This document shows positions 1 through 64,000 of a DNA stretch of 64,000 nucleotides, in pieces. The notes beneath the pieces are model-generated. The model saw only the letters and a program-made list of their open reading frames with translations, had not been told where the DNA came from and searched no databases. This DNA is from Pseudohongiella sp. (GTDB lineage: Bacteria > Pseudomonadota > Gammaproteobacteria > Pseudomonadales > Pseudohongiellaceae), in NCBI RefSeq assembly GCF_011050365.1, contig NZ_DRFV01000016.1, positions 1-64,000 of the forward strand, given 5' to 3'. The stretch's first letter is position 1. Each line of letters begins with the position of its first letter. Position numbers and translations under genes: made by a program.

Positions 1-540
1 TACCGTACATTAGATATAGCCAAAGCAGATATATTTAATTACATTGAGCGCTTTCACAATCCTCGGATGCGGCGAAGACTAGCGAAGAGTGATTTGGAGT
101 TCTCAGCCTTTTTAGAACCGTCCGTGGAAACGGGGTAGAACCCTATACGTTGAAGCGACAACTATCATCCCGATCCTGATTTACAACGAATGTTATACCG
201 CCAGCCTCCCCTGTTGTGAGCTTGATATGTCTGACCAGTTTGCTCGTAACTGTCTCAAGGTCTGACTCAGGGACAGCAATATATCCTTCGAAAACTACCT
301 TACTCAATGTTCAATCCGTGCTGAAGCGCGACACTTGTATCGTGCGTCAGCACGATTATTCGGCTTTCCTGCACGACATCTCATTAGAATTATTCATCAA
401 ATGCCATCGGTGACTAACTGAAATACAACGACGCCTAACGCTTCAGGCACGCTCTGGCGCTGATCAGCGCGTGCACGCCTGGCTATATATTCGAGCAAGC
501 ACACATAGTAGGGTGTACATTTATAACAGCAATTTAGCAA
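1..540. other. No gene seen (left edge of island)
   Basis: This stretch is AT-rich and patchy. The short open frames on both strands lack a ribosome site and any recognisable motif. It probably consists of decayed island DNA belonging to the oldest insertion layer. Confidence 0.5.
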
Positions 541-559
541 AAGCAATGGCCTGCACGGT

Positions 560-756
560 CCAGTGCGTGTGTCAGGATGGCTGATTCGGGAGATGCTGTC
601 AGCGACAATGCCGGGTAACGGATACATAGTTCGTTGCGTATGCCGGGCAAAGATCCTCAGCTCGGATGTTGGTTCAATGAAAAATAAGGCATTTAGTACG
701 GAAGGGAATTTGGTGCGGCCACCTGGGCTCAAACCTGGGGAAAACGGGTGATGAGA
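560..756. repeat. Island repeat unit R1 (most diverged tRNA 3'-half copy)
   Basis: Bases 711-756 align without gaps to the last 46 bases of the tRNA at 19,284-19,360, in the same orientation, with about 10 mismatches. The left flank has the shared landmarks of the other units: an ACGGA...ATAG element at 618 and the words TTCAATGAAAAATAAG near 673. The landmark-to-tRNA spacing is about 93 bp, against 99-100 bp in the better preserved units. It is the outermost and most decayed copy, and is read as an old attachment-site junction. Confidence 0.7.
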
Positions 757-1324
757 AAGAGCAGATCGGCGTAGATCGGTACATTAAGCTGGAAAAAGTA
801 AAAAGTGATTGAATATCGAACCAAATGATTTTACCGAAACCGACCGTATACCGAGCCTTGATTCCCCGAGCCCGCCAAGTTGAAGAACGGACATGGAGTT
901 GCGGTCTCGTTATCGTCTCTCAAGTCTATACGCGCCGTGATTGGCTATAAGACGTAGGATACTTGCCGGAGACCGTTAATCAGGCTAGTGTCTAAAGGTT
1001 AGCTTTATAAACCAGACGGGCATGATTTTCATGCATGTAAGATACGGATTATAAAGTAAATATTTTTCAATGGCGTCGATTTGGCCCAGAGTAAGTCAAT
1101 TAAGCCACTGGACCGGTAGCGCTCAACCCGGAAAGCTGCAGCGAGTTGAATGCAATAAACTGCCTGCTTGAACACGGTCATTTGGACAGCAGGGTTGAGA
1201 ATTGCTGATGATAAAAATACCATCGGCATTTTGGCAGGCATTACAAGCGAGGCGATGAAAGCGATCGTTCGAACAGATTGAGTCAATGGGAAAAATAATG
1301 AATATGTCCGCGAAGGGGGCAATG
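757..1324. other. Gene-free leader before the stressosome operon
   Basis: No convincing reading frame is present. The region must hold the promoter of the five-gene operon that starts at 1325, but I see no clear sigma-70 hexamer pair. A purine-rich ribosome site (AAGGGGG, 1313-1319) lies at its right end. Confidence 0.5.
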
Positions 1325-1753
1325 ATGACAGAAAGCTATACTATGTCAGAGGAAGAAAATGCAGCCCGCATACCAGTGTCCGAGCTCTGGGAGGGTGTTC
1401 TCCTGCTTTCACTCAACGGTATTGTCGATTCGGCACAGTCCCAGCATGTGATGGACGTTGTGCTCAATAAAATCGCTGAAACCCGGGCCCGGATCTTCAT
1501 TCTGGATATTCGTGCCGTGGTTGCGATGGACACAGCTGTGGCCAATCACTTAATCAAGATTACCCAGGCGGCATCATTACTTGGGTGCGAGTGCGTCATA
1601 TCCGGAATTTCCCCCGCGGTAGCTCAATCGCTGGTGCAGTTGGGTATTTCGCTGGACGATGTCGTTACCCGGGTTACCATCAGCGATGCGCTAAGCTATG
1701 CCTTTGATCGACTTGCGTTGCAGGTTGTTTCGCGCGGCAATAACATACCCTGA
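1325..1753 (+). CDS. STAS-domain protein, RsbR-type stressosome subunit without a sensor domain
   Basis: The protein is a single STAS domain of about 110 residues with a short N-terminal extension. It matches the C-terminal half of RsbR proteins: the motif MDTAVANHL carries the expected phosphorylatable Thr, and GISPAVAQSLV has Ser at the second regulatory site (residues 83 and 115 counted from the upstream start at 1286). In known stressosomes RsbR proteins form the shell with RsbS and carry N-terminal sensor domains (globin, PAS and others); none is present here. The start at 1325 is preferred because AAGGGGG lies 5 bases upstream; 1286 and 1322 are in-frame alternatives. It abuts the next STAS gene by one base, so the two are surely co-transcribed. 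Confidence 0.75.
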   Translation: MTESYTMSEEENAARIPVSELWEGVLLLSLNGIVDSAQSQHVMDVVLNKIAETRARIFILDIRAVVAMDTAVANHLIKITQAASLLGCECVISGISPAVAQSLVQLGISLDDVVTRVTISDALSYAFDRLALQVVSRGNNIP

Positions 1754-2223
1754 TGGCGACTAAGCTTTCGACAGACGAGGAATTAACCGCGGGCGTACCT
1801 AGTAGCGGGGCGTCGCAGCCAGAATTACAGCATGTCAGAACTCTCAGCCGTTATGCCATGCATATCACGAATGACTGTCTTGTTGTGACATTGCCCACCG
1901 ATCTGGATTCGGAGGTGACCAGAGAACTTAGCGCGCTTCTGAATCTTGTCGATCGCCATAGGCATCGTGGACTCGTTATAGATCTGTCGCTTATGGACAT
2001 CTTGCCGTCAAAGCTGGCGAGCCTGCTGGAGCAGTTGTCGCGGGCGTCCAGTCTGTTAAACGCGCCGACCGTCATCTGCGGCATAAAGCCGGGCCTTGCT
2101 TCAGCGTTGGCTCTGCTTGGTATCAGGTTTGACGGTGTGCGAAAAGCCAGAAATATGGATCACGCCCTCGCCGAGCTCACTCAATTACGGTCGGCAAATG
2201 TTGCTGTACGTAGCGGATATTAG
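1753..2223 (+). CDS. rsbS: STAS-domain protein, RsbS-like stressosome scaffold
   Basis: This 156-residue protein is a STAS domain (about residues 35-145) after a polar N-terminal tail. The core strand and helix read VIDLSLMDILPSKLASLL, placing Ser86 where RsbS carries its single regulatory phosphoserine. In the Bacillus system RsbS and RsbR hold the RsbT kinase until stress-induced phosphorylation releases it. The gene overlaps the preceding STAS gene by one base, and the kinase gene follows three bases after its stop. RsbS is normally shorter (about 120 residues), so the N-terminal tail is an oddity. The family is clear; assignment as RsbS rather than a second RsbR rests on gene order and the phosphosite motif. 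Confidence 0.72.
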   Translation: MATKLSTDEELTAGVPSSGASQPELQHVRTLSRYAMHITNDCLVVTLPTDLDSEVTRELSALLNLVDRHRHRGLVIDLSLMDILPSKLASLLEQLSRASSLLNAPTVICGIKPGLASALALLGIRFDGVRKARNMDHALAELTQLRSANVAVRSGY

Positions 2224-2226
2224 CGT

Positions 2227-2616
2227 ATGGTCGAATTTGTGGTAACTGATGGCCGCGATGTTAAGAACGTCGTGGAGGGTGCGCAAGCTATGCTTCGAGA
2301 AGTGCCGTTTGGTCGAGCCGAGCGCTTTCTGGTCGCTACCGCCGTCAGCGAACTCGCCCGTAACCTCGTTGTTCACGCGGGCGGCGGGGTTGTGCGCCTG
2401 AGTGTGCTTGAGGAGCAGGACCGCCGTGGCTTTGAGGTTGTCACCGAGGATGAGGGGCCCGGTATTGCCGACTGGCCCCTTGCACTGACCGAAGGGTATA
2501 GCACGGCGAACTCGCTGGGGCTCGGTCTACCGGGGGTGCAACGCATCATGGACGAACTGGATTTTGACGAAAATCGCTTAGTGGGAACGCGGATTGTCGC
2601 GAGGAAGTGGGTATGA
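2227..2616 (+). CDS. rsbT: RsbT-like serine/threonine kinase of the stressosome
   Basis: A 129-residue GHKL-type ATPase-kinase. Its N-box is SELARN (residues 41-46), its G1 motif DEGPG (75-79) and its G2 motif GLGLPG (about 98-103), all intact and spaced as in RsbT. RsbT phosphorylates RsbR and RsbS and, once freed, activates a partner: the RsbU phosphatase in Bacillus, other outputs elsewhere. It lies directly after two STAS genes and overlaps the phosphatase gene by ATGA, so translational coupling is likely. No RsbU, RsbV, RsbW or sigma-B gene follows, so its released form must act on something else; the diguanylate cyclase two genes downstream is the obvious candidate. Confidence 0.85.
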   Translation: MVEFVVTDGRDVKNVVEGAQAMLREVPFGRAERFLVATAVSELARNLVVHAGGGVVRLSVLEEQDRRGFEVVTEDEGPGIADWPLALTEGYSTANSLGLGLPGVQRIMDELDFDENRLVGTRIVARKWV

Positions 2617-3212
2617 GCCGGTTACGCCTCGATACTGGCATCGCCACTCGACCGATCCCGAGCGAGTTGAGCCAGGCATGCGGCGATATCGGACTTGTTC
2701 GGCTGACCGGCAGTGGTTTGTTTGCCGCCATGATTGACGGACTTGGCCATGGCCCGCTGGCGCAGGCCGTGGCAAGTGAGGCCCGCGACTACCTGATTCA
2801 ATGCGATCCGGACAGTACCCTGGACTCAATCATGTCGTCGCTTCGACAGCAATTGCGTGGCGGCAGAGGTTGCGTAGCAGCCCTTTGCCGCGTCGATGCA
2901 CTGGAAGGTTGTTTCGAGTTTTGTGGACTTGGCAACATTACCACGCGTATCGTCGGCACATCATTTAAAACATTTGTTCCTCAGGATGGCATCATCGGTC
3001 AGGTCGCGCCTGCGCCAATTGTCCAGCGCCAGTTACTGGCAGCTGATAGCGTTGTCGTGATGCATAGTGATGGCATCTCCTCACATATCGGCAATGTTGG
3101 TCTCGAGCGACTTTTGCAGGGTGATCCGCAGTTAGCAGCAGAACGACTGGTAGAGACCTTCGGACGCGACTCCGACGACGCTGGCTGTGTTGTGATCAGG
3201 ATTAAAGCATGA
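2613..3212 (+). CDS. rsbX: RsbX-like PP2C/SpoIIE-type phosphatase
   Basis: The 199-residue protein is a compact PP2C (SpoIIE-type) phosphatase. Metal-site landmarks are CGD (residues 23-25), MIDGLGHG (about 40-47) and HSDGISSH near the C-terminus. RsbX dephosphorylates the STAS proteins to reset the stressosome. The ATG at 2613 overlaps the kinase stop as ATGA; a GTG two codons upstream is possible but has no better ribosome site. Its stop in turn overlaps the start of the cyclase gene (ATGA). No sensor or membrane part is attached, which argues for feedback resetting rather than an RsbU-type output. Confidence 0.8.
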   Translation: MSRLRLDTGIATRPIPSELSQACGDIGLVRLTGSGLFAAMIDGLGHGPLAQAVASEARDYLIQCDPDSTLDSIMSSLRQQLRGGRGCVAALCRVDALEGCFEFCGLGNITTRIVGTSFKTFVPQDGIIGQVAPAPIVQRQLLAADSVVVMHSDGISSHIGNVGLERLLQGDPQLAAERLVETFGRDSDDAGCVVIRIKA

Positions 3213-4312
3213 ATGAACTTCTGGAGCTTCCGTTAGAAACGGATGAGGATTGTGTCGCCGTCGGCAAACGGATTCACAGGCTGGCACTGGATATCGGCTT
3301 CTCCGATGCTGCGGCTATCCGCGCAGGGCTTTCGACCTGTGAAATTGCCACGAGGCTCAGTGCGGACGCCCGCCGCGCCCGTATCCATGTTGGATTTCAG
3401 CCCTCTGAAACTGGTTTCTACCTCGCCATTTTTCTCCCCGGTGAGCTGAAGCCATCGGAGCGGGAGCTTGCGAATGTGATGTTCGACCGTGTCGTTGACC
3501 TGACGTCTGCAGAGTCAATCAGCGGCAGCATGATACTTCAGGAAGTGCCAGACAAGGGATTCATGCCTACTGAATCTTTTATGGAGAGGCAGCGTGCGCG
3601 AAGCTCGGAGCTGTCGCGCTCCGAGCTTTTATCCGAGTTGAGTGATCGTAATGCGGAACTCAGGTCGCTGTTGGTCGAGCTGCGCACCCGTGCAGAGGAT
3701 GACCGCCGACGTGAACAGGCTGCGTCTGCACGGGAATACCGAAAGAATCTGGAGCTGAGCAGCGCCTACGCGGAGTTGAATGAACTGCGCGAGAAGGATC
3801 GTCAGCTCGCTAATTTCGATATTCTTACAGGGTTACCCTCGCGTGTATTGTTCAACGACCGCCTTGCCCAGGCCCTCGCTCATGCTGGTCGCGACAAGAC
3901 CAGAGTCGCACTATGCTTTATGGATCTGGACCGATTTAAGGCGGTGAATGATAACGGTGGGCATAGTGCCGGTGATCGCGTATTGGCAATGGTTGCCGAT
4001 AGGTTGAGTGAGGGTCGCCGGAGCTCCGACACGATTGCACGAATCGGCGGCGATGAGTTCACTCTGATCCTCCCCGATATTTCAGATATTGAAGCCGCAA
4101 AAAATATCGCCCGGTCCATAATAGATTCTATCGCGCAGCCATTTATGGTCGAAGGTAGCTGTTACGGAATTGGTATCAGCATTGGCGTCGCGTTTTTTCC
4201 GGACGACGCTGTCGAGATAGAGGCATTAATCCGATGTGCTGACACGGCCTTGTATTCCGTGAAGGCAGCAGGACGTAACGATGTACGCTGCTATGCGGAA
4301 ATAAGCGATTAA
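3209..4312 (+). CDS. Diguanylate cyclase with degenerate kinase-like N-terminus; presumed stressosome output
   Basis: The protein has 367 residues. The N-terminal 110 residues resemble an RsbT-type ATPase fold (helix AAIRAGLSTCEIATRL in place of the N-box), but the N-box Asn and glycine boxes are missing. Residues 125-205 form a long charged coiled coil ending in the usual GGDEF linker (DILTGLPSR). The cyclase domain has an intact GGDEF at 280-284 and a product-inhibition site RSSD at 271-274, so it should make c-di-GMP with feedback control. It is the last gene of the operon and overlaps the phosphatase by ATGA. The N-terminus could dock on the stressosome or RsbT; that is inference. Confidence 0.82.
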   Translation: MNELLELPLETDEDCVAVGKRIHRLALDIGFSDAAAIRAGLSTCEIATRLSADARRARIHVGFQPSETGFYLAIFLPGELKPSERELANVMFDRVVDLTSAESISGSMILQEVPDKGFMPTESFMERQRARSSELSRSELLSELSDRNAELRSLLVELRTRAEDDRRREQAASAREYRKNLELSSAYAELNELREKDRQLANFDILTGLPSRVLFNDRLAQALAHAGRDKTRVALCFMDLDRFKAVNDNGGHSAGDRVLAMVADRLSEGRRSSDTIARIGGDEFTLILPDISDIEAAKNIARSIIDSIAQPFMVEGSCYGIGISIGVAFFPDDAVEIEALIRCADTALYSVKAAGRNDVRCYAEISD

Positions 4313-4329
4313 ACCATAATTGAACTAGT

Positions 4330-4791
4330 ATGCGAGATCAAGTGCAGGCACTGGTAAGTTAACTCCTTATCTGCAAGAATCCGTCATATGACTCAATAAA
4401 AATTCTACAATCGCCACCGTATCCCGCCTGAAATCATGCAATATGCTGTCTGGCTCTACCATCGATTCAGCCTTAGCCATCGAAATATTGAAGATCTAAT
4501 CGCTCACGTGGTTTTGAGGTCAGGGCCAGTCAGTCACTGGCTAAGAAGGGTTCTACGCCGACTGTACAAACACAACAGGGAAGAGGGCCCGGGGCCCATA
4601 GCAATGATATTGGGTTTGAACGCGCGCGTCATGCGCACCCAGGCAACGGATGCATAGTCCGTTACTCAGGCCGGTCATGTTTCCGCCAATAGGATGAAAA
4701 GGCATTGAAAAAAAAGGAAATATTGAGAAAATTGCCTGGAACAGTGCTGAGGCAACCTGGGCTCGAGCCAAGGGCAAACGGACTATGACTC
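4330..4791. repeat. Island repeat unit R2 with IS6-type remnant and tRNA 3'-half copy
   Basis: From left to right it holds a segment shared with R5 (TTAACTCC...ATCTGC), a truncated IS6-type transposase start, a shared flank beginning GGGTTCTAC (4548), the hairpin ACGGA-TGCATAG-TCCGT (4646-4662) and a tRNA-derived segment (4745-4791, 37 of 47 bases identical to the tRNA). Hairpin-to-tRNA spacing is 99 bp, equal to that in R4 and nearly that at the tRNA itself (100). It closes the stressosome cargo and opens the gabT cargo. Confidence 0.75.
4388..4547 (+). pseudogene. IS6-family transposase N-terminal remnant
   Basis: Reading from ATG 4388 gives MTQ, a stop, then KFYNRHRIPPEIMQYAVWLYHRFSLSHRNIEDL with small gaps. 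This is the start of IS6-family transposases (RFPPEII..AVWLY.RF.LS.RDIEDLL). The remnant carries an in-frame stop at codon 4 and breaks off after about 45 codons, so the DDE catalytic domain is gone. The same fragment, cut at nearly the same place, occurs in R5. Confidence 0.72.
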
Positions 4792-4924
4792 TTCTCTGAA
4801 GCGTTCGCAAAATCGAAGTAGAACCAGACAATTCTGAAAGTTCTGTTGAATCGATTTGTTTAACGGTACTTTGGTGCATAGAATCCATTATGAGTCTTTT
4901 AATTTATCCAATGGAGTATGAAAA

Positions 4925-6202
4925 GTGAGCAATCAAGAATTACAGGCGCTAAAAGAACGTTACGTTGCAGCTGGTGCGGCAAGTCCAAATGAACAATTCG
5001 CCGACCATGCACTTAATGCAGAGATTTGGGACGCTGATGGCAAGCGCATGATCGACTTTGCCGGTGGTATTGGTGTTCTAAACATCGGTCATTGCCATCC
5101 AAAAGTCGTTGCTGCCGTTAAAGCGCAGCTAGATAAGGTAATGCACACTTGCCAAACCGTTATGCCGTATGAAGGGTATGTGAAACTGGCCCAGAGGCTG
5201 GCTGAAGTCGCACCTGTAAAGGGTGATGCGAAGGTGATGCTGGCCAATTCGGGTGCAGAAGCGCTGGAAAATGCGGTTAAGATCGCTCGTGCTGCCACCA
5301 ATAAGAACAATGTGATCTGCTTTGACGGGGGATATCATGGCCGTACCTTCATGACCATGGCCATGAACGGCAAAGCAGCGCCTTACCAGAATGATTTCGG
5401 CCCGATGCCTGGCTCAGTCTATCGCGCGCCTTATCCGGTTCCCTACCATGGTGTCAGCGACGAAGAAGCTCTGCGCGGCCTGAAAATGACAATGAAGTCA
5501 GATTCTCCCGCAGGAGACACAGCTGCTATCGTTATTGAGCCTTTGTTGGGTGAAGGTGGGTTTTATTCAGCATCTCCCCAATTCCTTCAGGAAATTAGGA
5601 AGATTTGTGATGAAAACGATATTTTGATGATTGTTGACGAAGTACAAAGTGGCTTTGGCAGAACCGGGAAAATGTTCGCTATTGAACACAGTGGCGTTCA
5701 GCCAGACATGATGACCATGGCCAAATCAATGGCTGCTGGCATGCCTATCTCAGCAATTGTGGGGACTGATAAAGTGATGGATGCGTCCGGTCCTAATTCG
5801 CTAGGTGGAACGTATACGGGCAGCCCAACCGCCTGTGCCGCGGCATTAGCGGTTTTTGATGTCTTTGAGGAAGAAGATATTCTTGGTAAAAGTCAGCGTT
5901 TAGGCGAAAAGCTACATGACCGCTTCGTTCAATGGGAAAAACAATTTCTACACGTTGCCAATCCCAGAAATTTGGGTGCCATGGCAGCCTTTGAACTGGT
6001 AGAAAGTAAAGAGTCGCGACAACCCAAAGCTGAGATGGCAGCTGCCATTATAAAAAAAGCTCAAGAAAAAGGACTGATATTGCTGGCTTGCGGTCTGTTT
6101 GGTAACTCCATTCGTTTTCTCATGCCGATCACAATTGAAGACGAGGTGCTGGAAGAAGGCTTGAATATTGTTGAAGAAAGCCTGAAAGAAGTGGGTGCAT
6201 GA
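4925..6202 (+). CDS. gabT: 4-aminobutyrate aminotransferase (class III, PLP)
   Basis: The 425-residue protein has full family length. It transfers the amino group of GABA (or a related omega-amino acid) to 2-oxoglutarate, giving succinate semialdehyde and glutamate. The PLP lysine lies in TMAKSMAAGMP (Lys267); the cofactor-binding IVDEVQSGFGRTG (about 236-248) and the substrate-side NSGAEALENAVK (108-119) are intact. The start is GTG 4925 with GGAG at 4913-4916. No gabD dehydrogenase, permease or regulator is nearby: it is the sole gene between repeat units R2 and R3. Sister enzymes acting on 5-aminovalerate or beta-alanine look alike, so the exact substrate is unsure. Confidence 0.88.
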   Translation: MSNQELQALKERYVAAGAASPNEQFADHALNAEIWDADGKRMIDFAGGIGVLNIGHCHPKVVAAVKAQLDKVMHTCQTVMPYEGYVKLAQRLAEVAPVKGDAKVMLANSGAEALENAVKIARAATNKNNVICFDGGYHGRTFMTMAMNGKAAPYQNDFGPMPGSVYRAPYPVPYHGVSDEEALRGLKMTMKSDSPAGDTAAIVIEPLLGEGGFYSASPQFLQEIRKICDENDILMIVDEVQSGFGRTGKMFAIEHSGVQPDMMTMAKSMAAGMPISAIVGTDKVMDASGPNSLGGTYTGSPTACAAALAVFDVFEEEDILGKSQRLGEKLHDRFVQWEKQFLHVANPRNLGAMAAFELVESKESRQPKAEMAAAIIKKAQEKGLILLACGLFGNSIRFLMPITIEDEVLEEGLNIVEESLKEVGA

Positions 6203-6231
6203 TACGTTGTCATAGGTAATGTAAAACTCAC

Positions 6232-6409
6232 CCGCTAACGACAAAACCTGCGCACCGGGCTATGATTCCGCCGTTTGATTCAGGCAACGAGCGCATAGTC
6301 CGTCACTTTTGCCACCAAAAAGCAGCCAAAGTCGTGGTAAGCAGATGAAAAAAAGGAAAATATGGAGGGCCCATCAGGACTCGAGCCAGGGACAGGCGTA
6401 TTATGAGTC
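6232..6409. repeat. Island repeat unit R3 (tRNA 3'-half copy)
   Basis: Bases 6363-6409 match the tRNA 3' 47 bases at 40 positions, through the anticodon loop. The left flank holds the half-hairpin CGCATAGTCCGTCACT (from 6292), but the hairpin-to-tRNA spacing is about 76 bp, as though 24 bp had been lost. It separates gabT from the cyclase/TPR/TraF cargo. Confidence 0.72.
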
Positions 6410-6539
6410 AGATTCTGGCAACGATCGCCAACCACCATCAGCATAAAAACATATAAATACCTCAGTTTTGTGGTTGGGGCTTATGGCGGCGCGCGATTGT
6501 TGCTGGAGTAGATGTGCAGATGTGTACAGGTCTGCGAGA

Positions 6540-8327
6540 CTATTTTATCTTGAAGTGCCAGATGCCGTTCCAGTCTGCAGGCGGTGCGTTATTTTCAAAT
6601 TCCTTGATCCGCGCCATCATGACCAGTGAAGGCCCATCCTCCGGGTGTAGTTCCAGACAACGGGAGAGGTTGTCTCTGGCACGATTCCAATCCCTACTGC
6701 GATAGGCGGCAAGCCCGGCTTCGTAGCAACGAAAGAGTTCGGTGAGCTCGGCTTCAACGGTTCCAGCCAGCGCGAACAATTCATAGATTGTTGTCACTTC
6801 GTCTTTTCCTGCCACTGCTACGCGGTCAATTTCCCGAAGCTCGAAATGCTCATCGATTCTGGCGCGAGTCCGTTCGTCGATCAGTATTCGGGTGTGATAG
6901 TGCTTGTTGAGACTTTCCAGACGCGAGGCCAGGTTCACGGCATCTCCCATGACGGTATAGGATTTGGAGTTCTCGGAACCGATATTACCGGTGAGCACAT
7001 CACCGGTGGCCAGGCCTACGCGGATGTGGATGTCGGGTAAGCCTTTACGAAAACCAAGAATCTCGGGAAGAGTGGCGTGCAGCTTGCTGAGCTGTTGAAA
7101 CTGGGCCAGTGCAGCCTGGCAGGCGAGTACAGCGTGGTTTTCTTCCCCCGTGAAGGGTGGCCCCCAAAATGCCATAATTGAGTCGCCGATGTACTTGTCG
7201 ATGACGCCTTTTTCCTCAAGTATCGGTTCAGTCATGGTGCAGAGGTAGTGATTGATCAGGCGGACCAGACCACCAGGAGTCAGTGATTCAGAAATTTTAC
7301 TGAACCCCTCAACATCTGAAAAGAACACGGTCATTTCCTGATTGTTGCCACTCAGTTTTGCCTGTTCAATACCTTGGCCAAGCAAGGAGTCAACAATGCG
7401 TGGATCAACGTATTTGCCGAACAACTCTTTCACCTGATTTTTAAAACGAAGCTCCTGTGCCATGTGATTAAAGGTAAAAGCCAACTGGCCTACTTCATCG
7501 TGGCTGCTGGGAATGACTTCAATGTTGAGATTGCCTTTGCTAATTTCTTCTGACTTGGCTTTGAGGTCGCGCACTGGATTCACCAGCCGGGTTGTAATGC
7601 GAGCCGAGATTACGATACCAACCAGAAACACGATAAAAGTGAGTATAAAATTCTGCTGATAGATACCAAGAATCATGGATTCCGCAGCTTCAATCTCCTC
7701 GGCCTGGGTACTGTTGAGCTGTTCCAGGCTGAGCAGCATTGCCAGCAGCTCCGCATTGAGGTGATCCGCCTCTACTTGAAGTTGGTCCAGCCTGCCTGCA
7801 AATTCCCCGGTATCGGCAGACTCAAGATCGTCGATCAAACCCAGGGCGTGTCGAAAATATTCGCCATGCTCCTTTTCAATATTTTCGAGAAGCAAACCTA
7901 TTCGGCCAAACTGGATGGCATCGAGGGGGCTCAAAAACTGAGGCTCTGCCAGAGTTTCATCGAGAATGCGACGTGCCACAACAAGCTCTTCCTGCACCAG
8001 GGTTTCGAAACGCATGAATTGCTCGCGATCGACGTCAATCATCTCGCGTGCATCTGGGTCGCTGCTCCACAATCGCATCATGCGTTCCAGATAGAGTTCT
8101 TCTTCGAGTGAATGCACATCAATGTTTGCAGCGACCTGGGCGAGCGGCAACACCCGATGGGCAAGGTGGGTGACGCGGACCTTGACATCGTTGACTTTGA
8201 AGTAGGAGATCACGAAAGAAACACTGGCAGCAATCAGCATCACGGTCACCAATGCTGAGGTGAGCCCGAAAACCTTGACCCATATAGAGCGGAAGCGAGG
8301 TGGTGTTTGCGCAGAAGTCATGGTCAT
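6540..8327 (-). CDS. Membrane-bound class III adenylate cyclase with HAMP and TPR-like tail
   Basis: The 595-residue protein has TM1 (about 17-42), a mostly helical periplasmic sensor (about 45-222), TM2 (about 227-244), HAMP (about 245-297) and a class III cyclase domain (about 325-505). The C-terminal tail of 90 residues resembles one or two TPR helices pairs (AGLAAYRSRDWNRARDNL). Metal aspartates are at FFSDVEGFS (Asp338) and DKYIGDS (Asp382). Lys378 and the Asp of VMGDAVNLASRLE (Asp462) are the adenine-selecting pair, so cAMP is the expected product. The gene sits in the third cargo block, together with a TPR gene on the same strand. The signal sensed is not evident. Confidence 0.87.
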   Translation of the reverse strand: MTMTSAQTPPRFRSIWVKVFGLTSALVTVMLIAASVSFVISYFKVNDVKVRVTHLAHRVLPLAQVAANIDVHSLEEELYLERMMRLWSSDPDAREMIDVDREQFMRFETLVQEELVVARRILDETLAEPQFLSPLDAIQFGRIGLLLENIEKEHGEYFRHALGLIDDLESADTGEFAGRLDQLQVEADHLNAELLAMLLSLEQLNSTQAEEIEAAESMILGIYQQNFILTFIVFLVGIVISARITTRLVNPVRDLKAKSEEISKGNLNIEVIPSSHDEVGQLAFTFNHMAQELRFKNQVKELFGKYVDPRIVDSLLGQGIEQAKLSGNNQEMTVFFSDVEGFSKISESLTPGGLVRLINHYLCTMTEPILEEKGVIDKYIGDSIMAFWGPPFTGEENHAVLACQAALAQFQQLSKLHATLPEILGFRKGLPDIHIRVGLATGDVLTGNIGSENSKSYTVMGDAVNLASRLESLNKHYHTRILIDERTRARIDEHFELREIDRVAVAGKDEVTTIYELFALAGTVEAELTELFRCYEAGLAAYRSRDWNRARDNLSRCLELHPEDGPSLVMMARIKEFENNAPPADWNGIWHFKIK

Positions 8328-8410
8328 CCGGCTTGGTTGCAGTTCGACACTAAGTATACCCTAGTGGAACGCTGGTTTATGCATCAATGCCTAATGTGGT
8401 AATTCACGAT

Positions 8411-9097
8411 TCATTCCCTGATAACCTCGAAGCGCTCCAGCTCCCGGCGCGGCTCCTCCCATTCGGGTGCCAGTTCCGATGCTTTGAGGTAGTCGAGATA
8501 CGCGTTGCGGAGCTGTTCCAGGTTTTCGTGGGCGATACCCCTGTTGAAATGAGCCCTCGCCAGCTCACGTACCGCTCTGGCCTCACTTGCCTGACGTGAC
8601 TCCGGCGACTCGGCTATTCCTCCGGCGCGCCCCGGCCTGGGCTGAATACCTAGCTCAATGGCACGATCGAAGGCGCTGATGGCCTGCGCCCACTGTTCAC
8701 GCAGGTTAAAGATATTGCCTAGATTGATGTGAGCGAACGTCAGCGTGTCCTTCAGGTGCACAGCCTCGGTGAAATCGGCCAGGGCATCGTCAAAGTTGGC
8801 AGCCGCAAAATGGAGTACACCCCGATTGTTATAACTCTCTGCTCTATTCGCGGCTTCACCACCCTCCTGTATTGCTAGCGTACAGAGCTGCATGGGCGAA
8901 ATCACTACTCGCGATCCGGTGATCAGAATCCCGGACGCTGATTGCGGGTTGCGCGCGGCCATGGAGCACTGCTCAGCATAACCACCATCAATGATGGTGA
9001 GCGGAGAGACAGGCTGCGCGTGTGTTGTAGCGCTGGCCAGCACGGTAGCCATGGCGCTGAAAAGGGTCAATACGCGTATCGGAAACGTTGTTGTCAT
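8411..9097 (-). CDS. Exported TPR-repeat protein
   Basis: The 228-residue protein starts with a signal peptide (MTTTFPIRVLTLF... to ATTHA). Helical TPR units follow over about residues 85-215, with phrases such as SYNNRGVLHFAAANFDDAL and NLGNIFNLREQWAQA. It should act in the periplasm or at the outer membrane as a protein-binding scaffold. ATG 9097 is chosen because GGAGGG lies just upstream; an in-frame start at 9181 would place the signal peptide internally. It lies between the cyclase and the TraF-type gene on the same strand, so the three may be one operon, but spacing of about 80-95 bases leaves that open. Confidence 0.75.
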   Translation of the reverse strand: MTTTFPIRVLTLFSAMATVLASATTHAQPVSPLTIIDGGYAEQCSMAARNPQSASGILITGSRVVISPMQLCTLAIQEGGEAANRAESYNNRGVLHFAAANFDDALADFTEAVHLKDTLTFAHINLGNIFNLREQWAQAISAFDRAIELGIQPRPGRAGGIAESPESRQASEARAVRELARAHFNRGIAHENLEQLRNAYLDYLKASELAPEWEEPRRELERFEVIRE

Positions 9098-9191
9098 GAC
9101 GCCCTCCTGTCTGTGATGTGTCATTAACTTGACCACAATATATCTTGATCGCTTTGTACTGTAATACCCCCTTTTTTGCAACGAAAAGCTC

Positions 9192-10475
9192 TTAGAAAGT
9201 CAGCCCTAAGCGTACACTACCGCCTACGGTATCGTTGGCTCCAGCGATCGCGGCAACATCTATATTGATCATCCCGAATGGGCTAAACCCAAGACCAATG
9301 GATGCGGTATCGTCAATCTGCGACTTCATATCGGTTTTGTAACCAAGGCGAAACTGGGCCCAGCCCCAGACATCAAATTGAACTCCGGCGCGTACAAACT
9401 GAGAGTCTTCGCCGGTTGCGTAGTTGGCCCGTGCATTGGCGTCAATATCCAGGGCGCCCTGCAACCAACCATTGTTATAACCCAAGCCCAATCGCGCCAG
9501 CGGATCAATTGAAACCGTGCGCCCCATCGCCGAAGTGTAGTCGGCGCTAATCAGATCAATCAGGCTAACCGCGCCGCTCCATCGCCCTACAGAATGCACC
9601 AGACCCAGATCAATGTTAGTGCCGTTGTCCTGGGTGCGATAATCATCGGCGCTAAAATCGCTTTCATCAAAATTGTCTACATCTACCAGGTAGTCAATCA
9701 AGTCCACACGCTGGCCCTTTAAAGAGATGCCGATGAGGGTTGAGCCTTCATTGAGTGTGCTCGACAGGTTCAAGCCCACCTGACTCACCGCCGCACCTGA
9801 TGCATAGACAGTGCTTTCAATACCCAGAATCTGAGCGTCAACGCTCTGCCCGCCGGTCACGGCCGCGACCGCTGCGAGAATCCGCGGATTACCGGCCCCC
9901 CCGCCTTTGTCCTGCAGCCGTTGCTGCGCCGCGGCCAGTACTTCAGCATTTGTGATTCCCGGCTGCTGCGCGATAAGGCCAATAGCAGCCACGTCATCAA
10001 AGAACTCAATGTCGGCGCTCGAGACGCCGCTGACAATGCCAACGCTTACATCCGTTGTTGCAAACAGACCCAGAGAAATGGATGGGGTCGGCATAGACAA
10101 GTACAGGCTGGCACCGCCATCGATCGTAGCTTGGGTATCAACCAGAGAGCGAAGGGACTGGGAGATAAACTGAGCGTCTTCAACGTTAAATCTACGCGAC
10201 TCGATCAGGCTCAGGCGATCGGACAAATCGGAGGAAGTATCAACCATGCTGTCCTGATCACTGACCAGGGCGCCCGCATTAAACTGAATGTTGAAGCTTT
10301 GATCGTCTTTGAAGTTGGCCAGCGCGGTCGGACTAAGCGCGATACCGGTGACGAAATCGGAATTTGCACTGCCGGCGCCGGACATGCCGTCCGTCTTACC
10401 ATGAAAATCGCTGGCCTGGGCCGGTGATAAAGTTTGGGAGGCCAGCACGGCCGTTACAAGTAGTCGTTTGATCAT
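9192..10475 (-). CDS. traF: TraF-type outer-membrane beta-barrel protein (plasmid-transfer TraF_2 family)
   Basis: The 427-residue protein has a signal peptide cut after AQA. It then shows alternating beta-rich segments ending in GGSVRLGLTF, a C-terminal Phe typical of outer-membrane barrels. The opening DFHGKTDGMSGAGSANSDFVTGIALSPTALA matches the conserved start of proteins annotated as conjugal-transfer TraF (not the thioredoxin-like F-plasmid TraF). Members are widespread on chromosomes and their role is not settled. No other transfer genes are nearby, so the name reflects the family, not a conjugation function. Confidence 0.72.
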   Translation of the reverse strand: MIKRLLVTAVLASQTLSPAQASDFHGKTDGMSGAGSANSDFVTGIALSPTALANFKDDQSFNIQFNAGALVSDQDSMVDTSSDLSDRLSLIESRRFNVEDAQFISQSLRSLVDTQATIDGGASLYLSMPTPSISLGLFATTDVSVGIVSGVSSADIEFFDDVAAIGLIAQQPGITNAEVLAAAQQRLQDKGGGAGNPRILAAVAAVTGGQSVDAQILGIESTVYASGAAVSQVGLNLSSTLNEGSTLIGISLKGQRVDLIDYLVDVDNFDESDFSADDYRTQDNGTNIDLGLVHSVGRWSGAVSLIDLISADYTSAMGRTVSIDPLARLGLGYNNGWLQGALDIDANARANYATGEDSQFVRAGVQFDVWGWAQFRLGYKTDMKSQIDDTASIGLGFSPFGMINIDVAAIAGANDTVGGSVRLGLTF

Positions 10476-10797
10476 AATAAATCCAGTACGGTCGAACTCG
10501 GGCGATACCCGGTTGTCATTTGATATAGGTAAAATTGTGGGGGGAAACTACAAGGGCTCTTAACTTACCAGCTTTTTTCAGATTAAGAAGGCTCCAGAAA
10601 TAGCCTGTTTTAAACCATGAGTTGACTGATTTCCTACAAATTGCCCATAAGCTGGAAACAGTTTTTAGTATCAATAAGAAAAAAGTTCGAATATCGGCTA
10701 GCTTCACCAAATTTCTGCCTGCATTTTCATATCGGCCGTTTGTCCAGAGGCTTTACAGCGTTTTGCTCAACCTTGTACTTTTTTTAAAAAGCCACCC
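10476..10797. other. Intergenic stretch, no gene seen
   Basis: AT-rich DNA upstream of the minus-strand TraF-type gene; it must carry that gene's promoter. The open frames here lack ribosome sites and known motifs. Confidence 0.4.
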
Positions 10798-11038
10798 GAG
10801 TTCTACCACCATTGCACGAGCACAGCTGAAAAGGGCGCCGAGATCCGAGGCAAGGATATTGGGTTTAAGCGCGCGTGCCATGCGAACCCATGCAACGGAT
10901 GCATAGTCCGTCACTTATACCGGCCAAACGCCGCTGCTGGGATTCTAATGCAATGAAATATAAGGGATTTGAAGCGGGTAAGGGCTAAAAATATGGTGGG
11001 CGCACCTTGACTCGAACCAGGGGCAACCGGATTATGAG
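10798..11038. repeat. Island repeat unit R4 (tRNA 3'-half copy)
   Basis: The unit begins with GAGTTCTACC (10798) and shares with R2 and R5 the flank GGATATTGGGTTT...GCGCG and the hairpin ACGGA (10895) / TCCGT (10907). It ends in a tRNA-derived segment, 10994-11038, matching 41 of 45 bases. Hairpin-to-tRNA spacing is 99 bp. The IS6 remnant seen in R2 and R5 is absent. The unit separates the cyclase/TraF cargo from ompW. Confidence 0.78.
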
Positions 11039-11340
11039 AACATTTAGCGTACAGGAATATCACATGAATCTAAGAGTGTTGTAGAGTGCTTTTGCCTGGA
11101 TCTGTACCGAAAAAATATAAGGTACTTGGCGGCAAACTGCTGTTGCAGGAAACGGGGTGAAACCCGGATTGACGCTAACAATTGAGATCGGGATGTCGTA
11201 ACTCTGGATCACTGTCTGTATGCAGGTCAACCGGGCTTGTCGTTCGTTCACATCCCTTCTACATTTACTGCGTGTGGATTAGAACCCAAGTGCTTAACAA
11301 GTTATCCCCGTTGAACTGCATCTGAGATTCACAAACTCAA
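11039..11340. other. Intergenic stretch, no gene seen
   Basis: Gene-free DNA between repeat R4 and the stop of the OmpW gene. I see no clear terminator hairpin. Confidence 0.4.
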
Positions 11341-12012
11341 TTAAAATCGGTAGCCTATTGACACCGAATAAACCCAAGGATCGATTTCAATGCTCTGTAC
11401 ATACCCTGCGGCGCCATTAAGATTAAAATCCGCGCTCGTATCGATATCTATCCAACGAACAGCCGCGTTAACAAACCACGTATCGTCAATAATATAGTCA
11501 GCGCCGATTTGAGCGGCGAAGCCGAAGGAGTTTTTCAAAGACAAATCCTTGAGCCCAGCGGCGCTATTTTCGGATGTGAATTCATCATTAAAAAACAGGG
11601 TGTAATTTAGGCCAGCGCCCACGTAGGGTTGAAAACTGCTATCTATAGTGTTGAAGTAATAGTTTGCTGTGACCGTTGGCGGCAAGTGACCCACGTCCCC
11701 TAATTGATTCCCGGTGCCAAGCGGGTCGTTTGTACTAAAATCAATCTGGTGTTTAAACGGCGTGGCCGCAAGAACTTCTATATTAATTCTATCGGTAAAG
11801 AAATAAGCAAATGTGAGGCCTAACTGAACATTATTATCAACGCTCACCCCGACACCAAGATCATTTCCCACTACGATATTAGACGAAGATTCATTTGGTA
11901 TTACCGCAGCCAGTCCTGCGCGGAGAAGTACGTCACCTTTTTCATAGGCGGTGGCGTATTGTGATGCAGTCAGTGAAGCAAGAGTCAGCAAAGTAAAACT
12001 GATATTTTTCAT
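11341..12012 (-). CDS. ompW: OmpW-family outer-membrane protein
   Basis: The 223-residue protein has a signal peptide (MKNISFTLLTLASLTASQYATA). The mature part is typical of OmpW: it begins EKGDVLLRAGLAAVIPNESS, continues with the barrel strands VQLGLTFAYFFTDRINIEVLAATPFKH and LPPTVTANYYF, and ends SIGYRF with C-terminal Phe. OmpW proteins are eight-stranded barrels that form a narrow hydrophobic channel for small apolar compounds. It is the only gene between repeat units R4 and R5. Confidence 0.9.
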   Translation of the reverse strand: MKNISFTLLTLASLTASQYATAYEKGDVLLRAGLAAVIPNESSSNIVVGNDLGVGVSVDNNVQLGLTFAYFFTDRINIEVLAATPFKHQIDFSTNDPLGTGNQLGDVGHLPPTVTANYYFNTIDSSFQPYVGAGLNYTLFFNDEFTSENSAAGLKDLSLKNSFGFAAQIGADYIIDDTWFVNAAVRWIDIDTSADFNLNGAAGYVQSIEIDPWVYSVSIGYRF

Positions 12013-12225
12013 AAAAATCTCTCAATGGGTATCATTTAAATCCAGTGAGAGCGTATACAAAGGATCTGCAAAAAACATGAAATTGGCGTTAAAAATAGAT
12101 TAATAATAGATTAAAAAAAAGAGAGGTGGCCCCGCAGCGAAGGGCGTCAGCACAAGTGAGCTTACGCTTTGTCTGAGGCACACTAATGTCCCGGTATCAG
12201 GAGTCAATCATGAGCAGACGACCGA
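12013..12225. other. Upstream region of ompW
   Basis: Short gene-free stretch holding the ompW promoter (minus strand) and unassigned island DNA. It contains A-rich runs but no motif I can name. Confidence 0.4.
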
Positions 12226-12653
12226 GGTGTTCAAAGGGTACTGACCAGTTAACTCCCAATCTGCCAGACTCTTTGGCATGACTGAATCGAAAGCGTACAA
12301 GCGTCAGCGATTCCCGTCTGAAATTATTCGATGGGCCGTCTGGCTCTATCACCGCTTTAGCCTTAGCCATCGAGATATTTAAGATTTACTCTCTCGGCGT
12401 GGTATTGAGGGGGTTCTACCCCGACTATACGAACACAGCTGAAAAGGGCGCCGGGATCCGAGGCAAGGATATTGGGTTTGAACGCGCGCGTCATGCGCAC
12501 CCAGGCAACGGATGCATAGTCCGTCACTCAGACCGGCCAAAAGTCCGCTACTTCGATTCTAATTCAATGAAAAATAAGGAGTTTAATGCGGAGGGGAGGC
12601 AAAAATATGGTGGGCCCACCTGGACTCGAACCAGGGACAAACGGATTATGAGT
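12226..12653. repeat. Island repeat unit R5 with IS6-type remnant and perfect 46-bp tRNA copy
   Basis: Its order matches R2: the shared TTAACTCC...ATCTGCC segment, the IS6 transposase start, a flank from GGGTTCTACC (12411) and the hairpin ACGGA (12508) / TCCGT (12520). It ends in a tRNA-derived segment, 12608-12653, identical over all 46 bases to 19,284-19,329. The identity stops just past the anticodon loop. Hairpin-to-tRNA spacing is exactly 100 bp, as at the tRNA itself. Confidence 0.82.
12278..12410 (+). pseudogene. IS6-family transposase N-terminal remnant
   Basis: From ATG 12278 the reading is MTESKAYKRQRFPSEIIRWAVWLYHRFSLSHRDI, a stop, then DLLSRRGIE. This is the IS6-family transposase N-terminus. 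The stop after about 34 codons and the loss of everything beyond RGIE make it non-functional. The cut lies close to that of the R2 copy, so the two descend from one truncated ancestor inside the repeat unit. Confidence 0.78.
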
Positions 12654-12934
12654 AAGCGTAAACCGGCTGAGTTCGACGCAGTAAGTTAAAGAAAGCTAAC
12701 AAAAAAAACCTATTTGCATCAGCTCCCATGTCCGAAACCGACCAGAATCCGAGATTTTCGGTTTTCATTGAGCCCGACCGAAACGGCTACGTGTAAGAAG
12801 CTGAAGGGGTTATGTCGCACCGAACTCCGAACTTTTTCCGAGGTCTGCCTCTTATCGACTATGTAGAGGGCGGCGGCAGAACAGGGATGTCTCATCGAGC
12901 AAGTGGACTAATTTTTAGGTAAGTTCAGCTACGT
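12654..12934. other. Intergenic stretch, no gene seen
   Basis: Gene-free DNA between repeat R5 and the stop of the LuxR-type regulator. No terminator or reading frame is convincing. Confidence 0.4.
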
Positions 12935-13735
12935 TCATAGATAGCCTTTTTTGATACAAGTCACCACCAGGTCTACCGAGTTCTTAGCGCCGGCTTTGCG
13001 GATCATGTTCTTGCGATGCGTGGCTACTGTCTGGGAGGAGATATTTAATTGTTGCGAAATTTCAGTGGTGGAGTGCCCGTCACCGAGCAATCTTAATACC
13101 TCCATTTCCCGTCGGGAAAATTCATTTCCGGCCAGGCTAAATTGATAGGGTCTGAAATTCTCAAATGCAGGCTTCCCGAACACATCAATATCTGTGTAGG
13201 AAGGTTCGCCATCAAGGCCGATTAGGGAAAGCTTGTAGTTGTTTGTGGAAGTGATATGGGAAATGTCTGCGTGGGCGCCAAAGACTTTGAGCAGGGCGCC
13301 ATCGGGGGTGGTTTTCAGCGTCAATGTCTGCAACAGGAAAAGTCGGTAGCTGCCGTCTCGCGTGCGCAACCGCCAGCAATAACAGATTTTGTATTTGACG
13401 ACTTTCTCTGGCGCGATGCAGTTCTTCAGGAAGAAGGCGACCATGTCCTCGCAGCGAAGAAAAAATTCCATATCTTCTGGATGCAGGCGATCAATGACAT
13501 CCTGAATAGTTGCATTTTTTGCTTCGATGCCAAGCACGTTCAGTATGGATTCACTGACTCGGTCAAAGGTGAGAGAGGGAGAGTCGATCACGTAATAAAA
13601 AAATGGACCTGGACAAAAACAGTGAGCCAGAAGGTTCGATAGATTAGGAAAATCAAGCGAACCTGAATTCCCCCCCCCCAAATAGTTTTTGTGCGACTTC
13701 CAGATGTCTAATACGATCTCCTTGTGATTCGACAA
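12935..13735 (-). CDS. PAS-LuxR transcriptional regulator with in-frame ten-G tract
   Basis: The 266-residue protein has a PAS-like sensory region (about 45-165, with DRLHPEDMEFFLRCEDM and a WRLRTRDGSYRLF strand) and a C-terminal LuxR-type HTH (about 205-266, FSRREMEVLRLLGDGHSTTEISQQL). It should bind DNA in response to a cytoplasmic signal. Codons 19-22 (Leu-Gly-Gly-Gly) contain ten consecutive G residues (plus-strand C run 13670-13679). Slippage by one base would stop translation early, so its expression may be phase-variable. It lies upstream of two large exported-protein genes on the opposite strand, which are plausible targets. Confidence 0.85.
   Translation of the reverse strand: MSNHKEIVLDIWKSHKNYLGGGNSGSLDFPNLSNLLAHCFCPGPFFYYVIDSPSLTFDRVSESILNVLGIEAKNATIQDVIDRLHPEDMEFFLRCEDMVAFFLKNCIAPEKVVKYKICYCWRLRTRDGSYRLFLLQTLTLKTTPDGALLKVFGAHADISHITSTNNYKLSLIGLDGEPSYTDIDVFGKPAFENFRPYQFSLAGNEFSRREMEVLRLLGDGHSTTEISQQLNISSQTVATHRKNMIRKAGAKNSVDLVVTCIKKGYL
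13670..13679 (-). repeat. G10 homopolymer tract inside luxR-type gene
   Basis: Ten consecutive G on the coding strand near codon 20. Tracts of this length are typical of contingency loci switched by slipped-strand mispairing. The current length keeps the gene in frame (ON). Confidence 0.8.
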
Positions 13736-14021
13736 TTTCCGACTCCCATGTTGCAGGTGGCGGCCGTCATTCAGTCGTCCGCTTCACAGTTATACCTTAT
13801 GGTAAATTAGCCCATTCTTCAGAAAATTCAGCCGTAGTAGACAATATGAATTATTCTATATCGGTTCATCCAATAAAAATACCCATTTTTGGGGATACAT
13901 ATCTCGCGGCACATTGCTCTAGCATGGCTCATCTAGTAGAACCTCGCATGTCTGGCTCGCAAATAAAGCAGGCGGCTCACAAGTGAGCACTCTGATAGCT
14001 TCGAAATGAGGACGAACAACA
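13736..14021. promoter_or_regulatory. Divergent intergenic region between regulator and exported-protein gene
   Basis: Both flanking genes start from this 286-bp AT-rich region, so it must carry two promoters and probably operator sites. I cannot pick out a dependable hexamer pair. A GAGG ribosome site precedes the ATG at 14022 by about ten bases. Confidence 0.45.
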
Positions 14022-16061
14022 ATGTTAATACGAGCGGTCGTCGCGATATCCTTCATTTTTCTTACAGCGAGCCCAGGCACGGTCGTGGCGCAGACATACG
14101 ATGGTCAGTGGCGAGTCTCTGAAACTGTCAACGCTACCGCTTGCGGGGAAGGGACTTCCGTCGACACCTATACGGCAACGGTTACACAGTCTGGGTCCTC
14201 GATGTCAGTATCAGCTAGCGGAATAATCCGCAGTGGTACAATTAGTGGTAACAAATTGAGTTACTCAGTGAGTTACCCAGAGGACGGAGGCACACTTACC
14301 GGGTCAGGAACCATCACATTCGATGGCGCGGCTGCCTACGGAAGCAGCAATTGGAGTTGGACTGGCGGCAGCTTGACCTGTGTGGGTACTAGCAGTATTA
14401 GTGCCGCGCTACTTAGCTCGCCGACACCGACACCGCAGCCTATCGGAACTGCCCCTGCGCTCACCTATCTGCTGACAGGCACCAAGATAGACCTTAGTTG
14501 GAGCGCAACATCGGCTGCACAAAGCTATACGCTTTTCTACGCTCCATACCCGGCCATGTCGCCTATTTACTCGCTGGAGCTGGGTCAAGCGCTTTTACTG
14601 TCTGAGCGGTTATCTGTTAGTGACGCTTTCTACATCGCCATACAGGCAAACCTAGAAGGTGGCGGGACGCTGCTTTCGAACATAGAGAGCTTTCATATTA
14701 CCGGTGTGGACGTTGTCGAAATAAGCGATCCCAAGTCCGATATTTCGGCGATTATCTATGGTGAGAATGGCAACAGTTTAGTGACCTTGAATAGCAGCTC
14801 CACGTCAGAAGCTGTACTGAACTTCAAAGACGGAAAACAGGGAGTGATGCTCGGTGATATAAATGGCCGATTGCTTGAACTACGTGTAGAAGGTTTTACT
14901 GCGAAACTAAGTTATGGGCTGGGTACGAAGCAGATAACCATCACCGCCCCGGACGGCTCAACGAGCATGTTGTCCACTTCCTCCTTGAGCCAGGCAGCAT
15001 CCTGTTCCAGGCCCAGTGAGTGTAGTACCGCTGCAGGCATCGTATCGAACCTGGAAAGCGATGAAGTCAGTGTATTTGAACGGCTTGTAGACGACGCAAT
15101 CGATACCTTTCGGAATATATCCACCGTGCCATTTTGCGCGCAACCTGTTGGCGCTCCAGTCTGCAACACGGTAGAAACCTATGCAGAGCGTGCGGATACT
15201 TTAAGGGAGCGCCTGACCAATCGGGTTCAGACAAACATCAGCCGGATTGGTAATGCATTAACCTGTACAGTTTCCACGGACAAGTGCAGTGAGACGGCTG
15301 CAAAGGAAGCGCCGAAGATTCTACGGCAGCTGAACAACAATACGAGCATTACGCCCCCTACAGCAGGATTCAATATCGGCGCAGAGAAGGCCACTCCGAA
15401 AGATGCCTGGAAAGAGTATTTGGGTGACGGCAGCTTTACGATGGTTGAACTGCCATGCTCTGAGGATGTGTTTGCTAGCATGAGGCCGGAGTGTGGGGGG
15501 GATGATGTCAACTCTCCAACGGGGTCCGGTAGCGGTGACGGTTCGGTCGCACCCGAAAGTCCCAACATCGACGCAAGTTTCGACAACGTGATTGCAAGAT
15601 GCGTAGACACTCCTGCTGACATTGGGTGCTTCAATGCAGAGGATTTTCCAATCGGGGTCCATAAGCACTTTAGCAACGTGAATACCAATCGCTATCTCAG
15701 TATTGAAGATCACTATAGTGGATATACGCTCAAGCGCACGAGGTACTATGCAAGCGGGGCAGTAAGCTATACATCGAGCTCCGTTTATATTGAAAATGAA
15801 TACGGAACTCTATACTGGGCTGAAGATGGTGAATCAAAGTCATATTATGAAGATGGCACACTAAAGCTAATTCAGAACTTCAAGCGGGGTGCTTTAGATG
15901 GTATATCAAACCATTACAGAGAGAATGGCGTAATACGCACCAGCAGCACCTATAAAGATGGTAAGTTGGATGGCGCTCTGAATACCTACGATTCGAACGG
16001 AAAGCTAATTAATACCAGTATTTTTTCAAATGGTGTAAAAATTAGTAGTACGAATTTTTAA
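14022..16061 (+). CDS. Large exported protein with C-terminal MORN-like repeats, function unknown
   Basis: The 679-residue protein has a clear signal peptide (MLIRAVVAISFIFLTASPGT to VVAQ). A beta-rich Ser/Thr/Gly domain (about 25-130) leads to a proline linker (PTPTPQP) and a fibronectin-like stretch (about 145-230). A central domain contains cysteines (about 320-540), probably disulphide-bonded. The last 130 residues repeat a YxxGxL..GxxxxYxxNG pattern (YYEDGTLKLIQNFKRGALDG, HYRENGVIRTSSTYKDGKLDG), like MORN-variant antitoxin or effector tails. It is probably periplasmic or surface-exposed. I do not recognise the family. Confidence 0.6.
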   Translation: MLIRAVVAISFIFLTASPGTVVAQTYDGQWRVSETVNATACGEGTSVDTYTATVTQSGSSMSVSASGIIRSGTISGNKLSYSVSYPEDGGTLTGSGTITFDGAAAYGSSNWSWTGGSLTCVGTSSISAALLSSPTPTPQPIGTAPALTYLLTGTKIDLSWSATSAAQSYTLFYAPYPAMSPIYSLELGQALLLSERLSVSDAFYIAIQANLEGGGTLLSNIESFHITGVDVVEISDPKSDISAIIYGENGNSLVTLNSSSTSEAVLNFKDGKQGVMLGDINGRLLELRVEGFTAKLSYGLGTKQITITAPDGSTSMLSTSSLSQAASCSRPSECSTAAGIVSNLESDEVSVFERLVDDAIDTFRNISTVPFCAQPVGAPVCNTVETYAERADTLRERLTNRVQTNISRIGNALTCTVSTDKCSETAAKEAPKILRQLNNNTSITPPTAGFNIGAEKATPKDAWKEYLGDGSFTMVELPCSEDVFASMRPECGGDDVNSPTGSGSGDGSVAPESPNIDASFDNVIARCVDTPADIGCFNAEDFPIGVHKHFSNVNTNRYLSIEDHYSGYTLKRTRYYASGAVSYTSSSVYIENEYGTLYWAEDGESKSYYEDGTLKLIQNFKRGALDGISNHYRENGVIRTSSTYKDGKLDGALNTYDSNGKLINTSIFSNGVKISSTNF

Positions 16062-16460
16062 CGAATTTGGAGAAAATATAAGTATTGGTATTCTTGCAGA
16101 AAATTGCGTAGCTGCGGCGCTCAGGTCGGATGAGACGCAATCCGCGGCATTGGATGCGGCCGCTGGCGAAGCGGACTGATGCATAGTATTGACTGTCTGC
16201 AGCTCGGTAATTATGTGAATATACTGGAGCTTAAGGCCTATATGTTTTTGACTAATATGAATATAAAGATTGTCCAAGACCTTTTTATTCGATTTCTTAC
16301 ACCCGCAGTAATTTGTTTCTATCTACTCGTATTTGGCCCGAAAAGATACATAAGGGGTACTACTGAGACGGTGATATTACCAGTGTGTAATTCGTATTCT
16401 AAAACCAAGTCGAATGTTATAGTGCATGCAATAGCATCCCCAAGTTAATTAGGAACCTTT
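16062..16460. other. Intergenic stretch, no gene supported
   Basis: A roughly 400-bp AT-rich gap between two exported-protein genes. A possible 89-codon frame (16179-16448) has no ribosome site or family resemblance and is not accepted. The phrase GCGGACTGATGCATAGT near 16172 recalls the island hairpin, but no tRNA copy follows. AGGA precedes the next start by eight bases. Confidence 0.4.
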
Positions 16461-18659
16461 ATGTTTCGATACCTCTGCAAGGCCAACTTTCTAGTGCTTT
16501 TACTGGGATTCAGTAACTTAATAGCGACAACACCGTCGTTAGCGCAAGAAGCCTATTTAATTGGCGCACGATTGACTCTGCCCACCGTTGACGTAGACGG
16601 CCAATACTACAGAGCAGAATTGGACATAGTTCCGGACACTGAACCCGTAGAGCTTGTCTTAACCAGCGGATTAGTTCTGGCAACAGCTGCACCGTCAAAT
16701 CCCGCCACTTTTTCCAACAACACTCTTAATATTCCCTTCCTTTCCTTTGGAGGGACTGACTATAAATTGGGGCTAGAGCTAGTGAATCCATCCCCAATGC
16801 GATTCAGACTTAGCAGCGCAACACCCATTGTGAGCGACAATATTAGTAACCCGGCAAGCATTGATGAAGCGATGCTGTCATTTAATGATTTCGAAAATGG
16901 CCTCTTTGGCTCTGTAGATGCATCACCAGGCTGGAAACTAGAGTCGAATATTGATGGCAATAGCTATTACTGTAACGCGCCCGGCAACACTTACAGCTCG
17001 TTCCGAGTGGGTGATAGCAGCTGGAGTAACTACGCGTTTGAAGCGCGGGTAAGACGCAATAGCAACAATGCAGATGGCTACCTTGAACTCTATGCGCGCT
17101 TCGACAATTCAAATGGCAATGGTTACCGAGCTGCACTAACTAAGGACTATGCCTTTCTTTCTTACGCGTCTCCCAGCAAAAACTGGCCGGGCAAAAGCGT
17201 CGATGCTGGAGTCGATCAATGGGTTACCCTCCGAGTTGAGCTGGTAGGTACTAATGTAAAATTCTTTGTTAATGGGCAACTGGTCTCGGAAACGACGGAC
17301 TCAAGTATTGCAAATGGTGTAGTGGGCGTTGGCGCAAACCCAAACACTTCGATCTGTATTGACGACTTGAAGGTCTGGGCTATTGACGAAAAAGGGCCCG
17401 TTGATCGAGATGTGCTAGGCGCACCGGACCCTTTTAATACAGCTTTGAAATACGCAGGTGCGTGTACATTTTGTTTCATGAGCGAAGACCCGCTATCCCC
17501 GGTCGCAAATGGTCAGGGTGGTTACAGACCTAATGACAGCGATACGCGCGAACAAATAGTAATAGATCAGACATTCTCTGTTCCAGCGGGCCAGGAGGTA
17601 ATTTGGGACAACAAGATTGTCTGGGTAAGGCCTACCCAGCGCGGCAATATCAATGTATTTGGTAAACTTACGATAGAGAACTCTCTACTGCTGTGGGAGC
17701 AGAACCAACACCAACAGACTCGACTTATCGTGAAAGACGGCGGATCGCTCTCCGTTGCGAGTTCCTATGCCTTTACTACAAACCCATTTCTTCTAAATTG
17801 GGACTACGAAAGTGGATCAACAATTTATTATGACAAAATGGTAAGCAATCACTGGACAGCCCTTTCTGGCTCCGTAAACTACACCTCCAAGAACTACTCG
17901 TCTGCCAGGCTCACAATTTTCGAAAATGTGCATAATGCAAACATTCAGATCTCGAATGCTCATCATGTTTGGCTAGAGGTCTTTCCACCTGCCGGTAATC
18001 ATACGATCGTATTCCCAGATAAAAAACCCGTATGGGCCAACTGGCATCTTAATGGACTTTGGCCCGCAACAACTGTGGCGATTGAAGAAAGCTACATCTA
18101 TGATAGGGATATTAGTCTTACTGCAGACGTGCACGCTACAATTGCTGACACCCCTAGCGGATTCAGCGTCGGCTGGGCGGTCAATAGCAATGACGCACAA
18201 ACACGGTCCTGCGAAATACGCGGGCTGGGTGACCCAAACAATAACGACGGTAAGCTTTATACTAAGAAGAGCTGGGATGTAAGTTGCAATAATTCTTCTT
18301 TGACTGTTATTAATTCAAAGGTCCAACGTGCGTGGCCAAATCCGTACGGTAACGTAACGCTGCGCGTCTACGATTCCAACCTCGTAGATCCGCGCAATTT
18401 TGGAAATCCCGGTGGTTCGCCCACAACATTCGAGGTTTATAACTCCAGAGTAGAAAACCTGGCAGCTTACCAAGGCGGAAGGGTTTATGCGGAGAATGTT
18501 AAAATTGGCACAGATATCGAGGTCAAAGACAATGGTACTCGCGTCTATGGCTACAATGTAGCCCGTAGTGAGGGGACAGGTCCTGTCACGGTGATTCAGG
18601 CGGGAGGGGGACTTTATATAGAGCTTTCGGAACCGGGAGCGCCGTGGGCGACGCCCTAG
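16461..18659 (+). CDS. Large exported protein: concanavalin-like domain plus beta-helix-type C-terminus
   Basis: The 732-residue protein has a signal peptide ending SLAQ. A region of about 145-310 has the phrasing of laminin-G/3-keto-glycoside-hydrolase-like jelly rolls (SNYAFEARVRRNSNNADGYL, DQWVTLRVELVGTNVKFFVNG). The C-terminal 350 residues are beta-strand and Asn rich with short repeating turns (SLTVINSKVQRAW, NVTLRVYDSNLVD), suggesting a right-handed beta-helix as in surface adhesins or polysaccharide-active proteins. No catalytic residues are identifiable. It may pair with the preceding exported protein in a surface function; that is inference from adjacency only. Confidence 0.6.
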   Translation: MFRYLCKANFLVLLLGFSNLIATTPSLAQEAYLIGARLTLPTVDVDGQYYRAELDIVPDTEPVELVLTSGLVLATAAPSNPATFSNNTLNIPFLSFGGTDYKLGLELVNPSPMRFRLSSATPIVSDNISNPASIDEAMLSFNDFENGLFGSVDASPGWKLESNIDGNSYYCNAPGNTYSSFRVGDSSWSNYAFEARVRRNSNNADGYLELYARFDNSNGNGYRAALTKDYAFLSYASPSKNWPGKSVDAGVDQWVTLRVELVGTNVKFFVNGQLVSETTDSSIANGVVGVGANPNTSICIDDLKVWAIDEKGPVDRDVLGAPDPFNTALKYAGACTFCFMSEDPLSPVANGQGGYRPNDSDTREQIVIDQTFSVPAGQEVIWDNKIVWVRPTQRGNINVFGKLTIENSLLLWEQNQHQQTRLIVKDGGSLSVASSYAFTTNPFLLNWDYESGSTIYYDKMVSNHWTALSGSVNYTSKNYSSARLTIFENVHNANIQISNAHHVWLEVFPPAGNHTIVFPDKKPVWANWHLNGLWPATTVAIEESYIYDRDISLTADVHATIADTPSGFSVGWAVNSNDAQTRSCEIRGLGDPNNNDGKLYTKKSWDVSCNNSSLTVINSKVQRAWPNPYGNVTLRVYDSNLVDPRNFGNPGGSPTTFEVYNSRVENLAAYQGGRVYAENVKIGTDIEVKDNGTRVYGYNVARSEGTGPVTVIQAGGGLYIELSEPGAPWATP

Positions 18660-19009
18660 ACTTATTAAGTAAAAGTGCGATGTTCAACAAACGCCGGACA
18701 AAATAACGCATTTTAGTGCTCCATAACGTTTTGAACTTCGTACTTTTAATCGATTTGGCCGGAGGCAAGGTCAATAGGTACCAGGGCGGGAAACATATAG
18801 TGCACTGATGAAGCCAGTATTAGAGAAACTGACCGGAGACGACATGATCGCTCAGGCCGCATACCCCGCCATGTCAGGGCCGTGCTGGCTGGAAGTCTTT
18901 TTAATCAACGTCTTGCTGGCTTGTGTCAGACACGAAAGATTATTCGGCATTTAGTCAGGGCAAATCCCTAAGTTTGTCCAAAGCGGGCAAATTACGGTAG
19001 CAATTACAA
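18660..19009. other. Right end of cargo 5, no supported gene
   Basis: Gene-free DNA. A 48-codon frame from ATG 18808 to the stop at 18954 is open but lacks a ribosome site and any family likeness. The words GATTATTCGGC here also occur near 354 at the left island edge, a possible trace of a shared element end. Confidence 0.4.
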
Positions 19010-19061
19010 TATTGCAGAAATTGCCGGAAATAGTGGTGGGCCCACCTGGACTCGAACCAGG
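19010..19061. repeat. Perfect 52-bp direct repeat of tRNA 3' end and flank (R6)
   Basis: Bases 19010-19061 are identical to 19260-19311, 250 bp to the right. They cover 24 bases beyond the tRNA plus its last 28 bases (CCA, acceptor strand, T arm). This is the cleanest and presumably youngest duplication in the island. It encloses a 250-bp unit without a gene. Confidence 0.85.
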
Positions 19062-19159
19062 TGTAATGCCCCCATTACCCGAAGCAGCTATCAGGAGAAT
19101 CTAAGTGCTGCCATCAGCAATCGTCGAGGTTGAGCGGGTGGGGTAGGGTCAAGGCCGGA

Positions 19160-19283
19160 AGTAGCGGACTATATCCTTAAGTGACGGATGCATAGTCCGT
19201 CACTTATACCGGCCAAAAGTCCGCTACTCGGAAGCTAATTCAATGAAATACAAGGGATTTATTGCAGAAATTGCCGGAAATAG
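19160..19283. repeat. Conserved flank next to the intact tRNA (R7)
   Basis: This is the best preserved version of the segment that precedes each partial tRNA copy. It includes a perfect 9-bp hairpin, AGTGACGGA / TCCGTCACT with a 7-base loop (19180-19204), 100 bp before the tRNA CCA end. The hairpin resembles the anticodon arm of the adjacent tRNA (ACGGA-TTATGAG-TCCGC on the plus strand). Downstream of the minus-strand tRNA, it could also act as its terminator or processing signal. Confidence 0.7.
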
Positions 19284-19360
19284 TGGTGGGCCCACCTGGA
19301 CTCGAACCAGGGACAAACGGATTATGAGTCCGCTACTCTAACCAACTGAGTTATAGGCCC
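19284..19360 (-). tRNA. tRNA-Ile2 (anticodon CAT), integration target of the island
   Basis: The 77-base minus-strand cloverleaf has a 7-bp acceptor (GGGCCTA / TGGGCCC with one G-U), D stem ACTC/GAGT, anticodon stem GCGGA/TCCGT with loop CTCATAA, T stem CCTGG/CCAGG and an encoded CCA. The anticodon CAT is at 19324-19326. C4-G69 and C5-G68 in the acceptor favour lysidine-modified tRNA-Ile2, which reads AUA, over elongator tRNA-Met; an automated caller may label it Met. Its 3' half is the source of all island direct repeats. Confidence 0.85.
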
Positions 19361-19381
19361 GCGCAGTACAACCGAAGGCGG

Positions 19382-19410
19382 ATTATAAGGTTCTGTCGGG
19401 CAGGTTGCCA
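19382..19410 (-). promoter_or_regulatory. Promoter of the tRNA gene
   Basis: On the minus strand TGGCAA (19410-19405) and a consensus TATAAT (19387-19382) are separated by 17 bases. Transcription would begin around 19375, about 15 bases before the tRNA 5' end. The promoter lies on the core side, so insertions at the 3' end leave it intact. Confidence 0.65.
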
Positions 19411-19520
19411 GCCCCAACCTCGTTTGCAGGGCAAGATTTTTTCACCCTTTTGTTTTCCTGAGTGAAGTCCGACAGCCCGATTTTGACGTATAATGGCCGC
19501 TCACCAATTCAGGAGTTGTC

Positions 19521-19955
19521 ATGAAAAATCTTGTCCTGCCAGTTTTAGCCCTTGTTTTTGCCGTAGTCATTTTTGATATCGCTTATTCCGAGCTGGACAT
19601 AAAGTCCCGTCCGAGTGTGCATACGTGTTCCGGTGAGTGTTATCAGGACTATGTTGCGGCTAACGGCACCATTGTCGATCAGCAGCGCGCGGCGGCGGAA
19701 GCAGCTGCGTTGGCCAGTCCGGCCGAGCTGGGCCGTCAAGCCTATGCCAGCTGCCAGGCGTGCCATGGTGCCGGTGGTGAAGGTGGTATTGGGCCGCAGT
19801 TGCAGGGCCGTGATGCGGCATTTATCACCCAGGCGTTGACCGCCTACAAGAACGGCGAAACCCGTGGCGCCCGCAGTAACATCATGTGGCCATCGGCCGA
19901 GTCGCTGTCCGCGCGCGATATCGAGAACCTGGCTGCCTTTGTCGAGACTCTGTAA
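19521..19955 (+). CDS. Monohaem class I cytochrome c
   Basis: The 144-residue protein has an N-terminal hydrophobic segment (3-22), either a signal peptide or a membrane anchor. The haem site is CQACH (78-82), with Met122 in SNIMWPSA as the likely axial ligand. The fold matches the small cytochrome c5/c553-like carriers that pass electrons in the periplasm. A long Ala-rich helix (55-70) precedes the haem domain. AGGAG at 19511-19515 supports the start. It converges on the PHP-domain gene with only three bases between stops and is the first core gene beyond the tRNA. Confidence 0.85.
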   Translation: MKNLVLPVLALVFAVVIFDIAYSELDIKSRPSVHTCSGECYQDYVAANGTIVDQQRAAAEAAALASPAELGRQAYASCQACHGAGGEGGIGPQLQGRDAAFITQALTAYKNGETRGARSNIMWPSAESLSARDIENLAAFVETL

Positions 19956-19958
19956 GCC

Positions 19959-21428
19959 TCAATCTTCGACATGAAACCTGATCGGGTTTGCGTAAAACCA
20001 CAGGTCTGACCAGGGATCTTCACCGCGCGGATCGAGCTCCGGCTCGAGTTGCGCGGTGTTGGTTCCACGCACCCGGATGTAGTGATCTGCGGGCAGAGAG
20101 TCGAAGTGGTAGCTAACTTCGCGATAGTCACCTGCAATTGTCCAGTCTGCTTCCGTAAAACGTGCCACCACTTCGGTATGTTCGTGTGTGTCAGTTGCCG
20201 GGTCGCTGACATGTCCGTGCATCTCCCCTGCGATCAGATCGATTCGCGTCACAGCTGGGTTGTCGCCGTGATGGTTGTCACTGTCCGGATCCAGAAAACG
20301 GATGGTGATGGTCACCGCCTGGCCGGCCGGCACCGACAATGTGCCGCCGATATGTGCCTGCTCGCCTGCAGACTCCGCTGTGACATACAGTTCGCTGATG
20401 AGATCGCCGGTGGTGACAAAAACACGACCGCCGCGAATGCCATCCAGAATATCCTCGTGACTCTTTTCCGCCCAAACGTAGGTTTTGGAGTATTCCCCCG
20501 GCCAGAAATCCGAGCCGCCTTCGCTGTAATGCACATGTGAGTCTGAGTTGGCAGTGATCCACCAGTTGCGACCTTCGCTGAGCATGGAGTCCCAGAATCC
20601 GCCGACGATGGCGGTGAGCTGGTCGAAGCCGCCCATGGTCGGGTGGTTGCCGTAGCCGCCACGGGCGCCATTGCGGTCAATGGTCCCGCCCGGATGCAGC
20701 GCTGCAGCCTGATGGCCGGGCGCGCCTTCCATGCCAATGGCGATTCCCGGGGCGAGGTCATTCCAGCTGCGTAACTCATGCGGTGTGGTCAGTCCATATT
20801 GCCGCACGGCGGGTGCGGAGCGCGAGGGGTGGTGGGCAATGATCACCGGTTTTTCGGGAAATTCCTTCATGAACCGCAGCGCTTCCAGCATCCTCGGTTC
20901 GGTGTCCCAGGTCGGGTCGGCGGGCCAGGGTTCGCGTTTGTTAAAGCTGGACTCAATGCTGTGCAGGCGATCGGCCTCATCGTGCGTGTGCGGCATGATC
21001 AGGCTGGAGTGGTCAGCGCCGGGGGTGTCAAACTCCATGCCGTAGAATTGAATGACGTCTGGCACGACCAGGCGCGACTGTTGCAGCTCCGGGTAGGCCT
21101 GTTGCAGATTTACCTGGCTGTGATTGGGCCCGCCATGATCGGTGGTGACCATCCAGCCCAATCCGTAGTAGCGGGCCATCAGGGCGTTCATCGGTGTAGG
21201 GTAGATGGCGTCGCCGCCCAGAATGGCGGCCGGTGGATTCTGCTCACGGTCCCAGCCGGTGCTGAAGCGGCTGTGGATATGATGGTCGCCCGCAATCCAC
21301 TGCCGTTCGCTGTCCTGCTGACTCTTACTCTGACTCTGCGCATGAGCAAGCGTTGCGCCTGCTATCACCGAGCTGCATAGCAATGAGTGGAAAATAAAGG
21401 CGGCCAGGGGACGGCGGTGATGGTACAT
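19959..21428 (-). CDS. Exported PHP-domain metal-dependent phosphoesterase
   Basis: The 489-residue protein has a signal peptide (to AHA). The PHP-type start DHHIHSRFSTGWDRE gives the HxH metal pair. TTDHGGPNH, AHHPSRSAP and NSDSHVHYSEGG supply further metal ligands. The C-terminal 130 residues are a beta-rich domain with a His-rich patch. PHP proteins hydrolyse phosphoesters using two or three metal ions; exported versions of this kind have no assigned substrate. It lies downstream of the AGCS symporter on the same strand, about 65 bases after its stop, so co-expression is possible. Confidence 0.75.
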   Translation of the reverse strand: MYHHRRPLAAFIFHSLLCSSVIAGATLAHAQSQSKSQQDSERQWIAGDHHIHSRFSTGWDREQNPPAAILGGDAIYPTPMNALMARYYGLGWMVTTDHGGPNHSQVNLQQAYPELQQSRLVVPDVIQFYGMEFDTPGADHSSLIMPHTHDEADRLHSIESSFNKREPWPADPTWDTEPRMLEALRFMKEFPEKPVIIAHHPSRSAPAVRQYGLTTPHELRSWNDLAPGIAIGMEGAPGHQAAALHPGGTIDRNGARGGYGNHPTMGGFDQLTAIVGGFWDSMLSEGRNWWITANSDSHVHYSEGGSDFWPGEYSKTYVWAEKSHEDILDGIRGGRVFVTTGDLISELYVTAESAGEQAHIGGTLSVPAGQAVTITIRFLDPDSDNHHGDNPAVTRIDLIAGEMHGHVSDPATDTHEHTEVVARFTEADWTIAGDYREVSYHFDSLPADHYIRVRGTNTAQLEPELDPRGEDPWSDLWFYANPIRFHVED

Positions 21429-21493
21429 GAGGTCAGCCTCTTCGATGATTAACGATTGAGTGCCTAGCCTGGCAGAAATTTGTGAAACTAATA

Positions 21494-23047
21494 TTACCGC
21501 AGGTGCTTCTGGTTCTCATGTGTCCAGTGTTCAGTCTCTATACCGATATCGGCGGAAATAAATTTACCACCGTTGGTCGCCCGGTAGTGTGCCAGTGCCT
21601 TGTACACCAGCGGGGCGCCCAGCAGCAGAATGGGGATGTTCAGGTACACCATGATGATATTGGTGAGGTCGGTAATGGTCCACAGGTTACCCAGCTCAAG
21701 TCCGGCCAGCACCGTCAGGGCGCCAAAGGGCACAAATACCAGTGAGCCCAGTACCCGCACGCCCAGAATGAAGGTGGTGGAGCGGGAGATGAAATTGGCC
21801 GAGATCTCGGCAAAGGAGATCATGCCCAGCAGGGTGGTAAAAGCGAACAGCGCGTAGCACGCGGCCAGGATAATGATCACAGCCTGCGCAATAAACGCGG
21901 GTACCAGCGCTTCCACCGACGTGAGATAGGTGCCGATGCGTGAGGCGCTGTCCGAGGCCCATTCCGCGCTGCTGGCCGAGCCGGTCCATAAATGTGCAAG
22001 CACCACAATAAATCCGGTGAGGGTGCAGATAATAAGGGTGTCAAAGAACACCCCCAGGCTTTGCACAAACCCCTGTTCGCACGGGTGGTCGTTGTCGGCC
22101 GCCGCCGCGGCCATGGTAATAGTCCCCTGGCCGGCTTCGTTGGACATCAGGCCGCGTTTCACCCCTTCAGCCAGCGCCACCCCCATGGCGCCTCCGAACA
22201 ATGCGTCAGGAGAAAACGCGCCCACCAGCACCGCCGAGAAAAAGCTTGGAATCAGTGGCAGGTTGATCAGTACGATCAACAGCGAAATGAGGCAGAACAC
22301 AGTTGCCTTGATTGGCACCAGCACGTTGGTGTACGCCGTTACCCGCCGGATGCCGCCCAGAATCAGCCAGGCACAGCTGGCCACCATCACCATGGCAATG
22401 CCGTAATAAAGGGTCGACTGGCGATCGGAGACGGTGCCCGTGGCGGTGTCCGCGATCATACCGATAGCGGTAAACACGTTAAAGGTTTGCACTGGCACAT
22501 TGAATAGAGCGTAGATCATGAAGGCGACACTGAGCACAATGCCTACGATACGTTTGTTGCCTACTATGCGCCGACCATAAAACGGCATGCCGCCAACGTA
22601 CTCGTTGTCTTTCTTTTCCTTGAACAGTTGTGCCAGTACCGATTCCATAAACGCGGTCGCCATGCCAAACAGGGCTGCCACCCACATCCAGAAAAGGGCG
22701 CCGGGGCCGCCGACGGTAATGGCGCCGGTGACACCAACAATATTGCCCGGGCCGGCGCGCATGGCCAGGCCTAGCAGAAACGACGCCAGCGCACTGATGC
22801 CGGTCCGGTCACTGCGCTTGCGCAACATGATCGGGATCGCTCGGGTAAAGCTCAGGGTCTGTACAAACCCGGTTTTGACAGTAAAAACAATACCCATGCC
22901 GAGCAGAATGATCACGGCCAGTGACAATTGGCCGAGCAGGGGGATTGACCGGTAAGTGGCAAACTGCGTTGGAAAGTCCCAGACAGCATTGGAGACCGGG
23001 GCGATAAACCCGAACAGATTATTAACCGACTCAAATAATTCCTGCAC
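21494..23047 (-). CDS. Sodium:alanine/glycine symporter (AGCS family)
   Basis: The 517-residue inner-membrane protein has about eleven hydrophobic segments. The family signature is clear: AGPGNIVGVTGAITVGGPG followed by ALFWMWVAALFG, and SNEAGQGTITMAAAAA further on. It couples uptake of alanine or glycine to sodium. The C-terminus is polar. The gene is transcribed divergently from the TonB-dependent receptor gene. Substrate choice between alanine and glycine cannot be read from the sequence. Confidence 0.88.
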   Translation of the reverse strand: MQELFESVNNLFGFIAPVSNAVWDFPTQFATYRSIPLLGQLSLAVIILLGMGIVFTVKTGFVQTLSFTRAIPIMLRKRSDRTGISALASFLLGLAMRAGPGNIVGVTGAITVGGPGALFWMWVAALFGMATAFMESVLAQLFKEKKDNEYVGGMPFYGRRIVGNKRIVGIVLSVAFMIYALFNVPVQTFNVFTAIGMIADTATGTVSDRQSTLYYGIAMVMVASCAWLILGGIRRVTAYTNVLVPIKATVFCLISLLIVLINLPLIPSFFSAVLVGAFSPDALFGGAMGVALAEGVKRGLMSNEAGQGTITMAAAAADNDHPCEQGFVQSLGVFFDTLIICTLTGFIVVLAHLWTGSASSAEWASDSASRIGTYLTSVEALVPAFIAQAVIIILAACYALFAFTTLLGMISFAEISANFISRSTTFILGVRVLGSLVFVPFGALTVLAGLELGNLWTITDLTNIIMVYLNIPILLLGAPLVYKALAHYRATNGGKFISADIGIETEHWTHENQKHLR

Positions 23048-23420
23048 CCATTCCTCCGCTTGTTCCCATAGGTTTCGATGTTGCCTGGTAATGGGCTCAA
23101 TCTATCACGGTATTTCGTTCAGGTTAACCGCCGAAGCAACTGATTGACTTGGGTTTAAGTTCTGAGCTAATCTCTCGCGGCAGCGAAGTAGAGATTTGTC
23201 GTATCTCATTTTTTGTGCAGTAGCGAAATCAGAATAAAAATGTGTATTTTGGTGACGTTTCATGAAATTGGCTATGTAAAGTCTGACTGGTAGTTCAATA
23301 AACGAGCTTTTCGCTGGGTTACGTTTGAACGCAGTAAAGATAAAAATAATATTAATATAGTCAATGCACTTAGTCTTTTATTGACAATAATAATTAAGTC
23401 TATAAAAGAAAGGGGAAATC
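23048..23420. other. Divergent promoter region between symporter and receptor genes
   Basis: Gene-free, increasingly AT-rich toward the receptor gene. It carries the receptor's candidate promoter (23325-23352) and ribosome site (AAAGGGG before ATG 23421). The symporter promoter is not obvious. Confidence 0.5.
23325..23352 (+). promoter_or_regulatory. Candidate promoter of the TonB-dependent receptor gene
   Basis: TTGAAC (23325-23330) and TAATAT (23347-23352) are separated by 16 bases and leave a leader of about 60 bases. A TTGACA at 23381 is followed by TATAAA only 14 bases on and too close to the start codon, so it is less likely. Confidence 0.4.
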
Positions 23421-26384
23421 ATGAAACTCAAGAAATCCATCGTTCAGATGGGTTTGGCGGCTTCCGTTATGCTGCCATTACCTATGATTGCTGTTGCTCA
23501 ACAGGGCTCAGCAGCTGATATCGAAGAAGTTGTTGTAACTGGCTCCCGAATCCGACGGGACAGTTTCGATTCATCGTCACCGGTCACCGTGGTTGATTCA
23601 GCAGCAATCGAAGCCAATGCCACGCCTAACCTGGGCGAAGTACTAGCCAACCAGACATTCAACTACGGCACTGATGTGCAAACCAATGGCTACGCTGCAC
23701 GTGGTCAGGGCGGGGTGACATCATCAGCCAACCTGCGTGGTCTGGGTGCTGGCGCAACGCTGAACCTGGTCGACGGTCAGCGCACTAACAATAGCAACCT
23801 GAATGCGACTATTCCACAGATAGCAATTTCGCGTATCGATATTCTGAAAGACGGTGCGTCGGCTCTGTATGGTTCTGATGCGGTCGCAGGTGTGGTCAAC
23901 ATTATCACCAATAAAGGTTACGAGGGCACAGATATCAATCTGTTCCATCAGGAAGACCGTGGTGGTGACCTGGTCGAGAAGCAGTATGAACTGATTACAG
24001 GCGCCGCGACTGACAACGGTCACTTTGCACTGGCGCTGTCCTACTCTACACGCAGCACCTTGAAGCAGACCGACCGACCGGAGTTTCTGCGCAATGGTTT
24101 TCAGCGCTCGGGTACCGGTAATCCGGGGACCTACGCAGTGCCAACCCGTAATGCCCAGGGTCAGTTGACAGGCACTTCTGCGCGCACAGCTGATCCGGGT
24201 TGTGGCGTTGATAATGGCTCCGGCACCGATGTCGGCATACCCGGCAACTATGCCAGCGGCCAATTGCTTGGCACCACGTGTAACTTCCATTTCGGCGAAT
24301 TCTGGGACTTCATAAGTGCTCAGGACAAGATGAGCCTGTGGACCAACTATGAGCATCGTTTCAATGACAACCTGACCAATGATTTTAATATCAATGCGTC
24401 ACGTCTGGAAACGTTCACACGCGGTTCACCGCAGAACCCCGGTGGTCGTATTCCCGAGCTGCCACTTATTGCCGGCGAGCATCCGGGCAACCCCTACCGT
24501 GCCATGGCTAACCGTGGCAACGGCATGGAGCCGCTCTTTGCCCAGGCTGGCCCGGATGGCAACCCCCTGCGGAATGCCAATGGCGTTGTTCAGTTGGCGG
24601 CTAACCCGTTCGACTCGGCTTCAGGCATCCCCTTTAATGAAGATGTACGTATAACCGAGCTGCGGATCAATGCGTTCAAGCTACAGACACAACCGACTGC
24701 AGTGCTGGACGGCGATGGTGCCTTCCCGCAGGGCGTGGACCGGTTTGATATCCGACTGGCCGACACCTTGACCTATGAAGTGCCTAACTCAAGCTGGGCG
24801 GTATCGTTGGCCGGTATCTATCAGTTTGGTCAGGATGACGCGTTGGAGAAGAACTCAAGTCAGCTGGCGCTGATCCAGGGCATCAACGGCACGCTGGTGG
24901 CAGATCCTTCGTCACCGCAGACCACTGCGTATTACAACCCGTTTGCCAGCTCGGTTTTCAACTGTACTGATCGCGTTTGTGCCAATACCGGTACGCCGCA
25001 GTATGCCAACTCCCTGGCTGTGGTGGACGCGATCACAATTGCTGGTCTGACGCAGACAGAGAGCACATTTAGATCGGTGGAGCTGGCAGCCACCGGTGAG
25101 GTGTTTGAGATCCCGACCGGTATGATTCTGGGTGCCTTTGGTATCGAGTATCGCAAGGATGAAGTGGACGTTGATTTTGATGCGGCACGCAACCAGTGTG
25201 ATTATCACCAGGGCGGCTGTGCCTTCGACTACACGGCTGAGCAGGATGTTAATTCGGCCTTCTTTGAATTGGCGGTACCACTGACGACCAACCGACTGGG
25301 TGAGGCCGAGTTCCAGATTGCCGGTCGCTTTACGGATTACGGCGGTTCTATTGGTGACTCATTCGACCCGAAAGTGGCTTTGCTGTGGCAGCCGTTGGAC
25401 ATGCTGTCGCTGCGCGGTTCCTGGAGTTCGGCGTTTATTGCGCCGGGTCTGGCGGACCTGTATTCACCGCAGACCTGCGCCCTGCAGAACGCCGGCGATC
25501 CGTTTGACAACTCAAACGCGTTCCGTGTGGCCTGTAACGAAGGCAACCTGAACCTGACGCCGGAAACGGCCGATGTGTTTAACGTGGGTGCTTCGTTAAG
25601 CCTGCTGGAAGGGGCGCTGTCCATTGGTGTTGATTACGCGGAATACGACTTTAAAGACCGTATTTCCAGCACCACGCTTAACCAGGTTGTGAACCTGGAC
25701 TATGCTGCGTTTCTGGCGTCCGGCGGTGATCCTGCCAGTCAGGTCAGCAAGCTGGCGTGGTTCAATGGCCCTAACTCGGATCCAAACATCAACCGTGATG
25801 TTGATGGTGTCATGAGTCGTGTGATTGTCTCTCGTCTGAACGCGCAGACCATGAAGCACCGGGCATTGGACCTGTATGCCCGTTACGACCTGGACCTGGG
25901 TGGTTTCGGCAGCATGGTATTCAATCTCGACGGTACTCAGGCGCTGGAATATTCCTATGACCTGGGCCTGGGCATTCCTGCCGGTGATGGTGTCGGCAGT
26001 CAGAATGAGTCCATCGCAGAAGTGCCCCCGATGCCTGAGTTCCGTGTCAATGCAACCATGAACTGGAGCCTGGGTAATCACAGCGCATTGCTGCGAGCTC
26101 GTTGGATCGATGGTTTCGACTACTCGTTTAACTCAGGTGCTTTGCTGGCGGGTCAGATTGCCATCAATGGACGTTCTGCTGCAGCCAGCATGACCTATAT
26201 TGATGCCAATTACGCGTACACCTTTGACAGTCTGCTGGGCGATCGTGCCACGCGCTTTGAAGTCGGTGCACGTAACCTGGGTGACCGGTTCCCGACACCT
26301 TTCTTCAACCTGGGCGGTATAGAAACATTCGTTCACGATATTCGTGGCCGTATGATGTACATCCGCATCAACCAGGAGATCTAA
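23421..26384 (+). CDS. TonB-dependent outer-membrane receptor
   Basis: The 987-residue protein has a signal peptide (to AVAQ). The TonB-box region and plug start with IEEVVVTGSRIRRDSFDSSSPV; the plug continues to about residue 160 (DILKDGASALYGSDAVAGVV, the classic plug end). A 22-strand-type barrel follows, with FDPKVALLWQPLDMLSLRGSWS, and a terminal strand. GSRIRRD is typical of the large Gammaproteobacteria and sphingomonad receptors for carbohydrates or peptides rather than siderophores, but the ligand is unknown. It imports its substrate using the TonB-ExbBD energy supply. A strong terminator follows. Confidence 0.9.
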   Translation: MKLKKSIVQMGLAASVMLPLPMIAVAQQGSAADIEEVVVTGSRIRRDSFDSSSPVTVVDSAAIEANATPNLGEVLANQTFNYGTDVQTNGYAARGQGGVTSSANLRGLGAGATLNLVDGQRTNNSNLNATIPQIAISRIDILKDGASALYGSDAVAGVVNIITNKGYEGTDINLFHQEDRGGDLVEKQYELITGAATDNGHFALALSYSTRSTLKQTDRPEFLRNGFQRSGTGNPGTYAVPTRNAQGQLTGTSARTADPGCGVDNGSGTDVGIPGNYASGQLLGTTCNFHFGEFWDFISAQDKMSLWTNYEHRFNDNLTNDFNINASRLETFTRGSPQNPGGRIPELPLIAGEHPGNPYRAMANRGNGMEPLFAQAGPDGNPLRNANGVVQLAANPFDSASGIPFNEDVRITELRINAFKLQTQPTAVLDGDGAFPQGVDRFDIRLADTLTYEVPNSSWAVSLAGIYQFGQDDALEKNSSQLALIQGINGTLVADPSSPQTTAYYNPFASSVFNCTDRVCANTGTPQYANSLAVVDAITIAGLTQTESTFRSVELAATGEVFEIPTGMILGAFGIEYRKDEVDVDFDAARNQCDYHQGGCAFDYTAEQDVNSAFFELAVPLTTNRLGEAEFQIAGRFTDYGGSIGDSFDPKVALLWQPLDMLSLRGSWSSAFIAPGLADLYSPQTCALQNAGDPFDNSNAFRVACNEGNLNLTPETADVFNVGASLSLLEGALSIGVDYAEYDFKDRISSTTLNQVVNLDYAAFLASGGDPASQVSKLAWFNGPNSDPNINRDVDGVMSRVIVSRLNAQTMKHRALDLYARYDLDLGGFGSMVFNLDGTQALEYSYDLGLGIPAGDGVGSQNESIAEVPPMPEFRVNATMNWSLGNHSALLRARWIDGFDYSFNSGALLAGQIAINGRSAAASMTYIDANYAYTFDSLLGDRATRFEVGARNLGDRFPTPFFNLGGIETFVHDIRGRMMYIRINQEI

Positions 26385-26390
26385 ACGCTC

Positions 26391-26440
26391 CGCATAAAAA
26401 AGGGGGACGGAGCAAATGCTCCGTCCCCCTTTTTTATGCG
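26391..26440. terminator. Bidirectional terminator between receptor gene and rpoD
   Basis: A perfect inverted repeat: CGCATAAAAAAGGGGGACGGAGC, four-base loop AAAT, then its complement ending in CCCCCTTTTTTATGCG. The GC-rich stem is flanked by A6 and T6 runs on both strands, so it can stop transcription from the receptor gene and from rpoD. Confidence 0.92.
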
Positions 26441-26469
26441 CTCTTTTTAAGGGCGCTGGATACAGTTGA

Positions 26470-28329
26470 TTACTCGTCCAGGAAGCTGCGCAAATGATCC
26501 GAGCGGGTCGGGTGACGCAGTTTACGCAAGGCTTTGGCCTCTATCTGACGGATGCGCTCTCGCGTCACGTCAAACTGCTTGCCTACTTCTTCCAGTGTGT
26601 GGTCGGTATTCATGTCGATACCAAAACGCATGCGCAGTACCTTGGCTTCGCGTGCGGTCAGGCTGTTCAGCACTTCCCGGGTGGCTTCGCGCAGGCCTTC
26701 TTCAATGGACGAATCCACCGGAGATTCCACTGTTGAGTCTTCGATAAAATCACCCAGGTGCGAATCTTCATCGTCGCCGATCGGCGTTTCCATGGAGATT
26801 GGCTCTTTGGCGATCTTCAGTACTCGCCGCACTTTATCCTCGGTCATCTCCATGCGCTCGCCCAGCTCTTCCGGGGTGGGCTCACGTCCTTTTTCGTGCA
26901 CCATCTGACGGCTGATTCGGTTCAGCTTGTTGATGGTCTCGATCATGTGCACCGGGATACGGATGGTACGTGCCTGGTCAGCAATCGAGCGGGTAATGGC
27001 CTGTCGGATCCACCAGGTGGCATAGGTCGAGAACTTGTAACCACGGCGGTACTCGAACTTGTCGACGGCTTTCATCAGGCCGATGTTGCCTTCCTGAATC
27101 AGGTCGAGGAACTGCAGGCCGCGGTTGGTGTACTTTTTGGCTATCGAAATCACCAGGCGCAGGTTGGCTTCGACCATCTCTTTCTTGGCGCGTCGTGACT
27201 TGGCTTCGCCGATGGACATACCGCGGTTGATCTCTTTGATCTCGGCTACGGTCAGGCCACTCTCTTCCTGCATGGCCTGCAGCTTGCGCTGGCTGCGACG
27301 TACGTCGTCAGTAACGTCTTTGAGGCGGGCAACCCAGGGTTCCTTGCCTTTGGCAAACTGGTTTATCCACTTCTCATCAACTTCGCTGCCCGGGAAGGTG
27401 GTAACGAAAGTCTTGCGCGGCATGCCTGCGGTGCGCACACAAACGGCCATGATGGCGCGCTCATGGCGACGAACACGGAACAGGGCGGCGCGGGCCTGGT
27501 TTACCAGCACTTCAAACAGTTTGGGCGTGACCTTGAAGGTTTTGAACATGTCGCCCAGTGTGTCCAGCTCGGCCAGCGATTTCTTGTGAGTGCGGCCATG
27601 CTTGCTGATCAGTTTCTCGGTAAGCTCATACTGGGTGCGCAGGTCACTGAAACGCAGGCGTGCCTCTTCCGGATCGGGACCGGAGGTAGTCTCTTCATCG
27701 TCAGCACCATCGATAACGGAATCGTCGTCATCATCGTTGTTGCTGGTATCCGAGCTGGTGTCAGCTGCATCCTGACTGCCGGCGGCGGGCAGTTCGGGGT
27801 CGTCGACCTCCAGGTAGCCGGTGATAACATCGGTCAGGCGTCGCTCTTCCGCAGTGACCTGATCATATTCGTTCAGCACATAGGCCACGGTACCGGGGAA
27901 GCTGGCCATGGACTTCATCAGCTCGCGCAGACCTTCTTCAATGCGTTTGGCGATAACAATCTCGCCCTCGCGCGTCAGCAGTTCCACGGTGCCCATTTCG
28001 CGCATGTACATGCGCACCGGGTCGGTAGTCCGGCCGGCTTCGTTTTCGACGGCGGCCAGCGCAGCCGCAGCTTCGGCCGCGGCCAGCTCGTCGGTGCCGC
28101 TTTCGTCGCCATCGTTCAGCAACAAGGTATCGGCATCAGGTGCGGTTTCAAACACCTTGATGCCCATATCATTGATCATCTGGATGATGTCTTCGACCTG
28201 ATCCGGGTCCGAAATGGATTCGGGCAGGTGATCGTTGACTTCGGCGTAGGTCAGGTAACCTTGCTCTTTGCCTTTGGCAATAAGGGCTTTAAGGCCGGAC
28301 TGGGGTGAACTCAGGCGCGAATCAGACAT
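26470..28329 (-). CDS. rpoD: RNA polymerase primary sigma factor RpoD (sigma-70)
   Basis: The 619-residue protein has full family length. Region 1.1 is at the N-terminus and region 1.2 at [17 protein letters not shown] (about 102-118). A non-conserved region with an acidic insert (about 190-220, DDDDD) follows. Region 2 contains [16 protein letters not shown] and [16 protein letters not shown] (promoter melting and -10 recognition). Region 4.2 is the [23 protein letters not shown] (-35 recognition). It is the last gene of the rpsU-yqeY-dnaG-rpoD block. Confidence 0.98.
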
Positions 28330-28418
28330 AGCTTCCCATTCGGTTTAGAAATAACCGCTTCGAAAATAAAAATCAGCCGGGCATTATAGCCCTTGTGCTG
28401 GATGGTTTCCAGTGACAG

Positions 28419-30287
28419 TCAGTCACCGGGGGCCTCGTTTTTTACCGACCGCAAACGTGGTTTAAGCTGTTCCAGCAGCTGGCGACGCTGCTGGTACTTA
28501 TCGGCCTCTTGCCGCAATTGGCGAAGGACGAAGCGGAATTCCTCGGCCTGGCCCGCTGCCGGGGTGATTCTTTCGTTTTTTAACAACTGTGTCAGGCGCT
28601 TGCCCGGCGGCGTTCCGTAACAATGGCCCAATAATGCGTAAGTAGTAATATCGGGGTCAGATTGTGCAAATTCAAGTAGCTCAAGCAATAAATCCACGTC
28701 CGGGTCCTGTAAATCGCGTAACGCGCTCAGGTCACCTTCAATGGTGGCTGCCAGTACAGGCTGGTGCAGCAGCAATTCAATGGCAATCAGCCCGGCCGGT
28801 TTATTGACCCGTTTGCCCCGCGCAGTCGGTTCGGCAGCGGCCTGGGGCGGCCGCTGGCGTCCCTGTCTGGCGGTTGTGGTCGCCGGTGCGGCAGGTGGCT
28901 CATCCCAGTCGGGCGGTGTGTCCGGCTGCTGGCCGGACTCCGGTGCTGCTGGCGCCGCGGCCGGCGTCTGTTGCAGCAGTCTGTCGATGGTATCGCGCTG
29001 ACTGCCGGTAATCTGTGCCAGTTGATCCAGCATGAGCTGCTGAAAAAGGCCGCGCGGCAGAAGTTTGATCAGCGGTATACATTGGCTGAACAGGCGCGCT
29101 TTGCCGTCCATCGAGGTCGCATCAATGTCTTCCTGCATATGCTCAAAAAAATAGCTGGACAGCGAATTGGCCTTGTTCATCCGGCCCAGAAAGCCGTCTG
29201 CGCCTTCTTTGCGCACCAGTGTGTCGGGGTCTTCGCCTTCGGGCAGAAACAGAAAGCGGATCTGGCGACCATCCTCCATCACTGGCAATGAAGCCTGCAG
29301 TGCTCGCCATGCGGCGGTGCGTCCGGCGTTATCGCCGTCAAAGCAGAAGATAACCTCGGGTACCAGGCGGAACAGTTTCTCCAGGTGACTGGTGTTGGTG
29401 GCAGTGCCCAGCGTTGCCACGGCAAAGCTGATGCCATGTTGCGCCAGCGCCACCACATCCATGTAGCCCTCCACAATGACAAAGCGTTCAGGCTTTTTGG
29501 CTGCCTTGCGGGCCTCGTACAGGCCGTAGAGCTCGCGTCCCTTGTGATAAACGGGCGTTTCCGGCGAGTTCAGGTATTTGGGTTTGTCATCGCCAAGCAC
29601 CCGGCCGCCAAATGCAATCACCCGGCCCCGGCTATCCCGGATGGGGAACATGATGCGGTCACGGAAGCGGTCGTAATGGGTATCCTGGCCTTCCTGTCGT
29701 CGTTCGGCATCGCGCGCAATGATCAGGCCCGCCTTTTCCTGCAGTGGGCGCTTGATCTTGTATTCGTCCAGGTGGCTGAGCAGATTGTCCCAGCCGGGTG
29801 GCGCCAGCCCAATGGCAAAGCGTTTGGCGACTTCGCCGGTCAGCCCGCGTGATTTCAGGTAGGCCACCGCCTTGACGCGAGACGGGTGCTGGCGCAATTG
29901 TTTCTGGTAGTACAGGTTGGCCTGTTCCAGTGAAGTCAGCAGTTCGTTGTTCTCGCTGCTGCGCTGCTGACCTGCCGGCGAGCGTTCTTCGCGCGGCACC
30001 GTGAGGCCGCAATCGGCGGCCAGCGTCTCCACCGCTTCCGGGAACTCTTTGTGATCAAAATTCATCACAAAGCCCAGTGCGTTACCGGCAGCGCCACAGC
30101 CAAAGCAGTAGTAGAACTGTTTTTCCGGTTCTACGCTGAATGACGGCGTTTTTTCCTGATGGAAGGGACAGCAGGCGGAGTAGTTTTTGCCGGTTTTGCG
30201 CAGTTTGACGCGTTTATCAATGACATCAACGATGTCGACCCGGCTGAGCAGGTCGTCGATAAAATTCTGCGGAATCAGACCAGCCAT
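28419..30287 (-). CDS. dnaG: DNA primase DnaG
   Basis: The 622-residue protein synthesises RNA primers at the replication fork. The N-terminal zinc finger has Cys40, His43, Cys61 and Cys64 (CCPFH and YCFGCG). The TOPRIM core follows (FVIVEGYMDVVALAQHG, then FCFDGDNAGR). The C-terminal part, with a Pro/Ala-rich linker (about 425-480), is the helicase-binding domain and is poorly conserved as usual. It lies between yqeY and rpoD, in the order of the macromolecular-synthesis operon. Confidence 0.98.
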   Translation of the reverse strand: MAGLIPQNFIDDLLSRVDIVDVIDKRVKLRKTGKNYSACCPFHQEKTPSFSVEPEKQFYYCFGCGAAGNALGFVMNFDHKEFPEAVETLAADCGLTVPREERSPAGQQRSSENNELLTSLEQANLYYQKQLRQHPSRVKAVAYLKSRGLTGEVAKRFAIGLAPPGWDNLLSHLDEYKIKRPLQEKAGLIIARDAERRQEGQDTHYDRFRDRIMFPIRDSRGRVIAFGGRVLGDDKPKYLNSPETPVYHKGRELYGLYEARKAAKKPERFVIVEGYMDVVALAQHGISFAVATLGTATNTSHLEKLFRLVPEVIFCFDGDNAGRTAAWRALQASLPVMEDGRQIRFLFLPEGEDPDTLVRKEGADGFLGRMNKANSLSSYFFEHMQEDIDATSMDGKARLFSQCIPLIKLLPRGLFQQLMLDQLAQITGSQRDTIDRLLQQTPAAAPAAPESGQQPDTPPDWDEPPAAPATTTARQGRQRPPQAAAEPTARGKRVNKPAGLIAIELLLHQPVLAATIEGDLSALRDLQDPDVDLLLELLEFAQSDPDITTYALLGHCYGTPPGKRLTQLLKNERITPAAGQAEEFRFVLRQLRQEADKYQQRRQLLEQLKPRLRSVKNEAPGD

Positions 30288-30397
30288 GGACGGTAAACCC
30301 GGTGATAAAAGGTGGTCGACTTAGTTTAGCAAATCGCTGTAGCAAAGAAACGCGGTGCGGCAGCAGGAGGGCTGCCGCCGTATTCACCGATTGGGAG

Positions 30398-30856
30398 TCA
30401 GGCCTGGCCGAGCTTTTTCTTGATCAGCTGGCCTACCGCGCCCATGTCAGCGCGACCGGCCATTTGCGGTTTAACGGCGGCCATTACCTTACCCATGTCC
30501 TGCACGCTGCTGGCGCCAGTGTCGGTCAGCGCCTGAGTGACGATGGTGTCAATCTCGGCGTCAGACAACGGCTGCGGCATGAAGGTCTGCAGCACGTCAA
30601 TTTCAGCCTGTTCGATGTCGGCCAGATCTTTGCGACTGGCACTTTCATACTGGCGAATCGACTCCCGTCGCTGCTTGATCATCTTTTCCAGGATGTTCAG
30701 CACACGGGCGTCGTCGGGCTCGATGCGTTCATCGACCTCGATGCGCTTCACTTCCGACAATGCCAGGCGCACGGTGCCCAGGCGAGCCTTGTCTTTCGCT
30801 CTCATGGCATCTTTCATCGCCTCAGTTAACTGAAGCTTCAGTGCGCTATCGGCCAT
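30398..30856 (-). CDS. yqeY: YqeY/GatB-like domain protein
   Basis: The 152-residue protein matches YqeY, related to the tail domain of the GatB amidotransferase subunit. Landmarks are AMRAKDKARLGTVRLALSEVKR at the start, EIDVLQTFMPQPLSDAEI in the middle and DMGKVMAAVKPQMAGRADMG near the end. It may bind tRNA, but its exact role is not established. In many gammaproteobacteria it sits, as here, between rpsU and dnaG. Confidence 0.93.
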   Translation of the reverse strand: MADSALKLQLTEAMKDAMRAKDKARLGTVRLALSEVKRIEVDERIEPDDARVLNILEKMIKQRRESIRQYESASRKDLADIEQAEIDVLQTFMPQPLSDAEIDTIVTQALTDTGASSVQDMGKVMAAVKPQMAGRADMGAVGQLIKKKLGQA

Positions 30857-30923
30857 AGGGGTATCCAGGGTCAGCGGAAACGGGTTCGGCAGAGTCCAGT
30901 ATCAGATCGGCAATCGTCAGCAA

Positions 30924-31139
30924 TCAGTAGAAGCGCTTGGTCTTCTTGTTGTCGCGTGACAGCTTTTTCAGGTGGCGCTTTACGGCAGCCGCTGCTTTGC
31001 GCTTACGGGCAGCAGTAGGCTTCTCGTAAAATTCCTTGCGACGGACTTCGGCGAGAACGCCGGCTTTTTCGCAGGATCGCTTGAAACGGCGCAGAGCCAC
31101 ATCAAACGGCTCGTTCTCTTTCAGTTTTACCATTGGCAT
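30924..31139 (-). CDS. rpsU: 30S ribosomal protein S21
   Basis: The 71-residue basic protein matches S21 over its whole length ([39 protein letters not shown]). It helps the 30S subunit select mRNAs at initiation. It heads the rpsU-yqeY-dnaG-rpoD cluster and is divergent from tsaD, as is common in this class. Confidence 0.97.
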
Positions 31140-31179
31140 AGTGCAGAGTCACCTTTGCATTCAATTTAAAAGGGCGCAC

Positions 31180-31208
31180 ATGTTAATGCGGTCTGTGAAA
31201 AAATGCAA
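31180..31208 (-). promoter_or_regulatory. Candidate promoter of rpsU cluster
   Basis: On the minus strand TTGCAT (31208-31203) and TAACAT (31185-31180) are 17 bases apart. A transcript would start around 31173, giving a leader of about 35 bases before rpsU. Confidence 0.5.
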
Positions 31209-31366
31209 AAGCTAAATTGCCTGAAGCGGTCAAATACTGGCTAAACACTGGGGGCTGCCGTATTATTCACGTCTTTTTCGCGTCAGGTGAGCCAATTGCG
31301 CTTCCTGGGTCGGTTTTGCGGCTGGCGGGCATGAAACACCAAAAATACCAGAGGCAATGCAAGCAT

Positions 31367-32413
31367 ATGATGGTTTTGGGCTTGGAAACATCCTGTGATG
31401 AGACCGGGATAGCGATCTACGACAGCGAGCGGGGCTTGTTGGGTGATGCGCTATACAGTCAGGTGGATATGCACGCTGTGTATGGTGGCGTGATCCCTGA
31501 GCTGGCGTCGCGTGACCATATCCGCAAGACCCTGCCGATGATCCGGCAGTTGCTGGCCGACAAAAACATAGCCGCAACATCCATTGATGGCATCGCCTAC
31601 ACGGCCGGACCGGGTCTTATTGGTGCGCTGCTGGTCGGGGCTGCGCTCGGGCGTTCACTGGCCATGGCCTGGAATGTGCCTGCGGTCGGCGTGCACCACA
31701 TGGAAGGGCACTTGCTGGCGCCGATGCTGGAGGCAAATCCGCCCGAATTCCCCTTTGTTGCCCTGCTGGTATCCGGCGGCCACACACAACTGGTCGCTGT
31801 CAAAGGCATTGGTGAATATACCTTGCTTGGCGAGTCGCTGGATGATGCCGCCGGTGAGGCATTCGATAAAGTGGCCAAGATGCTGGGGCTGAATTACCCG
31901 GGCGGGCCCCGTGTGGCAGCGCTGGCGACACAGGGGACACCGGGGCGCTTTGTATTTCCGCGACCCATGACTAACCGGCCGGGGCTGGACTTCAGCTTCA
32001 GTGGTTTAAAAACATTTGTGCGCAACACGCTGGCTGATCTGGAGGGCGCGCCAGAGGGTATCAGTGAACAGGACAAGGCGGACGTGGCATTGGCGTTTGA
32101 AGAGGCAGTGGTGCAAACGCTGGTGATCAAATGCCGACGTGCGTTGCAAGACTCAGGCCTGAGACGCCTGATCATCGCCGGTGGTGTCAGTGCCAACACC
32201 CGCCTGCGCGCAGGGCTTGAGGCCATGGTGCAGGCGCAGCGCAGTCAGTTGTTTTACGCTCAGCCGCGCTTCTGTACCGATAATGGAGCCATGATTGCGT
32301 ATGCCGGTTGTCAGCGTCTGTTGGCCGGTCAGCGCGAAGGGCTTGCTATCAATGCGCGTCCACGTTGGCCAATGGACACCTTGCCGTCATTAAAGAGTTT
32401 ATCCGGGGTCTGA
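31367..32413 (+). CDS. tsaD: tRNA N6-threonylcarbamoyladenosine synthase subunit TsaD
   Basis: The 348-residue protein, with TsaB and TsaE, transfers threonylcarbamoyl to A37 of ANN-decoding tRNAs. The ASKHA start is [17 protein letters not shown]; metal ligands are in GVHHMEGHL (His111, His115); a C-terminal nucleotide site is [13 protein letters not shown] and the last metal motif [13 protein letters not shown]. The start is ATG 31367; the frame is open upstream to 31217, but that extension has no likeness to the family. It is divergent from rpsU and followed by folB. Confidence 0.96.
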
Positions 32414-32415
32414 TT

Positions 32416-32790
32416 ATGGATATTGTTTACATCAAAGAGCTGGAAATCCAAACCGTAATAGGTATCTACGACTGGGAGCGGGAAATCCGGCAAACTGTCA
32501 GTATCGACCTGGACATGGCCACCGATATCCGGCCGGCCGCCGCAGCGGAAGACATTGCCAAAACGCTCGACTATAAGGCCGTGTCCAAGCGCCTGATTGG
32601 GTTTATTGAAGAAGCCGAGTTTCTGTTGATCGAGACCATGGCCGAACAGATCGCAGCCATTGTGCTGTCCGAGTTTCCCGTCAGCTGGCTACGCCTGCGC
32701 CTGGGCAAACCGGGCGCGGTCACCGGCGCGCGTGATGTCGGCGTGATCATCGAGCGTGGCGAGCGACCAGACCGACTGCCACTGATTTGA
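32416..32790 (+). CDS. folB: Dihydroneopterin aldolase FolB
   Basis: The 124-residue protein converts 7,8-dihydroneopterin to 6-hydroxymethyl-dihydropterin in folate synthesis. Family landmarks are MDIVYIKELEIQTVIGIYDWE, LDYKAVSKRLI and FLLIETMAEQIAAIVL. The start lies two bases after the tsaD stop; longer in-frame starts would run inside tsaD. It is followed by folK, the next enzyme in the pathway. Confidence 0.95.
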   Translation: MDIVYIKELEIQTVIGIYDWEREIRQTVSIDLDMATDIRPAAAAEDIAKTLDYKAVSKRLIGFIEEAEFLLIETMAEQIAAIVLSEFPVSWLRLRLGKPGAVTGARDVGVIIERGERPDRLPLI

Positions 32791-32828
32791 CGTTGCAGGA
32801 AAACCCGCTACAACATCTGGATAGTGTA

Positions 32829-33350
32829 ATGCCATTATTAACATTGAGCCTGGGCAGCAACCGGCAGGCGGATCATCATATCCGCACTGCGCTGGACGCG
32901 CTGCAGGCACGTTTCGGAGCCATGACAACGTCCTCTGTATTTGAAAGCAAGGCGGTGGGTTTTGACGGCAGTAATTTTCTTAATATGGTCGTCGCAGTTG
33001 ATACAGAAAGCGCCCTGGGCGAGGTGAGTGCTTACATTAAAGCGCTGGAAGATGAGCATGGCAGGGCCAGGGGTGGCGCACGTTTCAGTCCGCGTACCCT
33101 GGATATCGATATTCTGACTTACGGTGACTGTGTGGGCGATTGCGATGGAATCGTTTTGCCGCGGCCGGAAATTACCGAGAATGCCTACGTGCTGTGGCCG
33201 ATGTCACAGGTGTGTGGTGATTGGCGCGATCCCCATTCAGGACAGTCTTATGCGACCCTGTGGCGGCAGTATGACAAGTCCCGGCAGTCGTTGTGGCCAA
33301 TTGATTTTGACTGGCAGGGGCGCCGGATCTCCAGCGCCTGTTCGATTTAG
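32829..33350 (+). CDS. folK: 6-hydroxymethyl-dihydropterin pyrophosphokinase FolK
   Basis: The 173-residue protein transfers pyrophosphate from ATP to the FolB product. The signature FSPRTLDIDILTYG is present, after LTLSLGSNRQADHHI at the start and LPRPEITENAYVLWPM further on. ATG 32829 is chosen because it opens directly into the conserved first strand; a TTG at 32787 overlapping folB is a weaker alternative. The C-terminus is a little longer than usual. Confidence 0.92.
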   Translation: MPLLTLSLGSNRQADHHIRTALDALQARFGAMTTSSVFESKAVGFDGSNFLNMVVAVDTESALGEVSAYIKALEDEHGRARGGARFSPRTLDIDILTYGDCVGDCDGIVLPRPEITENAYVLWPMSQVCGDWRDPHSGQSYATLWRQYDKSRQSLWPIDFDWQGRRISSACSI

Positions 33351-33359
33351 CCTTCGCTT

Positions 33360-33404
33360 ACACCGGGCTGACGTCGGACGATCCGTCAGGCGTTAGCCCG
33401 GTGT
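33360..33404. terminator. Stem-loop between convergent folK and permease genes
   Basis: ACACCGGGCT and its complement AGCCCGGTGT form a 10-bp stem, with a smaller GACG/CGTC pair inside. There is no T run, but the site lies between two converging genes, with stops at 33350 and 33413, so a two-way terminator is likely. Confidence 0.65.
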
Positions 33405-33412
33405 TACCACTG

Positions 33413-34834
33413 TCAACTATCCTTGGCCGCTGCGGCTTCCTCGGCGGCACTGGCGTCGGCGGCGTCCTCCGCTTTCTTTTTGGCTGTAAACACCTGTGGC
33501 CCCACCACTACCAGGATGGTCGCCAGACCTGCCAGCAAACCAGTCCATGGGTCAAACAGGGAGAAGGCGATGGCTGTCAGTACCATGGCACCGCGTTCAG
33601 TGCTGTCGGTCACTGTGGTCAGTGCCAGGGTGGCACAGGCAAAACCGGTCAACAGCAGTGTCACTGCCAAAGCAATGGGCAACAGTGGTTGCAGCATGGT
33701 CACGATGGGCAGCACGATGAACAATACCGGGAAGCCATAGACATAGTAGGCAGAAATACCATCGAAGATGGAATCCATTTTGTCCTTGCCAGTGACCCAG
33801 CGCTTGAGCACGATGACCTGGATCCCGGTCCACAATACACCCTGGGTCCCGAAGAAGGGCGCTATCACCGCCATTGCCGCATTACGGATACCGGTAGCCA
33901 TGTGTGCGCGGCTGCTGTTCAAATCAAGCTTTTCGTCGGGTCGCATTGACGCCGCATTCTTGATCATTTCGTCGCCGGTCACCACATCACCAAAAAACAG
34001 GATGTAGGTGATAAAGGCCAGTGGCACAGCATTCAGGAACATGGTGGCATCAGGCCAGCCAATCGACATGGGTGATGCCTTCTCCCACATGCTGGCGGCG
34101 TGCGTGGGCACGTCAAGCAGGCCGGACTGGATGTTGAACTGCATTTCGCCCGTGATCAGGCCAACCACACCGGCAACCAGAAATGCCGGCAGCAAGCCGA
34201 GCCCGGCAATCCTGGCCAGTATTGGCATCTTGGCAGCCTGACGCTGGAAAGGTTTGGAGAAGGTCAGGAACATACACAGAGCCAGCGCCGAGATGGCTGC
34301 AATCGGCGTCGAGTTAAGAGCGCTGGCAGCATCGTTCTGGTCAAAAATACGCAGGAATGCAGCCACCGCGGCGCCCAGAATGATGCCACCCTTGAGCACA
34401 TTGGGCACCCAGGCAACCAGTTTGGCCCCCAGCCCGGTGACACCCAGAAAAATGAGCAGCGCCGCAAAATTAAGCGATAGCGCTGTCATCAGCTGGAACT
34501 GCTCCTCCGGCGTATTGCCGCCGCCCAGCACAAAGGCAAAGATGAACGGTAGTGCCGGAGTCAGCCAGCCCGGTGCCATCGGGTCACCGAATATCATCCA
34601 ACCGGCGGAAATCAGCATGGTGTGGAACATGGCCATGGTGACGGCTTCTTCGAAGCTGAGGCCAAAGGAGGCGGTCATAACTGGCACCAGGGCCAGGCCG
34701 GTGGCGCCGGCGACGCAGATACCCTGCAGAAACTCGGGCAATGCAAAGCGCATGTGAACAAACGGTATGCGGAATACGAAGGGGCCCCACTTGATACCTG
34801 GCTGGATCTCTCCCTCTCGGCGTTTTGGCAGCAT
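33413..34834 (-). CDS. NCS2-like multi-spanning permease
   Basis: The 473-residue inner-membrane protein has about twelve to fourteen hydrophobic segments and a charged Ala-rich C-terminal tail (KKKAEDAADASAAEE). The layout and stretches such as GICVAGATGLALVPVM and FGDPMAPGWLTPALPF recall the xanthine/uracil and sulphate-type (UraA/SLC26 fold) transporters. I cannot fix the substrate. ATG 34834 is preferred to the upstream TTG at 34891, which adds a polar leader unlike the family. Confidence 0.6.
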   Translation of the reverse strand: MLPKRREGEIQPGIKWGPFVFRIPFVHMRFALPEFLQGICVAGATGLALVPVMTASFGLSFEEAVTMAMFHTMLISAGWMIFGDPMAPGWLTPALPFIFAFVLGGGNTPEEQFQLMTALSLNFAALLIFLGVTGLGAKLVAWVPNVLKGGIILGAAVAAFLRIFDQNDAASALNSTPIAAISALALCMFLTFSKPFQRQAAKMPILARIAGLGLLPAFLVAGVVGLITGEMQFNIQSGLLDVPTHAASMWEKASPMSIGWPDATMFLNAVPLAFITYILFFGDVVTGDEMIKNAASMRPDEKLDLNSSRAHMATGIRNAAMAVIAPFFGTQGVLWTGIQVIVLKRWVTGKDKMDSIFDGISAYYVYGFPVLFIVLPIVTMLQPLLPIALAVTLLLTGFACATLALTTVTDSTERGAMVLTAIAFSLFDPWTGLLAGLATILVVVGPQVFTAKKKAEDAADASAAEEAAAAKDS

Positions 34835-34994
34835 AATCTGAGTCTCTGTTATTTTATAGGTGTTATTGAAGGACCTCCGAATCTTAACCAACTAGGCAGG
34901 GCAGGGCAAAGGCTATTCGTCGTTATTTTGAATGCATTCATCATTTTCGTGACGGGGACGCTGGCAAGGGCTGGAGGAAGACTACGGGGGAGAG

Positions 34995-35762
34995 TCAGCC
35001 CAGAGCCCGGCCACCATCAACGCGAATGTTCTGCCCTGTGATGTACGTGGCATCTCGCGCCAGAAACAGCACCGTGCGGGCGATATCTGCGGGTGTGCCC
35101 AGGCGGCCTAACGGAATGCCGGAAATTATGCCGGCCTGTTCTGCGTCCTGCGCGGCAGAGGCCTGAGTGTGTTCCGGCCACAGGATGGCGCCAGGTGACA
35201 CAGCGTTGACACGGACCCGGGGTGCCAGTTCACGCGCGAGCGACCTGGTCATCGCGCCCAGCGCCGCTTTGGCCATGGTGTAGGCGGAAAACTCGGCCAT
35301 GCCGCGACTAACGTTGATATCGGTGAGGTTGATGATACTGCCCGCTGTGGTTGAGAGCGCGGGCGCCAATTGTTGTGCCAGGAAAAGCCCGGCGCGGGCA
35401 TTGCTGTTCATCAGGTCCAGCCACTGGACCTGGGTCAGTGACGGCAACGGCGTCGGGTAGAAGCTGCTGGCGTTGTTGACCAGAACATCAAGACGCTGGT
35501 GACAGGACAGCACGGCGTCGCCCAATCCTGACAAGGCGTGCTCATCAGTGAGGTCTGCTGAGACGACGGAGGTGCTGCCGGCGCGGATCTCATTGAGTTG
35601 CAGCGCCAGCGCATCCGCATCTGTTCGGGAGCGGTGGCAGTGAATGACAACGCGATAGCCGGCCTGATGGAAGGTGCGGGCGATCTCGGCCCCAATGCGC
35701 CTGGCGGCACCGGTGATGAAGACAACAGCCTGCCCGTCGGTCGGATCCGTATGTTCTGTCAT
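34995..35762 (-). CDS. Pteridine-reductase-like SDR oxidoreductase
   Basis: The 255-residue short-chain dehydrogenase has the cofactor site [12 protein letters not shown]; the double-Arg form (TGxxRRxG) is the mark of pteridine reductases and FolM, which use NADPH. NNAS, the catalytic YTMAK and [11 protein letters not shown] follow, and [10 protein letters not shown] is conserved near the end. It may reduce dihydrobiopterin or dihydrofolate, and lies about 1.6 kb from folB-folK. It overlaps the cca stop by ATGA and is thus translationally coupled to it. Confidence 0.82.
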
Positions 35763-37072
35763 GGGGCAGCTCTGAGTCTGGTCAGGGTGTCTTTGATACG
35801 GCCAAGGCGTGCCTGGTGCAGCATGTTGCGGATTTTTTCGCCGGCCTCAGGGCCAGGTGGCACCGGTTTGTGTGCCAGCAGCGTGGGTACGTCGATTTCG
35901 TCAGCGGCAACAAAACACTGCCAGAGCAGATTTGCCTGCGGATACGCCTGAGCTTCCAGGCCGGTGCGGCCCCGGGCATCGGCTTCGCACACCTGCAGGA
36001 ACTTTTGCAATCGCTGCGGACGGCGGAAGGCATCCAGGCCTTCCAGCGTTTTCAGCACGGTGGCGGGTTTGAGTACCTGCATCTGGTGGCAGTGGGTGTG
36101 ATACTGACTGCTCAGCCGGGCCAGGTCGGCGCAGTCTGTGGGGACCCGCAGGCGTTGGCAGACGTCGGCGATGAGTTGCACCCCTTTGTGTTCGTGGGCA
36201 ATGTGCTGCGGCCAATCTTCTGCTGAGGTCAGTCCTTTGCCGACATCGTGCATCAGCGCTGCGAATCGCACTGCCAGGTCATTGCTCAGCCGACATGCCT
36301 GTTGCAGGCTCATCAGGGTATGAATGCCGGTATCGATTTCCGGGTGCCATTGCTCTGGTTGTGGCACGCCGAACAGGCGGTCAACCTCGGGCAACAGTGT
36401 GGCCAGTGCGCCGCATTCATGCAGCACGGTAATAAATACCTGTGCCTGGTTTTCCTGCAAGGCCTTGTCAAATTCGCGCCACACGCGCTCCGCGACCAGA
36501 TCTTTCAGTTCGCCGCTGCTGCTCATGGTATGCATCAAGGCCCGGGTCTCGTCGGCGATGGTGAAACCCTGGTCGGCAAAGCGCGCGGCGAAGCGGGCCA
36601 CGCGCAGCACGCGCAGGGGATCTTCGGCGAAGGCGGCAGAAACATGGCGCAACACCCGGTTTTGCAAGTCCCTGACGCCGCCCCAGGGGTCTATCAGGTT
36701 GCCGTCGGTGTCCTGTGCAATGGCGTTGATGGTCAGGTCACGGCGTTGCAGGTCTTCTTCCAGCGTCACGTCGGGCGTGGCGTATACGGTGAATCCTTTG
36801 TACCCGGTGCCCGACTTCCGTTCGGTCCTGGCCAGCGCGTACTCTTCCTTGGTTCTGGGGTGGAGGAATACCGGAAAGTCCTTACCCACAGGCGTAAACC
36901 CGTTACCGAGCATGGCCTCAGGGGTGGCGCCCACCACGACCCAGTCCCGATCCGAACCCTCAATACCCAGCAATGCGTCGCGCACGGCGCCGCCTACCAG
37001 ATAGGTGGCGAAGGCGCCCTGCGCTGCAGAGCCGGCATTGAAAGAATCAGTGTCTGCCCGATGGGTTGTCAT
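35759..37072 (-). CDS. cca: Multifunctional CCA tRNA nucleotidyltransferase
   Basis: The 437-residue class II enzyme adds and repairs the tRNA 3' CCA. The nucleotidyltransferase core is [13 protein letters not shown] with the catalytic DRD (Asp41, Asp43); [28 protein letters not shown] and a C-terminal HD phosphohydrolase domain ([16 protein letters not shown]) follow. The HD domain gives the 2',3'-cyclic phosphodiesterase and phosphatase activities of the gammaproteobacterial type. It is coupled to the downstream SDR gene. Confidence 0.96.
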
Positions 37073-37085
37073 GCGTCAGAGTTTA

Positions 37086-37910
37086 TCAGACGCTGAACAG
37101 TTTGTGGTCTTCCAGGCGCATCATGGTCAGTTCCCGCCCCCAGACACAGCCGGTGTCCAGCGCATACACGCGGTCGCGCTGAGTGACGCCTTGCAGGGCT
37201 GCCCAGTGGCCAAACAGGATGCTGGTTTTACTGTTGGTAATTTTTTCGAACTCGAACCAGGGCCGGAAACCTTCGGGTGCTTCATTGACCCCTTCCTTGA
37301 TCTGCAGGTCGAGTTTGCCGCGGGCATCACAAAAACGCATACGGGTGAGATAATTGGTGATCATGCGCAGGCGTTTGCGGCCGGTCAGCGAGTCCTTCCA
37401 GCGAGCGGGTTTGTCGCCGTACATCTTGTTCAGGAACTTGCGGAAGTCCGGTCCCCTGAGTGCGGTTTCAACCTCGCCGGCCAGTGCCAGTGCCGTATCC
37501 AGATCCCACAGTGGGGGGATGCCGGCATGTACCATCAGGTAGTTGTGGATGCCATGCGTGCCCAGCACGCTGTCATAGTGCGCCAGCGGCTTGTGTCGCA
37601 GCCAGTCGGCCAGTTCGCCACAGTCAGGCGCTGCCAGCAATTCGTCCAGTGTGTGCCGGCCGTTTATGGTGTCGGGTGTACACTGATAATAAAGCGCCAG
37701 GAAATGCAGGTCATGATTGCCCAGTACGACGGTGGCAGAATCGCCTATGTCACGCAGGTAGCGTAATGTGTCCAGGGATTTGGGGCCGCGGTTGATGAGG
37801 TCACCGACGCACCAGAGTTCATCTGCGCCGGGCTGAAAGGCCACCGCCTTGAGGAGTTTGCGCAGGGGTTTGTAGCAACCCTGGATGTCGCCTATTGCAT
37901 ACGTCGCCAT
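37086..37910 (-). CDS. apaH: Symmetrical bis(5'-nucleosyl)-tetraphosphatase ApaH
   Basis: The 274-residue metallophosphatase cleaves Ap4A symmetrically to two ADP. Metal motifs are intact: GDIQGCY at the start, GDLINRGPKSLDTLRY, LGNHDLHFLAL, and THGIHNYLMVHAGIPPLWD with the histidines. It follows apaG directly, the two genes meeting at 37910, in the usual rsmA-apaG-apaH order. Confidence 0.97.
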   Translation of the reverse strand: MATYAIGDIQGCYKPLRKLLKAVAFQPGADELWCVGDLINRGPKSLDTLRYLRDIGDSATVVLGNHDLHFLALYYQCTPDTINGRHTLDELLAAPDCGELADWLRHKPLAHYDSVLGTHGIHNYLMVHAGIPPLWDLDTALALAGEVETALRGPDFRKFLNKMYGDKPARWKDSLTGRKRLRMITNYLTRMRFCDARGKLDLQIKEGVNEAPEGFRPWFEFEKITNSKTSILFGHWAALQGVTQRDRVYALDTGCVWGRELTMMRLEDHKLFSV

Positions 37911-38308
37911 CAGTGTACCGAGTGAGGTCGTGAGAGCAGGAAAGCAGGTATGTCTGCGTCAAACTGGCTACCGTCCGGCTTTGCCATTTTGTAACTGCCC
38001 TGCATGGTACCAAATTCTGTGGTGAGCACGGCGCCACTGGTGTAAACAAATTTCTGCCCCGGCTGGATCAGCGGTTGCAGCCCGACAACACCCTCGCCGC
38101 GAACGTCCTCTACCTGGTTATTGTCATCGGTGATCACCCAGTGGCGTGATAACAGCTTGACGGCCTCGGGGCCGCGGTTCTCAATACCGATAGTGTAGGC
38201 AAACGCATAGCGGTCATTTTCCGGGTCAGATTGCTCGCTCAGGTATTGTGTCTGCACGGAAATATCGATGTCGTGGTCGGCTTCGCCCCGGATATCGGTG
38301 GTGGCCAT
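37910..38308 (-). CDS. apaG: ApaG protein
   Basis: The 132-residue ApaG/F-box-associated domain protein has a fibronectin-like beta fold. Conserved blocks are AFAYTIGIENRGPEAVKLLSRHW, GEGVVGLQPLIQPG and GAVLTTEFGTMQGSYKM. Its precise function is unsettled (linked to Co2+ resistance and Mg2+ efflux in Salmonella). It lies between rsmA and apaH. Confidence 0.95.
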   Translation of the reverse strand: MATTDIRGEADHDIDISVQTQYLSEQSDPENDRYAFAYTIGIENRGPEAVKLLSRHWVITDDNNQVEDVRGEGVVGLQPLIQPGQKFVYTSGAVLTTEFGTMQGSYKMAKPDGSQFDADIPAFLLSRPHSVH

Positions 38309-38311
38309 CGA

Positions 38312-39142
38312 TTACTGCTCCTGTGATGCGGCGCTCAGTGTGTTGCTCAGATTGACGTAGTCGGCCAGGCTCAGGTTCTCCGGGCGCAGGCTGAGATCCA
38401 CCGGCAAATCCTCCGGCTGGAACTCTGATATCAGCGTTTTCAGGCAATTTCTCAAGGTCTTTCGGCGTTGGGAAAAAGCAGTACGTACCACATCCTGAAG
38501 CATAGTAGTGTCGGTCGCAACGAGTTTTTGCTGTCGATGCGGCGTCAGACGCACAATGGCGGAGGTGACTTTTGGCTGGGGATGAAACGCGCCGGGTGGC
38601 ACATCAAAAAGGTGATCCACCTGGCAGTAATACTGGGCCATGATACCGAGACGACCATATTGATCATCGCCCACCTGTGCGGCCAGGCGTTGCACCACTT
38701 CCAGCTGCAACATGAATGTCATCTCGTGAATCAGTGACTGGTACTTGAGCAGGTGGAAAATACACGGTGTGGAAATATTGTAAGGCAGGTTGCCAACAAT
38801 ACTCAGGCTGCGTGGCTCTGTGGTCAGGCTGTTCAGATCAAATTTCAGCACATCGGCCTGGTGCAGGCTGAACGTACCGACGTCGGCGAATCGTGATTGC
38901 AGCCAGGCAGAGAGATCGCGATCCAGCTCAATGGCATCCAGCCGCGCGCCACTGGCCAGCAGCGGGGTGGTGATGGCACCCTGACCCGGCCCGATTTCCA
39001 CGATGTGTTCACCAGCCTTGGGGTCGATGGCGGCAACAATGCGGCGGATGATATTGCTGTCCTGCAGAAAATTCTGCCCGAAGCGTTTGCGGGCTCTGTG
39101 TTCTGGCAGGGCAATGGATTTGCCAACATTGTATTGCGACAT
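38312..39142 (-). CDS. rsmA: 16S rRNA dimethyladenosine transferase RsmA (KsgA)
   Basis: The 276-residue enzyme dimethylates A1518 and A1519 of 16S rRNA. The SAM site is IVEIGPGQGAITTPLL; the catalytic motif IV reads NLPYNIST; ARKRFGQNFLQD begins the conserved part. ATG 39142 is preferred: upstream in-frame ATG 39172 adds ten residues unlike the family, and the open frame beyond that runs through pdxA. It follows pdxA closely in the lptD-to-apaH block. Confidence 0.94.
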   Translation of the reverse strand: MSQYNVGKSIALPEHRARKRFGQNFLQDSNIIRRIVAAIDPKAGEHIVEIGPGQGAITTPLLASGARLDAIELDRDLSAWLQSRFADVGTFSLHQADVLKFDLNSLTTEPRSLSIVGNLPYNISTPCIFHLLKYQSLIHEMTFMLQLEVVQRLAAQVGDDQYGRLGIMAQYYCQVDHLFDVPPGAFHPQPKVTSAIVRLTPHRQQKLVATDTTMLQDVVRTAFSQRRKTLRNCLKTLISEFQPEDLPVDLSLRPENLSLADYVNLSNTLSAASQEQ

Positions 39143-39180
39143 AGAGGATCTCTTGGCCTTTCTCGAAGCCATCAGGTGAA

Positions 39181-40188
39181 TCAGTGGTCGGGCGCTTGCT
39201 GTCGTCGTCTGGCCATCAGGCAGGCTGTTTCGATGGCGCTGAGCAGGCTGCCGCCGTCGGCTTTGCCCGTTGCAGCCAGGTCCAGCGCGGTGCCATGGTC
39301 GACCGAGGTGCGGATGATTGGCAGGCCCAGTGTGATGTTGCTGGCGCGGCCAAACCCTTTGTATTTCAATACCGGTAGTCCCTGATCGTGATACATGGCC
39401 AGCACTGCGTCGCATTGCGACAGGTATTTTTCCGTGAACAGGGTGTCTGCAGGCAACGGTCCGATTAAATGCATGCCCTTGCTGCGCATGTCGTGCAGAA
39501 CCGGCTCAATGATGTCGATCTCTTCCCGTCCCAGGTGGCCGCCTTCGCCCGCATGCGGATTCAGGCCACAGACCAGTATGCGGGGGTTGGTGATGCCGAA
39601 TTTGTCGCGCAGGTCCTGATGCAGAATGCCAATAACACGCCGCAACAAGGGCGCCGTGATGGCATCGGCGACAGCGCGCAAGGGCAGATGAGTGGTAGCC
39701 AGTGCCACCCGCAATCCCGGCGTTGCCAGCATCATGACGGTCTGATCAACGTGGCAAAACTCGGCAAGAAATTCTGTGTGTCCGGAAAAGGCAATGCCGG
39801 CATCGTTGATGATGCCTTTGTGCACAGGTGCTGTCACCATGGCTTGCACGTCGCCGTTGACGCAGGCTTGGGCGGCACTGCGCAGTGTCTGCAGCACGTA
39901 AGCGGCATTGGCAGTGTCCAGTTTGCCGGCGATACTGGGTGACGCCAGCGGTACGGGCAGCACGTTGATGTGTGAGTTGGCGCGTTTGCAGGAATTGCCC
40001 GGCTGCCAGATCGAGGTGACCAATGGCAGGCCAAGTGCCAGCGCGCGCTGTGCCAGCAGGTCAGGGTCCGCAACCGCGACCAGTTCACAATCTACCGGCA
40101 GCCGGCTGGCGTCCTGTACCAGTTGCACCAGTAGGTCCGGACCGATTCCGGCGGGTTCGCCGGGCGTAACAGCCAATTGCAATGCCAT
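39181..40188 (-). CDS. pdxA: 4-hydroxythreonine-4-phosphate dehydrogenase PdxA
   Basis: The 335-residue NAD-dependent, metal-requiring enzyme works in DXP-dependent pyridoxal phosphate synthesis. Typical motifs are [14 protein letters not shown] at the start, [38 protein letters not shown] and [15 protein letters not shown]. It sits between surA and rsmA, the arrangement of Escherichia coli and Pseudomonas. Confidence 0.96.
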
Positions 40189-40229
40189 AAGGGTGTGCCG
40201 ATTGCGTCAGGGTCTTTGCTGCAACAATG

Positions 40230-41564
40230 TCAGTTGATAATCTTGACGTAAGCTTCGTCACGAATTTCGAGCATCCAGTTTTCCAGCTCGACATCGAACT
40301 TGCGGTTGCGCAGAGCGTTGGTTGCTTGTTGGCGACGATATTCGCGGCTCAGGTCCTGTTCCCGCCGACCGGTAACCTCGGCGACATGCCAGCCGAAACT
40401 GGTTCGGAAAGGTTCGCTCAGCTCGCCGATCTCCAGGTCACGCACGACTTCCTCAAACTCGGGCGGCATGCCGCCATCACTGACCCAGCCCAGGTCGCCG
40501 CCGGCAACGACCGATTGCGTGTCGTCTGACAGTTGACGGGCAACGATATTGAAATCCTCACCGCCGCTGATGCGCTCATAAACTTCCTGCGCCAAACGCC
40601 GTGCCTGCTCTTCGGTGCGAATTTCATTGGGGGCGATCAATACATGGCGGGCTTCGGTCTGGTTAACCAGCCGGTTGGAGTCGCCGCGCACGTCGCTCAG
40701 CTTGATCAGGTGGAAACCATTGGAGCTGCGAATCGGGTCGGATACCTCACCGGTACTCATGTCCGGCACGATGCTGGCGAACAGTGTTGGCAGGCGATCG
40801 GCTTTGCGCCATCCCAGCTCGCCACCACTGACGGCAAAACCCTGAGTAGCATTCTGCTGTGCCTGCATTCGCACATCAGCAAAATCCTCACCGTCGCGAA
40901 CGCGCGCCAGCAGATCCATGGCAAAGGCTTCTTTGGCACGCTCGATTTCGGCACTGTCGGTTGCCAGTACCGGAATCAGGATCTGGTCGACCAGGTAGTC
41001 CGGCGCCATGGCTTCACGTCCGGTTCCCGAGTTCAGATAGTTCTCGATCTCCTGATCCGTGATATTGATACGTCGGTTCACCATGCCGCGCTGAACTTCA
41101 TTCACGGCCAGCTCCTTGCGGATGCGCTCGCGTGTAGTCAGGTAAACACCCTGCGACTCCAGTGCATTTACATACTGTTCAAAGGTCATGTTGTTCTGGT
41201 TGGCCATGTCGGTCATGACGCGGTTCAGGGTGTCATCGTCAAAACGGATACCGACCCGCTCGGCCAGTTGCAGCTGCAGGTTTTCAATAATCAGGTTTTC
41301 CATCACCTGCTCACGCAACTGTGCGGGAGGCGGCAGTTGCAGATCCATCTCCTGCGCGCGCTGCAAAATCTCCTGCAAGCGTTCATCGTATTCACTTTGC
41401 AGAATAACGCCCTCATCAACCAGCGCAATTACGCGATCGAGTACCTGGCGCTCGGCCGCACCAGCAAGGCCGGCACCCGCTCCCGCAAGCAGCACCAACG
41501 TGGCAGCGGCGCACAGGCTGACTGCTTTGCAGCCCGATAAAAATTGCCGGGTAAACTTATTCAT
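40230..41564 (-). CDS. surA: Periplasmic chaperone and peptidyl-prolyl isomerase SurA
   Basis: The 444-residue exported protein escorts outer-membrane proteins. The signal peptide runs to about residue 36. The SurA_N domain (RVIALVDEGVILQSEYDERL) precedes two parvulin domains, of which the second (EDFNIVARQLSDD, GGDLGWVSDGGMPPEFE) is best conserved. The start at 41564 lies inside the lptD stop region (8-base overlap) with AAGGAG upstream, showing coupling to lptD. Its client LptD is the gene just before it. Confidence 0.95.
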   Translation of the reverse strand: MNKFTRQFLSGCKAVSLCAAATLVLLAGAGAGLAGAAERQVLDRVIALVDEGVILQSEYDERLQEILQRAQEMDLQLPPPAQLREQVMENLIIENLQLQLAERVGIRFDDDTLNRVMTDMANQNNMTFEQYVNALESQGVYLTTRERIRKELAVNEVQRGMVNRRINITDQEIENYLNSGTGREAMAPDYLVDQILIPVLATDSAEIERAKEAFAMDLLARVRDGEDFADVRMQAQQNATQGFAVSGGELGWRKADRLPTLFASIVPDMSTGEVSDPIRSSNGFHLIKLSDVRGDSNRLVNQTEARHVLIAPNEIRTEEQARRLAQEVYERISGGEDFNIVARQLSDDTQSVVAGGDLGWVSDGGMPPEFEEVVRDLEIGELSEPFRTSFGWHVAEVTGRREQDLSREYRRQQATNALRNRKFDVELENWMLEIRDEAYVKIIN

Positions 41565-44028
41565 TAACGTCTTGCTCCTTAAAGCCGGGGATGCTGTTTC
41601 TGAGCAGGTTGCCCAGGCCACCGCCGGTCAGATCGCCCAGACCGTGCAGTGACAGTTGAAAGAAGATGCCCCGGTTCTGCCTGGTGTTCTGTTCAAAAAA
41701 CTCGTAATCGTTGACCCAGTCGCGGGCGATGAGGCGCATGGTTGCGCAACAGTTACTGTATTCGACCCCGCCAAAGGTTTCAAGGTTCCTGCTATTGCTG
41801 TGATCGTAGTTCCATCGACCGAGCAGACGCCAGTTATCGTTCAGCGGCCATACTGCGGACAGGTCGGTCTGCTTGATGCGGGCGTCCAGCAGCGGGGGGG
41901 CATCAAGGAAAACATCGGTGCGCTCGCGGTAGCGGAAGGCCGCATTAAACAGGGCGTCATTGGCGGCCTGATACTGCACGGCCAGGCTGCCTTCATCGAT
42001 ATTGCTGTTTTCCTGGTCCCATTGCAGATCGGCCATCAGGCGCAGTCCTTCGCGCGGCTGAATCTCGGTTTCCAGCACCAGTGCTGAGCGCTCGGTGTCC
42101 AGAGGTTGCAGCAACAACCAGTTCTGCAACGGACTGTTCAGCGAGACCTGCCTGTCCTCAAAATAGAAAATCTGGCCGGCGCTGAAGCGGGCGCGCTCGA
42201 TGCCGTTGCTGCCGATAAAGCGGCTGGTCAGGGCCGCGCTGATCTGGTTGGCATCGCCGACCCGGTCGGGGCCGCTGAAGCGGTCATCACGGAACAGCTG
42301 GTTGAAGTTGAAATTCAGTTGCGCGGTGTCGAATGTCGGGATGGCCTGCTGCTCGGCATACTCGCTATAAAGGTAATACAGTCGTGGTTCCAGCGTTTGT
42401 GTCATGTTGTCGCTGGCGATGCTGACCGGGCGCTCGAATACCAGGCCGCTGTCCAGACTGAATACGCCGATGCCCCGATCAGGCGTGTCATCGGTGCCAT
42501 TGGCCTGGTCATCCAGCTGCCAGCTGGCATAACGGTAGCGCGCTGTCGGCACCACAAACCAGCCTGGACGGCGCACCGGCAGGCTGATGTAAGGCTCGGC
42601 GACAAAGCGTTCGCCGGTGACCAGGGCGCCGCGATTTATCTGGTCGTCCGACAGCAAGGAGGCAGTCAGAGAGCGATCAAAGCGAACGTGACTGGAGTTG
42701 AATCCATAGCGCAGACGGTCGGCAGCCCGGTAATCGCCTCGCAGGCTGAGCTCGGGCAAGCGGTCGAAAGGTTTGTTGATATCGATAGAGGCAATGTAAC
42801 TGTCTATGATTTCAATGCGTTGCACGCGGGCATCGGCCCGCAGTGACTCATTCTGCCAGCTCAGTACACCTTCCTTGTTCAGGTGTGTGCGACTTTCCAG
42901 ATTGAAGTCGCTGCTGCCCAGGTCGCGGAAATAATCGGCATCGCTGACCGCATTGTAGTCGATATAGGTCCGCCAGTTCTCGCCCAACAGGCCTTCATGC
43001 TGCACCCCGGTGAACCAGCGTTTCTCCCGTGGTGGTGTGTCGCTGCCCGGTTCATCGGCGCGCGCCGGATCAAAGGTGCGGTCTTGGGGCAGCAAGGCCA
43101 GGTTAACGGTGTTCATGGACCATGCCGCCAGATAACGCAGTTCGGCGCTGAGCATGGCGCCGCGTTTGGTGATGATGCGCGGTGTCAGGGTGGCGTCGTA
43201 GTGCGGGGCCAGATTCAGATAATACGGCACCGCCAGATCAAGGCCGCCTTCACTGCTGTTACTCAGCGAGGGCGGCAGAATGCCCGAGACCCGCTGGTCG
43301 CTGATGGGAAACTGCAGGGTATAGGGGTAATAAAATACCGGCACATCACGTATGCGCAGCGTGACATCGTTGGCGTAGCCGACTCCGCGCGCATTATCCA
43401 GACGCAGCCCTTTGGCTTGCATTACCCAGAATGGGTCCATGGGTTCACAGCGGCTGAATTCGCCGTTCTCCAGCGTCAACATGCCACTGTCGCTGTTGTA
43501 GCTGAGCTGAGTCGCTGAACCATGAATCTGGCTGTCATGAATGACGTAGGAGGCGCGTTCAACTTCGTTGACGCCATTGTTCTGGTCAATTTTTGCGCCC
43601 TTGCCCGTGACCAGAAAGCCCGGTTCGCGAAACACGACATCGCCCTGCAGCGTCAGTATGTTGGTGGTTTCGTCCAGGTGCATGCCCTGATCTGCGCTCA
43701 GCGTGCGGTAGCCCTGCTGGACGCTGACCCGGCCGTCCACATAGAGTTGGCTGGGTTCGGGTTGGCGCACCGGGTCTGGTGTTTCGATTTCGGTGGGGGA
43801 CAGATCGGGATCCTGATCGGCGAATTCGCCGTTCAGTGTTGGCTCCACGAACATGCCACAGCAGGCTGCGGGCATCTGCTCCTGCTGCTCTGCGCTAAGA
43901 GTTGCGCGCGTTTGCCAGTCTGTCAGAATGCCGGTGTCTTCTTGGGCGACGGCGGTCAGGGGCTGGGTCAGCGGCAACGTCAGGGCAACCAGTAGTGTGT
44001 TTGCCAGCGCAGACTTTATTTTCCGCAT
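41557..44028 (-). CDS. lptD: LPS-assembly outer-membrane protein LptD
   Basis: The 823-residue protein inserts lipopolysaccharide into the outer leaflet, with LptE. It has a signal peptide to AVAQ, a periplasmic beta-jellyroll (OstA) domain (about 110-270, GYRTLSADQGMHLDETTN, YNSDSGMLTLENGEF), then a barrel of 26-strand type. Conserved cysteines include the CEPMDPFW and SNCCATMRL sites that form inter-domain disulphides. ATG 44028 directly precedes the signal peptide; longer starts are unlikely. Confidence 0.94.
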   Translation of the reverse strand: MRKIKSALANTLLVALTLPLTQPLTAVAQEDTGILTDWQTRATLSAEQQEQMPAACCGMFVEPTLNGEFADQDPDLSPTEIETPDPVRQPEPSQLYVDGRVSVQQGYRTLSADQGMHLDETTNILTLQGDVVFREPGFLVTGKGAKIDQNNGVNEVERASYVIHDSQIHGSATQLSYNSDSGMLTLENGEFSRCEPMDPFWVMQAKGLRLDNARGVGYANDVTLRIRDVPVFYYPYTLQFPISDQRVSGILPPSLSNSSEGGLDLAVPYYLNLAPHYDATLTPRIITKRGAMLSAELRYLAAWSMNTVNLALLPQDRTFDPARADEPGSDTPPREKRWFTGVQHEGLLGENWRTYIDYNAVSDADYFRDLGSSDFNLESRTHLNKEGVLSWQNESLRADARVQRIEIIDSYIASIDINKPFDRLPELSLRGDYRAADRLRYGFNSSHVRFDRSLTASLLSDDQINRGALVTGERFVAEPYISLPVRRPGWFVVPTARYRYASWQLDDQANGTDDTPDRGIGVFSLDSGLVFERPVSIASDNMTQTLEPRLYYLYSEYAEQQAIPTFDTAQLNFNFNQLFRDDRFSGPDRVGDANQISAALTSRFIGSNGIERARFSAGQIFYFEDRQVSLNSPLQNWLLLQPLDTERSALVLETEIQPREGLRLMADLQWDQENSNIDEGSLAVQYQAANDALFNAAFRYRERTDVFLDAPPLLDARIKQTDLSAVWPLNDNWRLLGRWNYDHSNSRNLETFGGVEYSNCCATMRLIARDWVNDYEFFEQNTRQNRGIFFQLSLHGLGDLTGGGLGNLLRNSIPGFKEQDVNE

Positions 44029-44286
44029 AGCTCTGACGGAAAGCGTTTTGAGCTTTGACGGGACCGCCCTGATGCACAAGGCTGATGAAATTGTCTGCTG
44101 TGGCATTGGTGCGGGCGATCCGTGACAATAGAATATGGGTCAGGCGAGTTGGTGACAGTACGCGTAAACAGCGCCCGCATGATAATTCATTGAAGTTTTT
44201 ATATAAAGCCAAACCCGGTAAACGCGGGCGGCGACCGGGCAGAACACATGACAAGTCCGGGCGGGCAGCACATATGAGCAGCACAC

Positions 44287-45393
44287 ATGAATAGCGCAGA
44301 AGCACGACAGCAGCAGTTACAGGATTGGGCGCAGGGCGCCATACGGCGACAGTTTGGCGTTGATCCGGGTGTGGTGAAGGCAGAGGCCCTGGGAGGAGAT
44401 GCCAGCTTTCGTCGGTATTTTCGTTTCCGCCCCGGGTTGGCGCATCAGTCGGCAGCGCTGCCGGCGAGCCTGATGTTGGTCGATGCGCCGCCGGCTCAGG
44501 AGAACAATCCCGCCTTTGTGCGCGCCGCTGATGAGTTCGCAGCGGCCGGTTTGCGGACTCCTGACATCCATGCCCATGACCTGGACCAGGGATTTATGGT
44601 GCTGGAAGATTTCGGCGACCAGCTCATGCTGCCCTGCCTGCAACAGGCGCAGACTGCCAATGACAGTGACCGCGTCAATGTTTTGTATCATCACGCCATG
44701 GCGTCGCTGTTGTCGTTGCAGGCGCATCCGGCGCCGTCGGCGCTGCCCCCATATGATCAGGCGCTGCTGCGCCGCGAACTGAGCCTGTTTGACGAATGGT
44801 TCTGCGAACGCATGCTGGGTATGCATCTCGGCGCCGATGAACGCGTCTTGCTGGCGACAACCTGGCAATTGCTGGAAGCTTCTGCGCTGGCGCAGCCGCA
44901 GGCTCGCGTGCATCGTGACTATCATTCACGCAACCTGATGCTGCTGCCGGGCGATGACGGCAGGCTGGACGAAAACCAGGCGCCGGGCGTGATTGATTTT
45001 CAGGACGCGGTGATTGGCCCGGTGACTTACGATCTGGTGTCGTTGCTGAGAGACTGTTACATCGTCTGGCCGCAATCGGATGTCGAACGCTGGGCTCTTG
45101 CCTATCATGAGCAGGCGCAGGCGCGGGGAATTGTACCGGCGACCCACTCGAGATCAGATTTCATGCGCGATTTTGATCTGATGGGGCTGCAGCGACACAT
45201 CAAGGTATTGGGCATTTTTTGCCGCCTGGCATTGCGCGACAACAAGCAGCGTTATTTGCTCGATCTGCCCGTGGTGATGGCGTATGTAAGTAATGTGGCG
45301 GCCCGGCACCCGTCCATGGAGCCGTTTCTGACCTGGTTCCGGGCAGGTCCGATGCCCAAGATGCAGGCCAGACTGACGGAGCTGTCGTCATGA
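44287..45393 (+). CDS. amgK: N-acetylmuramate/N-acetylglucosamine anomeric kinase AmgK
   Basis: The 368-residue aminoglycoside-phosphotransferase-type sugar kinase phosphorylates MurNAc and GlcNAc at C1 in the Pseudomonas-type peptidoglycan recycling route. Motifs are GGDASFRRYFRF (P-loop-like), the catalytic HRDYHSRNLMLL and the metal-binding GVIDFQDAVIGP. Its stop overlaps the murU start, and it is divergent from lptD, the same setting as in Pseudomonas. The pathway confers intrinsic fosfomycin tolerance there by bypassing MurA. Confidence 0.92.
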   Translation: MNSAEARQQQLQDWAQGAIRRQFGVDPGVVKAEALGGDASFRRYFRFRPGLAHQSAALPASLMLVDAPPAQENNPAFVRAADEFAAAGLRTPDIHAHDLDQGFMVLEDFGDQLMLPCLQQAQTANDSDRVNVLYHHAMASLLSLQAHPAPSALPPYDQALLRRELSLFDEWFCERMLGMHLGADERVLLATTWQLLEASALAQPQARVHRDYHSRNLMLLPGDDGRLDENQAPGVIDFQDAVIGPVTYDLVSLLRDCYIVWPQSDVERWALAYHEQAQARGIVPATHSRSDFMRDFDLMGLQRHIKVLGIFCRLALRDNKQRYLLDLPVVMAYVSNVAARHPSMEPFLTWFRAGPMPKMQARLTELSS

Positions 45394-46061
45394 AGGCGAT
45401 GATTCTGGCAGCAGGCCTTGGCAAACGCATGTTGCCGCTGACCGAAACACTGCCCAAGCCTCTGTTGCGCGCCGGTGGGCGAAGTCTGATCGAATGGCAG
45501 ATACGACGCCTGCGGCAAGCGGGTGTGACTGATATCGTGATCAATCATCATCATCTGGGCGAGCAGATTGAAGCAGCGCTGAGCGATGGCAGCGAACTTG
45601 GCGTCCACATCCGGTATTCGCCGGAGCCGGACCGGCTGGAGACCGCCGGTGGCATTATCCGGGCGTTGCCCATGCTGGGTGATGACAGTTTTATTATCGT
45701 TAACGGCGATGTCTGGACCGATTTTGATTTTGCCACCCTGAGGCCGCTAAATCCGGAGCAGGCGCTGGCGCATCTGGTCATGGTGCCCAATACGGCGCAT
45801 CACCCCGAAGGTGATTACTGCCTGAATGATGCCGGCCGGGTGCGGGACAGCGGCGCGCCGAGACTGACTTACAGCGGCATCAGCGTGCTGCATCGGACCC
45901 TGTTTGACGGTTACCCGGCGCAGTATCAGCCGTTGGCTCCGCTTTTGGTGAATGCCATGCGGGCCAACCGGGTCAGCGGTGAGCGCCACGACGGCGACTG
46001 GCAAGACATAGGCACTCCGGAAAAGTTGCTGGCGCTGGATGCGCAATTGCAGCCGGGCTGA
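45390..46061 (+). CDS. murU: N-acetylmuramate alpha-1-phosphate uridylyltransferase MurU
   Basis: The 223-residue nucleotidyltransferase makes UDP-MurNAc from UTP and the AmgK product. The signature AAGLGKRMLPLTETLPKPLL binds UTP; Asp residues in VNGDVWTDFDF hold the metal, and GDWQDIGTPEKL closes the fold. It overlaps amgK by ATGA-type coupling. The closest alternative is a glucose- or mannose-1-phosphate guanylyl/uridylyltransferase, disfavoured by the amgK partner and short length. Confidence 0.92.
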   Translation: MKAMILAAGLGKRMLPLTETLPKPLLRAGGRSLIEWQIRRLRQAGVTDIVINHHHLGEQIEAALSDGSELGVHIRYSPEPDRLETAGGIIRALPMLGDDSFIIVNGDVWTDFDFATLRPLNPEQALAHLVMVPNTAHHPEGDYCLNDAGRVRDSGAPRLTYSGISVLHRTLFDGYPAQYQPLAPLLVNAMRANRVSGERHDGDWQDIGTPEKLLALDAQLQPG

Positions 46062-46214
46062 ACCGCTGCCGGGCCGAATCAAGGACAGGAGAGAAGGCAA
46101 GAAAGCCACGCAATTTGTGTTAATAGACGTTAAAATGCGGCATTTGCGACGGCTACAGTCGTGGCAGTGATGTCAGCGCCACGTGAACAGCCAATTAATT
46201 TCAGGACCTTGACC

Positions 46215-46886
46215 ATGAAAGACTTTCTTATCGCACCGTCCATTCTGTCAGCCGATTTTGCCCGTCTGGGTGAAGAAGTGGACGCAGTGCTGGCTGCCGG
46301 CGCCGATGTGGTGCACTTCGATGTCATGGATAACCATTATGTGCCGAACCTGACAATCGGCCCGATGGTGTGCAAGGCGCTGCGCACATACGGTGTCACC
46401 GCGCCGATTGATGTTCACCTGATGGTCAGTCCGGTTGATCAGATGATTCAGGATTTTGCCAAAGCAGGCGCCACGTATATCAGTTTTCACCCGGAGGCGT
46501 CATTGCACATCGATCGCTCCCTGCAACTGATTCGTGACGCCGGCTGCAAGTCCGGTCTGGTTTTGAACCCCGGCACCCGTCTGGATTGTCTGGAGTATGT
46601 CCTGGACAAGGTCGACCTGATCCTGGTGATGTCGGTCAATCCCGGCTTTGGCGGGCAGAAGTTTATCCCTTCGGCCCTGAAAAAATTACAACAGGCCCGA
46701 CGTCTGATTGATGACAGCGGACTCGATATCCGGCTGGAAGTCGATGGCGGCGTCACGGTGGATAATATCGGTGAGATAGCCAAAGCGGGCGCAGACATGT
46801 TTGTTGCCGGCTCGGCGATATTCAACAGTGACAGCTACGAGAAGACAATTTCAAAAATGCGTCAGCAGTTGCAGACTGTTGCCTGA
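46215..46886 (+). CDS. rpe: Ribulose-phosphate 3-epimerase
   Basis: The 224-residue TIM-barrel enzyme interconverts ribulose 5-phosphate and xylulose 5-phosphate. Landmarks are [59 protein letters not shown] and [14 protein letters not shown]. The start at 46215 fits the family; an earlier in-frame start at 46161 adds unrelated residues. In related bacteria gph (phosphoglycolate phosphatase) lies between rpe and trpE; here trpE follows after 15 bases. Confidence 0.97.
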
Positions 46887-46901
46887 GCGCAGGGGAAAAG
46901 C

Positions 46902-48398
46902 ATGACTCGCATGAGCGCCGAACAATTCCAGCAACTCGCCGCTGACGGCTATAACCTGATTCCGGTGGTGCGTGAAGTGCTGGCCGATTTTGAAACACCG
47001 CTCAGTACCTACACCAAGCTTGCCGATGGTGTGCACACCTATCTGTTTGAGTCCGTTCAGGGCGGTGAAAAATGGGGCCGTTACTCCATCATCGGGCTGC
47101 CGTGCAGCACGGTTCTGCGCGTTGTCGGTAATCAGATCAGTGTGGAAAAAAATGGTGATGTGATTGAAAGCCATGAATCGGATGACCCTTTTGTGTTTGT
47201 GGAAGCATTCAATGCGCGTTACAGGGTTGCCGAGATTGATGGCGTGCCTCGTTTCAGTGGCGGTCTGGTAGGTTATTTCTCCTATGACTCGGTGCGTTAT
47301 GTTGAGCCGTCTCTGGGGGCGGCGCCGGGCAGCGATGAAATCAACACGCCGGATATACTGCTGATGGTGTCTGAAGAAGTGGTGGTGTTTGACAATTTGC
47401 GCGGCACCATCGCCATCGTTTGCAATACCGATCCGTCCATGCCGGATGCCTGGGCAAACGCACAGGCGCGACTGGACAGCATCGAAGCAACGCTGGCAAA
47501 ACCTCTGGCATTGCCGCCGGCGGATCTGCCGGGGACGTCGGCAAGCCAGAGTCAGGAGCAGGATTTCAGGTCCAGTTTTGACCAGGCGCCGTTTGAAAAG
47601 TCAGTCAACAGGATAAAGGATTACATTCTGGCCGGCGACGTCATGCAGGTGGTGCTGGCGCAGCGTATGTCCGTGCCTTTCAGGGGCGAGCCGATTCATG
47701 CCTACCGTGCACTGCGTTACCTCAATCCATCTCCCTATATGGTGTTCTTCAATATGGGAGATCACCATATCGTCAGTGCGTCGCCGGAGATACTGGCGCG
47801 TGTTGAAGACGGGCTGATCACGGTAAGGCCGTTGGCCGGTACCCGCAAGCGCGGACACACAGAAGAGGAAGACCTGGCACTGGAGCAGGAGCTGCTGGCC
47901 GATGCCAAGGAAATTGCCGAGCACCTGATGCTGATCGATCTGAGCCGCAACGATTCCGGCCGGGTGTCAAAAACCGGTTCGGTGACGGTGCCGAAAAAGA
48001 TGTTTGTTGAGCGTTATTCGCATGTCATGCACATTGCGTCAATCGTGGAAAGCGAGATGCGTGAAGACAAAACCGCGCTGGATGTGCTGAAAGCGACGTT
48101 GCCGGTGGGTACGTTGAGTGGTGCGCCGAAGGTGCGGGCGATGGAGATCATTGATGAGCTGGAGCCGGTGAAGCGTGGCGTGTACGGCGGTGCCATGGGG
48201 TACATTGGCTGGGGCGGCAACATGGATATGGCGATTGCGATTCGCACGGCAGTGATCAAGAACTCGACCCTGTATGTGCAGGCGGGCGCGGGTGTAGTGG
48301 CTGATTCGGTGCCGCAGCTGGAGTGGGAGGAGACACTGAACAAGGCGCGGGCGATTTTCCGCGCGGTTGAGTTGGCGGAGCGCGGACTGAGACTTTAA
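46902..48398 (+). CDS. trpE: Anthranilate synthase component I TrpE
   Basis: The 498-residue chorismate-binding enzyme makes anthranilate with the TrpG glutamine amidotransferase. Motifs include the N-terminal [18 protein letters not shown] with a feedback-site-like region, [36 protein letters not shown] and [19 protein letters not shown]. No trpG lies next to it in the window. The gene ends at a convergent intergenic region filled by a large inverted repeat. Confidence 0.96.
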
Positions 48399-48418
48399 TG
48401 TGTGCCGCTGGAGCTGAG

Positions 48419-48625
48419 GCCGGCGGGGTGAGCGTGCAGCTCTCCGAGGAGCCACTGCAGAGCCGCCGGGGCGGGGGTGCAGCTTGAGGAGCGTATGCGA
48501 CCCTTGGACGGTCGCATCCGAGCCCCCATGGATGGGTTCACGGACGTCTCCTCAAGAAGCACCCCCGTGCCGGTGGCGTGACAACTAGTACCTTCCCGAA
48601 AGCAGCCACCCTCACCCCGGCGGCA
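48419..48625. repeat. Nested inverted repeat of about 210 bp (multi-stem intergenic element)
   Basis: Three concentric pairings are visible. The outer arms are GCCGGCGGGGTGAG (from 48418) with CTCACCCCGGCGGC (48611-48624). The middle arms are GGGGGTGCAGCTTGAGGAG (48473-48491) with CTCCTCAAGAAGCACCCCC (48548-48566). The innermost is a perfect 8-bp stem ATGCGACC/GGTCGCAT (48495-48517). The left outer and middle arms also resemble each other directly. It fills the gap between convergent trpE and the acyl-CoA dehydrogenase gene and may end transcription from both sides. Confidence 0.75.
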
Positions 48626-48643
48626 TTCCACTGACTGTTTCAA

Positions 48644-49810
48644 TCAGTAAGAACGAGGTTGATCGAGGACTTTTTCGGCGATGAAGTTCTTGATCATCTC
48701 CTGGCTCACCGGCGCGATGCGCGGAATCAGCACTTCGCGGAACAATCTCTCGACATCATATTCTTTCGCGTAACCCATGCCCCCATGCGTCAGCACGGCG
48801 CGCTCACAGGCGCGGAAGGCGGCTTCGGCGGCCAGGTACTTGGCCGCGTTGGCTTCAATGCCGCAGGCCTGGCCGGCGTCGTACAGGCTGGCCGCCTTGC
48901 AGGTCATCAGCCAGGCCGCTTCCAGTTCCATCCAGCACTCGGCAAGGGGGTGCGCGATGGCCTGGTTTTTTCCGATCGGACGATCAAAAACAATGCGTTC
49001 ACGGGCATAGTTTGCCGCTTTCTCAAGTGCGATCTGACCGATACCAACGGCTTCTGCAGCGACGAGTATGCGCTCAGGGTTGAGCCCGTGCAGCAGGCAG
49101 CGCCAGCCGTCGCCTTCCTCGCCGATGCGGTTTGTCACCGGCACCTCCAGGTTGTCGATGAACAGGGCGTTGGAGTCGACAGCCGCGCGGCCCATCTTGG
49201 GGATGCGGCGAACTTCGATGCGGTTGCGATCCAGCGGCGTGTAGAACAGAGTCAGGCCATCTGTCGGTTTTTTGCATTCGGCCAGAGGCGTGGTGCGGGT
49301 AATCAGCAAAATGTGAGTGGCGGTCTGGGCGGTGGTGGTCCACATTTTGCGACCGTTAATGATGTAGTGATCACCGCTGCGTTTGGCGCGGGTTTCCAGC
49401 GCGGTGGTGTTAAGGCCGGCATCCGGCTCGGTAACACCGAAGCAGGTGCGTTCGGTGCCGGCAATCAACGGTGGCAGGAAGCGCTGCTTCTGCTCATCGC
49501 TGCCGAATACGACGATCGGATGCGGCCCAAACAGGTTCATGTGGATGGCCGAGGCGCCGCTCATGCCTGCGCCGGAACGGGTGATGCGATGCGCCATCAG
49601 TGCGGCTTCGGTGATACCCAGACCGGCACCGCCGTACGCTTCCGGCATGGCAATGCCCAGCCAGCCGGCTTTGGTGATGGCGCTGACGAATTCTTCGGGG
49701 AAACGTGCATCGGCATCGCAGTCGCGCCAGTATTTGGCGTCGAAGCGGGCGCAAAGTTGGGAGACGGCCTCGGCGATCTCACGTTGATTGTCAGTCAGGT
49801 TAAAATTCAC
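48644..49810 (-). CDS. Acyl-CoA dehydrogenase
   Basis: The 388-residue flavoenzyme has the usual helix-beta-helix layout: CFGVTEPDAGLNTT (FAD site), GRKMWTTTAQTATH and the C-terminal THGGMGYAKEYDVERLFRE. At the usual catalytic-base position (YEGT in medium-chain enzymes) it reads APVSQ, so the Glu is missing there. Glu246 in GLNPERILVA occupies the alternative base position known from isovaleryl- and long-chain dehydrogenases. The chain-length preference is unknown. Confidence 0.9.
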   Translation of the reverse strand: MNFNLTDNQREIAEAVSQLCARFDAKYWRDCDADARFPEEFVSAITKAGWLGIAMPEAYGGAGLGITEAALMAHRITRSGAGMSGASAIHMNLFGPHPIVVFGSDEQKQRFLPPLIAGTERTCFGVTEPDAGLNTTALETRAKRSGDHYIINGRKMWTTTAQTATHILLITRTTPLAECKKPTDGLTLFYTPLDRNRIEVRRIPKMGRAAVDSNALFIDNLEVPVTNRIGEEGDGWRCLLHGLNPERILVAAEAVGIGQIALEKAANYARERIVFDRPIGKNQAIAHPLAECWMELEAAWLMTCKAASLYDAGQACGIEANAAKYLAAEAAFRACERAVLTHGGMGYAKEYDVERLFREVLIPRIAPVSQEMIKNFIAEKVLDQPRSY

Positions 49811-49905
49811 TGTGCTGTTTCTCCCGCTTGTTTTTAGTATGATTCTTTCCCGTATATAACCCTTGCCCCATCATAGTATGAATTCAACAGCAATTGGACG
49901 ATTTA

Positions 49906-50775
49906 ATGCCAGCAGGAAGTATTACAAAAGCCATCGTTTTACTGGTCATTGGTAACGCGCTGGCAGTGGGGTCCGATGTCTTCGTCAAAGTGATGGGTGA
50001 AGACGTACCCATTTTCCAGTTCATTTTTTTGCGCAGTCTGTTGTCCTTGCTGGTGCTGTTGCCGCTGTACCGTCGCTTCGACCTGGTCACCCCCTTCGAT
50101 GGACTGTATGTGCACGCTTTCCGTTCTCTGGCTGGCATGGCGGGCATCTTCTGTATGGTGGTGGCGTTGACCTCATTGCCGCTGGCGACCGCGAACGCAG
50201 TGTTTTATGTCGCGCCGATACTGGTGATGTTGCTGGCGGTGGTGATCTTCCGGGAGAAACTGACGGTGTTGAGTGTATTTGCCGTGTTCAGTGGTTTTGC
50301 CGGTATCGTGGTCATTCTGCGACCGGTGGAATTTAACTGGGGGGCACTGGCGGCACTGGGTGGAGCGCTGGCGCTGGCTATCAACGCGGTCATGGTGCGC
50401 ATGTTACCCACGCAGCAGTCGACCCTGCACCGGTTGTTCCTGAGTTACCTGCTGGTGCTGCCGGTGGCCGCGGTTCTTTTCATTTGGGAGGGGCTGGCGC
50501 TGGAGCCGCGGGTTGTTGTGGGTGCGGTCGGGTCGGGCGTGCTTATTCTGGGCTATAGCATCACGGTGTTGTTGGCGTACCGGGATGTGGATGCGAATCA
50601 GGTGACCAGTGCGGAGTATACGGGGCTGATCTGGGCGGTGGCGATTGGCTGGGTGTGGTTTGCCGAGGTACCGGATCTTTGGTTTGTGGTGGGCAGTCTG
50701 ATGATTGTGGTGCCGCTGGTGTGGCTGGGGCTGGATCAGCGGCGGCGTGCGTTGCGCTACCGGTTGCCGGAGTAA
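49906..50775 (+). CDS. EamA/DMT-family transporter
   Basis: The 289-residue inner-membrane protein has ten predicted helices formed by two EamA repeats. Typical phrases are IFLRSLLSLLVLLPLYRR, LATANAVFYVAPILVMLLAVVIFREKL in the first half and SAEYTGLIWAVAIGWVWFAEVPD in the second. The family exports amino acids, nucleosides or other small metabolites; the substrate is not predictable. ATG 49906 is preferred over TTG 49894. It is the last host gene before the prophage. Confidence 0.85.
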   Translation: MPAGSITKAIVLLVIGNALAVGSDVFVKVMGEDVPIFQFIFLRSLLSLLVLLPLYRRFDLVTPFDGLYVHAFRSLAGMAGIFCMVVALTSLPLATANAVFYVAPILVMLLAVVIFREKLTVLSVFAVFSGFAGIVVILRPVEFNWGALAALGGALALAINAVMVRMLPTQQSTLHRLFLSYLLVLPVAAVLFIWEGLALEPRVVVGAVGSGVLILGYSITVLLAYRDVDANQVTSAEYTGLIWAVAIGWVWFAEVPDLWFVVGSLMIVVPLVWLGLDQRRRALRYRLPE

Positions 50776-50936
50776 TGTCTGTGTAGCAGCACTCCACTTG
50801 TAAGGTCGCCGGGGTGTGTGTGGCCCTTCCGGCGCCACTGCTGATGCCGCTCGCGATAACTTCCTCGATAAAACACGATAACCTGGATATCTGGCCAGTT
50901 ACATCAGGTGAAACAATATTAACACAGAGGTAACTT
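50776..50936. other. Host-prophage boundary region
   Basis: This gene-free gap separates a host transporter from the first phage gene, so the prophage end should lie within it. CGATAA occurs three times (50854, 50866, 50876), spaced 12 and 10 bases, which could be a recombinase-binding cluster. No tRNA or obvious duplicated att core is visible. Confidence 0.4.
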
Positions 50937-51527
50937 TTAAAGAGCTCGTTCTGCCGCCAGAGTCAAAACTTCACCACTGGCATCATCAATCACCGCCTGG
51001 GCATCAGCCAAATCAGCCAGCGCCTGCGTCAGTGCCGGGTTAGTGATTGTTACGGGGTCACCACTTTCATCCACCGATTCAATGGTAGTGGCTAGCGGTT
51101 CAACCGCTGTCACTGGCGGCACATACGTCTGAGTGACCTCGCCTGTCTCCGGATCAGTTTCTTCCGGTACCTCAGCAACCGCATCACGCCCGTCGATCAT
51201 CAATTCCAGCTCTGCTTTTCGGCGTACTGCGTGCTCGTAGGCAATCGTGGTAATCAGGAGCTCGTTCTTCACCTCGTCAGCCAATCGCCTTTGGTAGCAG
51301 GTCTGCTTATCGCTGATGAAGTCAGACAGCAGCACATCGTTCTGCGCATACTGCGGGAATGTTTCTGGGTCCAGACTCGGCTTGATCTGCATAAAGTCAC
51401 GCAGGTTGTCCTGCACTTCCTTGCGCCACTTCTTCTGCAATTCCCGGTCCCAGCGCCGCTGGAGTTCCTGTGGTGTAAACGTCACTGAACCCATCAAATC
51501 TACATGACTATCAGCAAAAGTAATCAT
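50937..51527 (-). CDS. Phage protein after tail fibre, unknown function
   Basis: The 196-residue protein starts at ATG 51527, overlapping the fibre stop as ATGA. The first third is charged and helical (QRRWDRELQKKWRKEVQDN); the C-terminal half is Ala/Thr/Glu rich with a helical end (ALADLADAQAVIDD). Position after the fibre gene suggests a fibre chaperone or attachment protein. No family is recognised. Confidence 0.6.
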   Translation of the reverse strand: MITFADSHVDLMGSVTFTPQELQRRWDRELQKKWRKEVQDNLRDFMQIKPSLDPETFPQYAQNDVLLSDFISDKQTCYQRRLADEVKNELLITTIAYEHAVRRKAELELMIDGRDAVAEVPEETDPETGEVTQTYVPPVTAVEPLATTIESVDESGDPVTITNPALTQALADLADAQAVIDDASGEVLTLAAERAL

Positions 51528-54500
51528 TCCCAACCCTCCGTCTCGAATACCACTTCGACCGTGTTACCGTCAGCCGGATCAACTGCTATCTCCGTCCAGT
51601 AGCCGAATCCATCGTATTTGAGCACCCAATCTTTCGATGCCCCTAGATGCAAGAACTCTCGCTCGTCATATACAGCAATTGGCGTCGCGCCCCGGGCTGC
51701 TGCCATCTCCGCGGGGTTCGCGGGGTCGGGGAATTGGTTCCGCTCACCCGTAGCGTCACCGGTGTATTGAATAGAGAACCGTTTGACAGTCCTCCTCAGC
51801 TCACCCTCACGCAGATTCCGCGCCGGCACAGACACCTTCAGCCCGGTACTGCCACCCACCACAATCTCACCGCGCTCACCAACGCCGACGGTTGCGATAG
51901 TACCAACCGTTGACGCCTGACTGCTGATACGTGCTGTGTTGGTGGATCGGTAGACAGTCGAGCTGGTTGCGCTCAGTGTCTGACCTGATCGGGTGATAAA
52001 GTCTGCTGCTACTGCTGCGGCAGGTTGAGTGGCATTGCCGTTGTCGATCATGGCTTTCATTGTGCGGCACCAGTGCTTTGCCTGATCCTCTGACCATGCG
52101 GTGCCGGTTTGAGGTGTGAAAGCCGCTATTGATCCGGCGCACGGTAATGTGTTATTGATTCTCACCCCAACCTTAATAGCAGATTCGGCGAACGCGGCCG
52201 GTGTGTATGAGCCTGTGCCGACTACCTGACCATCAACCATGAGCGAAACGCTTCCGGTCGCAGTATGAATAAGTACGGCGAAGTGCCATTTATCGTCCGC
52301 ATATGAACCAGCCGAGGTCACAGCTGAGCTGGCGCCGGTGTAAAATGAAATAACTCCGGAGCTGGCAACATACAAGTAACGCTCTTCCTGCGACACATTA
52401 AAATCACCCGCACCTATCAACGCAGTATCAGACCCCGCCGCCACCTTGAATACCACAGGCCAAGTAAACGCCACGCCACTTACATTCAGCGCAGCATTTG
52501 AACTGCTCAGATAGTTTGTGGCACTGAAACCACTGTACGCAGCAATAGCACCGGGCAGGGAGTTGATGGCTGTGCGGGCGAGGGAGCCAACTACGGCAAA
52601 GTTGTTGGAGTTGCCGGAGCGGTCTGCTGTGACTTCTTTCAGTGACACGCTTGAGCTGGCAAACGAGTCTCCCGCTTCAGTGCTGTTCGCATAGAAGTAG
52701 ATATATACTGTTGTGGTTAGAGCAATGAACGAAACTTCAAACAACTGGTCTGTGACTGATAACGTTTGTGTTGCGCTTTCACCCATACCAACGACACTTG
52801 TTGAAACGACAGCCACATAGCCAACTCGCGCTATTCCCAAAGGCTGTCGGTAGTTAGCACTTAACTTATACGTCTTACCAACTGTCAAGCCTGTGAATGG
52901 CCCGCCTGTGTTAGACCTAATAACGCATCCTGCTGTTGCCCCCGCAATTCGTTCCCACACAAGCTCGCCGCCCGTTACAGCTATGTTTTGAGCGTTACCC
53001 ACAGATAGCCAATTACTTGCTGTGTCTGTACTGAAGTCAGGATTTGCAGCAAGCTCAGTATCAGCAATCGCCCCCGTAGTCGTATCACACATCACAGCAG
53101 CAGTACCCGCGCCGTCGATATAGGGGCCGGTGTTGAAGTTGCTGCCGATTTTTTGGATCAGGGATTTGGTGGGTTCGTTGGGGTTGGGGCGTAGGAGGTC
53201 TATGCCGGTGGAATATGTGATGGCCAGTTCATCCCCCGTTGTAAACACCCTCATAGTGTCATCATTGGCTGAAAAGCCGGGAGTGGTGACTATGCTATAG
53301 CCAGTACCATTGAAGCCGCCCACTAACTCGTCAACGGGACCAAAATCATACAGAGTGCGATTAGATACGAAGCGGAATCCGTATAATCGGTTTTCAAGGA
53401 AGCCGACAAACGTAAAATTATTGACGAGACCGCCGCTAAGAATCGTACCATCAGGCTTAATAACAAATGCCCCGCTACCTGACGCCCCTGCAACATACCC
53501 TATCGGCTCACCACTGACAGGATCAATAGGGGCATCATCGGCGATGCAGGTGGCTAGGGCGTTGACGTTGCTACTGGGTAAAACTTCTGTTGTAGAAATG
53601 GTCTTGTAGCTTGACGCCTGATTTCCAAACACTAATGGTGACGCCCATTTCCACTTTGCAGTGGCGTTTAATGCTGTTGCTGTGCCATTAGCGAAATCAA
53701 GGAAAAACGCACCGGTGGCGACGCTATCATTTGGGCCTGCCGCCCGCAACTTACTGAACATTAACGTACTGCCATGCATGGCAATAGAGTTAATGGGGTA
53801 GGCGCCGCCGCCAGTAATGAATGTGTCACCCCAATTGTTGTTGATGCTGCTCGGTGTATCGAACTCTCCCCACAATGGGCTCCCAGCAACCGTAGCATCA
53901 TGGATTAACAATCGCTGTCCTGCCCCAGTACCGATGGCAGCAATCACAACTTCAGCCGGAAAATCCACCTGCCCCGCTGCATAAATCCGGGTCGATGCCG
54001 GCGTGCCAGTAGCAGTAATCTTCTCCCAGAACTTTGTCGCGATATTATAGAAATACTCACCCACCAGCCCGCCTGCTGATACCGCTGCTGCTACGGTCGA
54101 ATACTGGCCCTTGGCTGGCGTGTTCTGGCCTACCAGCACTGAAGGCTTTGTCGGGTCGTACCATGACAGCCCGCGTCCACGGGTGCGCCATGAACCGATA
54201 TTGCTGACGTAGATGGCCTTTTGCACTGAGGCGTAGTTGAACTGCGCTTCGATGGCAGCTATGGCGTCGTTGCTGACGATCTGAGCGGCTTCTTGGGCCT
54301 TGGCTGCTGCCGAGGCTGCGAATGTACTAGCCAATTCAAGATTAGTAGCAGTCAGATCCATGATGTTCTGCGAGGTCTGCTCGACCGAGAACTCCACCTC
54401 AGCCACATAAGTAGCCAACGTGGTGAAATTGGCACTCAGCTGCTGCCACTTTTCAATATAGCCGGTGCCGTCATCGTAAGGGTTGTCGTCTTTGTCAAAC

Positions 54501-54529
54501 TCAATAGCGGTAAAAGTGGGCACTGGCAT
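51524..54529 (-). CDS. Large phage tail fibre protein with LamG-like domain
   Basis: The 1,001-residue protein has an N-terminal helical region (about 20-95, Ala/Gln rich) suited to trimeric fibre assembly. Beta-rich repeats follow. A concanavalin-like LamG domain lies at about 695-850 (DDKWHFAVLIHTATGSVSLMVDGQVVG). The C-terminal 120 residues are unlike the rest and may bind the receptor. It should recognise the host surface. It starts one base after the preceding gene's stop and is coupled to the small gene that follows. Confidence 0.75.
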   Translation of the reverse strand: MPVPTFTAIEFDKDDNPYDDGTGYIEKWQQLSANFTTLATYVAEVEFSVEQTSQNIMDLTATNLELASTFAASAAAKAQEAAQIVSNDAIAAIEAQFNYASVQKAIYVSNIGSWRTRGRGLSWYDPTKPSVLVGQNTPAKGQYSTVAAAVSAGGLVGEYFYNIATKFWEKITATGTPASTRIYAAGQVDFPAEVVIAAIGTGAGQRLLIHDATVAGSPLWGEFDTPSSINNNWGDTFITGGGAYPINSIAMHGSTLMFSKLRAAGPNDSVATGAFFLDFANGTATALNATAKWKWASPLVFGNQASSYKTISTTEVLPSSNVNALATCIADDAPIDPVSGEPIGYVAGASGSGAFVIKPDGTILSGGLVNNFTFVGFLENRLYGFRFVSNRTLYDFGPVDELVGGFNGTGYSIVTTPGFSANDDTMRVFTTGDELAITYSTGIDLLRPNPNEPTKSLIQKIGSNFNTGPYIDGAGTAAVMCDTTTGAIADTELAANPDFSTDTASNWLSVGNAQNIAVTGGELVWERIAGATAGCVIRSNTGGPFTGLTVGKTYKLSANYRQPLGIARVGYVAVVSTSVVGMGESATQTLSVTDQLFEVSFIALTTTVYIYFYANSTEAGDSFASSSVSLKEVTADRSGNSNNFAVVGSLARTAINSLPGAIAAYSGFSATNYLSSSNAALNVSGVAFTWPVVFKVAAGSDTALIGAGDFNVSQEERYLYVASSGVISFYTGASSAVTSAGSYADDKWHFAVLIHTATGSVSLMVDGQVVGTGSYTPAAFAESAIKVGVRINNTLPCAGSIAAFTPQTGTAWSEDQAKHWCRTMKAMIDNGNATQPAAAVAADFITRSGQTLSATSSTVYRSTNTARISSQASTVGTIATVGVGERGEIVVGGSTGLKVSVPARNLREGELRRTVKRFSIQYTGDATGERNQFPDPANPAEMAAARGATPIAVYDEREFLHLGASKDWVLKYDGFGYWTEIAVDPADGNTVEVVFETEGWE

Positions 54530-54530
54530 A

Positions 54531-55388
54531 TCAGTTCTCCTGGAAATTGATGCTGATGGTGAATCGCCGGGCGTTCACGTTTCGCAGGGCAGAACGTGAT
54601 TTCACGATGCACATCATTGAATGATCGCGCTCAAGCTTGCCGCCGCGCTCGGGAAACAGGCTGACGAAGATCTCGTTGTACATGGAGGTATTGCGGACAA
54701 AGTCCGCCCAGGTGCTGCGCTCTGAGTCGAGCACCCTGGGCAATTGGATGTTGATCAGACGTCTAATCACGCCCGGATCCGATCGGCCGCTGCCGCCCGC
54801 TGTGAGCTCGTGGGTGCTGGTGTCCAGGTAGTCCAGTTCGTAGCCGAACTGAAAATTGCGCTGTGGCGATATCGCCTGGCCAAACACCAGTCGATTGAAA
54901 TCAATGTAGCCATCGGGATTGCCCTCGCTGATCACCACGATCTCGCCGGACTGGGCGGCCACAGAGCCAAACCAGGTGACGCTGTACACCCGATCCCAGT
55001 CGTCAAACGCGGTGGCGGTAAAGTTGTCGATGCCCCAGTTCACCTCACCGGCCGTCTTGGGTACGAGCGCTTCAAGGAACTCCGTTTCAAAAAGGGATCC
55101 CGTTTTCTCAGGTCCGGACCACAGCCGCACTTTCCACTTATCACCCACCCGTAGGTTGTGGCCATCAAGCACTACGGCCGAGATGCGCTTACGTGCCGGC
55201 AGCTCAAAGCCGATGGTGACGCCGTCTTCATCGATGGCCGTGCTGCGAAACGACAGGGTGCGATTGCTGTTCTGGACATTCTCGATCGGCATGGTCGCGA
55301 TGTTGTCGAGCTCAGGCGTGGCAGTCAGCGTGGCCACGCGCGCCAGATTCTCTGTGATCACCCGTATCTGTGAATTTGCTATCGCCAC
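54531..55388 (-). CDS. Phage tail-tip protein, unknown role
   Basis: The 285-residue beta-rich protein starts with GTG at 55388 and overlaps the upstream gene by ten bases (GTGGCGATAG). Phrases such as RISAVVLDGHNLRVGDKWKVRLW suggest a carbohydrate-binding-type beta sandwich near the N-terminus. Position between the tape-measure/hub genes and the fibre points to a baseplate or tail-tip component. Not assigned to a named family. Confidence 0.65.
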   Translation of the reverse strand: MAIANSQIRVITENLARVATLTATPELDNIATMPIENVQNSNRTLSFRSTAIDEDGVTIGFELPARKRISAVVLDGHNLRVGDKWKVRLWSGPEKTGSLFETEFLEALVPKTAGEVNWGIDNFTATAFDDWDRVYSVTWFGSVAAQSGEIVVISEGNPDGYIDFNRLVFGQAISPQRNFQFGYELDYLDTSTHELTAGGSGRSDPGVIRRLINIQLPRVLDSERSTWADFVRNTSMYNEIFVSLFPERGGKLERDHSMMCIVKSRSALRNVNARRFTISINFQEN

Positions 55389-56836
55389 AACGTCAACCTC
55401 GCTCGTCCATCGGTGAAAACGCTGTCTGTGTCATAGACAACGCAGTTGATGCCGGCATCGAAACCGTAGCGATCGGCAATCAGTTTGACCGTGCTACCCA
55501 GGGCATACTGGTAAAGCACCGCATACACCTGCAGGTCGAACTTGTAGCGCTCAACCGCGTGCAGGGCCATGAGTTGAGCCAGGCGCTCTGCAGCGTCGGC
55601 CTCAAGCGTCAGTGTGGTGCCGATCAGCTCGGGCTCAGTGGCCAGCGGATGAACGCCGGTGACCGCGTTGGCATCCTCGACAATCGAATACTCGCGGCCT
55701 AGGGTGGCGCGCTCAGTGGCGGTGACCAGCGTGTCCAGGGACTCCTGCACGGTCCAGTTGCGCCGATACCCAAGACGGCCGCGCTTCCAAGGCAGCTCAG
55801 TGGCGCTGGCCACCAGCGTATCCATGCGGTAGTCATCCGGGCTTATGGTGATGCCGGCACTCTCGGTCGGATCTGCCAATAACACGACGGTGATCGCGCC
55901 AGCTTCGGTGCGCGAGAGCTTGGCGCCGATCGACTCCAGGATCATATCGATCGCCTGGCGCGCCGTAGTCGAGCCATTGATATACAGGTTGTGCTGCCAG
56001 GTGATTTCAGTGTCCAGCGCGGTAAACGCTGAGGCATCGTAAAACTCTGCCGGCAGATCGGTGCGCTCGGTGATGATGTGATCGATGATCTCGCCAGCTT
56101 TGAGCAGCGGGGCCCCGCTGATCTTCGCGCCAGTGCAGTCCACCGTGATGTTGCCCACCGGTGCGCCGGCCAGCGTGATCGTGCCGGCCGCCAGATCCGC
56201 TGTATGCGACACAGGACCCTTGCCGTTGTCTTTCACCAGGTCAACGCTATCGATCGCGATATCGCTCACCTGGTAGACGTGGGTGGCACCATCAAGCAGC
56301 ACCGGTGAGACGTTAAAACACTCGCCATAGCAGATTGGCAGGTAGTCGCCGGCATTGGGCCCAGAGGCCACGGTCGAGCCTTGCACCGGCTGGTCAAGGA
56401 AGTCTTCTGGCTCGCGCATCTTGAACAGCAGCTCATCGATGCCCCGGCCGTACCGGGTTTTGATCACGCCAATAAACACCAGGCGAAAATCTGCATACTC
56501 CCAGGAGGGATCACCGTAGAGCAGGCGCACCTTGCGGCCGTCCCACTTGTACTGGGTCAACCAGTGGTCACGCTCGCCAGCGGTGTTGTCGATGATCAGC
56601 TCACCGCGCGCCGGCCGGCCGGAACCGAGCGTACGCCTGGCGCTGGGCACTCCTTTCAGATAGTCGGGGTACGGGCGATGCTCAACCCCGTCAGACCAGT
56701 TTGTGTTGTAACCTCGATCACTGATATACGCCGTGCCCACACTTTCGGTGACCGTGTCGTAATAGTCCATTTCGGCCAGCAGCACCTTGGGCGCTTGCGA
56801 TCGTAACCAGGCCAGATACTGAGCATCGCTTATCAT
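55379..56836 (-). CDS. Phage tail hub or baseplate protein
   Basis: The 485-residue protein starts MISDAQYLAWLRSQAPKVLLAEMDYYD and contains many short beta strands, consistent with the ring-forming distal-tail and hub proteins found after tape-measure genes. It overlaps the tape-measure stop by ATGA and the next gene by ten bases. A distal tail protein or tail-associated hub (Mu gp44-like position) is the likely role; no catalytic motif is seen. Confidence 0.68.
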   Translation of the reverse strand: MISDAQYLAWLRSQAPKVLLAEMDYYDTVTESVGTAYISDRGYNTNWSDGVEHRPYPDYLKGVPSARRTLGSGRPARGELIIDNTAGERDHWLTQYKWDGRKVRLLYGDPSWEYADFRLVFIGVIKTRYGRGIDELLFKMREPEDFLDQPVQGSTVASGPNAGDYLPICYGECFNVSPVLLDGATHVYQVSDIAIDSVDLVKDNGKGPVSHTADLAAGTITLAGAPVGNITVDCTGAKISGAPLLKAGEIIDHIITERTDLPAEFYDASAFTALDTEITWQHNLYINGSTTARQAIDMILESIGAKLSRTEAGAITVVLLADPTESAGITISPDDYRMDTLVASATELPWKRGRLGYRRNWTVQESLDTLVTATERATLGREYSIVEDANAVTGVHPLATEPELIGTTLTLEADAAERLAQLMALHAVERYKFDLQVYAVLYQYALGSTVKLIADRYGFDAGINCVVYDTDSVFTDGRARLTLWR

Positions 56837-59800
56837 GCTGCGCGCTCCTCCATTTCCCTGGTCAACCGATCCACGCTCTCGGAGATCTCCCGAGCGGCCC
56901 CTGCAAACGCCTGACGCTGCTCTGAAGACACATCGCGGTTCTGGTCAACCAGTTCAGCCAGTAGCGCTGTCTGTGCCTCCACGGCCTTCACGAATCGCTG
57001 CACGTCCGCTGAGCTGCCAGCACCTGTGACCCGGTCAACGATCGCATCACGCAGCTTGCTCGCACGCGGGCGGTCAAAGATGATTTCCTCTTTATGGATC
57101 GCAGCAAACTGATCACTGTCGACCCGGTCGGTACCGACCGCAAATGAGGCATAACCGTACTTGGCCGCCAGCGCGAGGATCTCCGCCTGGCTGTAGCCGC
57201 TGGCCTGAGCCAGTTGTCCGGATCCAACACCGTTGGCGATCGCCGCATTGTAAATCGCACCTACCGCCTCGGCTTCGGTCGCGGCCGACCCATTCAGAGC
57301 CGCTACGGTTGCTGCGATCTCTGCATTACTCAGACTTGTGTTAACCACGCTTTGGTAGTCAGACACGCTGCCCAGACCGTTCTGGCCCAGGTATTGGTTA
57401 GCGGCGTTGGTGGCCACCGGGTTCTTCGCAATCTGATCGGCAATCAGTTGGACCGCTGTGCCTTGAGCCAGCATTGCCTGGATCATCGCGCCCATCGCAT
57501 CAGCCAGCGACTGAATGTTATCGCCCAGCATGTTCGGGTGTTCAGACAGCGCGGTCACCGCTTCAATCGCGGCCGCAATACCACCATCACTCAGGTCGCT
57601 GAGTTTTGGCATCAGGCCCAGCGCGTTGACGATGTCCTGGGAGAGCAGGCCGAAGTTCGCGCCCTGCTGCAGGATGGCCAGCATGCCGTCGCCGATCAGG
57701 CCCTGCAGTTCAAGCGCGATCTCGGCCGGCAGGTTGGCAAACAGCACTTTCAGATTCACCAGTTCACCGACGATCTGCTCGCCCATCAACTGCTCAATCC
57801 GGATCATCTCAGCCTGCAGCTCGCGAAGCTCAGCCACATAGGTGGCCGCAAACTCGCCGGCCGCAAATTCACCTGGTGATTGCGCCTGGCCCAGCAGCGC
57901 GCTGATCTCCTGCAGCTTGGCCAAGTTGGCATTGAATGCGGCCACACCACTTTCAGAGCTGGCCAGGGCAGTCTGATTCAACCGGGCAAAGGCGTCGAAG
58001 TAGCCTGTGGCTTCCTGAGCAGCGCCGAGATCTCCGGAGATGGCACGCTGATACACATCATCAAACTGCTGCTGCGCCAGTGTCAGACGGTCTGCCACCG
58101 ACAGGGGGGACAGGTCACCGGTCATCAGCTGATTGATGTAATCATCAATGCGCTTGGCGGTATCGAGCTGCTGCTGGTAGTGGTTCATCTTCTCTTCGTG
58201 CAACTGCTGCTCAAGTTTCAGCTGCTCGTTGTAGTTGGCCAGGATCTCCTGGCGCAGCGCATCCACGCTTTCCAGCTGCTCATCCAGGGGACCGGTGCGA
58301 AGGCGCGATCGCAAATCCACTGCGCCGTTGCCGGTGAGTTTGAATATGTCATTGTGGATATCGCCGGCAACACGCGCGGCCTGGGTGCGCAGGAACCGGT
58401 ACTCATCCACCAGATCACTGGCCGCTTCGATCTGCTCGGCCATGGCCTGGGCTCGCACGTCGGCCAGCTCTTTCTCCTGCTCTATCAGCAGCGCCAGTGC
58501 GTTGCCGGCCTGTACCAACTCCAGCACGTTGACCGCATCCAGGCTCTGCTTGACTGAGTCAAAATATTCGCGGAATTGAGCGACGCTGGTGAAGTCATCC
58601 AGGCTCAGGTTCAGCGCGTCAAACTGCTCTGTGACGGCGCTACGCAAACGCGTAGTGACGTTGGTCAGCACATCAGACTGATCGGCGATCGACTGGCTGA
58701 ATGCGCCTGTGGTGGCGGCAAGGTTCTCGATGCCACCAGCGGCCTCGGCCAGCTGCTGGGCAAACTCGAAAGTGACATCACCCAGGATATCCAACTGACC
58801 CGACTGCACCAGTGAGTCCAGCGCCAGCACTTCCTGGAACTGCGCGAGGATCTCGTCAGCAGATCCGGTGGCCGCTCGCAGCGCCTGGGTCACGCCATCG
58901 CTCAGACCCTCAATGTGGTTGATCAGCTGCTTGCTGAAGCTGCCAAACAGCGCGTCCAGGGCTTCCTCAGAATCGGCATCCTCACCAGCGCGCATGCCAA
59001 AGAAACTGCCCTGGCTGTAGCCGTAATCAGCCGAGGTGCCAGAGAGCGTCGCCCGGCTCATGTCAATCGAGCCACCGGCCGCACGCGTCAGCTGCGTGAT
59101 GAACGCATCAATCTCAGCCGCCTTGGCTGTGATCGCATCGGTCGCTTCCTGGTCACCGCGCCGGTTGATCTTGTTCACCTGCAGGCCGCTGGCAAAGGTC
59201 TCAGTGCCAGTGTAGTAGCTACCGCGTACCGAGTCGCGATTGGTGTCAAAACCCACGCTCATGCGCTTGTAACCATCACCGCCGAACATCGCATCCAGGG
59301 CGCCACCGGCCATTGCGCCCAGGAAGGTGCCCACACCTGGGATCACCGAGCCGAGCACCGCACCGGCCATGGCGCCGTAGTTGCTCTGCGCTTGTTTACC
59401 AAACACAGCCTCACCAACGGCCGTGCCGATCGCGCTGCCCGCGATGCCGGCGAAGAGGTTTGCACTCAGGTTCTTCAGGCCAAAGTTGAATGACTTGGCG
59501 CCCTCGCTGATCAGCTGGCCACCTTCGTAAACCGCTGCTGAGTTCTGCACGAGTGAGGCGTTCAGCACGCTGGAGACGCCACCGCCGACCAGCGCTGCCA
59601 GCTGGCCATAGTTGACTGAACCACCACTGGCAGGATCGCCTGGGGCTGCGCCTGGCGCGGCCGGGGTAAAGACACTACGCAGCGAGTTGGCCATGTCCAT
59701 GCTGGCCACACTGGCCATCGTGCGGCGCATGATCGCCACAATCGACTCACCCAGGGTCTCCAGGTTGAACTTGCCTTTTTCAAGGATCTGGTCGAAGTAG

Positions 59801-62025
59801 TCGGTCCAGCTTCGCTGCAGATCCTCCAGCATGTTCTCGGTTGCCCGCTGATAGTCCTGCTGCCGCTGCGCGGTAGCATCAATGGTCACCTGTTCGTCCT
59901 GCATCTCGATGATCAGCGCGCGGATGGCATCGCCCTGCAGGGCAATCTGCTCAGCCGACAAACCCCGGATCCGGTTTGCATACTCCTGCTCAACCGCTGA
60001 CAGGCGCATCACCCGCAGCTCTTCCTCCATCTGATCAACCAGCAGCGCGCCAGGGTTTAACGCCTCATACTGCTCCTGGGCAAGCGCGGCCACCGCGATG
60101 TGATAGTTCTCCAGGGAAAGCAGGTCCTGATCACGCGCCTGGCTCAGCAGCAGCAATTGAGTTTCATACTCGACAACTGCGTTCTGCATGGGCGCGTACT
60201 GGTCGATCAGTTTGTTCATCTCCTGCAGGGTTTTCTCGCGCGCCTTGGCCGCATCTTCCTCGGCTTTGGTCACACCGGTCAGCTCGCGCACTTCCTCGCG
60301 GTAGGCTTCGTTCAACGCGGTGATCGCACGCTCTTTGCGGCTGGCCTCTTCAGTGCTGGAGGCTTCGATGGCGCTCAGCGCAGCCAGGTTGGATGTGTAC
60401 TCGGCGGTCAGTGCCTCCAGCGGCAGGTACTTGTCCAGGAGGTCCTGTTGGATTTTGGACAGAGCCGTGGCCGCAGCCGTTTCTGCATCCAAATCATTGG
60501 CAATCGCTCCGGGCCGAGCCTGTGCCAATGCATTAAGATTCCGTGCGCCGGCGTCCAGCTGCTGATTTAGAGAATCCATCTCGTCGGTGTATTGCTGCAG
60601 AGCTTGGTAGTCAGCATCTGATGGTGACATGCCCCAGGCCATTAAAGGATTCGACTTCGCTTCGGGCTCAACTAAACCTTCTTTGAGTTTTGACAGTTCA
60701 GCCATTTCAGCCTGGGCTGCTGAGATTTGTTGATCAATTTGCGCTACGGTTAGCGCCTCATACGAAGCGGCAAGATCGTCGATTTCGCCTCTCAATGCTG
60801 CAGCGTCAGCGGCAGCGGTCTGCCCATTTCTGCTAAATGCATACAGCGCTGTTGCCGCTAGAACAACCACACCCAAAGGTCCGCCCAGAAACGCCATCGC
60901 GCCTCGCAGGCCAATCATTGCCAGGGTAGTTGCCCGCGCCAACGTCATTGTCGCGAGGAACCGCAGTTCCAGCATTGTCAGAGCGCCGCTGGCTGTGTAG
61001 CTGGCCGCAGTTGTTGCGTACAGCCATGCGGCCAGCTTCACGCCTGCCAACGCCGTCAACATGAAAACCAAGTCACCGGTCAGCTCAATGAGCGATGGAA
61101 TCAGCGGTGTGATCGTTTTAAGGGTTGCCTCATAGAGGCGCATCGAATTACCGATAGCGGAATCAATTGGCACTTCCAGGGCTGCCACGAGATTGGTGTG
61201 GGCAGTGGCAATCCGATTTGAAATCGATGAGATGTTTTCGTAAGTGCGGGCAGCAGCCCCCTCGTATTCTTCCAGTGCACCGATCAAAGTGTTCTTGAAA
61301 AAAGCAGAGGTGACCTTCCCATCGAGAACCATATTTCGGAAGCCACCACCGACCAGCCCGGCCGCAGCATCCATGTGATTCAGCAGCCCAGGCATAGGCT
61401 CCATGACCTGCATTAATTCTGCGGCGTGCACGATCGGCTGGCTGATCGCCTGGGACAAGCCGTAATACACTAAGCCCAGTTGCTCGTTATTGACCTTGAG
61501 AGCAGCGCTGGCGTCAGAAAGACCTTCAAGCAGCTGGCGGCTCTCTGACATCGTGACCAGGTTAGCGCCTTCCAGGGCCATCAGCCGCGCGTAGCTCTCT
61601 GACAATGTGTTCAGGTTGCGGCTATAGTCCTCCGCCACATCAATCAGATATTCCTGCGTTTCTGCATATGCACTTGACGATCCGGACATGCCCTGGATCA
61701 TGGTGCGCACATCCTGGAAGGCGGCTAACTCTTGCTTTAAAAAACCACCGATCTTCAAAACGCCGTAGCCAGCCAGAACTGACTTCAGGCTTATGAACTG
61801 TTCCCTAAGAGATTTGGTTTCGGTGTTGAGCTTCCGGGTGCTATCTGCAGCACCCTTGGCTTCGTTGGAATGTTTCTTGATGCCGTCGGCACCCTTGGCG
61901 CCGGCAGCACCGGATTGTTGCAGCTCATCATTGAGCTTGGCGATATCAGCAGCCGCAATCTTGACTTCACCGGTGAGGCCGGATCGATCTGCTTTTAGCT
62001 TTATGGTGGCTGTGTATTCGCTCAT
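56833..62025 (-). CDS. Phage tail tape-measure protein
   Basis: The 1,730-residue protein is the longest in the window. An N-terminal helical assembly domain is of the tape-measure type (SEYTATIKLKADRSGLTGEVK, then TMSESRQLLEGLSDASAALKV). Hydrophobic segments occur around 300-400 (LVFMLTALAGVKLAAWLYA, GAMAFLGGPLGVVVLAATALY) and a glycine-rich membrane-like stretch around 880-920. Long coiled coils fill the rest. Its length sets tail length; at about 0.15 nm per residue a tail near 250 nm is implied. ATGA overlaps link it to both neighbours. Confidence 0.93.
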   Translation of the reverse strand: MSEYTATIKLKADRSGLTGEVKIAAADIAKLNDELQQSGAAGAKGADGIKKHSNEAKGAADSTRKLNTETKSLREQFISLKSVLAGYGVLKIGGFLKQELAAFQDVRTMIQGMSGSSSAYAETQEYLIDVAEDYSRNLNTLSESYARLMALEGANLVTMSESRQLLEGLSDASAALKVNNEQLGLVYYGLSQAISQPIVHAAELMQVMEPMPGLLNHMDAAAGLVGGGFRNMVLDGKVTSAFFKNTLIGALEEYEGAAARTYENISSISNRIATAHTNLVAALEVPIDSAIGNSMRLYEATLKTITPLIPSLIELTGDLVFMLTALAGVKLAAWLYATTAASYTASGALTMLELRFLATMTLARATTLAMIGLRGAMAFLGGPLGVVVLAATALYAFSRNGQTAAADAAALRGEIDDLAASYEALTVAQIDQQISAAQAEMAELSKLKEGLVEPEAKSNPLMAWGMSPSDADYQALQQYTDEMDSLNQQLDAGARNLNALAQARPGAIANDLDAETAAATALSKIQQDLLDKYLPLEALTAEYTSNLAALSAIEASSTEEASRKERAITALNEAYREEVRELTGVTKAEEDAAKAREKTLQEMNKLIDQYAPMQNAVVEYETQLLLLSQARDQDLLSLENYHIAVAALAQEQYEALNPGALLVDQMEEELRVMRLSAVEQEYANRIRGLSAEQIALQGDAIRALIIEMQDEQVTIDATAQRQQDYQRATENMLEDLQRSWTDYFDQILEKGKFNLETLGESIVAIMRRTMASVASMDMANSLRSVFTPAAPGAAPGDPASGGSVNYGQLAALVGGGVSSVLNASLVQNSAAVYEGGQLISEGAKSFNFGLKNLSANLFAGIAGSAIGTAVGEAVFGKQAQSNYGAMAGAVLGSVIPGVGTFLGAMAGGALDAMFGGDGYKRMSVGFDTNRDSVRGSYYTGTETFASGLQVNKINRRGDQEATDAITAKAAEIDAFITQLTRAAGGSIDMSRATLSGTSADYGYSQGSFFGMRAGEDADSEEALDALFGSFSKQLINHIEGLSDGVTQALRAATGSADEILAQFQEVLALDSLVQSGQLDILGDVTFEFAQQLAEAAGGIENLAATTGAFSQSIADQSDVLTNVTTRLRSAVTEQFDALNLSLDDFTSVAQFREYFDSVKQSLDAVNVLELVQAGNALALLIEQEKELADVRAQAMAEQIEAASDLVDEYRFLRTQAARVAGDIHNDIFKLTGNGAVDLRSRLRTGPLDEQLESVDALRQEILANYNEQLKLEQQLHEEKMNHYQQQLDTAKRIDDYINQLMTGDLSPLSVADRLTLAQQQFDDVYQRAISGDLGAAQEATGYFDAFARLNQTALASSESGVAAFNANLAKLQEISALLGQAQSPGEFAAGEFAATYVAELRELQAEMIRIEQLMGEQIVGELVNLKVLFANLPAEIALELQGLIGDGMLAILQQGANFGLLSQDIVNALGLMPKLSDLSDGGIAAAIEAVTALSEHPNMLGDNIQSLADAMGAMIQAMLAQGTAVQLIADQIAKNPVATNAANQYLGQNGLGSVSDYQSVVNTSLSNAEIAATVAALNGSAATEAEAVGAIYNAAIANGVGSGQLAQASGYSQAEILALAAKYGYASFAVGTDRVDSDQFAAIHKEEIIFDRPRASKLRDAIVDRVTGAGSSADVQRFVKAVEAQTALLAELVDQNRDVSSEQRQAFAGAAREISESVDRLTREMEERAA

Positions 62026-62456
62026 TTTCCATCACGCTGATTAAGGGTGTGCACGGTGTGGTGGGCCAGAATCTTGAACCGCTGCCAGGTCTGCGGAGTC
62101 ACTTCAATGCCGCTTCGATCGATGTCAACGTCCACGGCAGCAAAATTAAACCCGAACACATGTCCGTTTTCAGAGATCGTGAACTGGCCATACACGCTCA
62201 GGTAAAGCTGAATGGCATCCCAGTTCTCGGGCATCACTTCGAAGGGTTCGGGCTCAACCTCCTGGTCCAGCAGCTGCTCCAGTTCATCCTCGCTGGCCCC
62301 CATCTCCCGCATTTCCTCCAGGTCGGCCTCGCTAAAGCGCGGGACCGGATCCTGGTGGTAATAATCAACGGCGGCCGCGAGCTCCTCGCTTACGAAAGTT
62401 GCCGCTTTTGAGTGTCTCCATGTACTCAACAGCGCAGGCCGACACGCAGCTGGCAT
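62022..62456 (-). CDS. Tail-assembly chaperone, second (GT-type) frame
   Basis: This frame gives 144 residues, acidic after an initial basic stretch (EEMREMGASEDELEQLLDQEVEPEPFEV). Bases 62365-62456 are shared with the upstream chaperone gene in a different register. The ATG at 62456 has no ribosome site, and the residues read in the overlap look random, so it is probably expressed as a fusion through ribosomal frameshifting at AAAA (62406-62409). It ends with an ATGA overlap into the tape-measure gene, the classic place of G/GT proteins. Independent initiation is the alternative. Confidence 0.65.
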   Translation of the reverse strand: MPAACRPALLSTWRHSKAATFVSEELAAAVDYYHQDPVPRFSEADLEEMREMGASEDELEQLLDQEVEPEPFEVMPENWDAIQLYLSVYGQFTISENGHVFGFNFAAVDVDIDRSGIEVTPQTWQRFKILAHHTVHTLNQRDGK

Positions 62457-62709
62457 CGTTCAGCACCAGGTCAATAGCATCCTGGCCTCTGACTACTTCA
62501 CCTTCTGAGCCCTCAACCGGGATATCACCGACGGCTTGAATGACGCGCTTACACAGCCCGGCATCATTTTCGTTTTCCACCAGGTCGGAGAATTCATCCT
62601 GGCTCAGCTGGACAAAGGTGACATCCAGATCGCCCAGGGATTCATCGCCCAGGAACACGGATACTTTTTTCTTGAAGGTGTTGGTTGATCGCTTTTTGAA
62701 CGTGGCCAT
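62365..62709 (-). CDS. Tail-assembly chaperone, first (G-type) frame
   Basis: The 114-residue protein starts at ATG 62709, preceded by GGAGAG; an ATG six codons upstream is less likely. It has a basic start (MATFKKRSTNTFKKKVSVFL) and an acidic middle. Position between tail tube and tape measure fits the gpG chaperone that binds the tape measure during tail assembly. The final 15 residues (NFRKRGARGRR) are basic and may be an artefact of reading past the frameshift site. Confidence 0.72.
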   Translation of the reverse strand: MATFKKRSTNTFKKKVSVFLGDESLGDLDVTFVQLSQDEFSDLVENENDAGLCKRVIQAVGDIPVEGSEGEVVRGQDAIDLVLNDASCVSACAVEYMETLKSGNFRKRGARGRR

Positions 62710-62824
62710 GATGGCTCTCTCCTGCATTAAGTTTATGGTTGGTCTTTCATCTTCGGCTCGGCCCGGCCAGCGGTACTGCTTAATCCACTGGCCGGGGCTG
62801 GCTCTCTTCTCACGGGGTTGTGCA

Positions 62825-63772
62825 TTAGCTGACGATAATGAGTTCTTCGTCGTTACCGGCCGTGTCAGCGCCGGCCAGCATGTTCAGGTTGGCTTTGATG
62901 CCCACTTTGCCGCCCAGCACTGTCGTGTAGTCAGGCTGGATCAGCTGAGTGTTGGGGTTCTCAAAGCGCACGTGGTTGCCGTCACCGGCGTCGGTACCGG
63001 CATGCTCCAGAATCAGCGCACCCTGGGTACCATTCTTGGCAGTGGTGAACCAATCTTTGGTGCCGATCGCCGGCGCCAGGAAGGTGATGTCACCACCAGG
63101 CTCGCGGTCATTTACATCGATGCCTTCGTAGCCTGGGACGTCGATATACTCAACCGCGTTGTTGTTGCCATACATGTGGCTGATTAAAGCCAGTGAGACG
63201 CCATGCAGCGAGGCAGTGGTGTATTCATTGCCGACCGGCACCGGACGCTGGTAGCCGGTGAAATCAGGATTGATGACTGTCTTGGCCACCGGTGCATTCC
63301 ACAGACCCTTGAGCTTGTACTGGAAGTACGGACGCTTTTTGGCGTCGAAGTGCCGGGTGACGTCACCGCGTACACCGGTCATCGGGTGACGGGTACCGCC
63401 CACGTTGATAAACAGCGTCGCGCTGTCACCGTCTGCGCTGATCAGGCTGTAACGCACATCGACCAGCTCATCGATAGTCACTGCATAGCCACAGATTTTG
63501 TGGAAGAAACCCCACTCGGGCTCGGTACCGGCCGTGCCAGCACCGCAGATGGACATCTTGAATTCCAATGACACATTGGTGCCCACGTGGAATATCTCAG
63601 AGCTGCCCCATGCGTTCTGTGCTGTCTCATCGCGCTCGGTCTCACCGTCCAGCGCTTTGAGCACGACATCGAACGTCTTGAACACATCGGCTGCCAAGGT
63701 CGGCGCTGCTAACACGCCATAGGTCTCTTCCTTTTTGCCGTAGATTGTCATTTCCGCTGAACGTTGAAACAT
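62825..63772 (-). CDS. Phage major tail (tube) protein
   Basis: The 315-residue protein is beta-rich. It opens with SAEMTIYGKKEETYGVLAAPTLAADVF, and has a C-terminal region with immunoglobulin-like phrasing (VGIKANLNMLAGADTAG). Size, position before the chaperones and the opening strand fit tail-tube subunits of long-tailed phages. A GAGGGTAA sequence precedes ATG 63772. It follows the partial gene by a few bases. Confidence 0.78.
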   Translation of the reverse strand: MFQRSAEMTIYGKKEETYGVLAAPTLAADVFKTFDVVLKALDGETERDETAQNAWGSSEIFHVGTNVSLEFKMSICGAGTAGTEPEWGFFHKICGYAVTIDELVDVRYSLISADGDSATLFINVGGTRHPMTGVRGDVTRHFDAKKRPYFQYKLKGLWNAPVAKTVINPDFTGYQRPVPVGNEYTTASLHGVSLALISHMYGNNNAVEYIDVPGYEGIDVNDREPGGDITFLAPAIGTKDWFTTAKNGTQGALILEHAGTDAGDGNHVRFENPNTQLIQPDYTTVLGGKVGIKANLNMLAGADTAGNDEELIIVS

Positions 63773-63778
63773 GATTGC

Positions 63779-64000
63779 TTACCCTCTTTGGTTGAAGAGC
63801 TGCCACGCCTGATCGCGATCAGCTTCAGTGATTTGGAATCCCAGGACGGCTTCAATAGCTGCCACCTTGGGTCCTTTGTTCTTGGTCATAATCTCGTCGT
63901 CTGCCAGATCCAGAGACGCGATCGCATCGACGATGTCACCGGCCCGTGCGCGCTCAGCCAGTTCAGCAGCCGAAACTGGTGCATCGACCGAATCGTTCAG
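63779..64000 (-). CDS. Phage protein, C-terminal part (runs off right edge)
   Basis: Only the last 73 residues are in the window. They end EAVLGFQITEADRDQAWQLFNQRG, preceded by an acidic Ala/Asp-rich stretch and the phrase IMTKNKGPKVAAIEA. This recalls the short C-terminal domain (HI1506-like) on head-tail proteins of Mu-like phages. The start is outside the window and the identification is tentative. Confidence 0.6.
   Translation of the reverse strand: MNDSVDAPVSAAELAERARAGDIVDAIASLDLADDEIMTKNKGPKVAAIEAVLGFQITEADRDQAWQLFNQRG

Follow-up and report, generated by a model that had tools for sequence, protein, structure and literature searches.

The stacked insertion of DNA at tRNA and tmRNA genes is already known from additive genomic islands, from the ssrA islands of Dehalococcoides and from the accretion of CIMEs. 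The ssrA islands, as presented in PMC3146451, carry varied cargo and lie in tandem at one RNA gene, whose 3' end recurs there as numerous direct repeats adjoined by a conserved 15-bp motif. In that account, 15 of 31 islands have no integration module and the islands are proposed to be cis-mobilizable elements; the target is the tmRNA, the recombinase is a CcrB-like serine recombinase, and the crossover is in the T-loop. Additive flexible genomic islands, which have been described from Alteromonas (PMC4119200), Actinomarinales (PMC7771536) and Methylophilaceae (PMC10872708), gain their cassettes next to a conserved tRNA. These three reports describe recurring tRNA-end repeats (in Methylopumilus, 20 nt of tRNA-Lys), metabolic cargo, and transfer between genera. 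CIMEs are described in PMC5704250 as having both att sites and no integrase, and as being stacked by the target gene via later insertions (Pavlovic et al. 2004 and Bellanger et al. 2011, cited there). Tycheposons, as described in PMC10872708 and PMC11389934, are tRNA-anchored cargo carriers of marine bacteria that have a tyrosine recombinase.

We analyzed a window of 64,000 nucleotides, that is, the whole stretch of DNA introduced above. An intact tRNA gene with the anticodon CAT lies at positions 19284 to 19360 on the minus strand. ARAGORN labeled it as Met, and Rfam matched it as tRNA; no Rfam family other than tRNA reached the gathering threshold in positions 1 to 20000. Five displaced copies of the tRNA 3' half were found to the left of this gene, all in direct orientation on the plus strand. 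In ungapped matches to the intact half, the copies showed identities of 45/45 (R5, 12608 to 12652), 41/45 (R4, 10994 to 11038), 38/45 (R3, 6363 to 6407), 35/45 (R2, 4745 to 4789) and 36/45 (R1, 711 to 755). When a 27-base piece of the tRNA was searched with up to 3 mismatches, the window gave four matches (the gene, R6, R5 and R4) against 0.00 expected from 100 shuffles. R1 to R3 are too worn for this test and were detected by the repeat search and a profile.

The break point of R1 to R5 is in the anticodon loop. In these five copies and in most relatives, TTATGAG, or a worn version of this sequence, marks the limit of identity, and the sequences beyond it differ. The crossover therefore lies within a 7-nt anticodon loop flanked by inverted stem halves, an arrangement consistent with a site of a tyrosine integrase, and the recombinase would probably be of this class. 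We regard the intact gene as the putative live attachment site, with the anticodon loop as its core. The TTATGAG junction itself was worn in G007 and in one copy of G046.

The earlier note had counted six copies in direct orientation. R1 to R5 were confirmed, and the sixth has to be set apart. R6 (19010 to 19061, plus strand, from the repeat search) is an exact 52-nt duplicate of 19260 to 19311 at a spacing of 250 bp, and its end is in the T-arm (GAACCAGG/TGTAATG) with no anticodon-loop junction. Since R6 breaks in the T-arm and belongs to this duplication, it does not count as a step in the series. A probable extra copy, R0, which is the most worn, was found near the end of another contig. 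The window begins at a contig end inside an IS-like right end (1 to 143, plus strand; a transposase C-terminus and ...GGGGTAGAACCC, read by eye), which truncates the array on its left. Contig C8 of the same genome (G000) ends in a left IS-like end matching this right end.

The mismatches to the intact half, from R5 outward to R0, were 0, 4, 7, 10, 9 and 16 of 45. The trend with distance claimed in the earlier note was real (permutation p=0.008 over R5 to R0, and 0.042 over R5 to R1), although the order was imperfect, with R1 and R2 exchanged by one base. Five ordered segments of other arrays gave 10 concordant, 2 discordant and 3 tied pairs, and both discordant pairs were in one contig of G046.

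Each tRNA copy terminates a longer repeat, missed by the earlier note, that includes a left arm of about 110 to 240 bp. By repeat search and profile, the left (P) arms were placed on the plus strand at 611 to 710 (R1), 4639 to 4744 (R2), 6277 to 6362 (R3, the most diverged), 10888 to 10993 (R4) and 12501 to 12607 (R5). At R5 the homology to R2 and R4 extends left to about 12411, and that to R2 to about 12237, through IS-like fragments judged by eye. The left arm of the newest element (19177 to 19283, plus strand; profile and shuffle test) contains a decoy motif that copies the anticodon arm, at a distance of about 101 bp from the 3' end of the tRNA. Thirteen arms were tested for this motif. 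Compared with the 28-nt anticodon arm, 10 of them reached 18 to 21 matches at best, namely the newest, R5, R4 and R2 arms of G000, two arms of G029, and those of G043, G014, G001 and G003, and no more than 2 of 1000 shuffles reached these scores; in G003 the motif was at 80, not 100 bp. The motif was weak at R1 (16; 22/1000 shuffles) and at R3 (17, at another position; 11/1000), and it was absent from the G046 arm (best match 14; 473/1000).

A right (P') arm with CCGAAC-type boxes is shared by two blocks of the window, at R1 (756 to 990) and R5 (12653 to 12880), both on the plus strand with approximate right limits; R2 to R4 have other right-arm sequences. The right arms of R1 and R5 were spotted by alignment and then put into the profile, so they are not independent profile hits. 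The left arm with the tRNA half recurs in relatives. Of 137 genomes of the family, 18 yielded a right arm, and 15 of these 18 belong to one genus, g4. This count is a lower bound, because the G046 query missed G000 and G083 at E<=0.001; G083 was matched by the right-arm profile. No arms were found in viral_contigs by an exact pattern search or in the plasmid collection. The phage collection gave 61 matching records, and in the best 10 of the 61 the match is confined to the tRNA half plus 14 adjoining bases.

The copies delimit five blocks, which the earlier note had taken for unrelated cargoes; their Pfam contents differ. Block e1 (756 to 4744, plus strand) encodes two STAS proteins, an HATPase_c_2 protein, a SpoIIE phosphatase and a GGDEF protein, and e2 (4790 to 6362, plus strand) a class-III aminotransferase of the GABA-transaminase type. 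Block e3 (6408 to 10993, minus strand) encodes a HAMP/adenylate-guanylate cyclase, a TPR protein and a TraF_2 protein, and e4 (11039 to 12607, minus strand) encodes OmpW. Block e5 (12653 to 19283) contains a LuxR/GerE regulator on the minus strand, and a MORN_2-repeat protein and a 732-aa protein on the plus strand. The GC content of e1 to e5 was 0.455 to 0.528, compared to 0.573 for the window right of the tRNA. A home-made profile and phmmer detected no integrase-like ORF in e1 to e5, which bears out the view of an island without its own integrase and sets the blocks apart from the IME and tycheposon type. Among the Pfam matches of the larger ORFs of these blocks there was no transfer module, the TraF_2 match being a single protein. 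All five blocks have tRNA-half cores at both ends, so that attL and attR are, as predicted from the sequence, both kept.

Repeated insertion beside the tRNA was upheld by the relatives, which carry other blocks between the same flanks. G007, G003 and G012 have the right flank in common with the window genome, and G007 and G003 the left MFS gene as well. The marker genes of e1, e4 and e5 were not found in the retrieved stretches of these three genomes, and that of e2 was found in two of the three. Thus, blocks are present or absent between relatives and have direct tRNA 3' repeats at their ends, as in additive flexible genomic islands. In both G000 and G003, the e2 block begins at a junction with a tRNA half, and the start of P' is the same in the two; its far end in G003 is a worn remnant of a further junction of this kind. 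The order of the aminotransferase and TPR genes differs among G007, G003 and G000. This indicates that blocks were also moved or lost and that the record is not clean, and the idea of an undisturbed stratigraphic record has to be given up.

Among the 28 bounded elements, 23 had no integrase-like ORF by the same profile and phmmer. The exceptions were G029_T, G081_T and G083_2 (integrase), G046_C31_1 (an IntI) and G159_T (a short integrase-like ORF). Five elements of only 1.0 to 1.7 kb have core copies at both ends. Integrase-less elements are near-identical across genomes. G159 and G161 share a tRNA-proximal one at 99.3% over 3,529 bp, with a right flank of only 85.7%. An MqsA-type element shows about 98% identity (97-98%, two pieces) over its length from left arm to core between G043, where it is beside the tRNA, and G083, where it is inside the array. 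An Exo_endo_phos gene and its surroundings are 90-96% identical over 0.9-1.15 kb among G029, G014, G039 and G081.

From these results, we consider it likely that a tyrosine recombinase inserted small integrative elements serially at a single tRNA(CAT) gene, within its anticodon loop, and that these elements were probably moved by an outside integrase. The right end of an element would consist of the left arm and a fresh tRNA 3' half. Because the element would bring this fresh half, insertion would restore the tRNA and shift the old, now useless half one element outward, where decay would follow. The elements of the window have attachment arms in common with elements from throughout the family; the integrase would act in trans, and we infer some means of transfer from cell to cell. 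The best helper candidate, albeit a weak one, is the Arm-DNA-bind_3 tyrosine integrase, of which one clade is carried by three 20-35-kb elements with matching ends (G029, G081 and G083). The integrase gene of G029 is at L051:17611-18816, and that of G083 is at C205:18764-19954. It had no match in G000 at E<=1e-50. Together with its distant homologs, this integrase (L051int) was present in 2 of the 18 right-arm genomes and in 12 of the 119 that lack the arm (Fisher p=1.0), and the distant homologs (33-39%) were away from tRNA(CAT) in the retrieved stretches. We observed neither excision nor circles nor an empty site. The integrases of G000 itself were rejected as helpers; none of its six PF00589 matches was tied to the tRNA(CAT) site, those on C1 and C11 being near tRNA-Leu and tRNA-Phe and that on C9 beside an apparent tRNA-Leu 3' end (by eye).

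It is possible, though we doubt it, that the blocks are decayed islands, which arrived complete with an integrase that disappeared once they were in place, as in the CIME route, with no mobilization in trans. Integrase-bearing islands do occupy the same tRNA in G010, G042 and G008, the tRNA-proximal stretch of G159 holds the short integrase-like ORF, and the P' sequences of the window differ at R2 to R4. However, the right arms of the G010 and G042 islands differ, the five smallest two-core elements leave little space for a lost integrase, and the G159/G161 and G043/G083 pairs show the same integrase-less form passing nearly unchanged between genomes. A somewhat less plausible reading is movement in cis, in which the integrase-less elements are passengers in a composite with a neighboring integrase-bearing element (accretion-mobilization). 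Because G029_2 and G083_1 directly adjoin integrase-bearing elements, these two may have moved in cis, and such composites are described for CIMEs (PMC5704250). Against this, for the five elements of G000, neither C16 nor C8 gave a PF00589 match, the seven bounded elements of G046 have only an IntI, and the MqsA-type element beside the tRNA in G043 has no integrase in the retrieved 20 kb.

The IntI of G046, which is inside the array and adjoins an attachment arm, raises the question of whether an integron-type integrase drives the array, the blocks being cassettes of a tRNA-based integron. We think this improbable. G000 also has an IntI, on contig C12, and whole or fragmentary matches to the IntI of G046, with at least 60% identity, were found in 8 of the 18 right-arm genomes (G029, G046, G093, G116, G119, G121, G137 and G160) compared to 20 of 119 without the arm (Fisher p=0.012). 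This association ignores relatedness and is confounded by genus, because of the 15 arm genomes in g4. Ten of the 18 arm genomes have no such IntI, that of G160 is on a contig other than the arms, and the G000 copy is only 46% identical to that of G046. The surroundings of 20 other IntI genes had neither the arm nor a tRNA(CAT) copy; one had a tRNA, tRNA-Arg. Moreover, the crossover is in an anticodon loop. The block boundaries, which are copies of it, appear unlike attC sites. As a separate observation, the IntI of G000 is near a tRNA-Arg; the other matches to this stretch within the genome are mostly about 80 nt long and may be other tRNA genes. We likewise give little credence to an origin with no site-specific recombinase, that is, an exchange of blocks by homologous recombination among the arm repeats, or movement by IS6-like elements. 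The arms offer 100-240 bp of homology, several elements contain IS6-like transposase ORFs or fragments (by eye), and gene order is shuffled among relatives, but this would leave unexplained why blocks with differing contents and downstream sequences start at the same anticodon loop.

The proposed serial insertion at the tRNA resembles the known systems in part. The array is like the Dehalococcoides ssrA islands (PMC3146451) in its tandem islands, 3'-end repeats, varied cargo and partial lack of integrases; here the site is a tRNA(CAT) anticodon loop, the candidate is a tyrosine integrase, and some elements have longer arms on both sides. It shares cassettes at a tRNA, tRNA-end repeats, metabolic cargo and transfer between genera with additive flexible islands, for which the available portions of PMC4119200, PMC7771536 and PMC10872708 note no conserved arms or measured wear gradient, unlike here. 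The elements are like the described CIMEs in keeping predicted attL and attR with no integrase or transfer genes found. They differ in that no conjugative relative was noticed in passing and in that most of the delimited elements are integrase-less, many with a length of only 1-5 kb. Like tycheposons, they are tRNA-anchored and carry cargo, but no tyrosine recombinase was found in those of the window.

We tentatively speculate that a two-part system exists throughout the relatives of Pseudohongiella, in which small cassettes defined by their ends may be mobilized in trans by a primase-bearing helper with the same ends. Three parts would make up these ends: a left arm, in which the decoy anticodon arm has a 7-nt overlap of another sequence; the 3' half of the tRNA; and a right arm bearing CCGAAC boxes. 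Such a system would be integron-like with a tRNA as the receiving site, and tRNA wear would be a clock of gene gain. With a named helper candidate and IntI as a named rival, mobilization in trans is testable. If serial insertion is right, the displaced halves, no longer selected as tRNA, could be used to place the gene gains in relative order, and this order could be compared with a phylogeny. The ends of integrase-less elements would be searchable, and integrase-less islands at tRNA genes need not be dead remnants, since the integrase-less form itself appears to be mobile.

The studied sequence covers the initial 64 kb of contig C16 in a draft genome (G000; 3.63 Mb, 17 contigs) and carries, on its minus strand, an intact tRNA gene with the anticodon CAT (19284-19360), as indicated by tRNA prediction and Rfam. 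Five displaced 3' halves of this tRNA, R1 to R5, lie to its left in direct orientation at 711, 4745, 6363, 10994, and 12608, as the earlier note had claimed. In each copy, similarity to the tRNA stops at the anticodon loop, which reads TTATGAG or is worn there, and a differing sequence follows. The note had also counted R6 (19034) as a sixth copy. The break in R6 lies in the T-arm, not in the anticodon loop, and R6 belongs to an exact 52-nt duplication with a spacing of 250 bp (19010-19283), which is apparently recent. We therefore left R6 out of the series.

Arm-bearing copies were confined to C16 in our search of the G000 genome. A bare, worn 3' half, R0, lies on contig C8 (C8:420438), some 1.7 kb short of the contig end, in the same orientation as R1-R5, and is probably an extra copy of the series. 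R0 (L069:10425; C8:420424 onward) adjoins an MFS transporter gene, recognised by its sequence alone. The nearby end of C8 falls within the left end of an IS-like element, and C16 begins within the right end of another, similar element. In G007 and G003, two genomes of this genus, a single contig carries both the MFS gene and the tRNA(CAT) locus. The join of C8 to C16 is thus likely. The start of C2 is also inside such an IS-like element.

Mismatches against the intact half over 45 nt were 0, 4, 7, 10, and 9 from the nearest copy (R5) to the farthest (R1), and 16 for R0. The proposed fall of identity with distance holds overall, although R2 has one mismatch more than the farther R1. When R0 was included, 0.8% of permutations gave an order at least as good; the share was 4.2% when it was left out. 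In other array segments with at least two displaced copies each (G029, G161, G081, and two G046 contigs), 10 pairs were concordant, 2 discordant, and 3 tied; both discordant pairs belong to contig C20 of G046, a genome in which the intact tRNA is on a third contig and the copy order was inferred from repeat orientation.

The blocks between successive copies encode two STAS proteins, an HATPase, a SpoIIE phosphatase, and a GGDEF protein (e1); a class-III aminotransferase (e2); a HAMP-cyclase, a TPR protein, and a TraF_2 protein (e3); OmpW (e4); and a LuxR-type regulator, a MORN_2-repeat protein, and a 732-aa protein (e5). No integrase-like ORF was found in e1-e5, in agreement with the earlier view of an island without its own integrase. 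The relatives G007, G003, and G012 share the right flank of G000 and have different gene sets beside it. The e2 aminotransferase is present in G007 and G003 with 89% DNA identity, compared to 78-82% for the neighbouring chromosome. The e3 TPR gene occurs in all three relatives at another place in the gene order, and the e1, e4, and e5 markers were not found in their fetched stretches. These different gene sets and the shifted TPR gene show that individual blocks differ between relatives, as the note had expected, but that rearrangement happened too.

Each tRNA-half copy forms the right end of a longer repeat, the left (P) arm. In genomes given the genus labels g1 and g5 (a third label being g4), this arm contains AACGGATGCATAGTCCGTYRCT, which in most lies about 100 bp away from the 3' end of the tRNA. 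Of 13 arms tested, 10 match the tRNA anticodon arm in this motif at 18-21 of 28 bases, a level reached by no more than 2 of 1000 shuffles; the resemblance is weaker in R1 and R3 and absent from the G046 arm. The 7-nt centre of the motif differs from that of the anticodon arm, and the motif block is nearly invariant in an alignment of 14 chosen left arms. Next to left arms in two genera, inspection by eye revealed recurring IS6-like transposase genes or gene fragments, together with an IS3-like end (window 12237-12490 and 4347-4600; L063:1427-2122; L066:8136-8735).

A right (P') arm with repeated CCGAAC-type boxes, located right of the anticodon-loop core, is common to R1, R5, and copies in G029 and G046. 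With the G046 right arm as the query, matches (E<=0.001) were obtained in 18 of the 137 family genomes, one of them weak (G026); this query misses G000 and G083, where alignment or a profile revealed right arms. In the stretches fetched afterwards, the matches mostly adjoin a core, and those without one are partial matches or have worn cores (G159, G157, G137, G003, and one in G119). The worn core is still readable in G003, where the aminotransferase block ends in a nearly erased junction (L055:8955-9060): a tRNA-half remnant and, after it, the start of a right arm. The right-arm sequences at R2, R3, and R4 differ from the R1/R5 type; that of R2 also occurs in G003, and that of R3 resembles a G008 sequence.

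Some integrase-less elements recur, little changed, in more than one genome. The element next to the intact tRNA is 99.3% identical between G159 and G161 over 3,529 bp, against 85.7% in the right flank, and the step falls at the tRNA. An element with an MqsA antitoxin (Pfam) is about 98% identical between G043 and G083 from the left arm through the core; it adjoins the intact tRNA in G043 and lies inside the array in G083, whose copy has an internal deletion. An Exo_endo_phos stretch of 0.9-1.15 kb is common to G029, G039, G081, and G014 of another genus (about 90-96%). Of 28 delimited elements, listed by hand from fetched stretches, some (G003, G159) may each combine two elements whose junction has been lost. 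No integrase-like ORF was found in 23 of the 28 (median 4.1 kb); three of the others carry one integrase clade, one IntI (an integron-type integrase), and one a short integrase-like ORF (G159). The arm and element of the Pseudohongiella relatives also occur on contig L170 (JAUSNO010000002.1), which bears the label Undibacterium. Because its title gives the sample of the G083 record (E19), L170 may be misbinned.

Three elements with matching ends carry an integrase: those of G029 (20 kb), G081 (31 kb), and G083 (35 kb). Arm-DNA-bind_3 and Phage_integrase domains are present in the G029 integrase, to which that of G083 is 79% and that of G081 about 40% identical. The elements also have a primase-like gene (G029: PriCT_2 and DUF3631; G083: RepB_primase, with an 83% relative in G081) and bear DNA methylase or restriction-type cargo. 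The G083 element has an HTH regulator with a 76% relative in G029. A close homolog of this candidate helper integrase occurs in G005 on a short arm-less contig. Its clade was not found in G000 at E<=1e-50, and its more distant homologs were not near tRNA(CAT) in the fetched stretches. Across the 137 genomes, presence of the right arm was not associated with the helper group (2 of 18 genomes having the arm, 12 of 119 lacking it), whereas it was associated with a close IntI (8 of 18 and 20 of 119; p=0.012, with no correction for relatedness). The proposed connection between the Arm-DNA-bind_3 integrase and the small elements is therefore inferred from their shared ends. An IntI gene lies inside the tRNA(CAT) array of G046 with its 3' end beside an attachment arm (L063:170-1153, contig C31), and may be either cargo or driver. 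Another lies about 0.4 kb from the end of C12 in G000, near tRNA-Arg(ACG) (L001), where a possible integron has its remainder unassembled. Islands with other integrases and differing arms also target tRNA(CAT) (L056, L068, L058); the integrase gene is just inside the displaced half in G010 and G042 and just beside the intact tRNA in G008.

Stacking at one RNA gene is described for Dehalococcoides ssrA islands, 15 of which lack an integration module and for which cis-mobilizable elements were proposed (PMC3146451). Additive islands with tRNA-end repeats are known from Alteromonas (PMC4119200), Actinomarinales (PMC7771536), and Methylophilaceae (PMC10872708), and a review covers CIME accretion (PMC5704250). 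Our literature search noticed no paper on this tRNA(CAT) locus, which does not prove that there is none. Judged from these sequences, ordered insertion into the anticodon loop is well supported, and a helper acting in trans is plausible. New findings are a set of arms marking integrase-less elements throughout a family, the quantified wear gradient, and the candidate helper.
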